Source of the DNA: Bacteroidales bacterium
Lineage (GTDB): Bacteria > Bacteroidota > Bacteroidia > Bacteroidales > UBA932
DNA length: 51,972 nucleotides
Assembly: GCA_017443465.1 (NCBI GenBank)
Contig: JAFRXO010000039.1
Coordinates: 1-51,972 of the forward strand
Reading direction: 5' to 3'
Below the pieces are notes generated by a model. It searched no databases and was not told the DNA's origin. It saw only the letters and a list, made by a program, of their open reading frames with translations. Positions 1 to 51,972 of this stretch are shown one piece after another; within the stretch, counting starts at the first letter, position 1; every line of letters starts with the position of its first letter. The position numbers and the translations under genes are program-made.

Positions 1-71
1 CGGCCTTTTTTGTGGACGAACTACCGAAAATATGAAACTCGTCCACAAATCCAGCCTTTTCCGTGGACGAG
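1..71. repeat. Alternating direct/inverted repeat with GTGGACGA core
   Basis: A GTGGACGA unit occurs at 12-19 and 63-70 in direct orientation, each preceded by GCCTTTT, giving a 51-base period. Its reverse complement TCGTCCAC lies between them at 39-46. The array probably continues to the left of the window. No gene is visible here. The layout resembles the repeat at 971-1078, though the core sequence differs. Confidence 0.6.
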
Positions 72-111
72 ATTGATCAAATGGCCTTGGGCCTGAAAAT
101 AGAAAAAGAGA

Positions 112-239
112 GTGACCAATAATCACTTATTAGTCACCCTCCTCTATATTAACCCCTACCGGCTTCGCCGGAGCCCCCTGTCCGGGGGCATGCCGGGATC
201 TGTCTCCGCTTCGCTTCGCAGAACCCGGGTGCCTTTTTT
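112..239. terminator. Cluster of hairpins, last one followed by T-run
   Basis: Several self-complementary stretches follow each other. GTGAC/GTCAC with inner AATAA/TTATT spans 112-137; CCGGC/GCCGG is at 159-171; GCCCCC/GGGGGC is at 173-189. A longer imperfect stem pairs 187-202 with 219-233, with a loop containing CGCTTCGCTTCG, and is followed directly by TTTTTT at 234-239. The last one looks like an intrinsic terminator read on the plus strand. No convincing gene is visible in 1-380. Confidence 0.5.
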
Positions 240-342
240 GCGTAAAACCCTTTCCTCTCGGCCTCCACGGCACTCCGCTCCTCAAGCCGCTCAAGCGCTG
301 GCACCTTTGTCACCGTCACGGTTGCGGATTTCGGGAATAATG

Positions 343-363
343 GTTAACTTTGTCAAAGTTAAC
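343..363. promoter_or_regulatory. Perfect 21-base palindrome upstream of lipoprotein gene
   Basis: GTTAACTTTG at 343-352 and CAAAGTTAAC at 354-363 are exact reverse complements around a single T. The palindrome ends about 17 bases before the likely start of the following gene, so it could be a dimeric-repressor operator or a hairpin in the leader. TAACTTTG within it (345-352) also matches the Bacteroidota -7 box, and CAAAGTTA (354-361) is the same box on the other strand. Confidence 0.55.
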
Positions 364-380
364 TCATTGTTCCCCGACGT

Positions 381-833
381 CTGAAAAGATTGATTTACCT
401 CTCGATGGCTGCGCTTCTGGTGTTTTGTACCCTGTCTTGCAATAAAAACGACAGTCAAGCAAAACCCGGTTCTATTGACAGGCCATATACAACCGAAGAA
501 GCAGTAAAAGTTGCCAGCAAACTCACCTGGGTCAGTAATACTGAATATGAAACCACTGATGTTGTATATGTCAGGGGCAAGATTACCAAAGTCGCTGGAG
601 CTTTCAAGGATAGCGGCACATTCGGCAACGCCACATTCTATATCGCATCTGATGAAACGCCGGCTTATGTATTAATGTGTTACAGAATTCTCTATCTAAA
701 AAACCAAAAATATACCGACGGCCCTGATATCCAGGAGGGCGATACAGTAATAGTCTGCGGCAAATTATTGAATTATCAACAAAAAACTCCGGAGACAGAG
801 GCTCTCAACGCCTACCTGTTCGCGCTGAATTAA
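381..833 (+). CDS. Small OB-fold-like lipoprotein, possible CTG start
   Basis: This is a predicted secreted lipoprotein of about 150 residues. The only ATG in the signal region (405) would remove the basic N-terminus. Starting at CTG 381 gives M-K-R-L-I-Y-L then a hydrophobic stretch and the lipobox TLSC, which is the normal form for this phylum; TTG 390 is the other option. The mature part holds patterns such as VYVRGKITKV and IQEGDTVIVCGKL, typical of the small OB-fold domains found in Bacteroidota surface lipoproteins. No catalytic motif is seen. A perfect palindrome (343-363) lies just upstream. Function is unknown; the fold is an inference from the strand pattern. The missing ATG could be a mutation or a genuine non-AUG start. 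Confidence 0.6.
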   Translation: MKRLIYLSMAALLVFCTLSCNKNDSQAKPGSIDRPYTTEEAVKVASKLTWVSNTEYETTDVVYVRGKITKVAGAFKDSGTFGNATFYIASDETPAYVLMCYRILYLKNQKYTDGPDIQEGDTVIVCGKLLNYQQKTPETEALNAYLFALN

Positions 834-896
834 AGGAAGGCAAAGAGGCCGCAGGCCAAGTCCCGCGTCAGCGGGCTCGAGTCTCGTTTTCCGCCC

Positions 897-938
897 TTAA
901 GTCAAACGACGGTCCTTGTGGCCGTCGTTTTGGCTTAA
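897..938. repeat. Long intergenic hairpin
   Basis: Bases 897-912 pair with 922-938 (core AAACGACGG/CCGTCGTTT) around a nine-base loop. There is no T-run on either strand, so it is not a clear intrinsic terminator. A smaller CCCGC/GCGGG hairpin lies just before it, at about 862-875. Confidence 0.5.
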
Positions 939-970
939 AAGGAGCAGTTAGCTTATTAACGCCTTTTGCA

Positions 971-1078
971 ACAGAATGGCTATTGAGGGCCAAATTCTCA
1001 TTCTGTCGCAATTCTTCCGGGTTATAGTGGTGTTTCCGTGCGACAGAATGGCTCTGGCACCCTAAATTCTCATTCTGT
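971..1078. repeat. 72-base-period repeat with inverted ACAGAATG units
   Basis: ACAGAATGGCT occurs at 971-981 and 1043-1053, and AAATTCTCATTCTGT at 992-1006 and 1064-1078, both exactly 72 bases apart. Within each copy ACAGAATG and CATTCTGT are inverted, and CATTCTGTCGCA (999-1010) is also the inverse of TGCGACAGAATG (1039-1050). The result is four alternating half-sites. Only two full copies are present, so it is not a CRISPR array. The open frame across it on the minus strand merely translates the repeat. Confidence 0.7.
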
Positions 1079-1113
1079 GGACACGGGCCAGCGCGATCCT
1101 CTTCATGCCACTC

Positions 1114-1183
1114 CCTGGGACCGGTGCGGTTGCAGCGATTTGAGCGGATGCGACTTATGAGCTGCAACCGTAGCGGTCCCAGG
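1114..1183. repeat. Imperfect 23-base inverted repeat
   Basis: Bases 1114-1136 and 1161-1183 are inverted repeats (CCTGGGACC...TTGCAGC against its complement) with two mismatches, enclosing 24 bases. The structure lies in the gene-free stretch 834-1321. The remaining bases of that stretch (about 1190-1320) show no gene or clear signal. Confidence 0.6.
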
Positions 1184-1321
1184 AAAGCTGTCTCGCTTTA
1201 TCCGACCCTACCGAGTGTTCTTCACACTATGAGAACGGGGAAAGCTCAGGAGTAAGCACGACATCGACAAGAGTCCCAATACATCGGTGTCGCGAACGGG
1301 GCGATCCCTGTGTGGAGGTGG

Positions 1322-1630
1322 TTAATGGACCTGCTTGAACTGTTTGTGGCCTTTACAACCGGGGCATCCCTTATTGAGATTCGGAAGCACATATTTGTAG
1401 TAGCATCCGTTGCAAACGGTCAATGAGCAATTTTCATTGGGGCATCTGTAGAACACGGTACAATTGCATACTCCGCTTTTGGTGGCTTTCGGACATGCGG
1501 TTCCATGACACAGCTGGCATGTGAGCCTTGCATGGGAATGCGTATCGGAACAATCCGGGTGAGCGGGAACAATCGCCGATGTGAGGAACAGCGTCGCAAT
1601 TGCGCCGACAAGGATTAATAATCTTTTCAT
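1322..1630 (-). CDS. Cysteine-rich secreted protein, probable zinc-binding
   Basis: This is a 102-residue protein with an N-terminal signal peptide (MKRLLILVGAIATLFLTSA, cleavage probably near VPAHP). The mature part is dominated by cysteine pairs: CQLCHGTAC, CNC, CPNENC, CNGC and CPGC. It also has several His residues (HTHSHA-type stretch near residue 30). Pairs of CxxC spaced like this usually form zinc ribbons or a RING-like fold. Secretion of such a domain is uncommon, and disulfides are an alternative. No neighbour shares its direction, so it appears to be a single gene in a repeat-rich region. No specific function is recognised. Confidence 0.7.
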   Translation of the reverse strand: MKRLLILVGAIATLFLTSAIVPAHPDCSDTHSHARLTCQLCHGTACPKATKSGVCNCTVFYRCPNENCSLTVCNGCYYKYVLPNLNKGCPGCKGHKQFKQVH

Positions 1631-1670
1631 CTTGTTATGATGTTACGAATTATTACAATTATACTGGAAA

Positions 1671-1877
1671 TTCCGAAGCAAAGTAGTCCCCTCGTTCTCT
1701 TGTAAGTGGAACCCCCTGTTCCGATGCAAAGTATCCCCCTGGTCATAAGAACGAAATCATAAAGAGAATGCAGGCTAGTACGGTTTTTCTTCCCTACAGC
1801 CTGCATTCTTAATTTCGATGAAAAGAAAAGATAAAGGGGGTTACTTAGGTGCGGAATTGAGGTTACTTTACAGCGGA
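1671..1877. mobile_element. IS21-like element ends without transposase (relic or MITE)
   Basis: Two direct copies of a motif starting TTCCGA and continuing through CAAAGTA to a C-run lie at 1671-1691 and 1719-1739. Two inverted copies (GGGGGTTACTTAGGTGCGGAA-type and GAGGTTACTTTACAGCGGA-type) lie at 1836-1856 and 1859-1877. Multiple terminal repeats at each end, in inverted relation, are characteristic of IS21-family elements. Between them lies an 11-base perfect hairpin (1766-1776 with 1798-1808) and no coding sequence. This is best read as an internally deleted IS21-type element or a MITE; the family assignment is an inference. Confidence 0.5.
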
Positions 1878-1903
1878 TTCTCCATCTTTTACTAAATATT
1901 TTC

Positions 1904-1911
1904 TATTTTTG
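1904..1911 (+). promoter_or_regulatory. Bacteroidota -7 box TATTTTTG for esterase gene
   Basis: TATTTTTG fits the TAnnTTTG consensus. It lies 66 bases before the ATG at 1978, directly after the IS21-like right end, so the insertion may have supplied or reshaped the promoter. Confidence 0.5.
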
Positions 1912-1977
1912 AATAATTCCGGCTAAGGCTCTATATGTGATTTATATAAAGGAAATTAAACCTCTTTCTTAAATAAT

Positions 1978-3621
1978 ATGAAAAAATACTACTTCATTTT
2001 TCTGGCCGTGGCCATCTCAGGCATCGCCGGCGCATGCAGCAACAAGGGAAGCGATACCTCATATCTGGGTTACGACCCTGATGCGCAGCAGCTTCAGATC
2101 GGTGAAAACATTGCCGTTGTAAAAACCCAATATGGCACTGTGAAAGGCTTTATCTATCAGAATGTGAACACCTTCCTTGGTATTCCATACGGTGACGACA
2201 CTGGCGGTGAGAACCGGTTCATGCCTCCGAAACCCCCGAAACCTTGGGACGGAGTGCTTCCCACCGTGTGGTATCCCACCTCAGCTCCTCAGAGACCCTA
2301 CACGGAAGGCGCATCACCATATGCCCAGTTCCGGGACCGCTGGAACTACGACGGTTTCGGTGAAGACTGTCTTAAGCTTAACGTCTGGACTCCGGCACTC
2401 GATGCCGCAAGACGTCCCGTGCTGGTCTGGCTTCATGGTGGCGGATTTTCGGCAGGCAACGGCGTTGAGCAGGACGGCTACATGGGCGGCAACTTCGCCC
2501 GCAGGCACGATGTTGTGTTCGTATCCCTCAACCACAGGCTGAACTCTTTCGGATACAGCGACTTCGCAGGTGTCGCCGGAGAGAAATACAAACACTCCGG
2601 TAACGTAGGTATACTCGATATCATCCTTGCCCTTCAGTGGGTGCATGACAATATAGCGGCATTCGGCGGCGACCCTGGCAACGTGACCATTATGGGCCAG
2701 AGCGGCGGCGGCTCCAAAGTTACGATAGTTGCAGCAATGCCGGCAGCGAAAGGCTTGGTACACAAGGCTGTAGCTCTGAGCGGTGGCTCCACCAGGGCTT
2801 CCGACAAAGTCTCAGCCGAAGCTCTTGGAGCGCAGATACTCAAAACTGCCGGCCTGAAACCTTCCGAAATCGACAAACTTCAGCAGATGCCATGGCAGGA
2901 ATACTTCGCCCTTGCCAATAAGGCATCAGCTGAGCTCGCAAGAGAGAGCGGAGATCGCCGGTATCGCGGTTTCAGCCCTGTTGCCGACGACGTTGACATC
3001 CCTGCCGGAGACTTCTACACTTCAGGCCGCGATGACGTTCCCTGCGTACCGATGCTCCTGTGTACTACGACCAACGAGTTCGTTTCCGACCGCGACACGC
3101 CTGAGCAGGAAAAACTCACCAAAGAAGATATCGTAAAGATGATGGAGCCCCGCTTTGGAAAGAATTCCGCCGCGATATATGACGAGTTCGACAGGATATT
3201 CCCCGGCAACTCTCCATTCGGAGTATATTCAATCGCAAGTTCTTCGCGCAAGAACGTAGTGCAGATCGCTGACAACAAGCTCAAGCAGGGACAGAAAGTG
3301 TATATGGCTCTGTTCAACTGGTATCCGCCCATCTTCGACGGTCTTCCCAGGGCATTCCATTGTCTTGACATCAGTTTCTGGTTCAACAACACCGACCTTA
3401 TGTACTCTCACTCCGGGGGCGGGAAGGAGCCCCGCGTCCTTTCCGACAAGATGTCCGATGCCCTTGAAGCCTTCATGCGTACCGGCAACCCGAACTCAGG
3501 CAAGAAAAACTCCCTGCCGCATTGGCCCGAATATAACTCCGAAGAGGGTCCGGTAATGATACTCAACAACGTCTCCCGCGTGGAGAACGACCCGGACCGC
3601 AAGGCAAGGGAACTGATGTAA
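1978..3621 (+). CDS. Secreted type-B carboxylesterase (lipoprotein)
   Basis: This 547-residue alpha/beta-hydrolase is of the carboxylesterase type-B (pnbA-like) family. A lipobox (GIAGAC, Cys20) predicts an envelope lipoprotein. Visible family motifs are the FLGIPYG strand near residue 66, EDCLKLNVW near 129, the oxyanion hole HGGGF at 153-157, and the nucleophile elbow GQSGGG with Ser242. The acid is probably Glu367 (TTTNEF) and the histidine His461 (AFHCLD). The elbow is GxSxG with Gly in place of the common Ala. Family members hydrolyse carboxyl esters. In this carbohydrate-degrading neighbourhood it may remove acyl or methyl groups from plant polysaccharides, which is inferred. The length is normal for the family and the gene appears monocistronic. 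Confidence 0.9.
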   Translation: MKKYYFIFLAVAISGIAGACSNKGSDTSYLGYDPDAQQLQIGENIAVVKTQYGTVKGFIYQNVNTFLGIPYGDDTGGENRFMPPKPPKPWDGVLPTVWYPTSAPQRPYTEGASPYAQFRDRWNYDGFGEDCLKLNVWTPALDAARRPVLVWLHGGGFSAGNGVEQDGYMGGNFARRHDVVFVSLNHRLNSFGYSDFAGVAGEKYKHSGNVGILDIILALQWVHDNIAAFGGDPGNVTIMGQSGGGSKVTIVAAMPAAKGLVHKAVALSGGSTRASDKVSAEALGAQILKTAGLKPSEIDKLQQMPWQEYFALANKASAELARESGDRRYRGFSPVADDVDIPAGDFYTSGRDDVPCVPMLLCTTTNEFVSDRDTPEQEKLTKEDIVKMMEPRFGKNSAAIYDEFDRIFPGNSPFGVYSIASSSRKNVVQIADNKLKQGQKVYMALFNWYPPIFDGLPRAFHCLDISFWFNNTDLMYSHSGGGKEPRVLSDKMSDALEAFMRTGNPNSGKKNSLPHWPEYNSEEGPVMILNNVSRVENDPDRKARELM

Positions 3622-3686
3622 GACAATTTATTTTGGAAAATTGTTATCTTGCACTGTTTAAGTCAAACCAGTAGAAAGCAGAACTC

Positions 3687-4181
3687 ATGAAAAAATTGTT
3701 TCCCCTTTTTTTAGCGGCGATAATGATTGCCTTGGCCAGTGCTACGGGTTGTTCCAAGGCTGATGATGACGGCTCTGTCAAACGCTCAATGGTTGCCGCA
3801 GCTTACTATTCCATGGAAGCCGATGATGGAGTGAAATTCACGTTCTATCTTGTCGATAATAAAAATAACCTTGTCCAGAAACAGAACGAACCAAACGCAA
3901 TGGAAGTCACCAAGTATGTAATGGTTGAGGTTATGTCTTCATCGGAAACTCCTCAGGGAACATACTCTTTGGCGAATGTTTTTTCCGATCTGGATCCCGG
4001 TTCTGCCGTTGCCTTTGATAATTGCGGCAAGAGCCAAATTGGATATATTAAAAATGGAACCGTGACAATCGGTAGCAACACGATTTCCATTAACGGTTCC
4101 ACTGAAAAAGGTCAAGATTATAGTCTTTCCTTCTCCGGGTCTTTCCAAAAGACCGGTTACATTACCACATTCGTCAAATAG
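3687..4181 (+). CDS. Small beta-sandwich-like lipoprotein
   Basis: This 164-residue predicted lipoprotein has the signal peptide MKKLFPLFLAAIMIALASATGC and lipobox Cys about residue 22. The mature chain is a run of predicted beta strands with the pattern GTYSLANVF, IKNGTVTIGSN, YSLSFSGSF. This kind of pattern recurs in Bacteroidota surface lipoproteins of unknown role. No enzyme motif is seen. It lies 65 bases after the esterase gene and is convergent with the OmpA-domain gene. A short hairpin, ATAGGAC/GTCCTAT (4178-4199), overlaps its stop codon and could help terminate both. Function unknown. Confidence 0.75.
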   Translation: MKKLFPLFLAAIMIALASATGCSKADDDGSVKRSMVAAAYYSMEADDGVKFTFYLVDNKNNLVQKQNEPNAMEVTKYVMVEVMSSSETPQGTYSLANVFSDLDPGSAVAFDNCGKSQIGYIKNGTVTIGSNTISINGSTEKGQDYSLSFSGSFQKTGYITTFVK

Positions 4182-4204
4182 GACGTCCCAGAGTCCTATG
4201 GCCC

Positions 4205-5509
4205 CTATTTCTTGATGAATTCGACGCGGCGGTTCTTGGCGCGTCCTTCTTCGGTCTTGTTGTCGGCCACGGGCTCATGTGCACCCTTACCTACGGCTCG
4301 GAGGTTGAACGGGTCCACACCTTTTCCCTCGAGGGCCTTGACGACAGCCTCGGCTCTCTGCTGGCTGAGCGGGTCGTTGATCTTGTCGGAACCCTGGCTG
4401 TCCGTGTGACCCTGTACCTCGAAGCGGGCGTTCGGGTTCTTCTTCATATACTCGGCGACCTTCTCGATCTCCTCCATGGACTCGGGCTTCAGCGTCGCCT
4501 TTCCGGTCTCGAAGAGGATGTTGTTCGTTACGAACTTGCCGGTCTCGGCGATGGCTTTCTCGACGGCTGCGGCAGCAGCGGACAGGTCCGTAGCCTGACG
4601 CTCATAGAGATCCTTGGCTCCAGCGGCAAGAACTACATTGGTGAATCCTCTGTATTTGTAGTCACCGCCACAGATGAATACGATACGCTCCGGTGCTTTC
4701 GCGTTAGGAAGATTGATAACCCTGTTATCATTGATATAGAATTTGAAAGCACGCTTGTTAAAAGACACTGCAAAGTGATTCCATTGACCTATTTTGATGA
4801 AATCTTTAATCTGATCCCAGTCCAGACTGCCATTTACTGCGTCTGTAGAGCCAACGCCTTTCTCAAATCTATAGCCTCCATAAGCATCAGGACCCGATGG
4901 CCGGTATATTAAAGCAATATTACCCGCCTGGTCACTCCAAGACCCTGTTTTCAGGAAATGCACGTCTAATTCAGACTGACCGAAATCGCCGGATTTGCTA
5001 TAGAAGACATCCCACTCAAGTGTGAACACATCAGGCAGATAGGAATCCATATCCGTCATCAGAGGGGCCACGGAGTTCCAATCACCTGTAAAGTTGAGAT
5101 ACTTCTTGCCGTTGATAGAGGCTGTTTCTGCACTGCCGTCATTAACATCCCACTTGGACGGAAACTCACCCATCTGTTCATTGGCGAAGTCATCCTCGAA
5201 GAGAATTACGCTACCGCGGACGAAATCGCTCTTTACGTTCTGGCCTACTGCATCGGGAGTCGTGTCTTCAACCGTAGACTCCGCTGCCGATACCGGTTCG
5301 GAGACTTCCGAGTTCTCTTCCTTGTTTTTCTTATCCTTATCTTTCTTCTTCCCGTCAAGGATGTCATTCACACCCTTCTCGACTTTGTTCCCGATATTGT
5401 TCTCCACGGCCTGTTTGGCGCGTTCGCCGAGGCGTCCAAGGATGTTCTGTGCGGAGGCGATGTCGCATATGAGTGCGAGGACCGCTAAAGTGAGGATATA
5501 CTTTTTCAT
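4205..5509 (-). CDS. OmpA C-terminal domain protein with lectin-like central domain
   Basis: This 434-residue exported protein has a signal peptide (1-20). It is followed by a charged linker rich in Lys/Asp (about 45-75) and a central domain at roughly 100-305 that looks like a concanavalin/LamG jelly roll (LFEDDFAN, FTLEWDVFYS, WNHFAVSFNKRAFKFYIND). The peptidoglycan-binding OmpA domain is at about 325-434 (NILFETGKATL, GHTDSQGSD, LSQQRAEAV, GRAKNRRVEF). The OmpA domain would anchor the protein to the cell wall, and the central domain may bind glycan. No beta-barrel is evident, so it is a periplasmic anchor rather than a porin. The N-terminal stretch (NILGRLGERAKQAVENNIGNK) is typical of this Bacteroidota OmpA subgroup. 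It is convergent with the preceding lipoprotein gene. Confidence 0.85.
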   Translation of the reverse strand: MKKYILTLAVLALICDIASAQNILGRLGERAKQAVENNIGNKVEKGVNDILDGKKKDKDKKNKEENSEVSEPVSAAESTVEDTTPDAVGQNVKSDFVRGSVILFEDDFANEQMGEFPSKWDVNDGSAETASINGKKYLNFTGDWNSVAPLMTDMDSYLPDVFTLEWDVFYSKSGDFGQSELDVHFLKTGSWSDQAGNIALIYRPSGPDAYGGYRFEKGVGSTDAVNGSLDWDQIKDFIKIGQWNHFAVSFNKRAFKFYINDNRVINLPNAKAPERIVFICGGDYKYRGFTNVVLAAGAKDLYERQATDLSAAAAAVEKAIAETGKFVTNNILFETGKATLKPESMEEIEKVAEYMKKNPNARFEVQGHTDSQGSDKINDPLSQQRAEAVVKALEGKGVDPFNLRAVGKGAHEPVADNKTEEGRAKNRRVEFIKK

Positions 5510-5628
5510 GTCATATGATGTTTGTCGTAGCTACAAATGTCACTTTTCTAAAGGGCAAAAACACCACCCCAAAGGGTGGAAATCATCGGCTTTTCACCGT
5601 TTTTCCTCCCCTCCGCCGCATTTTTTCC

Positions 5629-5636
5629 TAACTTTG
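5629..5636 (+). promoter_or_regulatory. -7 box TAACTTTG five bases from the start codon
   Basis: TAACTTTG fits TAnnTTTG and ends only five bases before ATG 5642. Initiation a few bases after the box would give a leaderless or nearly leaderless mRNA. It argues against the longer upstream ATG (5576), which would precede the promoter. Confidence 0.5.
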
Positions 5637-5641
5637 TGTCC

Positions 5642-6880
5642 ATGAGACATCTCGCCGTCACACTCGCTCTTCTCGCCTGGGCTTTGCTCCCTGCCGGAGC
5701 ATATGTCGACCATCGCGGCCACAACGTGGATTCGCTGGAGCGGGTCGTCGCACCATGGACACCCGAAGCCATCGACAATGCCACGGAAGAGGAACTCATA
5801 GGCCTGAACCGTGCCTACCGGGACCTTATGCTAGGCTACGAGGTGATCAACGGAGAGAAGGCTGTTTTTTACGCCCGGAAAGCGATTGCCATAAGCAGGC
5901 GTAAGGGATGGACCGAGGCCACGGGCGACGCCGCCCGGCACCTCGGACAGTGTTTCTATGCTCAGGAGCAATATGACAGCGCGATGGTTTGGTTCCGGGA
6001 ATCCCTTGCGTGCGTGGAAAAGATGGCAGGCGGGGCTACCTCCCCAAGCCATCCGGAAGGATACGCCGAGGTGGATATCGATGACAGCCGTTCCTCATTG
6101 TACGGAGCCATCGGCAATCTGTACAATGTGATGGGTGATATCCCGACTGCGATGGACTACTATGGGAAGGCGGGAGAGATTTTCGACAAGCATGGCTGGA
6201 ACGAAAGCAATTCCGTCCTGTACTACAATATCGGCGAGACCTGGGCCGATGAAAAGGATTATGCCCAGGCGCTCCCTGCATATGAAAAATCGTTGTCATA
6301 TGCCCGGATAGCCGGCGATTCCCTGCTGGTGGCGAATGCCCTGAAGGGCCTGGGCGGCCTGTACATGGACACAGGAAAGACCTGGAAGGCTCTGCGTTGC
6401 CTGCAGGAAGCGGACAAGTATTATTCCCTTCATGACGACCAGGAGTTCCGCTTCCGGATGGAGAACCTGGATTTCATGAGCAAGGTCCTCCAGGCACAGA
6501 AAAAGAGTATGGCCTGGTGGCTCGCAATCCTGGTTGCACTGATTGTCCTTTCAGTCGGTATGATGCTGGTTGTCAAGCGACTGCGCCGCCTCCGCCGGGA
6601 ACAGGCCGAAGCGGCGGTCGTCATGGACGAAGCCCTGGAGGAACTTCGTCCGGACTCCGCGGAAACTGCCTTCGAAAAAGACTCCGTCCCGAAACTGTCC
6701 GACCGTGACCGGCAGATCCTCGCCCTCATCGCCGCGGGTAAGACCAATCCACAGATCGCTGAGGCCATTTTCCTCAGTCCCGAAACGATCAAATGGTACC
6801 GGAAGAAGCTCCTCGCGAAATTCGATGTCCCCACCTCCGCCGCCCTCGTCTCCAAAGCGAAGGACATGGGACTGGTTTAA
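5642..6880 (+). CDS. TPR sensor with transmembrane segment and LuxR-type HTH
   Basis: This is a 412-residue regulator of the Bacteroidota TPR-TM-LuxR class. A signal peptide (1-20) exports an N-terminal domain of TPR repeats (about 60-270; for example YGAIGNLYNVMGDIPTAMDYY and NALKGLGGLYMDTGKTWKAL). One membrane span follows (about 290-311), then a basic coiled region and a C-terminal LuxR/FixJ HTH (351-412, LSDRDRQILALIAAGKTN). The protein would sense something in the periplasm and bind DNA in the cytoplasm; there is no receiver or kinase domain. Start 5642 is chosen because it begins the signal peptide and sits just after a promoter box. The ligand and target genes are unknown. It is divergent from the OmpA-domain gene. 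Confidence 0.85.
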   Translation: MRHLAVTLALLAWALLPAGAYVDHRGHNVDSLERVVAPWTPEAIDNATEEELIGLNRAYRDLMLGYEVINGEKAVFYARKAIAISRRKGWTEATGDAARHLGQCFYAQEQYDSAMVWFRESLACVEKMAGGATSPSHPEGYAEVDIDDSRSSLYGAIGNLYNVMGDIPTAMDYYGKAGEIFDKHGWNESNSVLYYNIGETWADEKDYAQALPAYEKSLSYARIAGDSLLVANALKGLGGLYMDTGKTWKALRCLQEADKYYSLHDDQEFRFRMENLDFMSKVLQAQKKSMAWWLAILVALIVLSVGMMLVVKRLRRLRREQAEAAVVMDEALEELRPDSAETAFEKDSVPKLSDRDRQILALIAAGKTNPQIAEAIFLSPETIKWYRKKLLAKFDVPTSAALVSKAKDMGLV

Positions 6881-6968
6881 ACCAGGGACATGGCCATCAA
6901 CGCTGCCGCGGATTTTGTAAAGGAAAGATTTAATGCTATCTTGTGACGTATAATGAGGATTTTTATCT

Positions 6969-7319
6969 ATGACCAGATTCCATATTTTCAAGAAAGTCCT
7001 GGTATCTGCGGTCCTGGTTTTCTTGTTCTCAGCTCTTTCCCCGGGGAAGGTCCATCTGCCACAAGGGAAAACCACCTTGCTGCGTATAACCCCCGAGGAA
7101 CCTTCATCGATCATATTGAGGGTTTTTGAGAGCAGTGACAAGAATGATTTTTCCGATGTGGGAGCAGTAAGCGATCCGGATTCATTTGCTCCCCGGATCC
7201 CCTTCCCGAAGGATATGCACAGGTTCTGGAACAAGCAGCTCCGGGAGTGGCAGCTCTCAGTCGATCGCGTACGGATCCGGTTCATGGAAGATTACCTCGC
7301 CCCCGCAAAAGCAAATTGA
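6969..7319 (+). CDS. Small exported hypothetical protein
   Basis: This 116-residue protein has a basic N-terminus and hydrophobic segment (about 8-24, VLVSAVLVFLFSAL) fitting a signal peptide or anchor. The remainder is charged, with no recognised domain (KDMHRFWNKQLREWQLSVDRVRIRFMEDYL at the end looks helical). It lies between the LuxR regulator and the thioredoxin gene in the same direction. A TATCTTG box about 30 bases upstream may be its promoter. Unrecognised; it could be a small stress or redox accessory, but nothing in the sequence shows this. Confidence 0.5.
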   Translation: MTRFHIFKKVLVSAVLVFLFSALSPGKVHLPQGKTTLLRITPEEPSSIILRVFESSDKNDFSDVGAVSDPDSFAPRIPFPKDMHRFWNKQLREWQLSVDRVRIRFMEDYLAPAKAN

Positions 7320-7346
7320 TTATTTATGACTCCAAAACTTATGCAT

Positions 7347-7877
7347 ATGAAAAAGATCCTTCTTTATACGCTTGTTGCTTTCGCCGCTGTTTCCTGCGCT
7401 TCCCGCTCCGACAAGGTAGACTTGACGGTCCCGGATGATCTCGATCCGGAGTATGCAGTGAATCTTATCAAAGCCGGGGAAAAGGCGCCTGACTTCGTCC
7501 TGACCGACCTTGAAGGGAAAAACTATTCGCTTAAAGATTTCAAAGGGAAGACCCTTGTAGTGGATTTCTGGGCAACCTGGTGCCCTGACTGCCGTGAAGA
7601 GATAGATGACCTGGTGCGGATCCACAAAGAGCACCCCGAGGTCGAATTCGTCGGCATCTCCTTCGACACCGATCCGGAAAAGCTGCGGACCTTTACTGCT
7701 GAACACGGCATGGACTGGCTCCAGCTTTCCGAAGGCTTCAAGAAATGGAAGGAGACCCAGGTGTCCGAAGCTTACGGAGTGAAATGGATCCCCACGAAAT
7801 ACGTCATCAGCCCCCGTGGAAAGGTGCTTCTTTCCACTGTGATGACAGAAAAGGTTGAAAAGTTCCTGAACCGGTAG
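7347..7877 (+). CDS. TlpA/ResA-like thioredoxin lipoprotein
   Basis: This 176-residue thioredoxin-fold lipoprotein begins at ATG 7347, which gives the signal MKKILLYTLVAFAAVSC; upstream ATGs lack a signal. The AhpC/TSA-Redoxin-like domain covers about 43-176 (GEKAPDFVLTDLEGKNYSL). The active-site WATWCPDC has redox cysteines 79 and 82 with Pro-Asp between them. A cis-Pro segment is seen near WIPTKYVI. Family members act on the periplasmic side of a membrane to reduce disulfides, for example in cytochrome c maturation, or to handle peroxide stress. It is convergent with the GH43 gene, with only five bases between the stop codons. Confidence 0.88.
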   Translation: MKKILLYTLVAFAAVSCASRSDKVDLTVPDDLDPEYAVNLIKAGEKAPDFVLTDLEGKNYSLKDFKGKTLVVDFWATWCPDCREEIDDLVRIHKEHPEVEFVGISFDTDPEKLRTFTAEHGMDWLQLSEGFKKWKETQVSEAYGVKWIPTKYVISPRGKVLLSTVMTEKVEKFLNR

Positions 7878-7882
7878 CCTCT

Positions 7883-8881
7883 TTACAGGCCCTTGTACGC
7901 GGTGTTGTTTTCCAGTTTCTGCTGGCTCAAAGTAGGCTCCACCGGCTGGATAGTGCCGTCGGGGTTGTAATAAAGCCTGTCGACGCAGACTGACCGGTGG
8001 TAGCTGCGCATGCTGGGATTGTCCGGCCAGTTGTATCCAGCCAGGTCGCCTGTGTGGTAGAACAGGAACCAGTCGTCTCCGAACCGGACGATGCTGTGGT
8101 GATTGGTGCCGCTGCTTACAGGTCCCAGGATCCTTCCTTTGTATTCATATGGCCCAAGGGGATTGTCTGCCATAGCATATACGATTTCCGGCTGGTGGCC
8201 AGTGAATGGGCTGTTGCTGTAGGAGAGGTAGTATTTCCCGTTGTATTTGTGGATCCATGATGCCTCGAAGAACTCCACAAGTCCCTCGATGATATGGACC
8301 TCCCCGTCATATGAGACCATATCCTCGTTGAGCTTGATGCAGCAGCAGGTGTTCTGTCCCACGAACATATAGGCCTGTCCGTCGTCATCCACGAGGATGG
8401 TGGGGTCGATGAAGTCACGGTCGCATATAACTCCGGGGGAGTCAATGGTCAGGAGAGGATGTCCCAGCGGATCCATGAACGGTCCTGTCGGGGAGTCGGA
8501 AACGGCCACGCCGATATTCTTCTTGTCGGTCGGGAAGTAGAAGTAATACTTCCCGTTCCGCTCCACGCAGTCGGGCGCCCAGGCCATGGCCTTTGCCCAG
8601 CTTGTCTGCTCGAAAGGCTTGAAAATCACGCCCCTGTCCTCGAAGTTGACCATGTCCCCTGTCACATAGACATGATAGTCATCCATGTCGAATCCCTGAG
8701 CCATGTCCCTGTCGTGGCTAGGATAGAGGTACAACGAGTCCCCGAACACCCTTGCCGACGGGTCGGCGGAATACATATGCGTGATGATGGGATTACCGCC
8801 CAGTTCATAGTGGCGGGGCTGATGTGAGCAGTCTGAGAAGATGAGTAGGAAGGCGATGCAGGGGAGGAAGAAAGATTTCAT
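7883..8881 (-). CDS. GH43 family glycoside hydrolase lipoprotein
   Basis: This 332-residue five-bladed propeller hydrolase begins at ATG 8881, giving MKSFFLPCIAFLLIFSDC. The three GH43 acidic residues are visible: catalytic base Asp40 (YSADPSARVF), the pKa-setting Asp159 (RDFIDPTILVDDDG) and general acid Glu207 (FFEASWIHKYNGKYYL). The motif TNHHSIV near 260 is also typical. Family enzymes release alpha-L-arabinofuranose or beta-D-xylose (some galactose) from plant polysaccharides, and the exact linkage cannot be read from sequence. A divergent esterase gene starts 78 bases away and may be co-regulated. Confidence 0.9.
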   Translation of the reverse strand: MKSFFLPCIAFLLIFSDCSHQPRHYELGGNPIITHMYSADPSARVFGDSLYLYPSHDRDMAQGFDMDDYHVYVTGDMVNFEDRGVIFKPFEQTSWAKAMAWAPDCVERNGKYYFYFPTDKKNIGVAVSDSPTGPFMDPLGHPLLTIDSPGVICDRDFIDPTILVDDDGQAYMFVGQNTCCCIKLNEDMVSYDGEVHIIEGLVEFFEASWIHKYNGKYYLSYSNSPFTGHQPEIVYAMADNPLGPYEYKGRILGPVSSGTNHHSIVRFGDDWFLFYHTGDLAGYNWPDNPSMRSYHRSVCVDRLYYNPDGTIQPVEPTLSQQKLENNTAYKGL

Positions 8882-8897
8882 ATGATTAGCATTTACA

Positions 8898-8925
8898 CAA
8901 AAATAATCAATTATCGTTATATTTG
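8898..8925. promoter_or_regulatory. Divergent -7 boxes between GH43 and esterase
   Basis: CAAAAATA at 8898-8905 reads TATTTTTG on the minus strand, 17 bases before the GH43 start. TATATTTG at 8918-8925 serves the plus-strand esterase, 34 bases before its ATG. The two boxes are only 12 bases apart, so the -33 regions overlap and the two promoters should influence each other. Confidence 0.6.
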
Positions 8926-8958
8926 ACGAAGTATAAACCTCATCCACTTCCCGGAATC

Positions 8959-9780
8959 ATGAAGAAAGTCGTCTTTATCCTCCTGTCCCTGACCCTGGCG
9001 CAGGTAGCGTTCAGCCAGGGAGCCTACAAGGTAGAAAAGGATATCCCCTACCACGCCGGGGCCGGCGGATATGCCTCCGAACGCTGCATGCTGGACTTCT
9101 ATTATCCTACTGACATCAAGGACTTTCCAACAGTCGTGTGGTTCCATGGAGGTGGCCTTGACCATGGCAGCAAGTCAATCCCTGACGGCTTGAAAGATTC
9201 AGGCATAGGCATTATCGCTGTGAATTACAGGCTGCTCCCCAAGGCAAGCATCCAGGAATGCATCGACGATGCGGCTGCGGCTGTAGCCTGGGCATTCAGG
9301 GAGGTCTCTAAACGCGGCGGAAGCACGGAGAAGATATTCGTAGCCGGGCATTCTGCCGGAGGTTACCTGACCGACATGATAGTACTTGACAAGCATTGGC
9401 TTGCAGCATATGGGATAGATTCAGACAAGATAGCCGGTGCCTTCCCGTACAGCGCCCAGAAAATCACACATTTCAATGTCCGGGCAAAACAGGGGATAGG
9501 CGCCCTGCAGCCGACCATTGACTCGCTCGCTCCGCTCTTCCATGTCCGCAAGCTTCCGATGCCTATGCTGGTGCTTTCGGGAGACCGCGAGCTGGAGATG
9601 AACGGGCGTTATGAGGAGCAGGCCTATTTCTGGAGGATGATGAAGCTCAACGGAAACGAGGACGTCTTCCTATATGAATTCGACGGATATAACCACAGCC
9701 AGATGCCATTTCCGGCACACAATGTAGTCAAGAGGTACATAAACGCAATTAGCAAAGGCGAAAAGCTTCCGGTCAGGTAA
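8959..9780 (+). CDS. Secreted alpha/beta-hydrolase esterase (acetyl-esterase-like)
   Basis: This 273-residue serine esterase has a signal peptide (MKKVVFILLSLTLAQVAFSQ). Motifs are the oxyanion hole WFHGGGLDHG near residue 70, nucleophile elbow VAGHSAGGYL near residue 129, an acid in the LSGDRE loop and His in YNHSQM near the C-terminus. ATG 8959 is chosen because the upstream ATG (8923) lies within the promoter box and adds no signal. Similar proteins deacetylate hemicellulose or pectin oligosaccharides. Adjacency to GH43 fits a debranching role, an inference. The next gene follows after 21 bases and is probably in the same operon. Confidence 0.87.
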   Translation: MKKVVFILLSLTLAQVAFSQGAYKVEKDIPYHAGAGGYASERCMLDFYYPTDIKDFPTVVWFHGGGLDHGSKSIPDGLKDSGIGIIAVNYRLLPKASIQECIDDAAAAVAWAFREVSKRGGSTEKIFVAGHSAGGYLTDMIVLDKHWLAAYGIDSDKIAGAFPYSAQKITHFNVRAKQGIGALQPTIDSLAPLFHVRKLPMPMLVLSGDRELEMNGRYEEQAYFWRMMKLNGNEDVFLYEFDGYNHSQMPFPAHNVVKRYINAISKGEKLPVR

Positions 9781-9801
9781 GGTCTTTATTTCCAGGCAAA
9801 T

Positions 9802-11682
9802 ATGAGAATAACGAAGTCAATCACATGTATTTTGGCGGCAGCGCTGGCGGCACTTTCGCTGCCGATGGTGCAGAGCTGCTCAGGCAGACAGGATTCCGCG
9901 GGAAGCATTGTCCTCGAAACCGAATCATTCACCCTTACTGTGGGGGAAGATGCCGTAGTGCGGTCTCTTAAGGTCAAGAAGACCAATGAGGAAATGCTTG
10001 TGAGGGGTACTGACATTCCTCTGTTTTCGGTCACTCAGATCAGACCGTTTAACAATGAGATTAAGCTCGAGCACCCGAATACCAGGACGACTTACAAGGC
10101 GAACTCGCTCATATGGGATGGAGAGAAACTGACAGTCGGTTTTGACACTGCTCCATATGAGGCGGTGGTAAAAGTCGATGAGGGGCCCGGTTATCTGCGT
10201 TTCACCCTGGAGGATTTCATATGCGAGCCGGAAGACTATGGTGGTCTTGCCTTGGATGTTCCCCCTGTGGCCGAATTCAGGATCCTGCAACTGCCTGTCA
10301 GGGAGCGTAAGAATTTCGGAGAATGGCTGAACTGCATGTGGGATGATGCATCTGCTGTCGGCGTCGTGGGATGCGATCCCTGGTCACAGATATGGCATGA
10401 AGACCGTAACGGCGGCAGGATCCTCACGGCCGATCTTTTTTCCGGGAAGAAACTCTGCGGCGGTTCGGCTGCGATAATAGCGGCTGACGGCCGGGAGCCT
10501 TTCCTTGAGGCAATGGACAGGTTCGAAGTTGACCTCGGCCTCCCCAGGGGCGTCCAGAGCCGGCGTTCGCCTATGCTTAACCGCTCCATCTATTGGACAT
10601 CAGACGCGACTCCGCTCAACATCGACAAGCATATAGCCATTGCCCGGCAGGCCGGCCTGAAGATGATGCTGTTCTACTACACATGCTTCGTCAAGTCCAG
10701 CGGCTACCGTTATATGGGCGATTATGACCTTAGGGATGAGTATCCCGGAGGATATGATGACATAAAGAAAATGCTGGACAAGGTCAGGGAGGCGGGTATA
10801 ACTCCCGGATTCCACACCCTCCAGACCCATATAGGCATTGAAAGCCGTTATGTCAGGCCTTCCATCGATCCGCGCCTGAACCGCAAGCGCCTTTTCACTC
10901 TCAAAGAGGCTATCCCCGCCTCGGGCGACATCGCAGAAATATATGTCGAAGAGAATCCTGTTGATTCTCCGCTTCACGACTACACCCGTGTCATTGCGTT
11001 CGGCGGGGAAGGCTTTGCATATGAAGGCTATACCACTGAACCTCCCTACAAGTTCACCGGCGTGAAGCGCGGGGCATATGGCACAGACGCGGCCTCCCAC
11101 CGGAAAGGCGAGATAGGCGGCGTTCTCGACATCTGTGAATATGGGAGGGGAACCTCGATCTACCTCAACCAGGACACCGACCTCCAGGACGAAATCGCTG
11201 AAAAGATAGCACGCATATATGACTGCGGCTTTGAGTTCCTCTATCTTGACGGATCGGAGGGAGTCAATCCGCCGTGCGGAATAAATGTCGCCCTGGCCCA
11301 ATACAGGGTTACCTCGAAGTTCAGTAAGATGCCGGTTTTCACTGAAGGCGCCGCCAAGACCCATTTCAGCTGGCATTTCCAGGCCGGAGCGAACGCATTC
11401 GACGTGTTCCCTCCCGAGGTCTTCAAAGAGAAGATAGTGGAATTCCCATACGCTGAGGCCCCGAATATGGCCAAGAATATGACTCGGGTCGATTTCGGCT
11501 GGTGGAACATCAGGCCTGAGACCACCCCGGATATGTGGAACTTTGCGGACAGCCTGGCCGCCGAATGGCACTGCCCGGTCACTATCCAGTTCTCCCTCAA
11601 GGCCCTTGATGCCAATCCCCACGCCGATGAACTCCTCGCCGTCCTCAAGAAATGGGAGGAGTACCGCGAGGCGGAGAATTAG
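9802..11682 (+). CDS. Secreted TIM-barrel-like hydrolase of unassigned family
   Basis: This 626-residue predicted lipoprotein has a Cys in VQSCSG near residue 26. The N-terminal 250 residues look like a beta-sandwich, and the rest looks like a TIM barrel: [21 protein letters not shown] near 275, [12 protein letters not shown] near 330, and [12 protein letters not shown] near 480 carrying acidic residues at a strand end. The architecture resembles clan-D type glycosidases (GH27/31/36-like), but I do not recognise a catalytic signature for a named family. It follows the esterase by 21 bases, suggesting one operon, and its end overlaps convergent metY by four bases. Likely substrate: a plant side chain, inferred from context only. 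Confidence 0.7.
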
Positions 11683-12965
11683 ATCTTTTCGAAGGCCTGG
11701 TCGAGGTCGGCGATGATGTCGTCGATGTGCTCCGTTCCGATGGACAGGCGGATGGTAGACTGGTAGATGCCCTGGTCGGTGAGTTCGGCCTCCGTCAGCT
11801 GGGAATGGGTGGTGGTGGCAGGATGGATGACAAGGGATTTGACATCGGCCACGTTCGCAAGCAGGGAGAATATCTCCAGGGAGTCAATGAACAGGAAGGC
11901 ATCCTCCTTCCCTCCCTTGATTTCAAATGTGAAGATCGAGCCTCCTCCGTTCGGGAAATAACGCTGGTAGAGGGCGTGGTCAGGATGTGATGGAAGTGAC
12001 GGATGGTTTACCTTGGCGACCTTTGGATGATTGGCCAGATAGTCCACCACCTTCAGGGCGTTCGCCACGTGCCTTTCCACGCGGAGGGATAGGGTTTCCA
12101 AGCCCTGAAGGAAAATAAAGGCGCTGACAGGTGAGAGGGTGGAGCCGGTGTCCCTGAGCAGGATAGCCCTTGCTCTGGTAATGTAGGCAGCGGGCCCCAC
12201 CGCATCGGCAAAGACGATACCATGATAACTGTAGTCCGGCTCAGTGAACTGGGGGAATTTGCCGGACGCCTTCCAGTCGAAGTTCCCCGAATCGATGATT
12301 ACACCGCCTATGGCCGTTCCGTGTCCGCCGATGAACTTGGTAGCGGAATGGACCACTATGTCGGCCCCGTACTCGATCGGGCGGAGAAGGAACGGAGTGG
12401 CGAAGGTGTTGTCTATGATAAGGGGAATGTTGTGTGAATGGGCGATGGCTGCCACCGCCTGGATATCTATTAGGTTAGAATTGGGGTTGCCGAAGCTCTC
12501 GATGAACAGCGCCTTGGTCTCCGGACGGATTGCATTCTCGAAGTTGGAAAGTTCTGAAGGATCCACGAATGTGGTGGTGATGCCATATGGCACAAGCGTA
12601 TGCTGAAGGAGATCATATGTCCCGCCATATATGGTTTTGGCCGAGACGATGTGGTCTCCCGCGCGGGCGATATTCAGGATGGAATAGGTGATTGCTGCTG
12701 CGCCCGATGCCACTGCAAGTGCACCGACTCCGCCTTCAAGGGCGGCGATGCGCTGCTCCAGTACGTCCTGGGTGGAATTCGTCAGGCGGCTGTAGATGTT
12801 CCCGGGGTCGGAGAGCCCAAAACGGGCGGCGGCGTGCTCTGAATTATGGAACACATATGAAGTAGTCTGATAGATGGGGACTGCGCGTGAATCGGTTGCG
12901 GGATCGGCCTTTTCCTGGCCCACATGGAGCTGCAGGGTCTCGAAGTGTAGTTTGTTGGTAGCCAT
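11679..12965 (-). CDS. metY: O-acetylhomoserine aminocarboxypropyltransferase (sulfhydrylase)
   Basis: This 428-residue cytoplasmic PLP enzyme makes homocysteine (or cysteine) from O-acetylhomoserine and sulfide in methionine synthesis. The Cys/Met-metabolism fold type I signature is clear: [22 protein letters not shown] near 58, [10 protein letters not shown] near 87, the PLP-binding Asp in DNTFATPFL near 186, and the Schiff-base lysine Lys210 in [11 protein letters not shown]. Length and the long mid insertion ([16 protein letters not shown]) match the MetY rather than the MetB/MetC branch. It is divergent from an Lrp/AsnC regulator, which may control it in response to amino acids. No SAM riboswitch is seen in the 160-base gap. 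Confidence 0.93.
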
Positions 12966-12992
12966 ATGTCGTATTAGTTAAAATTGCTGTTG

Positions 12993-13069
12993 CAAAGTTA
13001 GATTCCCTGGATTTTTCGTACAAGAAGAACGAAAAATTTGGTGGAATCATCCATATAATGCTATATTTG
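12993..13069. promoter_or_regulatory. Divergent promoters of metY and the Lrp-type regulator
   Basis: CAAAGTTA at 12993-13000 reads TAACTTTG on the minus strand, 27 bases before metY. TATATTTG at 13062-13069 faces the regulator gene, 56 bases before its ATG. Both fit TAnnTTTG. No obvious Lrp palindrome is seen between them. Confidence 0.55.
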
Positions 13070-13125
13070 TAGGTGTAAAGAATAAATCAGGGCCCGAAAA
13101 GCCTCAATTTCAGAAGATTCCTCCG

Positions 13126-13596
13126 ATGGACACACTCGACAAGACCGACATCCTCATCCTGAAAGCCTTACAGGAAAACGGCCGAATAACGGTTAAAGAC
13201 CTCGCTCTTAAGGTCCACCTTTCCCCCACTCCCGTCTTTGAACGTATGCACAGGCTGGAAAAGGAAGGCTACATCCAGCGCTATACCGCCGTTCTTAGCC
13301 CGTCCAAACTCGGGCGAGGCTTCGTAGTTTTCTGCAGCGTAAAGCTTCGTCGCATGGGCAAGGAGATCGCCCACGATTTCGTATCAAGGGTGAAAGGCAT
13401 CCCGGAGGTAGCGGAATGCTACAACATATCCGGAGATTCCGACTATCTGCTGAAGATATATGCTCCGGACATGAAGTACTACAACGACTTCCTGATCAAT
13501 ACCTTGGGCACCATCGACAGCCTCGGCTCCATACAGAGCTGGTTCGTGATGGATGAGATAAAGAACAGTTACGGCCTGCCCGAGAGCCTTCTCTGA
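13126..13596 (+). CDS. Lrp/AsnC family transcriptional regulator
   Basis: This 156-residue regulator has an N-terminal winged HTH (about 5-60: LDKTDILILKALQENGRITVKDLA and LSPTPVFERMHRLEKEGYI). A C-terminal RAM/ligand domain (about 70-150) has the pattern GIPEVAECYNISGDSDYLLKI. Such proteins form dimers to octamers and respond to amino acids such as leucine or methionine. Its position divergent from metY suggests control of sulfur amino acid synthesis, which is inferred. Length is normal. Confidence 0.92.
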   Translation: MDTLDKTDILILKALQENGRITVKDLALKVHLSPTPVFERMHRLEKEGYIQRYTAVLSPSKLGRGFVVFCSVKLRRMGKEIAHDFVSRVKGIPEVAECYNISGDSDYLLKIYAPDMKYYNDFLINTLGTIDSLGSIQSWFVMDEIKNSYGLPESLL

Positions 13597-13615
13597 CGGC
13601 CCGTCGGGAAAAGTC

Positions 13616-15916
13616 TCAGTTCACAGTGAAATTGCGGATATAGCAGCCGCTTCGTTCCCCCTTCAGGACCTTGAGCCGGAGGGTGTGATGCCCGTCCTCC
13701 AGATCATTTGCAAGCATATGCACCCATGGGATGTGGAGGTTCTTGCTCCACTGGGTGTAGGTGTCCAGAAGTGGATACACCTTTCCGTCAATCGTATATG
13801 ACAGTACTCCGGCGTTCGGCCCGCATGTGCAGTACAGGCCTACGGCAGTGCCGTCGAACTCCAGGACCAGCGATCCGCCATCCTCGCAGACGAGTGTCGG
13901 TACATGGACATATTGCTTGCGTGTACCAGCCTTGTCTGTAGGAACCCAGTCCTTCTCTAGACGGAACCCTTTCATCTTGACCGGTGAGTCGGGAGAAAGC
14001 AGCCTCCCTCTTTGGTAGCAGTCTTCCTCCAGAAGATCTTCCGGGACCGGATGAGCGGAGCGGACATATGCTCCGGCAGGTTTGACGGCGTTGTCGAAGA
14101 CCTCCCCTATGGCCGCTGCATAGTACTTGTGCCCGAAGGGCGAGGGATGAGTCCCGCCGAAGGTCTTCCAGTCGAATTCCCCCTGTCTCATCCTCCTGCC
14201 GATCTCCTGTGCGAGGTCGATGGAAGTCAGGTGATAGTGGTTGGCTACCCTTTCATGGTTGAGGATTACATCCGGGATCTCACCCGCATCGAGGAGGGGG
14301 ATGAACGGATCATATATGAAGTGAAGGAAGATAATGTCCATATGCGGATTGACCCTCAGGGCGTGGCGGACTATTCCCTCCATCCCCAGGACCTGCTCCC
14401 TCGGCCCGAATCCGTTGGTGTGGTCGTTCACCGCAGCCTCCACGAAAAGAAGGTCCGGGACTCCGTGCTCCAGCACGTCTGTTTCAAAGCGGAAGGCGTG
14501 CGGAGTAGAGCCTAGGGAGGAGATCCCGGCGGTGATGAATTTGAACTCCGTCTGCGGGAAGCGTTCTTGCAAGTCCTTCATGACAAGATCCTTCCATCCG
14601 GTCATCTCCGTGATCGACCCTCCGAAGAAAGCCACTGTTGCCTTCTTCTCCACTGTCATGGCCGAGAAGGAATTGTCAAGGTTCCCGCGAAGGTGGATGA
14701 CGTGTCCGCCGGCAACCTTCTGCTGGAGCACACAACGCCTTGATACCATCTTTCCGGCCAGGACGTCTTCCTCGGTGAATGACGCCATCAGGATCTCCTG
14801 TGCGCCCAGACGGTCATAATCGTATATGATATGGATGGTTCCGTCCTGCGTCTGCTGCCCGTCCGGATAGGAAATGCCCTTCCGCCCATCCAGCAGCAGG
14901 CCACCCTGCCAGGTGCGGCCCTCGTCCAGAGAGACATATGCTGTCAGTTCAGTGCGTCCGACAGCTTTGTCAAGCGGCCCGTGTTTTACCATCAGCCAGT
15001 GGCCTGAGGCCAGGCGGGTTATGAAGACCCGAGCCGAGGTGTGCTTTACCTCGAAGGGCAGAAGTTCGCTCCAGGTCTTTCCTCCATCAGTGGACGAAGC
15101 TCTGAGCAGCCCGTCCTGGGATTGGACGGCACGGGAGAAGCAGACGATCTCCCCGTTTGAACGCTCCAGAAACATATGCTCGTCGAAGCTCCTGCGCTCC
15201 TTTGTCATTCCGGCTCCTCCGCGAAGGGAGAATGTCTGCCCACCGTCGGTCGAGACCACCATTCCGGAGCTGTGGTCGTCCTGCCAACGGGCCACCGGCA
15301 ACGCCCATGTGCCGTCAGACAGGAACGTCGGCTTACACATCATAACTCCGGTAGCGATGACGCGAGGCTGTGGAAGGGTTTCAGGGACGGTCTCAGGATC
15401 GTCCAGTGTCAGCATCCAGAGCTGGTCGTCTTCCGGCGGGCTCTTCACGGTCCCGATCCGGTCCGTCCAGGTTATGTGCAGGCATCCGTCCGGGGCCATC
15501 CAGATTTCCGGGTCGAAAGCCCTCCTGGGTCCGGAGAAATCCGGTTCGATGACAAAGGCCGTCTTCCATGTCTGTCCTCCGTCCCCACTGGTCACAACGG
15601 TTACGAAATTGTTCTCGTCTTCCCCGAAAGCATGTTGTTTAGAGTAGGTTACGCTGCTGTACCAGCATGCCCACATCCGTCCGCCCGGCGAGATCGCCAG
15701 GCTGGGTATCCCCAGCATCATGGCCTTTGACGGGTCGTGCAACGGAAGAGGTGCCCCGATATATTCCGGCAGGACGGTTTCCCTTTGCGATTCCACCAGC
15801 GCGGAACCTTTCAAACCGGCTCCCTTTGTCTGTCCGTGGGATAAGATCTGTGCAAGGGTCAGCGCAATCAGGACGAAAGCGCACCATATGCATCGGTTGG
15901 GGGAAAGAGGTTTCAT
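13616..15916 (-). CDS. BNR/sialidase-like propeller fused to SGNH hydrolase
   Basis: This is a 766-residue exported protein. Start ATG 15916 gives a basic N-terminus and hydrophobic signal segment (about 10-28). Residues 50-410 form a six-bladed propeller with Asp-box repeats (DGGQTWK near 113, DGGQTFS near 225, DGGKTWSE near 277, DEGRTWQGG near 331). Residues 425-605 are an SGNH/GDSL hydrolase: block I GGSIT with Ser434, an Asn in AAVNDHT near 497, and GGTHPSPFGH with His590. A C-terminal beta domain follows (about 640-766). The propeller may be an exo-glycosidase or binding module and the SGNH part an acetylesterase, so one chain could deacetylate and cleave the same sugar. The sialidase Arg-triad is not obvious, so neuraminidase activity should not be assumed. 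Confidence 0.8.
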   Translation of the reverse strand: MKPLSPNRCIWCAFVLIALTLAQILSHGQTKGAGLKGSALVESQRETVLPEYIGAPLPLHDPSKAMMLGIPSLAISPGGRMWACWYSSVTYSKQHAFGEDENNFVTVVTSGDGGQTWKTAFVIEPDFSGPRRAFDPEIWMAPDGCLHITWTDRIGTVKSPPEDDQLWMLTLDDPETVPETLPQPRVIATGVMMCKPTFLSDGTWALPVARWQDDHSSGMVVSTDGGQTFSLRGGAGMTKERRSFDEHMFLERSNGEIVCFSRAVQSQDGLLRASSTDGGKTWSELLPFEVKHTSARVFITRLASGHWLMVKHGPLDKAVGRTELTAYVSLDEGRTWQGGLLLDGRKGISYPDGQQTQDGTIHIIYDYDRLGAQEILMASFTEEDVLAGKMVSRRCVLQQKVAGGHVIHLRGNLDNSFSAMTVEKKATVAFFGGSITEMTGWKDLVMKDLQERFPQTEFKFITAGISSLGSTPHAFRFETDVLEHGVPDLLFVEAAVNDHTNGFGPREQVLGMEGIVRHALRVNPHMDIIFLHFIYDPFIPLLDAGEIPDVILNHERVANHYHLTSIDLAQEIGRRMRQGEFDWKTFGGTHPSPFGHKYYAAAIGEVFDNAVKPAGAYVRSAHPVPEDLLEEDCYQRGRLLSPDSPVKMKGFRLEKDWVPTDKAGTRKQYVHVPTLVCEDGGSLVLEFDGTAVGLYCTCGPNAGVLSYTIDGKVYPLLDTYTQWSKNLHIPWVHMLANDLEDGHHTLRLKVLKGERSGCYIRNFTVN

Positions 15917-16003
15917 GGCATCGACATATGAATTGATATCTTCAAAAATACACATTTTCCCGGCGTTTTGGGCAAAGTCGGAAAAAAGTGCTATCCTTGC
16001 ACC

Positions 16004-16723
16004 GTGATTAGAAAGACAGTCATTCTCCTGATAGCAGCCGTCCTGCTTTCCGCCTGCAATTGGGGCGGCAACCGGAGGGCACGGACAGATGAAGCCACTC
16101 CACCGCAGGCCCTTCTTCAGAAGGGGCCTGACACCGCATATGCAGAGCCTGACACCGTATTTATCTCTGCGGAAGTCCCTCAGGAAGTGGCAGATAGGAT
16201 GATCGGGAAGTCACGTCCCTCCTCTGGCGCAGTCGTCCCGTTGGAGGATCTCCGCTATCTGAGGATTTCATATGTAGATTTCTCCGACAGCGTCCGGACC
16301 GGCGAGATGGTCTGCAACAAGGCAATCGCCGGGGACCTTCTGGACATCTTCCGGCAACTTTACCGCATAAGGTACCAGATTGCCAGCATAAGGCTTGTGG
16401 ATGATTTCGGCGGGGATGACGAGGCTTCGATGCAGGCCAACAATTCCTCCTGCTACAACAACCGCATCGTGCGCGGCACCACCAACATCTCAAAGCACGC
16501 ACTCGGAATGGCAGTGGACATCAATCCACTTCAGAATCCCCAGGTAAGGACTTACCGGATCTCTCCCTCCACCGCCGCTGAATATGCCGACAGGACGAAG
16601 GAGTTTCCCCACAAGATCAGTCATGAAGATCCCTGCTACGCCATTTTCACCGCCCACGGTTTCGCATGGGGAGGAGACTGGCCCTCGGGAAAGGACTACC
16701 AGCATTTTGTCCGCTACCGGTAA
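16004..16723 (+). CDS. M15-family peptidoglycan peptidase lipoprotein (GTG start)
   Basis: This 239-residue predicted lipoprotein begins at GTG 16004, which gives MIRKTVILLIAAVLLSAC; an upstream ATG at 15968 adds a poor N-terminus. The C-terminal half carries the D-Ala-D-Ala carboxypeptidase/M15 zinc motif SKHALGMAVDINP (His and Asp ligands) and the third ligand region HGFAWGGDW followed by DYQHF. Enzymes of this group trim peptidoglycan stem peptides or act as endolysin-like L-Ala-D-Glu peptidases in the periplasm. A TATCCTTG box lies just before the GTG, so the mRNA may be nearly leaderless. Confidence 0.85.
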   Translation: MIRKTVILLIAAVLLSACNWGGNRRARTDEATPPQALLQKGPDTAYAEPDTVFISAEVPQEVADRMIGKSRPSSGAVVPLEDLRYLRISYVDFSDSVRTGEMVCNKAIAGDLLDIFRQLYRIRYQIASIRLVDDFGGDDEASMQANNSSCYNNRIVRGTTNISKHALGMAVDINPLQNPQVRTYRISPSTAAEYADRTKEFPHKISHEDPCYAIFTAHGFAWGGDWPSGKDYQHFVRYR

Positions 16724-16728
16724 TTACC

Positions 16729-16736
16729 TATTTTTG
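16729..16736 (+). promoter_or_regulatory. -7 box TATTTTTG for histidine phosphatase gene
   Basis: TATTTTTG fits TAnnTTTG and lies 25 bases before ATG 16762. It supports that start over the in-frame ATG at 16666, which lies inside the preceding gene. Confidence 0.55.
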
Positions 16737-16761
16737 TGAAAACCATATTAACCTGAAATAC

Positions 16762-18078
16762 ATGAAAAAGATACTTGCCTTCGCCATCGCAGCCCTCGTG
16801 CTTAGCGCGTCGCTTGATGCCCAGACATATGATGTTCTTGACAAGGTCCGCGCGGACTGGCGCCTGCGCAGCGGCATGGAAGGCCCACATCGCCTCGGTC
16901 CCGGAGACCTGGGACAGATGAGCAAGGCGCCGCGAGGCTACAAGCCCTTCTATATCAGCCATTACGGCCGTCATGGTTCCCGCACCGCGTGGAATTCCGG
17001 GACATATGAACTCATCCACAAGGTCTTCTCCCAGGCTCATGAAGAAGGAAAACTGACCTCGAAAGGCGAAGAATTCTACAGAAAATACGAGGACTTCTAC
17101 CTTGTGCCTTTCGTCAATTCAGGGGACCTTGTTCCGCTGGGTTACCAGCAGCACAAGGTGATCGGAGAATGGACATATGACCAGTTCCCCTCTGTCTTCA
17201 AGGGCTCGAAAAAGGTAGATGCCGTAGTGTCCACATCCCAGCGGAGCATAGTCAGCATGGGCTCTTTCTGCCTCAGTCTCAAGGGGAGGAATCCCAAGCT
17301 GGACATATACATGGAGTCCAGCCATACGAACATGACTGTCGCTGCTCCGACCAGCGCCCCCAAGCAGTTCATCCGCTATTTCAAAGGTCAGTTCGATTCT
17401 CCGGTGGGTGAGAGCAGGTCGGCTTTCTCTTCCAGGATAGTGGATTACGACAGGGTCCTCGGGAACTTCTTCAACGATGTTTCTTTCCTGGATCAGTTTG
17501 ACGGTGGCAAGGCTAAGTTCTGCAGTGAACTCAACATGCTGCTGGGCGGCTACCAGAACTACACCGAGAAACACATATTCGATGGCTATATTTCCGATGA
17601 GGATATGTTAAAACTCTGGGAATCCAGCAATTACTCGTCCTATTGCAACGATCAGGTCAACAGGTACGGAAACATTCCCCTGCTGGAGGACGTCATCGAG
17701 AAGGCTGAGGCCGCGTTCCGGAATCCTGGCATGGCCGCTAACCTTCGCTTCGGGCATGACTACGTGGTCGAGGCTTTCCTTACCCTGATCAATGCTAACG
17801 GCTGCGGAACGATAGTGGACAAGGCTGAAGACGCCAAGTATTGGTTCCAGAACTACACCATTCCGATGGCTACCACTGTCCTGTTCGTGTTCTACAAGAA
17901 CAACCGGAATGACATCCTCTTCAAGCTGGTCTGGAATGAGCATGAAGCAACCCTGCCCCAGATCACTCCGGTGCAGGGTAACTATTACCGTTGGTCCGAT
18001 TTCAAGGCCTGGGCGAAGAGGCTGATGGAGCAGCATCCTGAGATCCAGCGTCCTGCGGCCGAAGCCAAAGCTGCTTAG
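16762..18078 (+). CDS. Histidine acid phosphatase, MINPP/phytase-like
   Basis: This 438-residue exported protein has a signal peptide (MKKILAFAIAALVLSASLDAQ). The branch-2 histidine phosphatase signature is YGRHGSR at about 68-74, with the phosphoryl-accepting His in RHG. The proton donor region is NEHEATLP near residue 395, containing the HE/HAE-type pair seen in multiple inositol polyphosphate phosphatases. Bacteroidota MINPP homologues degrade phytate released from plant material in the gut. Start 16762 is chosen for its signal peptide and upstream promoter. Convergent with the GH43 gene; the long palindrome at 18095-18224 fills the gap between them. Confidence 0.88.
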   Translation: MKKILAFAIAALVLSASLDAQTYDVLDKVRADWRLRSGMEGPHRLGPGDLGQMSKAPRGYKPFYISHYGRHGSRTAWNSGTYELIHKVFSQAHEEGKLTSKGEEFYRKYEDFYLVPFVNSGDLVPLGYQQHKVIGEWTYDQFPSVFKGSKKVDAVVSTSQRSIVSMGSFCLSLKGRNPKLDIYMESSHTNMTVAAPTSAPKQFIRYFKGQFDSPVGESRSAFSSRIVDYDRVLGNFFNDVSFLDQFDGGKAKFCSELNMLLGGYQNYTEKHIFDGYISDEDMLKLWESSNYSSYCNDQVNRYGNIPLLEDVIEKAEAAFRNPGMAANLRFGHDYVVEAFLTLINANGCGTIVDKAEDAKYWFQNYTIPMATTVLFVFYKNNRNDILFKLVWNEHEATLPQITPVQGNYYRWSDFKAWAKRLMEQHPEIQRPAAEAKAA

Positions 18079-18094
18079 CGCAAGTAATTCCGAC

Positions 18095-18224
18095 CTTTCG
18101 GCGGGCTATATGCCCCTGAAAACCCGTAGCCGCCCTCGGCTTCGTTGAGAGGGAGGGGCCCAACCGCAGGTTGGGAGGGATGAGCGAAGCGAACGGTTTT
18201 CAGGGGCATATAGCCCGCCGAAAG
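18095..18224. repeat. Long intergenic palindrome, family member 1
   Basis: Bases 18095-18124 and 18195-18224 are a perfect 30-base inverted repeat. Inside lie GCTTCG (18139-18144) against CGAAGC (18185-18190) and a central hairpin CCCAACC/GGTTGGG (18159-18175). The inner halves (CCCGTAGCC, CCCTCGGCT and GAGCGAAGCGA) are shared with the element at 29113-29234, while the outer arms differ completely. It sits between two convergent genes and lacks a T-run. Confidence 0.8.
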
Positions 18225-18230
18225 CCAGTC

Positions 18231-19352
18231 TTAGTCTTCCAGTTTCCAGCTGTCCTGCCATTCGACGACAGGAGTCCCGTCTTTCTTGAAAGTGATAGGA
18301 AGCCATATGTAGCGGGCATCAATCGGATGCCTGGGCCTCCATATGTCCGCCATGAATATGAACTGCGGTTCTTTGCCTTTACGCTCGACCTTGAGGATGT
18401 AGGTGCTCTGTCCTCCGAACGTGATGTCCTGGTCCGGGCCAACGCAGGGAGAATCGTATTCGACCCAGGGGCCGTGGATGTCCGTAGCTGAATACATCCT
18501 CGCTTTGTTGGGAGCCCAACCGGTGCAGCCGCTGCATATGAGCCAGTACCTTCCGTCACGGCGGAATATGGCCGGAGCTTCGTTCTGGCGGGCCGGAGCC
18601 ACCCTCCAGTACTTCCCGTCATGCTGGGTGTAGTCGTCGGTCAGCGATGCGAACTGAAGTGTCATGTTCTCCTCTGAGGCGAAGATGTGGTAAGCCTTTC
18701 CGTCATCATCCACGAAGACCGTCTGGTCGCGGGCCATCTGCCCCTCCTCGAAATCCCTCTTGAGATAGAAGCCGTCACGGATCGCGGCTATCCATTCGGG
18801 AGTCCATGATTTTTCCGGGAGGGGCTCGTCGCTAATGCTCTTGGGATCAATTCCTTCCGGCCATATGCCCGGATTTGCCCTGCCCGAACGGAGGAAGGTG
18901 TAAGGGCCTTCGGGCTTGTCGCTGACAGCGACTCCGTAACGGGCGGCCTTGTATCCCTGGCCTTTCAATTCGAGGTGGAACCACATCACGAACTTCCCGG
19001 TCTTCTGGTTGTAAACGACCTTCGGCCTTTCGATAATGCACCCCTTCTCGATGTCGCTTCCCGGCTCCTCGCTTACGCTGAGGGCCACTCCGAGATTCTC
19101 CCAGGTGCTGAGGTCCTTCGAACGGTAGCAGGTGACTCCAACAAGGGCGTTGCTTGTGTGCTCGCTCTTGTACTCTCCGAACCAGTACCAGGCATCTTTG
19201 TACTGTAGGATTCCGCCTCCGTGGGCGTTGACATGCACTCCCTGGGTGTCAGGCCATATGGCTCCGCTGACTATCTCTCCCGCGGGAGTGGGTGCGTTGC
19301 TGCATGCGCAGAAAATTGCCGCCGCGAAGGCAGCGGAAAGCAATCTTTTCAT
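18231..19352 (-). CDS. GH43 enzyme, exo-beta-1,3-galactanase-like
   Basis: This 373-residue predicted lipoprotein (FCACSN, Cys17) is of the GH43 propeller type. The N-terminal motif is VNAHGGGILQYKDAWYWFGEY near 42-61, with HGGG where most GH43 proteins carry the catalytic Asp. This is the hallmark of subfamily 24 exo-beta-1,3-galactanases. Other acidic sites are Glu109 (IIERPKVVYN), Asp209 (ARDQTVFVDDDGKAY) and Glu258 (NEAPAIF), with GCTGWAPN further on. The expected action is release of galactose from the backbone of arabinogalactan proteins. It is followed on the same strand by a CE1-like esterase gene (upstream, 11 bases apart), so the two probably form an operon. Confidence 0.85.
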   Translation of the reverse strand: MKRLLSAAFAAAIFCACSNAPTPAGEIVSGAIWPDTQGVHVNAHGGGILQYKDAWYWFGEYKSEHTSNALVGVTCYRSKDLSTWENLGVALSVSEEPGSDIEKGCIIERPKVVYNQKTGKFVMWFHLELKGQGYKAARYGVAVSDKPEGPYTFLRSGRANPGIWPEGIDPKSISDEPLPEKSWTPEWIAAIRDGFYLKRDFEEGQMARDQTVFVDDDGKAYHIFASEENMTLQFASLTDDYTQHDGKYWRVAPARQNEAPAIFRRDGRYWLICSGCTGWAPNKARMYSATDIHGPWVEYDSPCVGPDQDITFGGQSTYILKVERKGKEPQFIFMADIWRPRHPIDARYIWLPITFKKDGTPVVEWQDSWKLED

Positions 19353-19363
19353 ATGACTGTGGT

Positions 19364-20602
<1,239 letters not shown>

Positions 20603-20658
20603 TTAGTGCTCTAAAATAAGCCAAAATTTCGTAAATTGCACCATAATCCTCTATTAAA

Positions 20659-22629
20659 ATGAAAAATAGACTGTTAGCTATCCTGTCAGTTGTCGCAGCG
20701 GCGCTGCTGCTTTCCTCATGCGGCAACGGAGTCCCGAAAGGATTCCAGGAAGAGGCAGATGACACCTCGGCCGATGTCGTCGCAACCTTCGATTATGGAG
20801 CCATGGCGGCCCTCGGACATCCCCGCGTAATGATTACAGCGGACGGATTCAAGGACCTGTCCCGCAAACTGAAGAAAGGCGGTCCGGAATATTCTACCCT
20901 CCGGAAAATCAGCGACATATTAATAAACTTCGCTGACGCGCGCATCGAAAAGAACGACGTACCCGAGTACAAGCTTGATGATTCCAACACCCGCCTCCTC
21001 GGCCAGTCGCGCAAAACCCTCGAGCGTGTCACCTCTTTCGCATATGCCTACAGGATCACGAAGGATCCGAAATATCTCGAGGCGGCTAAGAAAGACATGT
21101 CTATAGTCTGTGCTTTCAAGGACTGGCATCCTTCGCACTTCCTTGATGTCGGAGAGATGGCCCTTGCGGTGGCGATCGGATATGACTGGCTTTACTATGA
21201 CCTTCCGCTGGACCTGAGGACGGCCGCCCACAGATGCATGGCGGATTATGCATTGAAGATATGCAGCGACCACTGGTATGTGCCCGCCGTAAACAACTGG
21301 AACCAGGTCTGCAACGCCGGAATGGTAGCTTCTGCAATTGCCATCTACGAGAAGGACAAGGCTCTCAGCACCAGGATCATAGAGGAGGCCATCCCCAGCA
21401 ACAAGCACGCCCAGGAGGGCATGTATTCTCCGGACGGCAACTATCCTGAGGGCTATGGCTACTGGAACTACGGAACCGGTTTCGAGACCCTTCTGCTCCA
21501 GATGCTGGACACCGCATTCGGCAACGATGCCGGACTTTCCGCGGTCCCCGGTTTCATGGACACAGGCAAATATATGCTTTACATGGCATCCCCGAACGAC
21601 GGGTGCTTCTCATATGCTGACGGAGCCAGTGAGACCGAAAGTCCACGTTCCGGAATGTTCTGGTTCGCTGCGAAGACCGGCGACCAGTCCCTGCTGATGA
21701 ATGAACTCCGTCTCCTTGACGAGGGCAGGTACACGGGCGGTGACATTGTGGCGGCATCCGTTCCCTGCTTCATCAAGGATTTCCCGATCGATTTGACAAA
21801 GACCGTCAAGCCTGAGAAAGACATATGGTACGGCAAGGGTCTGATTCCGGTCGTGATGGTACACACCGGATGGAACTTCGATGAAGGCGATGTCTATCTC
21901 GGCGCCATGGCCAGCGGAGCAGGTCACAGCCACGGACATCTGGATGCCGGAGCCTTTGTCTTCGAATCACAGGGCGTGCGCTGGTCAGAAGACCTCAAGT
22001 GCCCTGCATATGCGACCATGGAGAATGCCCTGAGCGCTGCCGGAGGCGGCTTCTGGGATATGTCCCAGAACAGCCTGCGCTGGGATATCCTCCGTCTGAA
22101 CAACGTCAACCACAGCACTTTACTGTTCGAGAACACCGACGGAAGCGTCAAGGACAGGCTGCATCCTACCGACCAGCTCGTAGCCCTCACCAGCATGGAG
22201 GAGGTCTATGACAAGCCGGAGTGCATGGGCGCGAAATTCGACCTTACCCCTGCATATGCAGACCAGGTGGCCTCCGTCCACAGGACGGCCCAGGTGATCG
22301 ACGGCAAGACCCTCCGCATCACGGATGAGGTTACGGCCAAGCCTAGGATGGCCGCCAGGATGCAGTGGAGGATGATGACTGCGGCCAAGGTCGAAGTCGC
22401 CGCCGACGGAGAGACCCTCACCCGGAACGGCAAGTCCCTTCTTCTGACCGCAGAGAGCTCGGATGCAGCCGTGAAGCCGGTTTATGCTTCCTGGTCCGCC
22501 GACCGTCCGGCTGGATGGACTCCACGTACATGGGATCCCTCCAACGCCGACTACACCATCGCCGGCTATTTTGCCGTGATTCCCGCCGGAAAGACCGTTA
22601 AATTCGTAACCACATTATCAGCCAAATGA
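20659..22629 (+). CDS. Heparinase II/III-like polysaccharide lyase lipoprotein (copy 1)
   Basis: This 656-residue lipoprotein (lipobox LSSC, Cys21) has an all-helical toroid-like domain (about 60-370), with NNWNQVCNAG at 212-221 and EGYGYWNYGTG near 264. A C-terminal beta-sandwich of heparinase II/III type carries GHSHGHLDAGAF near 422. Such proteins are lyases acting on uronic-acid-containing glycans; the PL family cannot be fixed by eye. The stop overlaps the start of a close paralogue by four bases (ATGA), indicating translational coupling. The duplicated pair and the following PL8 gene suggest a dedicated acidic-glycan pathway. Confidence 0.85.
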   Translation: MKNRLLAILSVVAAALLLSSCGNGVPKGFQEEADDTSADVVATFDYGAMAALGHPRVMITADGFKDLSRKLKKGGPEYSTLRKISDILINFADARIEKNDVPEYKLDDSNTRLLGQSRKTLERVTSFAYAYRITKDPKYLEAAKKDMSIVCAFKDWHPSHFLDVGEMALAVAIGYDWLYYDLPLDLRTAAHRCMADYALKICSDHWYVPAVNNWNQVCNAGMVASAIAIYEKDKALSTRIIEEAIPSNKHAQEGMYSPDGNYPEGYGYWNYGTGFETLLLQMLDTAFGNDAGLSAVPGFMDTGKYMLYMASPNDGCFSYADGASETESPRSGMFWFAAKTGDQSLLMNELRLLDEGRYTGGDIVAASVPCFIKDFPIDLTKTVKPEKDIWYGKGLIPVVMVHTGWNFDEGDVYLGAMASGAGHSHGHLDAGAFVFESQGVRWSEDLKCPAYATMENALSAAGGGFWDMSQNSLRWDILRLNNVNHSTLLFENTDGSVKDRLHPTDQLVALTSMEEVYDKPECMGAKFDLTPAYADQVASVHRTAQVIDGKTLRITDEVTAKPRMAARMQWRMMTAAKVEVAADGETLTRNGKSLLLTAESSDAAVKPVYASWSADRPAGWTPRTWDPSNADYTIAGYFAVIPAGKTVKFVTTLSAK

Positions 22630-24602
22630 AAAAGATAGTTTTAACAATCCTGTCAATTGCCGCTGCGGCCCTGTTGCTGTGTTCTTGCGGCAATGGTATC
22701 CCGAAAGGATTCCAGGAAGAGGCAGATGACACCTCGGCCGATGTTGTCGCAACTTTCGACTACGGGGCGATGGCAGCCCTCGGGCATCCCCGCATCATGA
22801 TTACCGCGGACGGATTCAAGGACCTGTCCCGCAAACTGAAAAAAGGCGGTCCGGAATATTCGACCCTCCGAAAATTCAACGACATAATCATCAAGCGGGC
22901 CGATGAAATCATAGAAAAGAAAATCGTACCCGAGTACAAACTTGATGAATCCAACACGCGCCTTCTGGGTCAGTCCCGCAGAGCCCTCGAAGGCCTGTCA
23001 TCCTTCGCATATGCCTACAGGATCACGAAGGACCCCAAGTACATCGAAGCAGCCAAGGAATATCTTTCCATAGTATGCGTTTTCAAGGACTGGCATCCGC
23101 AGCACTACCTTGACACCGGCGAGATGTCCCTCGCAGTCGCAATTGCATATGACTGGCTTTACTATGAGCTTCCTCTCGACGTGAGGACGCTGGCTCATGA
23201 GAAAATGGTGGAATATGCATTGAACATATGCGACAAACAGTGGTATGTCACCGGACTGAACAACTGGAATCAGGTCTGCAACGCGGGAATGGTAGCCGCC
23301 GCGATAGCCATTTACGAGAAGGACAAGGTCCTCAGCACCCGTATCATTGAGGATGCCATTCCGAGCAACAGGCGTGCACAGGAGGCCATTTATGCTCCGG
23401 ATGGTGCCTATCCTGAAGGTTATGGATACTGGGACTACGGTACCGGTTTCGAGACCCTTCTTTTAAAGATGCTGGACACCGCATTCGGAAACGATGCGGG
23501 CCTTTCCCAGACCCCGGGTTTCATGGGCACAGCCAAATATATGCTTTATATGGCATCTCCGAACGACGGTTGCTTCTCATATGCCGACGGAGGCAGCAGC
23601 AGGGAGGTTCCCCATGGTGGAATGTGGTGGTTCGCCGCCAAGACCGGTGACCAGTCCCTGCTCGTGAACGAGTTGCGTCTCCTGAATGAAGACAAGTACA
23701 CAGGAGGAGAAATGCAGCGAATCACCGCTGCGATTCCCTGTTTCATCAAGGATTTCCCGATCGATGCGTCCAAAACCGTCAAGCCGGACAAGGAGATGTG
23801 GTCCGGACAGGGTATAGTGCCGGTCGTTCTGGTGCACACCGGATGGAATTTCGATGAAGGAGATGTTTATCTGGGTGCGATGGGCGGCGGAGCATACCAC
23901 AGCCACGGACATATGGATGCCGGGGCATTCGTCTTCGAATCCCAGGGAGTACGCTGGTCTGAGGACCGCCCACGTCCTTCATATGCACTGATGGAGAATG
24001 CCCTGCGCGAAGCCGGTGGAAGCTTCTGGGACATGGCCCAGAACGCCCTGCGCTGGGATATCCTGCTGATGAACAACATATGCCACAGCACTTTGCTGTT
24101 CGAGAACACCGACGGAAGCGTCAAAAACAGGCTGCATGCTACCGACCAGCTCGTTGCTCTCACCACGATGGAGGAGACATATGACAAGCCGGAGTGCATG
24201 GGAGCGAAATTCGACCTGACCCCGGCATATGCCGACCAGGTGGCGTCCGTCCACAGGACGGCCCAGATTATCGACGGCAAGGTCCTCCGGATTACGGACG
24301 AGGTTACCGCCAAACCCAGGATGGCCGCCAGGATGCAGTGGAGGATGATGACAGGCGCGAAGGTTGAGGTCTCGCCTGCCGGAGAAACCCTTTCCAAGGA
24401 CGGCAAGTCCATAGTCCTGACCGCAGAGAGCTCTGACGCGTCGGTCAAGCCCGTTTATGCTTCCTGGTCCGCAGAGCGCCCGGCAGGATGGACTCCGCGC
24501 ACTTGGGATCCTTCCAATGCCGACTTCACAATCGCCGGTTATTCGGCGGTGGTACCTGCCGGAAAGACTGTTAAATTCGTTACTACTTTATCAGCCAAAT
24601 GA
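22626..24602 (+). CDS. Heparinase II/III-like polysaccharide lyase lipoprotein (copy 2)
   Basis: This is a 658-residue paralogue of the preceding protein with the same architecture: lipobox LCSC, helical toroid, and a C-terminal lyase sandwich with HSHGHMDAGAF. The segment just after the lipobox and the last 150 residues are nearly identical to copy 1, even at DNA level, whereas the region around residues 85-210 has diverged (for example copy 2 reads VTGLNNWNQ where copy 1 reads VPAVNNWNQ). This is a tandem duplication followed by specialisation or patchy gene conversion. Its stop overlaps the PL8 start by four bases. Confidence 0.85.
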   Translation: MKKIVLTILSIAAAALLLCSCGNGIPKGFQEEADDTSADVVATFDYGAMAALGHPRIMITADGFKDLSRKLKKGGPEYSTLRKFNDIIIKRADEIIEKKIVPEYKLDESNTRLLGQSRRALEGLSSFAYAYRITKDPKYIEAAKEYLSIVCVFKDWHPQHYLDTGEMSLAVAIAYDWLYYELPLDVRTLAHEKMVEYALNICDKQWYVTGLNNWNQVCNAGMVAAAIAIYEKDKVLSTRIIEDAIPSNRRAQEAIYAPDGAYPEGYGYWDYGTGFETLLLKMLDTAFGNDAGLSQTPGFMGTAKYMLYMASPNDGCFSYADGGSSREVPHGGMWWFAAKTGDQSLLVNELRLLNEDKYTGGEMQRITAAIPCFIKDFPIDASKTVKPDKEMWSGQGIVPVVLVHTGWNFDEGDVYLGAMGGGAYHSHGHMDAGAFVFESQGVRWSEDRPRPSYALMENALREAGGSFWDMAQNALRWDILLMNNICHSTLLFENTDGSVKNRLHATDQLVALTTMEETYDKPECMGAKFDLTPAYADQVASVHRTAQIIDGKVLRITDEVTAKPRMAARMQWRMMTGAKVEVSPAGETLSKDGKSIVLTAESSDASVKPVYASWSAERPAGWTPRTWDPSNADFTIAGYSAVVPAGKTVKFVTTLSAK

Positions 24603-26602
24603 AAAAGACTCTTGTGATCATCGCGGCCCTGTGCATGTCTTTTGCGGGCCGGGCCGACTCTCTCAAAGAGCTCAGGGAGGTGAGGAACGCATACGTAAAA
24701 GTAGAGCTCTCAGACTGGTCGGTCAACTCGAAGACAGCCGAAAACTTCCTCAAGTACTCTGATTACGGCAACCAGAACAACTGTGAGATCAGGGAGCTGT
24801 ACATCGAAGTCGCAATGCCTGACAAGGAGAGAGAGAGGCTGGTCTCTCTGTTCGACAAGTCCAAGAGGCAGTGGAAGGACCTGAATTATGCCGATCAGTC
24901 CAGGGGCAGCTGGAATACGGGTGTCCATATGGCCCGTGTCCAGGCCCTTTCAAAGCTATATGCCTCGGGTGGTTACAAGTCGAAAGAACTTCATGACATA
25001 GTCCATGCCGCCCTGGATTGGTGGATTGAGGAGCACCCCATCAATCCTAACTGGTGGCACAACAACATCGGAATCCCCAGGAAGATGGCGTCGACTATGC
25101 TCATGCTGCAGAAAGAATTGTCCCAAAAAGAGATAGAGGGATGTCTCGCTGTCCTCGACCATGCCAAGTTCGGGATGACGGGCCAGAACCGTGTCTGGCT
25201 TGCAGGCATCAACATCATGAGGGGACTGTTCATGGAAGATGAAGATCTCGTGCGTAAGGCAATCGCCGAGATCGACGATGAAATAAAGGTTACTACCGAA
25301 GAGGGAATCCAGGAAGACTGGTCGTTCCATCAGCACGGCCCGCAGATCCAGCTCGGCAATTACGGCCTCGCTTTCGCCGACAACGTGTCGTTCTGGATGA
25401 GGGTGTTCAAAGGCACGAGCTATCAGTTCTCCAAGGAGAAGATCCAGATCATTGAGAATTACGTCCGCAAGGGTCTTTCATGGGCCTTCTGGCGCGGAGT
25501 GATGGATCATAATTACAGGGGGAGGCAGCCATTCTACGAAAGCGGTCCCGGTAAGGCATATGCTTTCGCCGTAGTGGCGGAGAACCTGGCCGAGGCGCTT
25601 AACGACTCGTTCTTCAAGAAGCTGGCTATGACCAATCTGGAGCCTGAGAAATACGAGAATACCCTTATTGGTTCGAAGTTCTTCCCGCGTTCCGACTGCG
25701 GAATCTACCGTGCACAGGACTGGTATGCTTCCATCAGGATGCATTCCGAAAGGACCATCGGATTCGAGAGGACCAATGCGGAAAACACCCTGAGCAACTT
25801 CTCTGCCGACGGTGCCCTTCTGATCATGAGGGACGGCCCTGAGTATGACGACATTCCTCCTATCTGGGATTGGCGCAAGATCCCTGGGACGACTACATAT
25901 GAGGACGGACTGCCCCTGAAGATGGATAATTCCAGGGAAGGGAGGCAGAACAACTCCAAGCATGTCGGCGGCCTTGCCTGGGATGATGTGATGGCTTCGA
26001 CAATGGAACTGGAAAGGGACGGCCTTCATGCCATGAAGTCCCAGTTCTTCTTCCCGGGTTTCGTGCTGAATCTCGGAGCCGGCATCACTTCTTCCCGTGC
26101 CGAAATCAGCGATGTTACCACCGCTTTGGAGCAGAACCACCTCAAGGGGTCTGTCCGCCAGGGCAAGGGTTGGGCTTGGCACAACGGGAATGCATATGTC
26201 TCCCTTGACAAGCAGCCGCTGATTGTCACCACCGATGAGCAGGAAGGATCCTGGACTCCTATCTCCCCGACATATGACGGGCCCATCGTCAAGGGAAAGG
26301 TCTTCAAGTGCTGGATCGACCACGGGGCTCTCAGGAGCGGAGAAGGGAAATATGCATATGCAGTGATTCCCGGAGGAAATCCGAGCGTGGCGACTAGCTG
26401 GGCGCGTTCCCCGAAGGTGAAAATCTTGTCGAATACTGCTGACTGCCAGGCGGTTCGCTACGGCTCGACCATATGCGCTGTCTTCCACCGTCCTGGTTCC
26501 ATACGGGTGAAAGGCAAGACTGTAAGTTCGGCGACTCCCGGCATCGTCATCGTCAAGGGCAACGCCTCGAAAGAGTACCCGCTGGATGCGCCGGTAAAGT
26601 AG
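24599..26602 (+). CDS. Polysaccharide lyase family 8-like enzyme
   Basis: This 667-residue exported protein has a signal peptide MKKTLVIIAALCMSFAGRA. The N-terminal alpha/alpha toroid contains the PL8 signature NWWHNNIGIPR at 151-161 and EDWSFHQHGPQIQLGNYG at 239-256, which carries the candidate catalytic His246 and Tyr255. An arginine cluster (WRGVMDHNYRGRQ) follows near 298. The C-terminal half forms beta-sandwich domains. PL8 enzymes cleave hyaluronate, chondroitin, xanthan or related uronate polymers by beta-elimination. The substrate here is not determined, and no SusC/SusD pair is adjacent. It is the last gene of the lyase operon and ends 13 bases before a LacI-type operator. Confidence 0.87.
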   Translation: MKKTLVIIAALCMSFAGRADSLKELREVRNAYVKVELSDWSVNSKTAENFLKYSDYGNQNNCEIRELYIEVAMPDKERERLVSLFDKSKRQWKDLNYADQSRGSWNTGVHMARVQALSKLYASGGYKSKELHDIVHAALDWWIEEHPINPNWWHNNIGIPRKMASTMLMLQKELSQKEIEGCLAVLDHAKFGMTGQNRVWLAGINIMRGLFMEDEDLVRKAIAEIDDEIKVTTEEGIQEDWSFHQHGPQIQLGNYGLAFADNVSFWMRVFKGTSYQFSKEKIQIIENYVRKGLSWAFWRGVMDHNYRGRQPFYESGPGKAYAFAVVAENLAEALNDSFFKKLAMTNLEPEKYENTLIGSKFFPRSDCGIYRAQDWYASIRMHSERTIGFERTNAENTLSNFSADGALLIMRDGPEYDDIPPIWDWRKIPGTTTYEDGLPLKMDNSREGRQNNSKHVGGLAWDDVMASTMELERDGLHAMKSQFFFPGFVLNLGAGITSSRAEISDVTTALEQNHLKGSVRQGKGWAWHNGNAYVSLDKQPLIVTTDEQEGSWTPISPTYDGPIVKGKVFKCWIDHGALRSGEGKYAYAVIPGGNPSVATSWARSPKVKILSNTADCQAVRYGSTICAVFHRPGSIRVKGKTVSSATPGIVIVKGNASKEYPLDAPVK

Positions 26603-26615
26603 GCAGTTTCTCCCT

Positions 26616-26627
26616 GCAAACGTTTGC
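26616..26627. promoter_or_regulatory. LacI-type operator GCAAACGTTTGC before lacI gene
   Basis: GCAAACGTTTGC is a perfect 12-base palindrome with the central CG typical of LacI-family operators. It ends 19 bases before the -7 box of the lacI-type gene, so bound repressor would cover the -33 region (autoregulation). The same palindrome, extended to 14 bases, occurs at 48341-48354. Confidence 0.75.
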
Positions 26628-26646
26628 TGGAAAGGGAAATAATGTT

Positions 26647-26681
26647 TATATTTGTATTGGAAGCCGTGCTGCTTCCAATAC
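26647..26681 (+). promoter_or_regulatory. Promoter and leader hairpin of lacI-type gene
   Basis: TATATTTG (26647-26654) is a consensus -7 box. Immediately after it an 11-base perfect hairpin pairs 26654-26664 with 26671-26681 (GTATTGGAAGC, six-base loop). It would lie at the very 5' end of the mRNA, 10 bases before ATG 26692, where it could stabilise the transcript or limit ribosome access. Confidence 0.6.
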
Positions 26682-26691
26682 TTGTTTTAAA

Positions 26692-27690
26692 ATGTCTGCA
26701 ACAACAATCCGGGATATAGCCGTAGCTCTGGGAGTAACCCCTTCGACAGTGTCGAGGGCGCTTTCCGGCAATCCATATGTTAAGGAAAGCACCAGGGCTG
26801 CAATCCTCAAGAAGGCGCGCGAACTGGGCTATGAGCGCAACGTCATGGCCTCAAACCTCCGCAAGGGGACTACCAACATCGTCGGAATCATAGTACCGCG
26901 TATCAACCGCGAATTCTTCGGCAATGTGATCAGCGGGGCCGAAGCGGTTTTCAGCGAGGCCGGCTATTCCGTAGTCATATGCCAGACACACGAGCGCCTG
27001 GAAGATGAGAAGGCCGCGCTGAAGGTGCTGGCCGGGGAGCAGGTCGCCGGTATCATGATTTCCCATTCATCGGAGACGGTCTCCGGTGAGCATATCCTGG
27101 ATGCCATCGGGGAGAGCGTCAAGCTGGTGCAGTTCGACAGGGTGATCGAGGGCCTTCCCGGTTCGATTGTTATAAATGACGATTTCAAGGGAGCTTACAC
27201 TGCCACGAAACATTTGATTGATAACGGCTACAAGCGTATCGGAGCCCTCGTGGGATTCATGGATACCATCCTCTTCAAGAGGCGTTATGAGGGCTATGCG
27301 GCCGCACTTGCCGATGCAGGTATGCCTCTTGATCCGGACATAGTGTACGAGAATACGATTCTCCGCGAGAATGGATATGAGAGCACTGTGAAGGCCATCG
27401 CTGCGGGATGTGATGCCATTTATTCTTCAGGCGACTTCTCGGCCCTTGGAGCGCTGGAGTGCGCTTTGAAACACGGACTGAAGGTCCCCGAAGATTTCGG
27501 AATCGTCGGAACCGCAAATGAAACCTTCACATCCCTGGTCTCGCCCAGAATGAGTTCAGTGGACCAGCATCCTTTCGAGATGGGGCGCTCCTCTGCCAGT
27601 GCCATGATCCGTCTCCTCAGCGGAGAGACCCAAGGGGAGGAGATCCTGATAGGCACCACCCTTGTGACAAGACAGTCTTCTACACGTTAA
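26692..27690 (+). CDS. LacI/GalR family transcriptional regulator
   Basis: This 332-residue regulator has an N-terminal LacI HTH (about 4-25: TTIRDIAVALGVTPSTVSRALSG) and hinge helix (RNVMASNLRKG). A periplasmic-binding-protein-like ligand domain follows (about 62-332: NIVGIIVPRINREFFGNVISG, GAYTATKHLIDNGYKRIGAL). ATG 26692 is chosen because it follows the promoter and starts the HTH; the longer frame from 26473 lies inside the PL8 gene. The palindrome GCAAACGTTTGC precedes its own promoter and also lies between the GH28 and GH127 promoters, so it is a good candidate for the repressor of the pectin locus. The inducer is probably a sugar or uronate breakdown product (inference). Confidence 0.92.
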   Translation: MSATTIRDIAVALGVTPSTVSRALSGNPYVKESTRAAILKKARELGYERNVMASNLRKGTTNIVGIIVPRINREFFGNVISGAEAVFSEAGYSVVICQTHERLEDEKAALKVLAGEQVAGIMISHSSETVSGEHILDAIGESVKLVQFDRVIEGLPGSIVINDDFKGAYTATKHLIDNGYKRIGALVGFMDTILFKRRYEGYAAALADAGMPLDPDIVYENTILRENGYESTVKAIAAGCDAIYSSGDFSALGALECALKHGLKVPEDFGIVGTANETFTSLVSPRMSSVDQHPFEMGRSSASAMIRLLSGETQGEEILIGTTLVTRQSSTR

Positions 27691-27693
27691 CAT

Positions 27694-29082
27694 ATGGGAT
27701 TCCTTACACCTCCATCATTCCTGCCTGAGCAGATAGGTCCGGAAGCGGACAAGCGTTACAAACGCCTCCGCATGCAGGTTTTCCTCGGCGTTTTCATCGG
27801 TTATGCCGGGTTCTACATCGTCCGCAAGAATTTCTCCATGGCCATCCCCCTGCTCGAACCGTTCGGTTTCGACAAGGGTGAGCTGGGAGTGGTCCTGTCG
27901 ATGAATGCTATCGCCTACGGCTTTTCCAAGTTCCTCATGGCGAGCATCTCGGACAGGAGCAATGCCAGGCGTTTCCTGCCTCTTGGCCTCATCCTGGCTG
28001 CGCTGTCCATGGCCTTCATGGTGGTCCCGATCCAGTGGATTGGGGCTGCTCACAAGGGCCTTGCGATCGCTCTGATGGCCGCCATCAATTTCCTGGTCGG
28101 CTGGTTCAACGGTATGGGCTGGCCTCCATGCGGAAGGGTGATGACCCACTGGTTCTCGATACGTGAGCGCGGGACGTGGATGAGCATATGGAATTGCGCC
28201 CACAATGTGGGCGGGGCCCTCGTCGGGCCTATGGCGGCATATGGCGCCGTGTGGTTCGGAAGCTGGTTCTACGGGGCGAACGAGCAGATGTATTTCCTCG
28301 TCGGAACCTTCCTCTTCCCGGCCGCAGTGGCCATCCTCATCGCGATTATCGCATATGCCCTGATCCGTGACACGCCGCAGAGTTGCGGACTGCCTTCGAT
28401 AGAGAAGTGGAGCGGGAATTACGCCCAGAACTACAGCGAGAAGGACGAGGAAGCCATATCCACCAAGCAGATTTTCAAGACTGTCCTTTCCAACAAGCTC
28501 CTGTGGTACATCGCTTTCGCGAACGCCTTCGTGTACATGGTGCGCTACGGATGCCTGGACTGGGCGCCGACCATCCTCACGGAGAATGGAATCGACATCA
28601 AAAGCGCCGGTTGGGCGTATTTCGCATATGAATTCGCAGCTATTCCGGGGACCCTTTTCTGCGGCTGGGTGAGCGACCATGTCTTCAAGGGACGCCGTGC
28701 TATGCCTATGATCATCTTCATGCTCCTTGTCGGAGTTGCAATCGTCGTCTATTGGCAGAACCTGGACAACCTGAATGTGGTCATATGGTGCCTGATCGCA
28801 ATCGGTTTCCTGATCTACGGGCCCGTGATGCTGATCGGTGTGCAGGCTCTCGACCTGGCTCCGAAGAATGCTGCGGGCACTGCCGCCGGACTGACTGGAT
28901 TCATGGGATATGTGCTCGGTACGGCTATCCTCGCCAATGTGGTGATGGGTTATGCTTCGCAGAACTGGGGATGGGGTTCCACCTTCATCCTGCTGATTGG
29001 GGCATGTGTCCTCTGCATTCTCCTCATGGCTATGACCTGGCGCGCCGAGCAGTATCTGGTCCACTCCGGCCACAGCAAATAA
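27694..29082 (+). CDS. MFS organophosphate:phosphate antiporter-type transporter (GlpT-like)
   Basis: This 462-residue inner-membrane protein has about 12 predicted spans. The N-terminal IGYAGFYIVRKNFSMAIPLL closely follows the GlpT/UhpT pattern, as do YGFSKFLMASISDRSNARRFLP and GWFNGMGWPPCGRVMTHWFS. It therefore belongs to the OPA group, whose members exchange sugar or glycerol phosphates for phosphate; some relatives carry hexuronates. It starts three bases after the lacI-type stop, so both are one transcript. The pairing suggests import of the compound that the regulator senses, perhaps a uronate or sugar phosphate from lyase action. The start ATG overlaps a CATATG site. Confidence 0.88.
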   Translation: MGFLTPPSFLPEQIGPEADKRYKRLRMQVFLGVFIGYAGFYIVRKNFSMAIPLLEPFGFDKGELGVVLSMNAIAYGFSKFLMASISDRSNARRFLPLGLILAALSMAFMVVPIQWIGAAHKGLAIALMAAINFLVGWFNGMGWPPCGRVMTHWFSIRERGTWMSIWNCAHNVGGALVGPMAAYGAVWFGSWFYGANEQMYFLVGTFLFPAAVAILIAIIAYALIRDTPQSCGLPSIEKWSGNYAQNYSEKDEEAISTKQIFKTVLSNKLLWYIAFANAFVYMVRYGCLDWAPTILTENGIDIKSAGWAYFAYEFAAIPGTLFCGWVSDHVFKGRRAMPMIIFMLLVGVAIVVYWQNLDNLNVVIWCLIAIGFLIYGPVMLIGVQALDLAPKNAAGTAAGLTGFMGYVLGTAILANVVMGYASQNWGWGSTFILLIGACVLCILLMAMTWRAEQYLVHSGHSK

Positions 29083-29112
29083 GTTTCTTCAGTTCTGGCT
29101 ATCGTTTCAGTG

Positions 29113-29234
29113 TCTCCCGGCCATGTACCGGAAGCCCGTAGCCACCCTCGGCTCGTAAGAGGGGGGACCGTGGCGTGAAACGCTCACGGTGGGGTCGAGC
29201 GAAGCGAGACGGCTTCCGGTACATGGCCGGGAGA
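29113..29234. repeat. Long intergenic palindrome, family member 2
   Basis: Bases 29113-29136 and 29211-29234 form a perfect 24-base inverted repeat. Internally it has CCCGTAGCC, CCCTCGGCT and GAGCGAAGCGA in the same order as the element at 18095-18224, and a central hairpin ACCGTG/CACGGT (29168-29190). The outer arms are unrelated in sequence to those of the other copy. It lies between the convergent transporter gene and tRNA-Pro. Confidence 0.8.
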
Positions 29235-29248
29235 ACAGTCCGGGAAAC

Positions 29249-29292
29249 AAAAAAAAGGAGGCTGATCAGTCGATTGACTTTTCAGCCTCCTT
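29249..29292 (-). terminator. Intrinsic terminator of tRNA-Pro
   Basis: On the minus strand AAGGAGGCTGA (29292-29282) pairs with TCAGCCTCCTT (29265-29255) and runs straight into a stretch of seven or more T. It lies 14 bases past the 3' end of the tRNA. Confidence 0.8.
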
Positions 29293-29305
29293 CTGTCGTG
29301 CTTTG

Positions 29306-29379
29306 TCGGGGTGACTGGACTCGAACCAGCGACCTCACGCCCCCCAGACGCGTACGCTAACCAACTGCGCTACACCCCG
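29306..29379 (-). tRNA. tRNA-Pro (anticodon GGG)
   Basis: This is a 74-nucleotide cloverleaf on the minus strand: acceptor CGGGGTG/CACCCCG, D-stem GCGC/GCGT, anticodon stem CGCGT/GCGTG with loop CTGGGGG (anticodon GGG, plus-strand CCC at 29343-29345), and T-arm GCTGG-TTCGAGT-CCAGT. The discriminator is A. CCA is not encoded. A -7 box precedes it and an intrinsic terminator follows, so it is a single-gene unit. Confidence 0.93.
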
Positions 29380-29396
29380 ATTGCACTAAGCGGGTG

Positions 29397-29458
29397 CAAA
29401 TATAGTAATTTTCCTGTTCTTTACCATAACCAAATTCAACAAAATATTGCTACATTTG
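29397..29458. promoter_or_regulatory. Divergent promoters of tRNA-Pro and cupin gene
   Basis: CAAATATA at 29397-29404 reads TATATTTG on the minus strand, 18 bases upstream of the tRNA. TACATTTG at 29451-29458 serves the plus-strand cupin gene (ATG 29483). The 20 bases 29391-29410 match 48311-48330, the promoter of the pectin operon, at 19 positions. Confidence 0.65.
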
Positions 29459-29482
29459 AAAACAGACTATAACACAAACGAA

Positions 29483-29908
29483 ATGAAAAAAGTATTTTCA
29501 GTTTTGCTTGCAGTGGTTGTAGCGGCCTCTGCAATATCATGTGGAACGAAAAACTCACAGAAAATGACAAACGAAAGCGGGAAATTCATATTCGAGGCCA
29601 GCACGCCTTGGCAGGATGCCGGCGGTGGGGCCGAGCGCCAGATCCTTGGCTACAACGACAACATCATGATGGTAAAGGTCAGCTTCGATGCCGGTGAGGT
29701 CGGAGCAGTCCATGCCCATCCCCACACCCAGGTGACGTACGTGGCTGAGGGTAAATTCGAATTCACCATCGGCGGCGAAACCAAGATCGTTTCCAAGGGT
29801 GACGCCCTCTACATGGAACCCGACGTCGAGCATGGCTGCACCTGCCTTGAGACAGGTATCCTGATCGACTGCTTCAACCCCATGCGTGACACATTCATCG
29901 GGAAGTAA
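29483..29908 (+). CDS. Cupin lipoprotein, KdgF-like
   Basis: This is a 141-residue lipoprotein with signal MKKVFSVLLAVVVAASAISC. The single cupin domain has motif 1 VHAHPHTQVTYVAEG (metal ligands from the His residues, with Gln in the place of the usual Glu) and motif 2 EPDVEHGCTC. KdgF-type cupins speed the opening of unsaturated uronate rings produced by pectate or alginate lyases. This fits a window with PL1, PL8 and GH105 enzymes, although KdgF is usually cytoplasmic and this copy is exported. Function is therefore probable, not certain. ATG 29483 is chosen for the signal peptide; GH20 follows 30 bases later. Confidence 0.78.
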   Translation: MKKVFSVLLAVVVAASAISCGTKNSQKMTNESGKFIFEASTPWQDAGGGAERQILGYNDNIMMVKVSFDAGEVGAVHAHPHTQVTYVAEGKFEFTIGGETKIVSKGDALYMEPDVEHGCTCLETGILIDCFNPMRDTFIGK

Positions 29909-29938
29909 GGGCCTGCCGGCGCCTTTAAAGTCCAGGCG

Positions 29939-31315
29939 ATGAATATATTCGGTATTATTCTGCTGTCCGTTTCACTCGGGGTCGTCCCTGCTCCCAGGGA
30001 AGTCCATATGGGAGAGCAGAAGATGGAAGAGCGATATGCTTCCAAGGTCCGTTATGTGCGTTCCGGCAAACTCGGTCCTGAAGCATATGAACTTAAAATC
30101 GGGAAGAAGGGAGTTGTCATCAAATCCTCTTCGGATGCCGGGCGCTTCTATGCTGAAAAGACCCTCGGTCAGCTTGTCCGTTGCGATCAGCTTTATCTTG
30201 GCACTATAAAAGATTCTCCGCGGTTTACGTGGAGGGGCTTCATGCTTGATGAGGCACGTCACTTCTTCGGCACGGAGAAGGTGAAAGAACTGTTGGACAT
30301 GATGGCTGAGTACAAGCTCAACCGCTTTCACTGGCATCTGAGCGACAATCAGGGATGGAGGGTTGAGATCAAGGCTTTCCCGCAGCTCACCCAGATCGGT
30401 GCGATAGGTTGTGAAACGGACAGGAATGCCCCTGCGAGATTCTATACCCAGGACGAAATCCGCGAGATTGTGCGATACGCCGCTGAAAGGCATATAGAGG
30501 TCATCCCGGAAATCGATATGCCCGGGCATGCGCGTGCGCTGGTCCGTTCCATTCCGGAAATCGATGGCTTTAACAGTACAGTCAATCCGGGAAGCGAAAA
30601 GACATATGAGATTATCCGGACTATCCTGACTGAATTGTCGGGACTGTTTCCGGGCAGGTATCTCCATATAGGAGGGGACGAAGTCCAGAACAAAAAATGG
30701 ATGGATCTGCCCGAAGTCGGAGCGCTTGTGAAAAAGGAAGGATATACTGCGGTCCAGGAGGTCCAGAATTACTTCGGACGTAGAGTAGGGGCTATAGTGG
30801 CTTCCCTCGGAAAGGAAGTCCTTGCATGGGATGACCTGGTCGTAAGCGGCATTCCTTCTGATTCTGCCGTTTTGCTGTGGTGGCATACAGATAAACCTGA
30901 AGTGCTCAAAGATGCACAGGCCTCAGGCTTCAGGACGGTCGTGTGCCCTAGCCGGCCGATGTATCTGGACAACTGCCAGGAGCTAAACCATAAATACGGC
31001 CATAAGGGGAGGATCCAATACTTCAATACTATCCAGAAGCTTTACGAATATGAGATCGAGGAAACTCCGCTTGTGCTGGGTGTCCAGGCTAATCTCTGGA
31101 CGGAGCATGTGCATAATTCCAACCGGGTGGATTTCATGGTTTATCCCCGTATCTTCGCCCTCGCGGAGCAAGCCTGGTCAGTGAACCGGGATTTTGACGA
31201 TTTCCTCCGCAGGTTGGAATATGTCTATTCCTGGATGGACACCAAGGGATTCTACTACTACGATGCAAGGAATCCGGACCGTCATCCCGAACCCAGCTGC
31301 CCCAACATCAAGTGA
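29939..31315 (+). CDS. GH20 beta-N-acetylhexosaminidase
   Basis: This 458-residue enzyme has a signal-like N-terminus (MNIFGIILLSVSLGVV), a short GH20b-type alpha/beta domain (about 17-95) and a TIM barrel. Family motifs are RGFMLDEARHF near 99, FHWHLSDNQGWR near 130, EIDMPGHA near 191 and the catalytic pair HIGGDEV (Asp247-Glu248). A tryptophan pocket is seen at LLWWHTD and NLWTEHV. It removes terminal GlcNAc or GalNAc by substrate-assisted catalysis, from host or microbial glycans rather than pectin. Shorter than many GH20 proteins because no C-terminal lectin domain is present. Confidence 0.92.
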   Translation: MNIFGIILLSVSLGVVPAPREVHMGEQKMEERYASKVRYVRSGKLGPEAYELKIGKKGVVIKSSSDAGRFYAEKTLGQLVRCDQLYLGTIKDSPRFTWRGFMLDEARHFFGTEKVKELLDMMAEYKLNRFHWHLSDNQGWRVEIKAFPQLTQIGAIGCETDRNAPARFYTQDEIREIVRYAAERHIEVIPEIDMPGHARALVRSIPEIDGFNSTVNPGSEKTYEIIRTILTELSGLFPGRYLHIGGDEVQNKKWMDLPEVGALVKKEGYTAVQEVQNYFGRRVGAIVASLGKEVLAWDDLVVSGIPSDSAVLLWWHTDKPEVLKDAQASGFRTVVCPSRPMYLDNCQELNHKYGHKGRIQYFNTIQKLYEYEIEETPLVLGVQANLWTEHVHNSNRVDFMVYPRIFALAEQAWSVNRDFDDFLRRLEYVYSWMDTKGFYYYDARNPDRHPEPSCPNIK

Positions 31316-31322
31316 CGTGGGT

Positions 31323-31359
31323 GCGGCTGTATCTTAGTGTGAACGCGGCTGTATCTTAG
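31323..31359. repeat. Short direct repeat overlapping a stop codon
   Basis: GCGGCTGTATCTTAG occurs at 31323-31337 and 31345-31359, 22 bases apart. The second copy contains the stop codon of the minus-strand outer-membrane protein gene. It is probably a small replication-slippage duplication. Confidence 0.6.
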
Positions 31360-32099
31360 AAAGTGTAACCGATAGCCCCCAGGACTGAGTATTGGAACCG
31401 GACGGGGGTCTCGGTGACTATGGCGTCTCCATCGCCTGTGGAATTTCCTGAAGATGTGACGCTTACGAAATTCTTGGTCAGGAAATAATGGACGGACGGG
31501 ACGATTCCGAGATTGACCCGTCCGATACGGAATGACATCGAGAATCCTACGTCGGCCGTGATGGAGAACCGGTTGTCCAACCTCAGGGTCTTCTGGCTGG
31601 TCACCGATCCGGAATAGGATTCCTTGACAGGAGTATTAGTTCCTGCGATGTAGCCTGGCGTGAGGCCGGCGAAAAATTCTGCACGGTTGAGAAGTCCCAG
31701 GAGGAAATCCCCGATGATGCTTTGAGCCGTGGGTTCATAGCCATAGATGGCGTCACGGACAGCTCCGGCAGCGGCGGCCTCAACTCCGGTTACTACCGAC
31801 TCAGAGAAACTGCGGTCACGCGTCCGCACCGAAAAGGCCACCGGCACTCCGAAATATGAATCAATTTCCATATTCTGGGGCATATACTCGGCACCGACCC
31901 GATATCCGATGCCTCTCATTCCGTAACGGGCATATGTCAGACTGAATATTTCAGAGGATCCCCATCCGAGCGAACGGCCCACCGGGCCGCGTACACCTAT
32001 GCCCAGGCGGAGCTCTTTCATATTCTGTGACGGGCCTTGTGCGCACAGAGCCATGCATGTCCCCAGGGCCATCGCAAAGCACAGAAGAAATCTTTTCAT
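31356..32099 (-). CDS. Outer-membrane beta-barrel-like protein
   Basis: This 247-residue exported protein has signal MKRFLLCFAMALGTCMALCAQ (ATG 32099; an ATG at 32105 would add two residues). The mature part has alternating hydrophobic/aromatic strands (IFSLTYARYGMRGIGYRVGAEY, FSITADVGFSMSFRIG, FQYSVLGAIGYTF) and ends in Phe, the usual C-terminal signal of outer-membrane barrels. Function unknown. CAAAGTTA at 32131-32138 reads TAACTTTG on the minus strand and is the likely -7 box. Convergent with GH20. Confidence 0.78.
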   Translation of the reverse strand: MKRFLLCFAMALGTCMALCAQGPSQNMKELRLGIGVRGPVGRSLGWGSSEIFSLTYARYGMRGIGYRVGAEYMPQNMEIDSYFGVPVAFSVRTRDRSFSESVVTGVEAAAAGAVRDAIYGYEPTAQSIIGDFLLGLLNRAEFFAGLTPGYIAGTNTPVKESYSGSVTSQKTLRLDNRFSITADVGFSMSFRIGRVNLGIVPSVHYFLTKNFVSVTSSGNSTGDGDAIVTETPVRFQYSVLGAIGYTF

Positions 32100-32155
32100 A
32101 TTCATAAGGTATGTATGTTGATTCACAGGACAAAGTTACATACATCCGGCCTCAG

Positions 32156-33064
32156 TTACAAGTGCAGGAACCGGCTTAAATGCTCCTGAGTACAACCGGG
32201 AACCCTTGACAGAATTCTCCGAAGGTAAACTTGATCATCCTCGCCCATCTCATGAAATCTGTAATCGCAAAAGTCCAGTTTTGAAGAAAGAGTCGCACGG
32301 AGCATTCTGAGATAAACAGAATAATCCTCCCAAGGTTCGGACAAATCGTTCTCGGCTCCTGTTGAAGCATTCATGGCCGTGACAGCTTTTTCATATGATT
32401 CAAAACGCCTGATGACGGCATACTTGTCTACCGGATAGAATATGTTGACAATATAGTCTACCGCCTGTTTCTTTTCTGCTCCTGTCAGACTTTGGAAGAT
32501 CCTTTTCTGGATAGCATAATTCAAATAAAGCCCTTGCTTGAAACTGAGATCGACAACCCCCAGGGCCCTTCTCATCCTTGAACTGCACCTTCTCTTGACA
32601 ATCTTTTCAGAATAAGGATTTGCGCTGGCGGTGTATGCCAGCAGGTTCCATTTGTAGTCAGGCGCGTTTCGTGTTATCTTTCCGGCAACCGGATTGTTGA
32701 ATATGTAGACAAGACAGGACAGAATGCTTTTGTGGGAAGACTTGGGAGCATACCCCGCTTCCATCATAAGTGGCCCGCTCCGGCGGTACTCTTTGCTGTA
32801 TTCTTTAGCGAATATGCTTTGCAGGTCGCGGCAGAAATCGGTGAAGACCTCCCTGGGCACAGGTTTGACAAAGGCGTGGAAATGATTGAACATAATGCAG
32901 AAAGCTTCCAGCCCTATCCCATGACGTCTAGTCAGGACGTAACATAGTGTAAGGAAAAAAATATAATCTTCCGTTCTATAAAACAAGACATTCCCTTCCA
33001 GCGCTTTGAGATAAAGATGATGTGCGCATCCCTCACGATAGACTCTGTTTCTCCGTCCCCTCAT
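32156..33064 (-). CDS. REP-associated tyrosine transposase (RAYT, Y1/HUH type)
   Basis: This 302-residue protein belongs to the IS200-like Y1 transposase superfamily. N-terminal residues 1-130 carry the domain: RRNRVYREGCAHHLYLKAL, the HUH metal motif in FNHFHAFVKP (about 60-69) and YIFNNPVAGKI (about 124-134), near which the nucleophilic Tyr is expected. The C-terminal half is helical and specific to RAYT proteins. RAYTs act on short palindromic REP sequences in single-stranded DNA and are usually single-copy rather than mobile themselves. Several intergenic palindromes in this window (33124-33241, 18095-18224, 29113-29234) are candidate substrates. The nested palindrome at 33124 lies directly upstream of its start. 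No terminal repeats flank the gene. Confidence 0.85.
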   Translation of the reverse strand: MRGRRNRVYREGCAHHLYLKALEGNVLFYRTEDYIFFLTLCYVLTRRHGIGLEAFCIMFNHFHAFVKPVPREVFTDFCRDLQSIFAKEYSKEYRRSGPLMMEAGYAPKSSHKSILSCLVYIFNNPVAGKITRNAPDYKWNLLAYTASANPYSEKIVKRRCSSRMRRALGVVDLSFKQGLYLNYAIQKRIFQSLTGAEKKQAVDYIVNIFYPVDKYAVIRRFESYEKAVTAMNASTGAENDLSEPWEDYSVYLRMLRATLSSKLDFCDYRFHEMGEDDQVYLRRILSRVPGCTQEHLSRFLHL

Positions 33065-33123
33065 ACATCAACAATTATATCATTGCAATGCTACAAAGAA
33101 CTATCCGTTTAAACAAATCTTTT

Positions 33124-33241
33124 TTGACCGTGTTTTGTATTTCCTTGATTCACAGGGTATTCCTTGAAGTCCCTCCCCCGAATTTAGGGGAGGAACTTCA
33201 AGGAAATGACGGTAGATCAACTAGTTACAAAACACGGTCAA
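33124..33241. repeat. Nested palindrome with alternative pairings upstream of RAYT
   Basis: Outer arms 33124-33139 and 33226-33241 (TTGACCGTGTTTTGTA and complement) are perfect over 16 bases. Inner arms 33160-33178 and 33187-33205 pair over 19 bases with one mismatch. A second left arm, TTTCCTTGA (33140-33148), can also pair with the right inner arm TCAAGGAAA, so two mutually exclusive folds are possible. Confidence 0.75.
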
Positions 33242-33252
33242 TCGGAGTGCTC

Positions 33253-33334
33253 GGGGGGAATCAGGGGAATCGGGGAGCCTCAGGGGAATCAGGGGAACCT
33301 CAGGGAATCGGTCAATCGGGGGGGGGGCAGGGGG
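33253..33334 (+). repeat. G-run cluster, possible G-quadruplex
   Basis: Eight plus-strand G-runs (6, 4, 4, 4, 4, 3, 10 and 5 bases) lie within 82 bases. They are set in a degenerate tandem AGGGGAATC repeat with mostly short spacers. Four or more runs with short loops can fold as G-quadruplex DNA. The plus strand is the template for the pectin operon transcript arriving from the right. Confidence 0.65.
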
Positions 33335-33378
33335 AAGAAAAAACAGAAGATGACCCGGTCCGAGCCATCTTCTGTTTT
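33335..33378 (-). terminator. Intrinsic terminator of the pectin operon
   Basis: On the minus strand AAAACAGAAGATG (33378-33366) pairs with CATCTTCTGTTTT (33352-33340) around a 13-base GC-rich loop, and the T-run continues. It lies 16 bases after the stop of the beta-helix protein gene and ends the long operon. Confidence 0.85.
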
Positions 33379-33394
33379 CATATGCATGTCCAGT

Positions 33395-36300
33395 TTACAG
33401 CCAGCGGGGATCTCCGGCGCCCGCAGCCTTGACCGAAGCGTCAGTGACCTTGAGGTTGTAGGCAGCCGAGTCGGTGCAGGGATCTGCAGAGAGGACTGCT
33501 CCGCCATTTCCGGTGGCAACTTCCTGGCTGATAGCGCTGGTGCCCTCCTTGAAGAAGGACTCTCCAACGTTGAAGAAGAAGTTGTTGTCCATTACCGGAA
33601 CGGTAGCCCCAGTCTTAGCGAGCTTGGAAGAGCCGCCGATGTTCACGAACAGGTTCTTGGACACGGTGTACTTGGAAGGAGTGTCTGCGCAGCTGCGTAC
33701 CCAGAGAAGACCGTTGCCTGCGTCGACTGAACATCCGGCGAAGGTGTTGTTCTTGATGGCGACGCTTCCTGCGATTCCGGCATCACAACGGAGGAAATCA
33801 CGTCCTCCGTTGTAGAATGTGGAATTGGACACTATGAGGGTGCCGATGGTTCCTTTGCGGATATCGAGCATTCCCTGACCTGTACCCATGTCATGCACCA
33901 GGTTCTTGTCAAATGTGACTGTCCCGAGGGCCGTTCCTTCCTGGCTGGCGTAGAAGACGCTCTTGGTGAAGCCGCTGAACTCGCAACCGCTTACCAGCAC
34001 CTTCTCTGCGCTTACTGCGGAAGCCAGGTTGATAGCGTTTCCGATGGCGTTGGATCCATTGAAATACAGGTTCTGGAGCACCAGGGTGCTGATTCCGGTC
34101 TTGAGCTGCAGGTTACCCAGGATTTCCGGGCCCTTGCCACCCCTGGTCTGGCCCACAATGGTGATGCCGGCCTCAAGGGCGATGTCACCGGTAGAGTTGT
34201 CGGTGGTACGGAAATCATATGTCCCGTACTTCAGGGTGACTGCGGTCTTTCCGGCGCTCACCGCGTTGAGGAACTCCTCTACGTTGGAAACGGTGATGTC
34301 GGTGATGACCTTGCCTGCATTCGGGTTCCAGTCGGGGTCACCGACGTTGCTTCCGAGCGCGAGGGCGTCAGTAAGAGTGTAGTTTCCGCCGGTGATATCC
34401 TTCACCGGGCTGGATGTCAGGACCACGCCGCCGCCTGCGAGAGCGTCCTCCTTGGGAATGCCGCCTCCGACATATGTCACGCCATCCGTGTCAAGATGCT
34501 TGAAATAGTCGTCGGTCACATTGTAGAAGAAGTTTGCGCTCATGGCGGGAACGGTGACTCCGGACTTGCCGAGGGTCTTCGTAGCCGTTTCCGAGAACAT
34601 GATGAGGTTGTTCTTCACCACATATGACTCAGGAGTCGAACGGACGTAAAGGATACCGTTGCTGTTGCCGGTGCAGGCATCGACTATGGTGTTGTTGTTG
34701 ATTGCCGCGGAACCGGTAATGGTATTTGCGTCCGAGCGGATGAGGTCACGTCCGCCGGTGATTGTGCTGTTCTCGATGGTTACCGAGGTGTAGCTTCCCT
34801 TGCGGATGTCGACCGTACCCTGGCCGGCGCCCAGTTCACTGAGGTTCACATTGCTGATAGTCAATGCAGAGACGGTAGATCCCACATTGTCATACCATAT
34901 GCTCTTGGCCACACCCTTGATCGAGCTGTTGCGGATTATCACCTTGTCGATCGTACCGGCGGTCTTCACATTGAAGAGGTTGCCGTTCGGACCGGTGATG
35001 TCCAGGTTCTCGACTATGATGCTTCCCATGTCGCCCTCGAGATCGATCTGAGGCAGGGTGACGGCGGGAGTTCCGCCGGACTCGCCGCTGAGGCGGACGT
35101 CAGCCACCACGATGACGGGAGACGCAGTCAGGTCATATGGAGAGCCGGAATTTGCGAAGGTGATCTCCTTCTTGCCGGCTGCTATGGCTGCATCGAACTC
35201 TTCGACGCTCTTGACGAGGAAGCTGTCTGTAGCGCCGCCGTCATATGAAGGATTCCACCTCGGGTCACCGACTTTGCTGCTCATTGCGAGTCCGCTGGTG
35301 AGGGTGAAGTCTCCGCTCGCGGCATTCTTGACAGGATCGGCAGTCATGACGACTCCGCCACCGGCGGTGGCAATCTCCTGGGTGATAATGCCGGTGAAGA
35401 CATTCTCTCCCATTCCATAGTAGAAGTTATTCGACATGGAAGGCACCTTCACCCCTTCCTTCTTGGCCAGGAGGGCGGTAAGGGTGTGGAAGAGGTTGTC
35501 CGTCACAGTGTAGGTGTTGTTGCTGGTAGACCTTACGTAAAGGACTCCGTTGCCGTTGTTGCCCGGATTGAGCGAGTAGAGGGTGTTCTTGCTGATGTCG
35601 ATGACACCGTTTACCACACCGCCGTCAACGCGGATGAAATCACGTCCGCCCGAGATGGTGCTCTCGGTGATCTGGATGGTGCTGTACTCTCCCTTGCGGA
35701 AGTCGAACATACCCTGGCCGGTGCCGTGGTTCGTGACAGTGATGCCCTTGAAGACCACTTCGCCGACATTGTTGCTCTCGGAGTTTCCGTAGATTACGCT
35801 CTTGGAATAACCGTCGATAGCGACGCCGGTGACCTTGAGGGAAGTCATTGCCGCGCCGTCAGCGGAGAACTCGATGAAGTTGCTCTGGCCGCCGGCCACG
35901 AACTTGATGTTCTCGAGAGCTACTTCTTCAGAAGCGCTGGTGAGAGAGAAGTTCGCTCCGGTAACCGTTGCCCCGTCCTGTCCGATGAGCTTCACGGAAG
36001 CCATCGGGGAAAGGGATTTGGTCTCAGCGGCGGAGAAGTCGAACGTACCGTCGCCCGCGAGGATGATCTCCTCCTTGCTGGCGGCGAGGGCAGCATTGAG
36101 CTGGTCCACATCGCGTACGATAGTTCCGGTCTCTCCACCGGAGTCAGCCTTCGGCAGGATGGCGAATGCGGCCGTTCCGGCAGCGGACTCGGTGTTGTAG
36201 ATGTCATCCTCACCAGGATTGGCGAAGACCTGGACAGTGTAGCTGCCCGGATCGAGCATTCCGACCGTAGTACCGGAGAGGGTGTAGCTCAGTGCTCCTT

Positions 36301-38629
36301 CTTCCACAGCATATGTCTTGCCGTTGAACATGACACTGTAGCCTCCGGCGTTCTCGACTGCCTCCCAGGAGATTACGATGTCGGTGGCTTCACCGGCGGT
36401 AACGCTTCCGGGTTCGGCCTTGGGAGCCGGTGCGGGCAGAGAAGTGTTGACAGGGCTTACGTCAGTGCTCCAGGCCAGCTTGCTGATAGCGGCGGGACCT
36501 GATACCCAGACATATACATATGATTCTTCGGTAATGGTGGTGATGGGGATCTTGACCGGAGTCGAAGACTCTGCGATAGCGGCAGCGCCGCCCTTTACGG
36601 TCACTGTGGAGCCGTCAAGCGGGCCTGTTCCTACTATTACGTGGCTGTTGGCGCCGGCGGGATCCTCGGCCTTGACTATGACAGAGCCGGGGCCTGCTAC
36701 CTTGAATGCGAAGTAGCCTTCAACCGGAACTCCCTTCTTGGAGGTGACGGTGGCTGCGGTGAAGTTCATCACTCCGCCGTCAACTGTGATGGCGTTGTCT
36801 CCGGATGCGTTGATGTAGAGAAGGTCGCGGACCATCTCCTTGCTTATGGTACCGGAGAACAGCTTGGCGTCGGAGAAGTTCCAGGTGTGGGAACCTTCCA
36901 CGGTGCCGAGGGTAAGGTCCTCGGGAGACTCTACATATGCAGTCCACCACCTCGGGTCTCCGACCTTGGCTTCTACGAGCTTGCTGTTGGTCAGGTTGAA
37001 CATTCCGCCGGCCGCGTTGAAGCAGGGATCAGCAGAAAGGGCGGTAGCGCTCGAGAGCGGGAAACGGGCATTGAAGAAGTTGTGGTCCGTGTCGCTGCTG
37101 GTTTCGGTCCTGTCGGGATCGTAGACTACATCATAGTACCAGTTGTTGTCATATGAAACTCCGTTCCAGTATTTGAAGCCGTCGAATCCGCCGGAAGAAA
37201 CCGTGGTGACGCCGTTTCCGAGCCTGGAGTACTTGCTCATCGACAGGATGAGGTTGTTCTTGAACGACATCTCTGTCGGAGCGGTCTGCAGCGAGATGAT
37301 ACCGCTGTTGTTGCTGTTGTTGGACAGGCATATGTTGTAGAGAGTGTTGCCGTCGAACTTGATGGCACCCAGTGACTGGGGGAAGTCGAGGCGGAGGAAT
37401 GCACGTCCGCCGTTGGAGATGGTGTTGTTGACCAGCTGGATCTCACCGATAATGGAAAGCGGAGCGCTGGCCGTGCCGCGGAAGTCGATCACATCGCCGC
37501 CGCCGAGACCGTTCTCATTGACCTTGTCGATGATACAGCCGTCCCATATGAGCTTGCCAAGGTTGAAGGGCTGTCCCCATTCGTAGATGAGACCCTTGGT
37601 GTACTCGGTGATGACGCAGTTGCGGAAGGTGAGTTCGCTGATTGCGACAGGATCGCTGATCTTTGCGTTCTCCTTGAGCTGGAAGGTGAAGCCGCGCTTG
37701 CCGTAACCGTTGAGCTCGACGCTCTCGAATATGATCGCGCCGGTGGTGGTAGCGATGGCGTTGAATTCACCCTTTATGACGGGCTTGGAACCGTCAGCGC
37801 CTTCCTCACCGACCATAGTCATCTCACCGACTATGTCCAGGACCTCTCCCTCTTCCATCTGGTAGGGAGAACCTTCCTGGAGAAGCTGGATCTTGACGCC
37901 CGGAGTCTTGAGGGCGGTGCGGAGCTCATCCATGCTCTTGACGATGGTGAAGCCCTCGGTGTTGGCTGCAGTGTAGGCGTTGATCTCGCCGCGGGGAGCC
38001 GAACTGAAGTAAAGGGTGACCACGTACTGGGTGAAAGGAGTGAGGTCGCTGATGGTTGCGCATGCGTTTTCGATGTCTTCCGGGGTCAGGGTGTAGGTGA
38101 CCTTATCGCCGTCACCGGTGAGGACTCCGTACTCGATGTGGTCCACGTCCTTGTAGTCGGAAACTTCTTTGGACCAGGCCACAGAGATGGAGGTAGAGGT
38201 CTTGTCAGTTACCTCCAGGAAGAGGTTGTCGCGCTCTGCATATGTCTTGACCGAGCTTTTGGCCACGGCCCATTTAGACTCGAGCAGTCCGGCGGCGGCG
38301 TTGGTCGCCTGGACACGCCACCAGTAGACTTCGTCAGCATCAAGCTGGATGGTGTAGGGAACGTCGGAAGCGTTGATGGTCTTGGAGAAGACCGATGAGG
38401 TCATCGCTTCGTCCGAGAAGACTTCAAGGTTGTACTGGGCGGCGTCCTTTGTGACCTTCCAGTCGAAAATCACCTTGTCCCCGCCTTTGATGTCGGCGGA
38501 GAGTCCCAGGGGTTCGAGGCACCTGGTAAGACCGAGGACCCCGTTCTCTTCCTCAATGGAGGAGCAGGCCGCTGCGAAGAGGCCGGCCACAGCCAGGGCG
38601 AGGAAACTTATTCTATTCATTATTTTCAT
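33395..38629 (-). CDS. Giant beta-helix surface lipoprotein of the pectin locus
   Basis: This 1744-residue predicted lipoprotein (AAAC, Cys22) occupies the SusE-like position after susD. Residues about 35-215 are two fibronectin-III-like domains. Four parallel beta-helix modules follow (about 226-560, 834-1126, 1136-1436 and 1444-1744), each built on the same plan: GQG..DxRKG, GGRDfiR.D, NG.L.VRS and a closing GDPRW. Module 1 is more distant. Residues about 575-725 and 735-825 are additional beta domains, the latter FnIII-like. This resembles the DUF4957/DUF5123 proteins common in Bacteroidota pectin loci. No lyase residues are obvious, so a glycan-binding role is likely, though lyase activity cannot be excluded. 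Last gene of the operon. Confidence 0.85.
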   Translation of the reverse strand: MKIMNRISFLALAVAGLFAAACSSIEEENGVLGLTRCLEPLGLSADIKGGDKVIFDWKVTKDAAQYNLEVFSDEAMTSSVFSKTINASDVPYTIQLDADEVYWWRVQATNAAAGLLESKWAVAKSSVKTYAERDNLFLEVTDKTSTSISVAWSKEVSDYKDVDHIEYGVLTGDGDKVTYTLTPEDIENACATISDLTPFTQYVVTLYFSSAPRGEINAYTAANTEGFTIVKSMDELRTALKTPGVKIQLLQEGSPYQMEEGEVLDIVGEMTMVGEEGADGSKPVIKGEFNAIATTTGAIIFESVELNGYGKRGFTFQLKENAKISDPVAISELTFRNCVITEYTKGLIYEWGQPFNLGKLIWDGCIIDKVNENGLGGGDVIDFRGTASAPLSIIGEIQLVNNTISNGGRAFLRLDFPQSLGAIKFDGNTLYNICLSNNSNNSGIISLQTAPTEMSFKNNLILSMSKYSRLGNGVTTVSSGGFDGFKYWNGVSYDNNWYYDVVYDPDRTETSSDTDHNFFNARFPLSSATALSADPCFNAAGGMFNLTNSKLVEAKVGDPRWWTAYVESPEDLTLGTVEGSHTWNFSDAKLFSGTISKEMVRDLLYINASGDNAITVDGGVMNFTAATVTSKKGVPVEGYFAFKVAGPGSVIVKAEDPAGANSHVIVGTGPLDGSTVTVKGGAAAIAESSTPVKIPITTITEESYVYVWVSGPAAISKLAWSTDVSPVNTSLPAPAPKAEPGSVTAGEATDIVISWEAVENAGGYSVMFNGKTYAVEEGALSYTLSGTTVGMLDPGSYTVQVFANPGEDDIYNTESAAGTAAFAILPKADSGGETGTIVRDVDQLNAALAASKEEIILAGDGTFDFSAAETKSLSPMASVKLIGQDGATVTGANFSLTSASEEVALENIKFVAGGQSNFIEFSADGAAMTSLKVTGVAIDGYSKSVIYGNSESNNVGEVVFKGITVTNHGTGQGMFDFRKGEYSTIQITESTISGGRDFIRVDGGVVNGVIDISKNTLYSLNPGNNGNGVLYVRSTSNNTYTVTDNLFHTLTALLAKKEGVKVPSMSNNFYYGMGENVFTGIITQEIATAGGGVVMTADPVKNAASGDFTLTSGLAMSSKVGDPRWNPSYDGGATDSFLVKSVEEFDAAIAAGKKEITFANSGSPYDLTASPVIVVADVRLSGESGGTPAVTLPQIDLEGDMGSIIVENLDITGPNGNLFNVKTAGTIDKVIIRNSSIKGVAKSIWYDNVGSTVSALTISNVNLSELGAGQGTVDIRKGSYTSVTIENSTITGGRDLIRSDANTITGSAAINNNTIVDACTGNSNGILYVRSTPESYVVKNNLIMFSETATKTLGKSGVTVPAMSANFFYNVTDDYFKHLDTDGVTYVGGGIPKEDALAGGGVVLTSSPVKDITGGNYTLTDALALGSNVGDPDWNPNAGKVITDITVSNVEEFLNAVSAGKTAVTLKYGTYDFRTTDNSTGDIALEAGITIVGQTRGGKGPEILGNLQLKTGISTLVLQNLYFNGSNAIGNAINLASAVSAEKVLVSGCEFSGFTKSVFYASQEGTALGTVTFDKNLVHDMGTGQGMLDIRKGTIGTLIVSNSTFYNGGRDFLRCDAGIAGSVAIKNNTFAGCSVDAGNGLLWVRSCADTPSKYTVSKNLFVNIGGSSKLAKTGATVPVMDNNFFFNVGESFFKEGTSAISQEVATGNGGAVLSADPCTDSAAYNLKVTDASVKAAGAGDPRWL

Positions 38630-38650
38630 ATCGTCTAGGATTCAGGGTAA

Positions 38651-40474
38651 TCAATAACCGTAGTCGTTGACCAGGTAACCCTGGCTGTTGTCAAGGATGA
38701 ACTGGAAGATGGGCCAGAACTGCTTGGTGTCAGGATCGTTGGCGTAGTAGCTGTCCAGTTTTCCGTCCTTTGAGAAGGCCTCGGGGCTGACGTATTTCTT
38801 CAGTTCGGTCCAGTCGGATCCGGGAGAAGAAGTCTCGTCCTTGGAGAGTCCCTTGAACTCGATTCCGTCACCGTTCTCGTTCTCCCTCCACCAGAGGTTT
38901 CCGGAGAATCCGGCGTAGTTTCCTGTCATGTTTCCAAGGTCTTCAAGGTCTGCTTTCGTCTCCCTGATCTTGCTGCCGAGGAGGTTCCAGCGGATGAGGT
39001 CCGCCTTGCGGAGGAACTCGCCGCAGAATTCGAAGGCGCGCTCGTCCACTATTGCATTGAAGAAAGCATCCTTGTCGGAAAGGCCGTTCACGTAATCCTC
39101 GGCCATGCTCTCGTTACCCTTGAAAGCGCGTTCGCGCACAGGCAGGAGGTACTGCTTTGCCTGAGAAGGACCGTTGAGTTCGTTCTCGATCTCTGCGGCC
39201 ATCAGGAGGATGTCACTGTAGCGCATTACGATGGGCTTGATTCCGTCGTTGTCACCGCCATTGTAAGGCATGGTCTCCATCCAGTCGAAGCGGTATTTTC
39301 CGAAGTACCAGGTGGCGATTGTCTTGTTGGCGACCGGGGCGGCTTTCTCGTCGAAATTGAAGTTGGCGCAGGTAATGTCGCGGCGGACATCGTTCGGGTC
39401 GAACTTGAACCAGAAGTTCGGGGTCGGGCCGGCGTCACCACCCTTACCTCCGACGGGAGAATAAGCGGCGTCGATTGCGAAATGGTAGTTCCAGCGGCCA
39501 CGCGGGTCACCGGTGAGTTTCTTGGGATCGGGACCGAAGGGGATGCTGAAGAGCACCTCTTTGCCTGCGGTCAGGTCCATATTGTTGAAGTTCCTCCAAA
39601 GGGTCTCGTAATCCTCGTACAGGGAAGCCGTACCGGATGTGATGGCATCCTTGAGGTAGGCCAGGGCCTTGGGATAGAGGACGGACTTGGAGAGGTTCTC
39701 GTCAGAGCTCAGGCGTATTGAACCTGCGTCGCCGGTACCTTCCTTGCCGTCCGCAGGACGGAGGGCATATCCGGATGCCAGCAGGGCGATCCTTGCGTAG
39801 AGGCCCTCGGCAAACACCTTGTTGACCCTGTCGGTAGTCATTGTCGCAGCGTTCTTTCCGGGATAGTAGAGCAGCGGAATGGCCGTGTCAAGATCGGAAA
39901 GGATCTGCTCGAAGACCACGTCGCGGCTGGACTTGGGAACGTACATGGTCTCGGAAGTGAGGGAAGAGAAACGGGCGGGAACATCACCCCAGGCCTTGAT
40001 CAGGTCGTAGTAGATCATGGCCCTCAGGGTGAGAGCCTCACCGTAGAGGTAAGCCATCTCCGGCTTGTTCTGGATGTCTCCATATGCCAGGAGACCCTCG
40101 ATGGCGAGGTTGGCCCTTTCGATTCCGCTGTACATGTCCGCCCAGCAGTTCTTCTCACCGGTGTTGAGCTGGCCGTCATTGACGGAGATGCTGTAGTTGA
40201 CTATCTCTGTCTTGACGTTGTTGGCCTTACCGTCCACGAACCATTCGATGTCGGTGTTGAAGCCGTACCAGGGAAGGAAACGTCCGCGATAGCTGTTCTG
40301 GTTGCAGAAAGTCTGGTGTATCGAGTATATGGCCTGTTCGGCATATGTGTAATTGGAGTACACTACCGATGCTTCCTGGGTGGAAGGAGAGTCGGTGTCG
40401 AGCAGGTTGTTGCAGGAAGCGAGGGTAAAGGTCGCAGCCGCAATCAGAAGGATGGATTTGAATGTATTTTTCAT
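38651..40474 (-). CDS. SusD-like glycan-binding lipoprotein
   Basis: This 607-residue surface lipoprotein (LASC, Cys20) has a SusD/RagB fold. It shows a TPR-rich N-terminal half (NYTYAEQAIYSIHQTF, AYLYGEALTLRAMIYYDLIKAWGDVP near 145) and the C-terminal SusD domain (PIVMRYSDILLMAAEIENELNG near 420, VDERAFEFCGEFLRKADLIRWNLLG near 488). It caps the partner SusC and delivers oligosaccharides. It starts 13 bases after the susC stop, and its ATG overlaps a CATATG site. The pectin enzymes upstream predict a galacturonan-type ligand. Confidence 0.95.
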   Translation of the reverse strand: MKNTFKSILLIAAATFTLASCNNLLDTDSPSTQEASVVYSNYTYAEQAIYSIHQTFCNQNSYRGRFLPWYGFNTDIEWFVDGKANNVKTEIVNYSISVNDGQLNTGEKNCWADMYSGIERANLAIEGLLAYGDIQNKPEMAYLYGEALTLRAMIYYDLIKAWGDVPARFSSLTSETMYVPKSSRDVVFEQILSDLDTAIPLLYYPGKNAATMTTDRVNKVFAEGLYARIALLASGYALRPADGKEGTGDAGSIRLSSDENLSKSVLYPKALAYLKDAITSGTASLYEDYETLWRNFNNMDLTAGKEVLFSIPFGPDPKKLTGDPRGRWNYHFAIDAAYSPVGGKGGDAGPTPNFWFKFDPNDVRRDITCANFNFDEKAAPVANKTIATWYFGKYRFDWMETMPYNGGDNDGIKPIVMRYSDILLMAAEIENELNGPSQAKQYLLPVRERAFKGNESMAEDYVNGLSDKDAFFNAIVDERAFEFCGEFLRKADLIRWNLLGSKIRETKADLEDLGNMTGNYAGFSGNLWWRENENGDGIEFKGLSKDETSSPGSDWTELKKYVSPEAFSKDGKLDSYYANDPDTKQFWPIFQFILDNSQGYLVNDYGY

Positions 40475-40487
40475 ATGCCTGCGTCAA

Positions 40488-43400
40488 TTAAAAGGTAAGA
40501 TTGACTCCGAATACGCATCCGATGCTCTTCGGATATGCAGAACAGTCCACTCCCGGGGTAAGCGGGGTGTCGCGCCTTGTGTCGACCTCGGGGTCGTAAC
40601 CGCTGTATCCGGTCAGGAGGAAGAGGTTCGTACCGGTCGCATAGACGCGGAGTTTCTTGATGTGCACCTTCTGGGTCACCTTCTCGGGGATGGTGTAGCC
40701 TATGGTCGCGCTCTGGAGGCGGAGGAAAGATCCGTCCTCTACAGCCCAGTCGCTGAATGTAGCGTTCTGGATGAAAGGCGACCACAGGGTCTTGCCGGCA
40801 TTGATGGCTTCGAGGGTCGCAGCGTCATTGATGAGCTCACCGGTGTTCCAGTCGATGTTGGTCCAGCGGTTCTCGACATCCATCATGTTGGAAAGGTTGC
40901 GCAGGGTGGTGTACTTGCGGGAAGAGTTGAACTCTATCTTGTTGGCATTGTAGACATCATTGCCGATCATGTAGGTGAAGTTGGCGCTGAAGTCGAAGCC
41001 CTTGAAGTAACCGTTGAATGCGAAACCGCCCTGGAAATCAGGAGCAGCGTTTCCGATGACGGTCCTGTCGGGAGTGGTGTCACCGTCAAGGCTCTTGTAC
41101 TTGGGAGCTCCGGGACGCAGGAAGGTGGAGGTCAGCATCGAGGTGCAGTCCACGACTCCTTCGTTGAGGACCCACTTGCTGCCGTTCCAGGTCATGTCAT
41201 TGGTGGTGTAGAAACCGTCGCTGATGTAGCCGTACATGTTGCCGAGGGGCTCGCCCTTCTCTACCAGGTAGTCTATACCGACTTCAGTGGACGGCCAGTT
41301 TGTCTGTCCGGGGATGGAGGGAACTCCGCCCAGGTCGGTGACCCTGTTCACATTGTAGGCGACGTTGCCCGTGATGTTGAGAGAGAAGTCCTCTTTGGTC
41401 ACGATGGGCATGTTGAGGGAGAGTTCGACACCCCTGTTGCGCACCGAACCGATGTTGCGGTACTGGTACAGGTAACCTGCGCCGCTGATCGGGTAGCGGA
41501 TAAGGAGGTCCTTGGTGTCGTTCTGGTAAACCTCGAGAGAACCTGTCACCTTGCTCCTGAAGAAGCTGAAGTCCACACCGATATTGTGGGTGTAGGTGGT
41601 CTCCCAGGTCAGGTCCGGATTGTCCATTATGGTACCGACGGTCATGTAAACATCACTGCTGGAGATCGAGTGCTCCTTGCTTATGGCTGCCTGCGGGGTG
41701 TAAACCTTTGCCATCAGGCCCGAGGGGATGTTGTTGTTACCGGCGGTTCCGAAGGAATAACGCAGTTTCAGCATGTCGATCCAGCTCTTGTCCTGGAGCC
41801 AGGGCTCGTTGGACATGGTCCAGGAAGCTGCGGCCGAGGGGAAGAAGCCCCAGCGGTTGCCCCTGGAGAATTTGGAGGAACCGTCGGCGCGGAGGGTGAG
41901 TCCTGCTGAATACTTATGCTTGTAGTCGTAGTTGGCACGTCCGAAGAAGGACACCAGGTTGTCGTCCGGATAATAGTAGTTGGAGATAGTGGTCGGAGTT
42001 CCCGATGTCATGAAGTGACGGGCCATGTCGAAATCGTAGAATGACGGCAGGCCATCGGCCTCAAGGCTGAGTTTGGTGGTCTTGGTGAGGGTCATCTCCT
42101 CTCCCAGGAGAACGTCCAGGCTGTGGTCCTTGTTGGGGATGAGCTCCTCGAAATTGTAGCTCACCGTGTTGGTGTTGCGCCAGCGGTGACGGCTGTCTTC
42201 AATGAGCTTCTCATTCGGGCCGTCGAAATTGGTCTGGCGCACATCATATGTACTCATTCCGTAGAACTTGTCCTCTTTCTGGCCATATACCTCCAGACCG
42301 CCTTCGGTCTTGAGTTTGAGGTTGTTGATGGGCTCCCATGTGAAGGCCGCGTTGGCATTCCAGGTCTCGCGGTCCTTGCGGCTGTCGTTGTCCCTGACAG
42401 CCTGGAGAGGATTGACTGCATCGCCATAATCTTCCTCGTCGTCCTCGCCAACGAAGTTGGTCGCTACGGGAATCGGCTGGTAGATGATGGAGTGTTTCAG
42501 TCGGCCGCTGCTTGAAGTTGATCTGGAAGCGTCATTGAGTGAATTGGCTCCGGCGCCGCGTACTACAGTGTGGGCGTACCTGACATTGACATCGACTGTG
42601 GTGCGCTCCCAGGGATTGAACTGACCCTTGAAGTTCAGGTTGTTCCTCCTGTAGTTGGAGTTCATCATGATGGCCTTCTCATCCAGGTGGGCATATCCCA
42701 GGGTCCAGCGGAACTTGTCCCCGTTGCCCGAGATCGAAACGTCGGTGGAGAAAGTAGTTCCGGTGTTGCCGAAGATCATTCCGACATAGTCGTTGGTCGG
42801 CAGTCCGATGTACTGGTCAATGTCGTCGAAAGATCCGAAATAGGAGTTATAGACGCTGGAAATGTTGCCTCTCAGCATTCCGAGCTCGTACTGGAACTTG
42901 GTGAAGTTCTCGGAATCCATCGGGACGATGGCGTTCTTGTTGGCCATCTTCTTGAATCCGTAGTAGGAGTTCAGGTTGACAGTGGTCTTTGCTCCCTTGG
43001 CAGCACCCTTGGTGGTGACGATGACGACTCCGTTAGCACCCCTCGATCCGTAGATTGCGGTCGAGAAAGCGTCCTTCAAGACGTCGATCGACTGGATCTC
43101 GGATGAGGAAATGTCGTTGATGGATTCAACCGGGAAACCGTCCACGATGTAGAGCGGGGAAGAGTCCTGGGTGATGGAACCGCCACCACGGACACGTACC
43201 TTGATGTCTGCGTCGGGATCACCTTCGGTGGTGATCACGGAGACACCGGCCATTTTTCCTGCAAGTGCCTGGCTAACAGATGTTACCGGTTGCTCGGCTA
43301 TCTTGTCTGCTCCGACTGATGAAACTGAACCGAGAAGATCGCGTCTCTTGACTGTGGCGTATCCCACGACGACTGTCTCGTCCAGGACATTGACGTCATC

Positions 43401-43697
43401 CTCGAGGACTACGTCAATAGTGGACTTGCCGTTTACGGGCACGGAAACGGTCTTCATTCCGATAAGGGAGAACTGGAGAACAGCGGTTGCCGGGTCCGGG
43501 ACTGTAATGCTGTAGTCTCCGTCAATTCCCGTACTCGCTCCCGTGCTGGTGCCTTCGATAAGCACGAAGGCTCCGATCACAGGTTCCCCGTTCGCGTCTT
43601 TGACTATACCGGTAACTGTCTTCGGCTGTGCCTGGAGCGACAGTGCGCATCCAAGGGCCACGAGGCAGACGGCAAGTCTGTAAATGATACCTCTCAT
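40488..43697 (-). CDS. SusC-like TonB-dependent outer-membrane transporter
   Basis: This 1069-residue outer-membrane importer has a signal peptide (1-23), a carboxypeptidase-regulatory-like N-terminal domain (about 27-105: VTGIVKDANGEPVIGAFVLIEG) and the TonB-box-like DETVVVGY. The plug follows (about 120-240: VRGGGSITQDSSPLYIVDGFPV, IYGSRGANGVVIVTTK). A 22-strand barrel ends in FGVNLTF with terminal Phe. It imports oligosaccharides with SusD using TonB energy. Its DNA contains only one CATATG in 3.2 kb, far below the rest of the window, which may reflect recombination or strong codon bias. No own promoter is visible in the 45-base gap upstream. Confidence 0.96.
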   Translation of the reverse strand: MRGIIYRLAVCLVALGCALSLQAQPKTVTGIVKDANGEPVIGAFVLIEGTSTGASTGIDGDYSITVPDPATAVLQFSLIGMKTVSVPVNGKSTIDVVLEDDVNVLDETVVVGYATVKRRDLLGSVSSVGADKIAEQPVTSVSQALAGKMAGVSVITTEGDPDADIKVRVRGGGSITQDSSPLYIVDGFPVESINDISSSEIQSIDVLKDAFSTAIYGSRGANGVVIVTTKGAAKGAKTTVNLNSYYGFKKMANKNAIVPMDSENFTKFQYELGMLRGNISSVYNSYFGSFDDIDQYIGLPTNDYVGMIFGNTGTTFSTDVSISGNGDKFRWTLGYAHLDEKAIMMNSNYRRNNLNFKGQFNPWERTTVDVNVRYAHTVVRGAGANSLNDASRSTSSSGRLKHSIIYQPIPVATNFVGEDDEEDYGDAVNPLQAVRDNDSRKDRETWNANAAFTWEPINNLKLKTEGGLEVYGQKEDKFYGMSTYDVRQTNFDGPNEKLIEDSRHRWRNTNTVSYNFEELIPNKDHSLDVLLGEEMTLTKTTKLSLEADGLPSFYDFDMARHFMTSGTPTTISNYYYPDDNLVSFFGRANYDYKHKYSAGLTLRADGSSKFSRGNRWGFFPSAAASWTMSNEPWLQDKSWIDMLKLRYSFGTAGNNNIPSGLMAKVYTPQAAISKEHSISSSDVYMTVGTIMDNPDLTWETTYTHNIGVDFSFFRSKVTGSLEVYQNDTKDLLIRYPISGAGYLYQYRNIGSVRNRGVELSLNMPIVTKEDFSLNITGNVAYNVNRVTDLGGVPSIPGQTNWPSTEVGIDYLVEKGEPLGNMYGYISDGFYTTNDMTWNGSKWVLNEGVVDCTSMLTSTFLRPGAPKYKSLDGDTTPDRTVIGNAAPDFQGGFAFNGYFKGFDFSANFTYMIGNDVYNANKIEFNSSRKYTTLRNLSNMMDVENRWTNIDWNTGELINDAATLEAINAGKTLWSPFIQNATFSDWAVEDGSFLRLQSATIGYTIPEKVTQKVHIKKLRVYATGTNLFLLTGYSGYDPEVDTRRDTPLTPGVDCSAYPKSIGCVFGVNLTF

Positions 43698-43742
43698 AGG
43701 GATAATAAGTGAAAAGTGATTAAACTGTGGTATTGTTGTTTA

Positions 43743-45575
43743 TTATTTCGTATATGTCGCTCCTGCAACCTGGGCGGCCGTGATGTCACGGACTATCCAT
43801 GCAAGATACATTTCCAGATTGGTGTAGCGTCCGTTCCTGTCGAGGGTGATGGTCTTGCCGTCCGAAGGATTCTTCTTGTCCAGTCCGAACTCGTCCTCGA
43901 AAGAGTCGCTCATCCCGTCGCGGTCAGTGTCTGTGACGGTTCCGTTCTTGTACTCCGGCCATCCGCCCACTGCGGCAGTGTTGTCAATGATTCCGCCGGT
44001 GCTTCCGTTTCCTCCTTCATTGAAAGTAGGGGCTCCGCTCTTGGCATCCGTAACCGCCCTTATGTCCACCGCGTCGCGCACCAGAGAGGCCCCTGCATAG
44101 TCACAGACCACCTTGAATGCGTCTGCTGCGCTGTGTGTTGAGACATATGCCATTGCACCGTCTTTACCCGTGATGACATAGGGAGAAGACACTACATGGC
44201 CGTCTTTTGAAATAGTCTCACCGGTGGTCGGATTGGTGCTGATGTCCCAGTCTATTCCGGCAGCGTTGTCCTTTGTAATGGTCTCATTACCGGTGTGGAC
44301 GTTGCCGCTGATGTAGATGTAGGGATACTGGTAGGTTGCATATGCCCCGTTATCCTGCTTGTAGAGCCCCTGGGCCAGGATGAACTTCCTGTTTGCGGAC
44401 GCCTTTCCGGGCTTGTAGTAATTGTTGACCATGTTGATGTAGGATCCGTTGCCGCCGTAGCAGCCGTCGCCTGAGCCCCAGTTGTAGTTCACGCAGTTAC
44501 GGTAGTCCACATAGCCCCTGCGGGCAGGGTTGGAAGGATTCTCGTATATCTGCGGATGGTCGAAGCGGGGAGTGCGGTTGTTGTGGTTGGCCAGCAGGTT
44601 GTGGTGGAACGAAGCGTTCTTGCCACCCCATATGCCACCGTAGCCATGGTTCCCCTTAGGATGGGAAGACTTGTTGAGGCTCTCCGAGAGAATGCACCAC
44701 TGCATCGTAAAGAACTCGTTCTCGTAGAATGAGGCGCACTCGTCGATGGACCAGCTCATCGAGCAGTGGTCCAGGATTATGTTGTCGTGACGGCGTCCCC
44801 AGCATGCATCCTCGGCCTTGGACTGGTCACCGCCTTCACCCAGGCGGAAACGCAGATACCTGATTATGACGTTGTCAGCATCGACGAAAGTGGTGTAGTT
44901 CTTAAGGCATATGCCGTCGCCGGGAGCTGTCTGTCCTGCAATGGTAACGTCACCGTTGGTGATCTTCAGGTCGCTCTTGAGCTCGATGATGCCGGCTACG
45001 TCGAACACGATCGTCCTCTTGCCGCTCTTTCCGACAGCCCATCTCAACGATCCTTCACCGCTGTCCTCAAGGTTGGTCACATGATAGACATCGCCTCCGC
45101 GGCCGCCTGTAGTGTACATTCCGCCGCCCTCGGCGCCCGGGAAAGCCCTGGCCACGTTATCCTCCTCATGTGCCGGGATCTTGAATTTGTCGTAATAGAT
45201 CGACGGGGGATTGCCCTGGGTCATAGCCTCGACACTCTCACTCCATTCGGAAAGCAGCCCGAAGGCCACGGTACGGAGCTGGAGAGTGTGCCTGGTCCCG
45301 GGATAAAGCCCTTCGATGGTCACATCATTGGTCATCGTAGAACCGCTTTTGGCCCCTCCGAGTCCGGAAATGGGGTCGGTATAGGAAAGGTGCCACTCAT
45401 ATGACGAAGCATCCTTTACACTACTCCACTGGAACGTCAGGGATGTCTCGGTAGCCGAAGCCAGGGTAATGTTGACGGGAGCTTTCGGGGTCGGGATGGT
45501 CTTGATCTTGCCACAGGCTCCGCCGACGAATACCAATGTGCTGACAATCAGCAGAAAAATTTTGAAGTTTTTCAT
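43743..45575 (-). CDS. PL1 family pectate lyase with FnIII domain
   Basis: This 610-residue predicted lipoprotein (GGAC, Cys21) has a fibronectin III domain (about 33-122). A PL1 parallel beta-helix covers about 140-540: AFPGAEGGGMYTTGGRGGDVYHV, GSLRWAV, ITIAGQTAPGDG-type, and the Ca2+-site strand HDNIILDHCSMSWSIDE near 262. The pattern NNRTPRFDHPQ near 330 supplies the catalytic Arg candidate. A C-terminal Ca-binding type repeat is DTDRDGMSDSFEDEFGLD near 553. It cleaves galacturonan by beta-elimination, making 4,5-unsaturated ends that GH105 can process. Start overlaps the GH105 stop by four bases. Confidence 0.92.
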   Translation of the reverse strand: MKNFKIFLLIVSTLVFVGGACGKIKTIPTPKAPVNITLASATETSLTFQWSSVKDASSYEWHLSYTDPISGLGGAKSGSTMTNDVTIEGLYPGTRHTLQLRTVAFGLLSEWSESVEAMTQGNPPSIYYDKFKIPAHEEDNVARAFPGAEGGGMYTTGGRGGDVYHVTNLEDSGEGSLRWAVGKSGKRTIVFDVAGIIELKSDLKITNGDVTIAGQTAPGDGICLKNYTTFVDADNVIIRYLRFRLGEGGDQSKAEDACWGRRHDNIILDHCSMSWSIDECASFYENEFFTMQWCILSESLNKSSHPKGNHGYGGIWGGKNASFHHNLLANHNNRTPRFDHPQIYENPSNPARRGYVDYRNCVNYNWGSGDGCYGGNGSYINMVNNYYKPGKASANRKFILAQGLYKQDNGAYATYQYPYIYISGNVHTGNETITKDNAAGIDWDISTNPTTGETISKDGHVVSSPYVITGKDGAMAYVSTHSAADAFKVVCDYAGASLVRDAVDIRAVTDAKSGAPTFNEGGNGSTGGIIDNTAAVGGWPEYKNGTVTDTDRDGMSDSFEDEFGLDKKNPSDGKTITLDRNGRYTNLEMYLAWIVRDITAAQVAGATYTK

Positions 45576-46753
45576 TTTTCCATTTCAAGTGAGGCCCAGA
45601 TAAGGGGACCGATCCCCTTAGGGTCATTGTCACATATTCTTTCGTGTATATAATAATCGTAGTTGCCGCTGCGGTTGTCTTTTCCGCCCAATCCTGCCAC
45701 TGCGCAGCACCGGATCAGGTCCACGTTCCCGTCAGCGTCCCTGCGGATGAACTCCGAGATCACCTTGTCATATGTTTTCTTCGCGAGGCGGCGCATGTCC
45801 GCGGGCAGATAGCCCAGGCGCGTCCCTTTCAGCAGGGCATATGCGAACATCGCGTTGCAGGTTGCCTCAGTGTAGTTGCCCTCGCGGCCCGGCTGGTCGA
45901 GCACCTGGAACCACATTCCCGTGGCCGGGTCGGCGAACTCCGGAAGGGTCTTGAAAATGTCCTGGAGGATACCGATTACCTCCTCGCGTCCCTGGGTCCC
46001 CTCCGGAATGTAGGGGAGGGTCTCCACTATAGCCATCACGTACCAGCCCAGTGCCCGTCCCCATGCATGTTCGGACTGACCGGTGACGCTGTCGCACCAG
46101 AACATCTGCTTCGACTCATCCCACGCATGGCGGTACAGCCCGGTGGAAGGATCGAAAGTGTGGTGCGCCACCACCAGGAAATGGTTCATTATGTCGCGGA
46201 AAGAACTGTCCCTCTGTGCCCCGCTCTCATAGCGGCTGGCGTACTCCGCGTAGAACGGCTGGGCCATGTAGAGACCATCCAGCCACATCTGGTGAGGGTA
46301 TATGGCCTTATGCCAGAAACCTCCTTCGCTGGTGCGCGGGTGCCCGGCAAGCTGCTTGCGAAGGGTGTCCATCGCCATGCGGTACTTCTGCTTCCCGGTC
46401 CTGTCCAGGAGCTGGAACAGCGTCTTTCCCGGGCATATGTGGTCGGTGGAATAATTGCTCAGCTTGTAGGTAGCGATCTTCCCGTCCTCCGAGATGATGT
46501 CATCATACCACTTCTCGACATAATTGAATATGTCATCCCTTCCGTAGCGCTCAGCAACGTCCAGGAAAGCCTTCAGCTCCAGGCCGGTAGTGTAGTTCCA
46601 CTTCAGTTTGCCCTGCAGGCCGTCCAGGTAGCTCGCCTCGGGGCAGCGGGCCATTTCGCTCCTGACCACCTGCTCTGAAAACGGCTTGTTCCCGCAGGCC
46701 TGAAGGACTGCGAGAACCGCCGTAAGATATAAGATGTAACAGAATTTCCTCAT
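45572..46753 (-). CDS. GH105 unsaturated rhamnogalacturonyl/galacturonyl hydrolase
   Basis: This 393-residue predicted lipoprotein (LQAC, Cys20) has an (alpha/alpha)6 barrel. Family motifs are HQMWLDGLYMAQPF with catalytic Asp159, GLYRHAWDESK near 215, SEHAWGRALGWYVMAIVETLP near 237 and DPKGIGPLIWASLEME at the C-terminus. It hydrates and removes the unsaturated uronate left at non-reducing ends by pectate or rhamnogalacturonan lyases. It overlaps both neighbours by four bases, indicating coupled translation with GH28 and PL1. Confidence 0.95.
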   Translation of the reverse strand: MRKFCYILYLTAVLAVLQACGNKPFSEQVVRSEMARCPEASYLDGLQGKLKWNYTTGLELKAFLDVAERYGRDDIFNYVEKWYDDIISEDGKIATYKLSNYSTDHICPGKTLFQLLDRTGKQKYRMAMDTLRKQLAGHPRTSEGGFWHKAIYPHQMWLDGLYMAQPFYAEYASRYESGAQRDSSFRDIMNHFLVVAHHTFDPSTGLYRHAWDESKQMFWCDSVTGQSEHAWGRALGWYVMAIVETLPYIPEGTQGREEVIGILQDIFKTLPEFADPATGMWFQVLDQPGREGNYTEATCNAMFAYALLKGTRLGYLPADMRRLAKKTYDKVISEFIRRDADGNVDLIRCCAVAGLGGKDNRSGNYDYYIHERICDNDPKGIGPLIWASLEMEK

Positions 46754-48279
46754 TTCACTGTCAGGTTTTCGACGTCATTGCGTATTATGCTGTCGCCCTC
46801 CGGAGTAATGACCTTGACCCCTGTCAGGCTGATGTCCCTGGCGTGGTTTATCTCAATCCCCTTCGAGGCTTTGAATATGCAGTCCGTGAAATCCATCCCG
46901 CTGACCGGCATCTCCGGCAGGCCGTTTAGGTATATCGCGCTGGCCGCCCCGTTGCATATCACCCGACTGACGTGGATGTCCCTGAACTGGGGAGTGGTCT
47001 CATCCACCTTCGGGATATCCCCCGTACCTCCGGCCGCGACGCCTTCCGCCTTCATCTCGCTGACCGACTTCCCGCCGTAATAGAGGTTGAAGATAACCGC
47101 GTCATTAATGATGTCTTTCATCCGGATGTCTTCAATCCATATGTCTTTTACGACTCCTCCGCGTCCGCGGGTGCTCTTGAAGCGCAGCCCTACGTCGGTG
47201 CCGTTGAAGACGCAGTCGCTTACCTTGATGTTCTCCACTCCTCCGCTCATCTCGCTTCCTACCACGAATCCGCCGTGTCCGCTATAAACGGTGCAATTGC
47301 TTATGAGAAGGTTCCTGCACTTAACCGCGTGCCTCCTGCCGTCCTCGTCCTTGCCGGACTTTATGCATATGGCATCGTCTCCCACATCGAATGATGTCCC
47401 GGTGAGGATCACGTTCTCGCAGGCGTCGATGTCCAGGCCGTCACCGTTCACCGACCAGGCCGGGTTCCTCACGGTGACATCCTTGATGATGATGTTCTTG
47501 CTGAACAGCGGATGGAGGTTCCATGCGGGGGAGTTCTGGAATGTGCATCCCTCGAGGAGCACGTTCTCGCATTCCCTGATGGAGACCAGGACCGGACGGA
47601 GGAAACGCTTGATAAACTGAAGGTCGAGCCCGTCGTTGGGCTTGTTGAAGCCGTTGGAGTTCTCCCTGGCGAGCTTGTAGCCCTCATCCGGGAACCACAC
47701 GTCTCCCTTGTCGCTCAGCACTCCGCCTCCCGCCACGCGGGAATCGAAAAGCTTGGGCGGGCAGTTGAACCTCTTCAGCTCCCTCCAGGCCTGGCCGTTC
47801 CCGTCGATGATTCCTTCGCCTGTGATCGCGATGTCCTTGACCTGATACGCGTTGATAGGGGATATGCACCTCTTCATGTCCTGACCTTCGAAGTTGGTTT
47901 CGATGATAGGATAGAGGTCCATATCCGGGTCGAACATCAGGACGGCGTTCTTCTCCAGGTGGAGCTCGATGCCGCTTTTCATGGTAATCGGGCCGCTGAG
48001 CCACATGCCGGCAGGCACTGTGATACGGCCTCCGCCGAGGGAGACGAGCTTGTCGATGGCATCAGCGAAAGCCTTCGTGTTGAGGGTCAGTCCGTCACCG
48101 ACTCCGCCGAAGTCCGTAATGCATACGCTCCTTGAAGGAATCCGGGGCCTTTCCACGCGGGGCATATCGAACTGGAGCCCCTCATAGAGGGAGGCGAATT
48201 CATATGTCTTTCCGCCCGTGCAGGAGACGGCTATGGTGGCGAGAGCTGCGGCAAGAATGGTTTGTATGAAGTGTTTCAT
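46750..48279 (-). CDS. GH28 polygalacturonase-like enzyme
   Basis: This 509-residue exported protein (AVSC lipobox, Cys20) forms a right-handed beta-helix. GH28 catalytic elements are NGDGLDID at 278-285, GDDAICIKSG with Asp301/Asp302, GHGGFVVGSE near 334 and the substrate-binding RFKS at 366-369. It hydrolyses alpha-1,4-galacturonosyl linkages, probably exo-acting or specific for a pectin side structure. It is the first gene of the operon. Its promoter -7 box (48317-48324) lies next to the LacI-type operator. Confidence 0.93.
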   Translation of the reverse strand: MKHFIQTILAAALATIAVSCTGGKTYEFASLYEGLQFDMPRVERPRIPSRSVCITDFGGVGDGLTLNTKAFADAIDKLVSLGGGRITVPAGMWLSGPITMKSGIELHLEKNAVLMFDPDMDLYPIIETNFEGQDMKRCISPINAYQVKDIAITGEGIIDGNGQAWRELKRFNCPPKLFDSRVAGGGVLSDKGDVWFPDEGYKLARENSNGFNKPNDGLDLQFIKRFLRPVLVSIRECENVLLEGCTFQNSPAWNLHPLFSKNIIIKDVTVRNPAWSVNGDGLDIDACENVILTGTSFDVGDDAICIKSGKDEDGRRHAVKCRNLLISNCTVYSGHGGFVVGSEMSGGVENIKVSDCVFNGTDVGLRFKSTRGRGGVVKDIWIEDIRMKDIINDAVIFNLYYGGKSVSEMKAEGVAAGGTGDIPKVDETTPQFRDIHVSRVICNGAASAIYLNGLPEMPVSGMDFTDCIFKASKGIEINHARDISLTGVKVITPEGDSIIRNDVENLTVK

Positions 48280-48316
48280 CCGTTATCGTATGATAAGTCA
48301 ATGTGGTATCCGGGTG

Positions 48317-48386
48317 CAAATATACTAATTTTTTCAGTTTTGCAAACGTTTGCAGAAATTATTTTCAACGTTTTTGCCTATATTTG
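48317..48386. promoter_or_regulatory. Divergent GH28/GH127 promoters around a LacI-type operator
   Basis: CAAATATA at 48317-48324 is TATATTTG on the minus strand, for the pectin operon. TATATTTG at 48379-48386 drives GH127. Between them lies the 14-base perfect palindrome TGCAAACGTTTGCA (48341-48354), 16 bases from one box and 24 from the other. A second, weaker half-operator CAACGTTTTTGC is at 48366-48377. One bound LacI protein would block the -33 regions of both promoters. Confidence 0.8.
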
Positions 48387-48429
48387 ATGATAACGCGCAT
48401 AATTAATCCCATTACAATATCTTTTTGAC

Positions 48430-50325
48430 ATGAAAAACAGAATCGAAACATTGCTGCGCATGGTGGCCTCAGCCGTCATCCTCGGACTTTCAGTCCCTGA
48501 GGCGGCAAATGCCCAGTTTACGTCATCTGCCGCCCCCTCTGCTCCGTCCCAGGGCTCTGCGGTAGCATTTACCATGCGTCCCGTAGATTTTTCCCAAGTC
48601 AAGGTAAATGACTCGTTCTGGTCCCCGATCCTGGACCGCGTGGCGAACACCACGCTCGACGTATGCATCGACCAGTGTGCCGTCAAGACCCACAGGATAG
48701 ACAACTTCGCGATTGCGGCCGGCTTGAAGGAAGGGAAATTCGAAGGTATATTTTTCGACGACTCAGATGTTTACAAGATGCTTGAAGGCATTGCCTATTC
48801 ACTTGTGAACCATCCGGACAAGGCCCTCGAGGCCCGTGCCGACAGCATAATCAATTTCATCGCCGCGGCCCAGCACGACGACGGCTATCTCAATTCCTAT
48901 TACACGCTCGTCACACCCGAGAAAAAATGGACGGACATGGACAAGCACGAAATGTACTGTGCCGGGCATATGATCGAGGGCGCCATCGCCTATTATCATG
49001 CCACAGGAAAGGACAAGTTCCTGAACACTGCCCGCCGTTTTGCGGATTACCTCTGCCTGAATTTCGGAAAGGGTAAGCGCAACTGGGTCCCGGGACACGA
49101 GGAGATCGAACTGGCCCTGGTAAAGCTCTACCATGAGACCGGGGAAGTGAAATACCTCGACTTGGCGGAGACCCTCATTGACAGGCGCGGACATGGTTAC
49201 GGGACATGGAAGAAACCGGAGTATTACCAGGATTTGGTTCCTGTCTCTGAGCTTACCGAAATCACCGGGCACGCGGTGCGTGCCATGTATCTGTTTTCGG
49301 GAATGGCTGACGTGGCTGTCCTCCGCGGACGCGCAGACTACACACAGGCCCTCGACAGGGTATGGAACGATGTCATACTCAGGAAGATGTACCTGACGGG
49401 AGGTATAGGGTCCTCCAGCCACAACGAGGGCTTCACAGTACCGTATGACCTTCCCAACAAGCAGGCATATGCAGAGACTTGCGCGTCGATAGGGATGGCG
49501 CTGTGGAACTCCCGTATGAACCGCCTTCATGGAGACGGGAAGTATTTCGACGTCGCGGAACGTAGCATCTACAACGGAACCCTTTCCGGCATATCCTACA
49601 CAGGGGACCATTTCTTCTATGTCAATCCTCTCGAGTCGGCCGGCGACCACCATCGCCAGGAGTGGTTCGGCTGCGCCTGCTGCCCGAGCAACCTGGACCG
49701 TTTCCTGCCTTCCGTGGGAGGATATGCATATGCGGTGTCTGACAATGCCCTGTGGGTTAACATGTACATGGGGAGCAGCGCGAATGTGTCCGTCGGCGGA
49801 AGTGACGTCGGAGTAAAGGTGGAGACCAGGTACCCATGGGAGGGAGAGGTCAGGCTCACCCTCAATCCCTCAAAGTCCCGTGAATTCGAGGTGCGCCTCC
49901 GCATTCCCGGATGGTGCAGGGACTGGTCGTACAAGACATCCGGCAAAATTTCCGGATCCCGTGTAGAAAGAGGCTACCTTGTCCTTAACGGCAAATGGAA
50001 AAAGGGCGACGTAGTCACCCTGAACATGGATATGCCTGTCGAGGTGGTGGAAGCCGATCCCCGCGTCGAGGCGGACAAGGGACTTCGCGCAATCCAGCGT
50101 GGTCCGATCGTCTATTGCCTGGAAGAAATTGATAATCCGGGGATTGCCTCCGCATCCCTGTCGTCCGGTACCACATTTACTGCTGCATATGAACCTTCTT
50201 TCCTTGGAGGAGCCACACTCATCACTGCCCGGGGAGCCGACGGCAAGGAACTCCGTTTCATCCCGTACTTTGACTGGGACAACCGCACACCCGGCCGCAT
50301 GATAGTCTGGGTGCCCTGGAAATAA
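48430..50325 (+). CDS. GH127-type beta-L-arabinofuranosidase
   Basis: This 631-residue exported protein has a signal peptide (about 1-28) and the DUF1680/GH127 fold: an (alpha/alpha)6 barrel (about 50-430) and C-terminal beta domains (about 440-631). The zinc-cysteine catalytic set is visible: Glu349 and Cys351 in AYAETCASIG, and Cys417-Cys418 in GCACCPSN. It releases beta-L-arabinofuranose, found in pectin side chains (rhamnogalacturonan II) and extensins; some relatives act on other sugars. Transcribed away from the pectin operon under a shared operator. Confidence 0.92.
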   Translation: MKNRIETLLRMVASAVILGLSVPEAANAQFTSSAAPSAPSQGSAVAFTMRPVDFSQVKVNDSFWSPILDRVANTTLDVCIDQCAVKTHRIDNFAIAAGLKEGKFEGIFFDDSDVYKMLEGIAYSLVNHPDKALEARADSIINFIAAAQHDDGYLNSYYTLVTPEKKWTDMDKHEMYCAGHMIEGAIAYYHATGKDKFLNTARRFADYLCLNFGKGKRNWVPGHEEIELALVKLYHETGEVKYLDLAETLIDRRGHGYGTWKKPEYYQDLVPVSELTEITGHAVRAMYLFSGMADVAVLRGRADYTQALDRVWNDVILRKMYLTGGIGSSSHNEGFTVPYDLPNKQAYAETCASIGMALWNSRMNRLHGDGKYFDVAERSIYNGTLSGISYTGDHFFYVNPLESAGDHHRQEWFGCACCPSNLDRFLPSVGGYAYAVSDNALWVNMYMGSSANVSVGGSDVGVKVETRYPWEGEVRLTLNPSKSREFEVRLRIPGWCRDWSYKTSGKISGSRVERGYLVLNGKWKKGDVVTLNMDMPVEVVEADPRVEADKGLRAIQRGPIVYCLEEIDNPGIASASLSSGTTFTAAYEPSFLGGATLITARGADGKELRFIPYFDWDNRTPGRMIVWVPWK

Positions 50326-50385
50326 TTTTTGGTTATTACGAAATTTTTTATATATAGCAGATACAATTACCAAACCATCAAAAAA

Positions 50386-50454
50386 ATGACCCGGATCAAG
50401 AAATAACTCCCACTGTTCTTTGCGTTCCTGCTTCTTCTGCCGGCAGGCAGCCTT
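50386..50454 (+). pseudogene. Signal peptide of OmpA-like gene interrupted by TAA
   Basis: ATG 50386 is in frame with the downstream OmpA-like gene. It reads M-T-R-I-K-K, then TAA at 50404-50406, then L-P-L-F-F-A-F-L-L-L-L-P-A-G-S-L-M-A-Q. Without the stop this is a complete, typical signal peptide cleaved after an Ala-containing site. The stop therefore separates the basic N-region from the hydrophobic core. A mutation, a base-call error in the assembly, or readthrough would each explain it. Confidence 0.75.
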
Positions 50455-51597
50455 ATGGCGCAGGAGCCTTACCGTGACGCCCGCACCGGCACTGTGGGCC
50501 TCCGTCTTGAAGGTGGAACTTCATGGTCGTTCGGTTCTTCATTCGAGAACGTCGGCGCCAACGAGGTCAACCTGATCCAGCCCTATGCAGGGGCAGGGTT
50601 GTTCGTGAACATCCGTCCATGGGTCCGCGTAGGAGCGGACTACAGTTACACACAGATGGTCCGCGAACAGCTGTTCACTTCTCTCCCCGCCCTTACAGGC
50701 GATGGTATTCTCGCGGGAAGCGCGGAAGGCTCCATATACCGCGATTTCAAGACCCGTTTCCACGGTGCATCGCTCACCGGTGAATTCAACCTGATGGAGA
50801 TCGGCAAGAACAAAGGGGCCGGTCGTTTCGGGATGTGGCTCGGTACCGGGCTCGGCTGCCTTTTCTCACAGGGGAACACCTGGGACATCATAGTGTCGAA
50901 CGTACTCAACGCAGACAAGCAGGTTGTCCGTTTCGGTGGTCACAACGAGCCTCATGATTACAATGCCCTGTTCATTCCGGTAACCTTGTCCCTGGAGTAT
51001 GCCTTCCTTCCCCAGGTTGCCCTGAGCGTCGGAGGAGGCTACCGTTTCCTTCCCGGGAAGCAGGACCTCGCTCCCAAGAGCCAGGCATATGCCAAGGTGG
51101 GCCTCGTGTTCAACCTGACAGGGAAACGCTATCGTGCGAAACAGGCAAGACCGGTGGTTGATCCCGGCTATGCGGCTCCTATCCATGACACTGTCTATGT
51201 GGAGAAGATCGTAGAGAAGCCGGTCGAGAAACTGGTCGAAGTGCCCGCACAGAACGAAGTGACCGATGACATGCTGCCGTTCGTGACCTTCGTGCGCGGT
51301 TCCTCGGTACTTGACGAAAGCGTCAATGCATCAGCGCTTTCATCTCTCGTCTCAGTCCTGAAGGCCAATCCTTCAGTGCGTTTCGACATCCTCGGCTGGA
51401 CCGACCACACTGGCACAGACGAAATCAACGCACCTCTGTCCACCAGGCGTGCTGAAGCCCTTCGCGACTATCTTGTCGGCCAGGGAATAGACGCTTCGAG
51501 GATTGTTACGGTGGAAGGTCGCGGCAAATCTCTTCTCACAGGCGAGGAGGCTTTCAGCGCCATTGCACGCAAGGCCCAGGCCGTTATCGTTAAATAG
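50455..51597 (+). CDS. OmpA-like porin with N-terminal barrel (start disrupted)
   Basis: From ATG 50455 the frame encodes 380 residues. An N-terminal outer-membrane barrel covers about 10-225 (GTVGLRLEGGTSWSFGSS, FIPVTLSLEYAFLPQVALSVGGGYRF). A Pro/Lys linker (VEKIVEKPVEKLVEVP) leads to an OmpA peptidoglycan-binding domain (about 275-380: TFVRGSSVLDESV, DHTGTDEINAPLSTRRAEALRDYL). The true start is probably 50386, giving a signal peptide, but TAA at 50404 breaks it. As it stands, translation from 50455 would lack an export signal. Otherwise the reading frame is intact to its end, which favours a recent or artefactual stop. Confidence 0.82.
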   Translation: MAQEPYRDARTGTVGLRLEGGTSWSFGSSFENVGANEVNLIQPYAGAGLFVNIRPWVRVGADYSYTQMVREQLFTSLPALTGDGILAGSAEGSIYRDFKTRFHGASLTGEFNLMEIGKNKGAGRFGMWLGTGLGCLFSQGNTWDIIVSNVLNADKQVVRFGGHNEPHDYNALFIPVTLSLEYAFLPQVALSVGGGYRFLPGKQDLAPKSQAYAKVGLVFNLTGKRYRAKQARPVVDPGYAAPIHDTVYVEKIVEKPVEKLVEVPAQNEVTDDMLPFVTFVRGSSVLDESVNASALSSLVSVLKANPSVRFDILGWTDHTGTDEINAPLSTRRAEALRDYLVGQGIDASRIVTVEGRGKSLLTGEEAFSAIARKAQAVIVK

Positions 51598-51628
51598 TTT
51601 TCATTCGTCAAGCAAAAGAGATTTAATC

Positions 51629-51972
51629 ATGAAACAGTTCAAGTTAAGATCAATTCCCTGCTGCCTGCTGTGCGCAATACTGTGGCTCGGCATGGCTGCT
51701 CCGTTGGCCTTCACTTCCTGCGAGAACGAGCATCCGGAGCTCAACGTCACTCTGACCTCTGACTACAGCACGATTATCAATGCGATCAAAAATGTCAACT
51801 CTACCCTTTTGGACAAGCTTGCCCTGATCGAGGAAGCGATCAAGAATGGCACTGTGGCGAGCGGTGAGGCAAATGATCTGATCAAGCAGGCCCTTGAGAC
51901 CATGAACGGCACCCTTGAGGATAAACTGGCGGCGATCGAAGAGGCGATCAAGAGCCAGACAACAAGCCTTGA
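51629..51972 (+). CDS. Partial lipoprotein with coiled-coil repeats (runs off window)
   Basis: An open frame begins at ATG 51629 and continues to the end of the window (114 codons seen). MKQFKLRSIPCC starts a long signal with lipobox FTSC (Cys31). The mature chain has a repeated helical unit, DKLALIEEAIKNG then DKLAAIEEAIKSQ, separated by about 30 residues, suggesting a coiled coil of the Lpp or stalk type. It follows the OmpA-like gene by 31 bases and is probably co-transcribed. The C-terminal part is unseen, so its role is open. Confidence 0.75.
   Translation, partial: MKQFKLRSIPCCLLCAILWLGMAAPLAFTSCENEHPELNVTLTSDYSTIINAIKNVNSTLLDKLALIEEAIKNGTVASGEANDLIKQALETMNGTLEDKLAAIEEAIKSQTTSL

Follow-up and report, generated by a model that had tools for sequence, protein, structure and literature searches.

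The question raised by this locus, a window of 51,972 nucleotides (the whole stretch of DNA analysed), is why the short palindrome CATATG recurs in it so often and what kind of pressure could keep it there. The initial annotation had put it at about 110 copies in 52 kb against 11–13 predicted from base composition. In our count there were 111, with 9.6 expected from dinucleotide-preserving shuffles of the window (n = 100; sd 3.1, maximum 19), so the excess is larger than was claimed. CATATG is the top window hexamer by order-2 z-score and stands in 106 of 126 usable contexts. The source genome (G000, 2.65 Mb) carries 4,230 copies, or 1.60/kb, against only 79 of the reversed word GTATAC. The sample of this genome comprised 539,705 readable bases (20%); 7 of its 35 stretches, 5 of the 26 stretches of the sister species genome (G691) and the loci L038 and L081 read as N, and the main O/E values were computed without them.

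Codon use does not account for this excess. In the coding sample of the source genome, synonymous shuffling gave 91.6 copies (sd 7.8) where 453 are observed, and CATATG is the first hexamer by z; in the sister sample it ranks first of 2,080 hexamers. A test against an order-4 Markov model, as had been proposed, also returned an excess (111 vs 93 in the window, 471 vs 393 in the first sample), but one of only 1.2-fold. This was not taken as a refutation because the model is fed by the pentamers of CATATG itself, which accounts for 111 of the 160 CATAT and 111 of the 174 ATATG in the window, and the test was set aside as insensitive.

The word is used in all three reading frames, as had been stated (528 Tyr, 246 Ile and 130 His-Met cases in the sample of the source genome). 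Ala/Ser/Thr/Pro-Tyr-Gxx contexts hold CATATG in 75% of cases vs 9% in 68 related genomes, x-Ile-Cys/Trp contexts in 71% vs 7% and His-Met contexts in 94% vs 41%. The amino-acid contexts that permit the word are themselves enriched (O/E 1.18, 1.39 and 1.53 in the source genome; 1.15, 1.56 and 1.30 in the sister), which suggests that the force on CATATG can move amino-acid sequence. Tyr was said to be written TAT mainly between CA and G; the TAT share there is indeed 0.97, but TAT is still frequent elsewhere (0.40 to 0.70). At 21041 the coding is GCA TAT GCC TAC AGG, as reported. All six predicted start codons named as overlapping the word do so, the first at 7344 and not 7345, and ATG starts preceded by CAT number 53/313 in the source genome and 13/74 in the sister vs 8/703 in the 68 relatives. 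Spacers hold 15 copies per 15.4 kb, 12 per 3.9 kb and 2 per 36.0 kb in the same order; against an order-1 expectation this is an excess of only 4.1-fold in the source genome and 11-fold in the sister, with 0.3 in the relatives, and the convergent spacers of the source genome have 0 in 2.6 kb.

Individual loci of the window are given in Table 1. The first 2.3 kb were found without CATATG, as noted initially. The gene labelled susC had been called depleted; it is not, since its sole usable context is filled, and its few sites follow from an amino-acid content that offers one such context. A phage-family scan of ten window proteins gave weak matches only, mostly to endolysin and unknown-function families.

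Table 1. Coordinates of CATATG features and associated genes in the window
Feature	Position	Strand	Remark
Span of the 111 CATATG sites	2318..51091	no strand	First starts at 2318, last at 51086
Site-free stretch, small ORFs	1..2317	no strand	ORFs wholly within have one usable context in all, unused
Spacer site between divergent genes	5512..5517	no strand	Same offsets in the sister ortholog spacer (L176:2722)
CATATG over predicted start codon	12963..12968	-	Cys/Met-metabolism PLP enzyme gene (11679-12965, -)
Tyr-frame example site	21041..21046	+	Inside heparinase II/III-like gene 20659-22629
Longest window gene, DUF5123/DUF4957 repeats	33398..38629	-	13/13 usable contexts are CATATG
Gene called susC in the initial annotation	40491..43697	-	One usable context, used

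The preference is exact. Where a context of the source genome allows CATATG, it is favoured 8 to 38 times over any of ten strand-specific one-mismatch words; together these ten represent all nine of its double-stranded neighbours. In these contexts one-mismatch words stand at 0.09 to 0.31 and two-mismatch words at 0.19 to 0.44 of expectation, and the neighbours are disfavoured for transitions and transversions alike. Outside such contexts there is no depletion of AATATG, GATATG, TATATG or CAAATG, which reach 1.11 to 1.54 of synonymous expectation. By the synonymous expectation, outer variants reach 1.21 to 1.54 and inner ones 0.50 to 1.11; by the context test in the source genome, outer variants reach 0.30 to 0.71. 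In the smaller sister sample CGTATG (9 vs 5.0), CATACG (5 vs 5.0) and AATATG (2 vs 1.8) are not depleted. What is favoured is the precise six-letter word CATATG, whichever frame it falls in, and also in spacers and over starts; a pressure on the DNA word itself is supported.

The filling of contexts is indifferent to surroundings. Whatever the distance to the next site between 0 and 800 bp, use stays flat at 0.75 to 0.86, and contexts less than 50 bp from another CATATG are filled as often as those 200 to 400 bp away. Along genes it is 0.73 to 0.80, with small variation between genes (chi2/df 1.15 for 197 genes with at least 3 contexts), and the spacing between sites is random (CV 1.03). Flanks have some influence in the Tyr frame: use is 0.83 with a following Ala but 0.54 with a following Gly, and 0.86 with a preceding Ala but 0.60 with a preceding Pro or Ser; the dependence differs between frames. 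Tests of flank extension of the word and of helical spacing of its sites gave no clear signal.

The habit is narrowly distributed. Among 1,079 Bacteroidota genomes counted, only the sister species MAG RUG14879 (G691) matches the density, at about 1.60/kb by its rounded genome size, and the iteration occurs in 2/400 counted genomes of the genus. The two species form a lineage of uncultured gut bacteria, the genus probably being Candidatus Cryptobacteroides. Twenty stretches, each from a different further genome of the genus (one stretch only N, one of 4.9 kb), held no palindromic hexamer of like prominence. Among 80 named loci the strongest palindromes were CATATG of the sister (z 13.6), ATATAT (10.0) and TCCGGA (9.5). 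A second clade was considered as a carrier and rejected; its eight loci have 107 copies vs 58, but at rank 22 of 2,080 and with a general ATAT excess. The same general effect is probably responsible in G384, where CATATG (24 vs 6, rank 3) is the top palindrome by ratio and AATATG and ATATAT are raised too; that G384 is instead a faint instance of the iteration is less likely. G480 has 2,028 copies, with an excess in the Tyr and His-Met frames and not in the Ile frame (2/37). Among the matches listed in a literature search there was no account of iterated CATATG in Bacteroidota.

Kinship was judged from five shared genes each, which give 87% identity to the sister and average about 62% for G374 and G463; the single gene at 11679-12965, at 92% to G463 and others, is misleading by comparison. 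A check of site positions between relatives showed conservation, with 69 sites common to both species out of 91 in the source genome and 78 in the sister. Eight of nine control sets share 0.33 to 0.53 (the ninth is 2/2) and 4-fold identity is 0.625; the conservation is high and not unique, ranking 16 of 443 hexamers with at least 25 cases each. Of 87 contexts with the same amino acids, seven are discordant. The predictions are 6.9 under a fixation bias, 1.8 if only loss is altered and 27.5 if only gain is altered; over nine parameter settings they are 3.8 to 16.8, 0.9 to 6.9 and 25.1 to 27.9. The initial annotation had offered selection or mutation bias, and this can be narrowed: the turnover fits a fixation bias, and gain-only mutation bias is rejected. 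Loss-only is disfavoured, with one setting that fits, and a lowered loss rate alone keeps some probability. The model fit, resting on seven discordant contexts and assumed neutral values, shows CATATG to be gained more and lost less than neutrally and puts S at roughly 3 to 4; with one genome per species, biased conversion and direct selection of equal S look the same.

In our best reading CATATG is a novel word of the HIP type, maintained at individual sites through a putative factor that recognises it, by molecular drive or by selection. We give about an even chance to the most likely cause, namely molecular drive by a putative CATATG-reading protein which biases repair or recombination, because the favouring ignores neighbouring sites, gene and kind of base change. 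Such a protein would read the word and tilt DNA repair or recombination, so that DNA with CATATG would replace DNA that had lost it, and the sites would need no function of their own. Somewhat more tentatively, the drive may be independent of methylation, filling about 70 to 95% of possible coding positions and steering pairs such as His-Met with no need of function at the site.

Direct natural selection, with CATATG serving to bind an abundant chromosomal protein (a nucleoid organiser, or a replication or segregation factor), is a possible but rather unlikely cause. It fits the conservation between species and the turnover equally well, and the effect inside and outside genes and the flank dependence of the Tyr frame agree with it. 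Sites for a nucleoid protein are opposed by the exactness of the word and by its density-independent use: no diminishing return is seen near other sites, spacing is random, words with one mismatch are roughly as scarce as those with two so that no affinity ladder appears, and the flank dependence is inconsistent between frames. More doubtful is a drive through DNA uptake, by which cells would prefer DNA with CATATG and recombination would spread it, as in Neisseria and Haemophilus. This would yield a genome-wide fixation bias and equal density in the sister species, and molecular drive has been argued for uptake words (PMC1939737). A hexamer is, on general reasoning, short for self-recognition; the graded excess of mismatched forms described in that paper is replaced here by depletion wherever CATATG is possible; and saturation within a fragment should reduce use near another site, where no reduction is seen.

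Methylation-linked mismatch repair as proposed for HIP, in which a CATATG methyltransferase and a methyl-directed nick create and protect the word, appears slightly less probable again. Cyanobacterial HIP sites, at some 500 to 2,500 per million (PMC4390886), match in density the 1,600 per million found here, but under the model sites should saturate at around one per 1,000 bp, and use is undiminished near other sites. The solitary methylase suggested initially was sought in five DNA methyltransferase families and not found among them. PF01555, PF02384, PF02086 and PF00145 have no match in the source genome (96% complete) or the sister (79% complete), the weak PF07669 matches in both are PrmC and a TrmN-like protein, and Vsr was sought in both and not found; the search covered these five Pfam families in the two binned genomes. 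Codon, dipeptide or base-specific mutation bias is very improbable, for although weaker excesses in other relatives accompany a general ATAT excess (the eight-locus clade, G384) and that of G480 is limited to two frames, the synonymous shuffle falls far short of the count, frames, spacers and starts behave alike for every kind of base change, and gain-only turnover predicts far too many discordant contexts.

The force on CATATG is measurable in its size, exactness and density-independence, selection versus drive by repair or uptake machinery is directly testable, and controls abound because the iteration is confined to so few counted genomes of the genus. The word may also mark foreign or misbinned contigs. 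CATATG is the NdeI site. Restriction sites are usually avoided and not accumulated. CATATG shares with restriction-modification sites the form of an exact 6-bp palindrome, but it is in about tenfold excess where such a site would be avoided, and no partner methyltransferase was found within the families searched. Like the DNA uptake sequences of Neisseriaceae and Pasteurellaceae it is an abundant short word; those are non-palindromic with graded mismatched forms (PMC1939737), whereas CATATG is a 6-bp palindrome, all-or-none where possible, and in the allowing contexts of the source genome has no graded excess of such forms.

The likeness in kind to HIP1 that was first proposed is borne out by use in every frame, in spacers and over start codons and by site conservation in the sister, the excess going beyond codon and amino-acid use. 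HIP1 (GCGATCGC), described in 1995 and of a role still open, and alternate HIPs such as GGCGCC of Calothrix PCC 7103 belong to cyanobacteria; with CATATG, the top over-represented hexamer here, they have in common the form of a short exact palindrome and a frequency of some 500 to 2,500 per million, far above expectation, and the alternate HIPs are likewise confined to few genomes (PMC4390886). An encoded methyltransferase is general but not universal for HIP1; CATATG differs in its Bacteroidota host, its AT-cored hexamer and having none of the five methyltransferase families in either genome, its use is independent of local density, and the filled share of usable amino-acid contexts is measured here. 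The study of HIP1 is tangled by two methyltransferases; CATATG is a simpler word in another phylum, apparently without one, and offers a clean case for how genomes come to prefer one DNA word.

The CATATG word, for which the initial annotation had counted about 110 sites in the window, was found there 111 times against 9.6 expected from dinucleotide-preserving shuffles (shuffle maximum 19). The window is one entire contig among the 81 of its genome (G000; 2,645,555 bases), and the genome-wide count bears out the description of a highly iterated word, with 4,230 CATATG against 79 copies of the reversed control word GTATAC. Counts of CATATG were made in 1,079 distinct genomes (400 from the genus, 294 from the order, 392 from the phylum), and the only density outliers were G000 (1.60/kb) and G691 (3,353 sites in about 2.1 Mb, about 1.60/kb); the third-densest genome, G480, has 0.72/kb. 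GTATAC itself has low counts in several members of the genus (G000, G691, G450, G068 and G022; 9 to 79 per genome), and the coding sample of G000 contains 5 where 48 would be expected; small samples of G068 and G450 gave no clear CATATG excess.

G691 is the sister species of G000 among the genomes compared, with a syntenic region, 37 reciprocal gene pairs and a mean identity of about 87%, against about 62% for G374 and G463 (five genes each). Its contig 40 matches a contig of the MAG RUG14879, identical across 14,600 bases. In a tree of one 784-residue protein from 81 genomes, G000 and RUG14879 formed a pair (support 100, stem length 0.39), and the deeper forks, near the root, were weakly supported. 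The genus would be Candidatus Cryptobacteroides, going by the labels of 80 related records (6 with this name, 1 Rikenellaceae, the rest just Bacteroidales or Bacteroidia).

The excess does not disappear when codon use is controlled, as 453 CATATG were present in the G000 coding sample against 91.6 (sd 7.8) expected after synonymous shuffling; in three relatives 9, 10 and 27 were present against 14.9, 10.8 and 15.3. Coding positions able to hold CATATG without protein change (contexts) were then scored in 539,705 readable bases of G000, in G691 and in 68 related genomes (79 other loci minus 11 of a second clade). The word fills 528/705, 135/187 and 119/1,321 of the [ASTP]Y[VADEG] contexts respectively, 246/346, 70/107 and 43/600 of xI[CW], and 130/139, 26/34 and 31/76 of His-Met. 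Amino-acid choice seems to be touched as well, since the Tyr, Ile and His-Met contexts are themselves enriched in G000 (observed/expected 1.18, 1.39 and 1.53; 0.93, 1.13 and 0.37 in the 68 genomes). In G575 His-Met is written CATATG in 13/13 cases, yet this genome generally avoids CATG words: 100 kb (L061-L065) hold GCATGC 0, CCATGG 1 and TCATGA 1 times against 26 to 36 expected, and CACATG/CATGTG occurs 0 times where 24 are expected, a strong avoidance of the kind that a restriction system might cause.

In G000, CATATG exceeds in-genome controls 5.7-fold in contexts for Tyr and for Ile, and 3.1-fold in those for His-Met. Its neighbours CGTATG, CTTATG, CATACG, CCTATG, CATTTG, CATCTG, AATATG and TATATG all stand at 0.15 to 0.43 of expectation, GATATG at 0.71 and CACATG at 0.09; the same test in the 68 genomes gave 0.54 to 0.98 for CATATG and 0.51 to 1.62 for these neighbours. 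In the smaller G691 sample some neighbours are undepleted (CGTATG 9 against 5.0, CATACG 5 against 5.0, AATATG 2 against 1.8), and when context is ignored the outer variants and CAAATG are likewise undepleted. Tyr-frame use varies somewhat with the flanks, between 0.54 and 0.86, an effect inconsistent across frames. A milder palindrome excess is group-wide: TCCGGA occurs 1,079 times across the 68 related loci against a synonymous expectation of 626 (1.7-fold).

The force works on the DNA itself, in genes and outside them. Spacers hold 15 CATATG in 15.4 kb of G000, 12 in 3.9 kb of G691 and 2 in 36.0 kb of the 68 genomes, an excess over relatives of 17-fold and 55-fold, though over order-1 expectation of only 4.1-fold and 11-fold. 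CAT directly precedes the ATG start in 53/313, 13/74 and 8/703 cases, about 15-fold.

Among 1,197 G000 contexts, 908 of them used, use was 0.77 at 0-50 bp from the nearest site, 0.78 at 50-100, 0.75 at 100-200, 0.76 at 200-400 and 0.86 at 400-800, falling to 0.58 (32/55) past 800 bp and 0.25 (6/24) past 1,600 bp. This fall probably reflects foreign or misbinned pieces, because the unused runs sit in small contigs and in reverse transcriptase, GH106 and SusD-type stretches. Three small contigs (L007, L015, L017) have 5 CATATG in 20.4 readable kb against 1.86/kb in large stretches and are probably misbinned or newly acquired; the density of the word could help clean the bin. Spacing between sites is random (CV 1.03) and use differs little from gene to gene (chi2/df 1.15). 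The reported depletion of susC does not hold, as the gene so called has one usable context, and that one is used.

Stretches where contexts go unused within contigs that are otherwise normal, perhaps recent arrivals, with a reverse transcriptase, a SusD-type gene and a GH106 rhamnosidase among their genes; and the gene content of the window
Stretch	Positions	Feature
L146	6724-12672	unused-context run
L016	661-3254	unused-context run
L171	15025-19301	unused-context run
Window	1-51972	rich in genes of carbohydrate activity: two of GH43, one each of GH20 and GH127, two heparinase II/III-like, BNR domain plus GDSL lipase, LacI regulator, MFS transporter

The sisters were aligned over 51,207 bases (4-fold identity 0.625), and they share 69/91 of the G000 sites and 69/78 of the G691 sites, a conservation of positions between the two species; retention was 0.33 to 0.53 in eight control sets, 2/2 in a ninth and 0.455 for all hexamers. 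CATATG is among the best-kept hexamers, not alone (16th of 443 having at least 25 cases). Contexts with the same amino acids hold CATATG in both sisters in 66 cases, in one in 7 and in neither in 14. The neutral clock was taken from 31 control words and the background set at 0.06; under fixation bias the number of discordant contexts should then be 6.9 (3.8-16.8 across nine settings). Lowered loss alone predicts 1.8 (0.9-6.9) and is disfavoured rather than rejected. Raised gain alone, a mutation bias, predicts 27.5 (25.1-27.9) and is rejected.

The force is exact and takes no account of reading frame, gene, type of base change or nearby sites, and it raises gain while lowering loss; it is best described as molecular drive or selection acting site by site. 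Drive is preferred, since functional selection should favour a site less where others lie close by and should leave a graded series of partly effective sites, and as a mechanism we hold it about evenly balanced.

In cyanobacteria, highly iterated palindromes accompany methyltransferases, and a model of methylation-directed repair has been proposed (PMC4390886). A solitary methylase had been suggested for CATATG. Among five Pfam families searched in the binned contigs of G000 and in G691 (79% complete), none was found: no match to PF01555 (22 genomes searched; positive in 7 others and 11/14 controls), PF02384 (15; 7 and 13/14), PF02086 (13; 1 and 4/14) or PF00145 (13; 2 and 10/14). PF07669 (15 genomes) gave weak matches under the cut-off, two in G000 and one in G691, which were rejected as DNA methyltransferases, being PrmC in both genomes and, for the second G000 match, TrmN-like and below NCBIfam's own cut-off. 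Vsr, found in 3/13 genomes, was in neither. The search covered known families; a CATATG methyltransferase of a novel family, or one on a plasmid lost in binning, may have escaped it. CATATG works like the iterated palindromes of cyanobacteria; judged by the methyltransferases sought, it differs from their usual sort.
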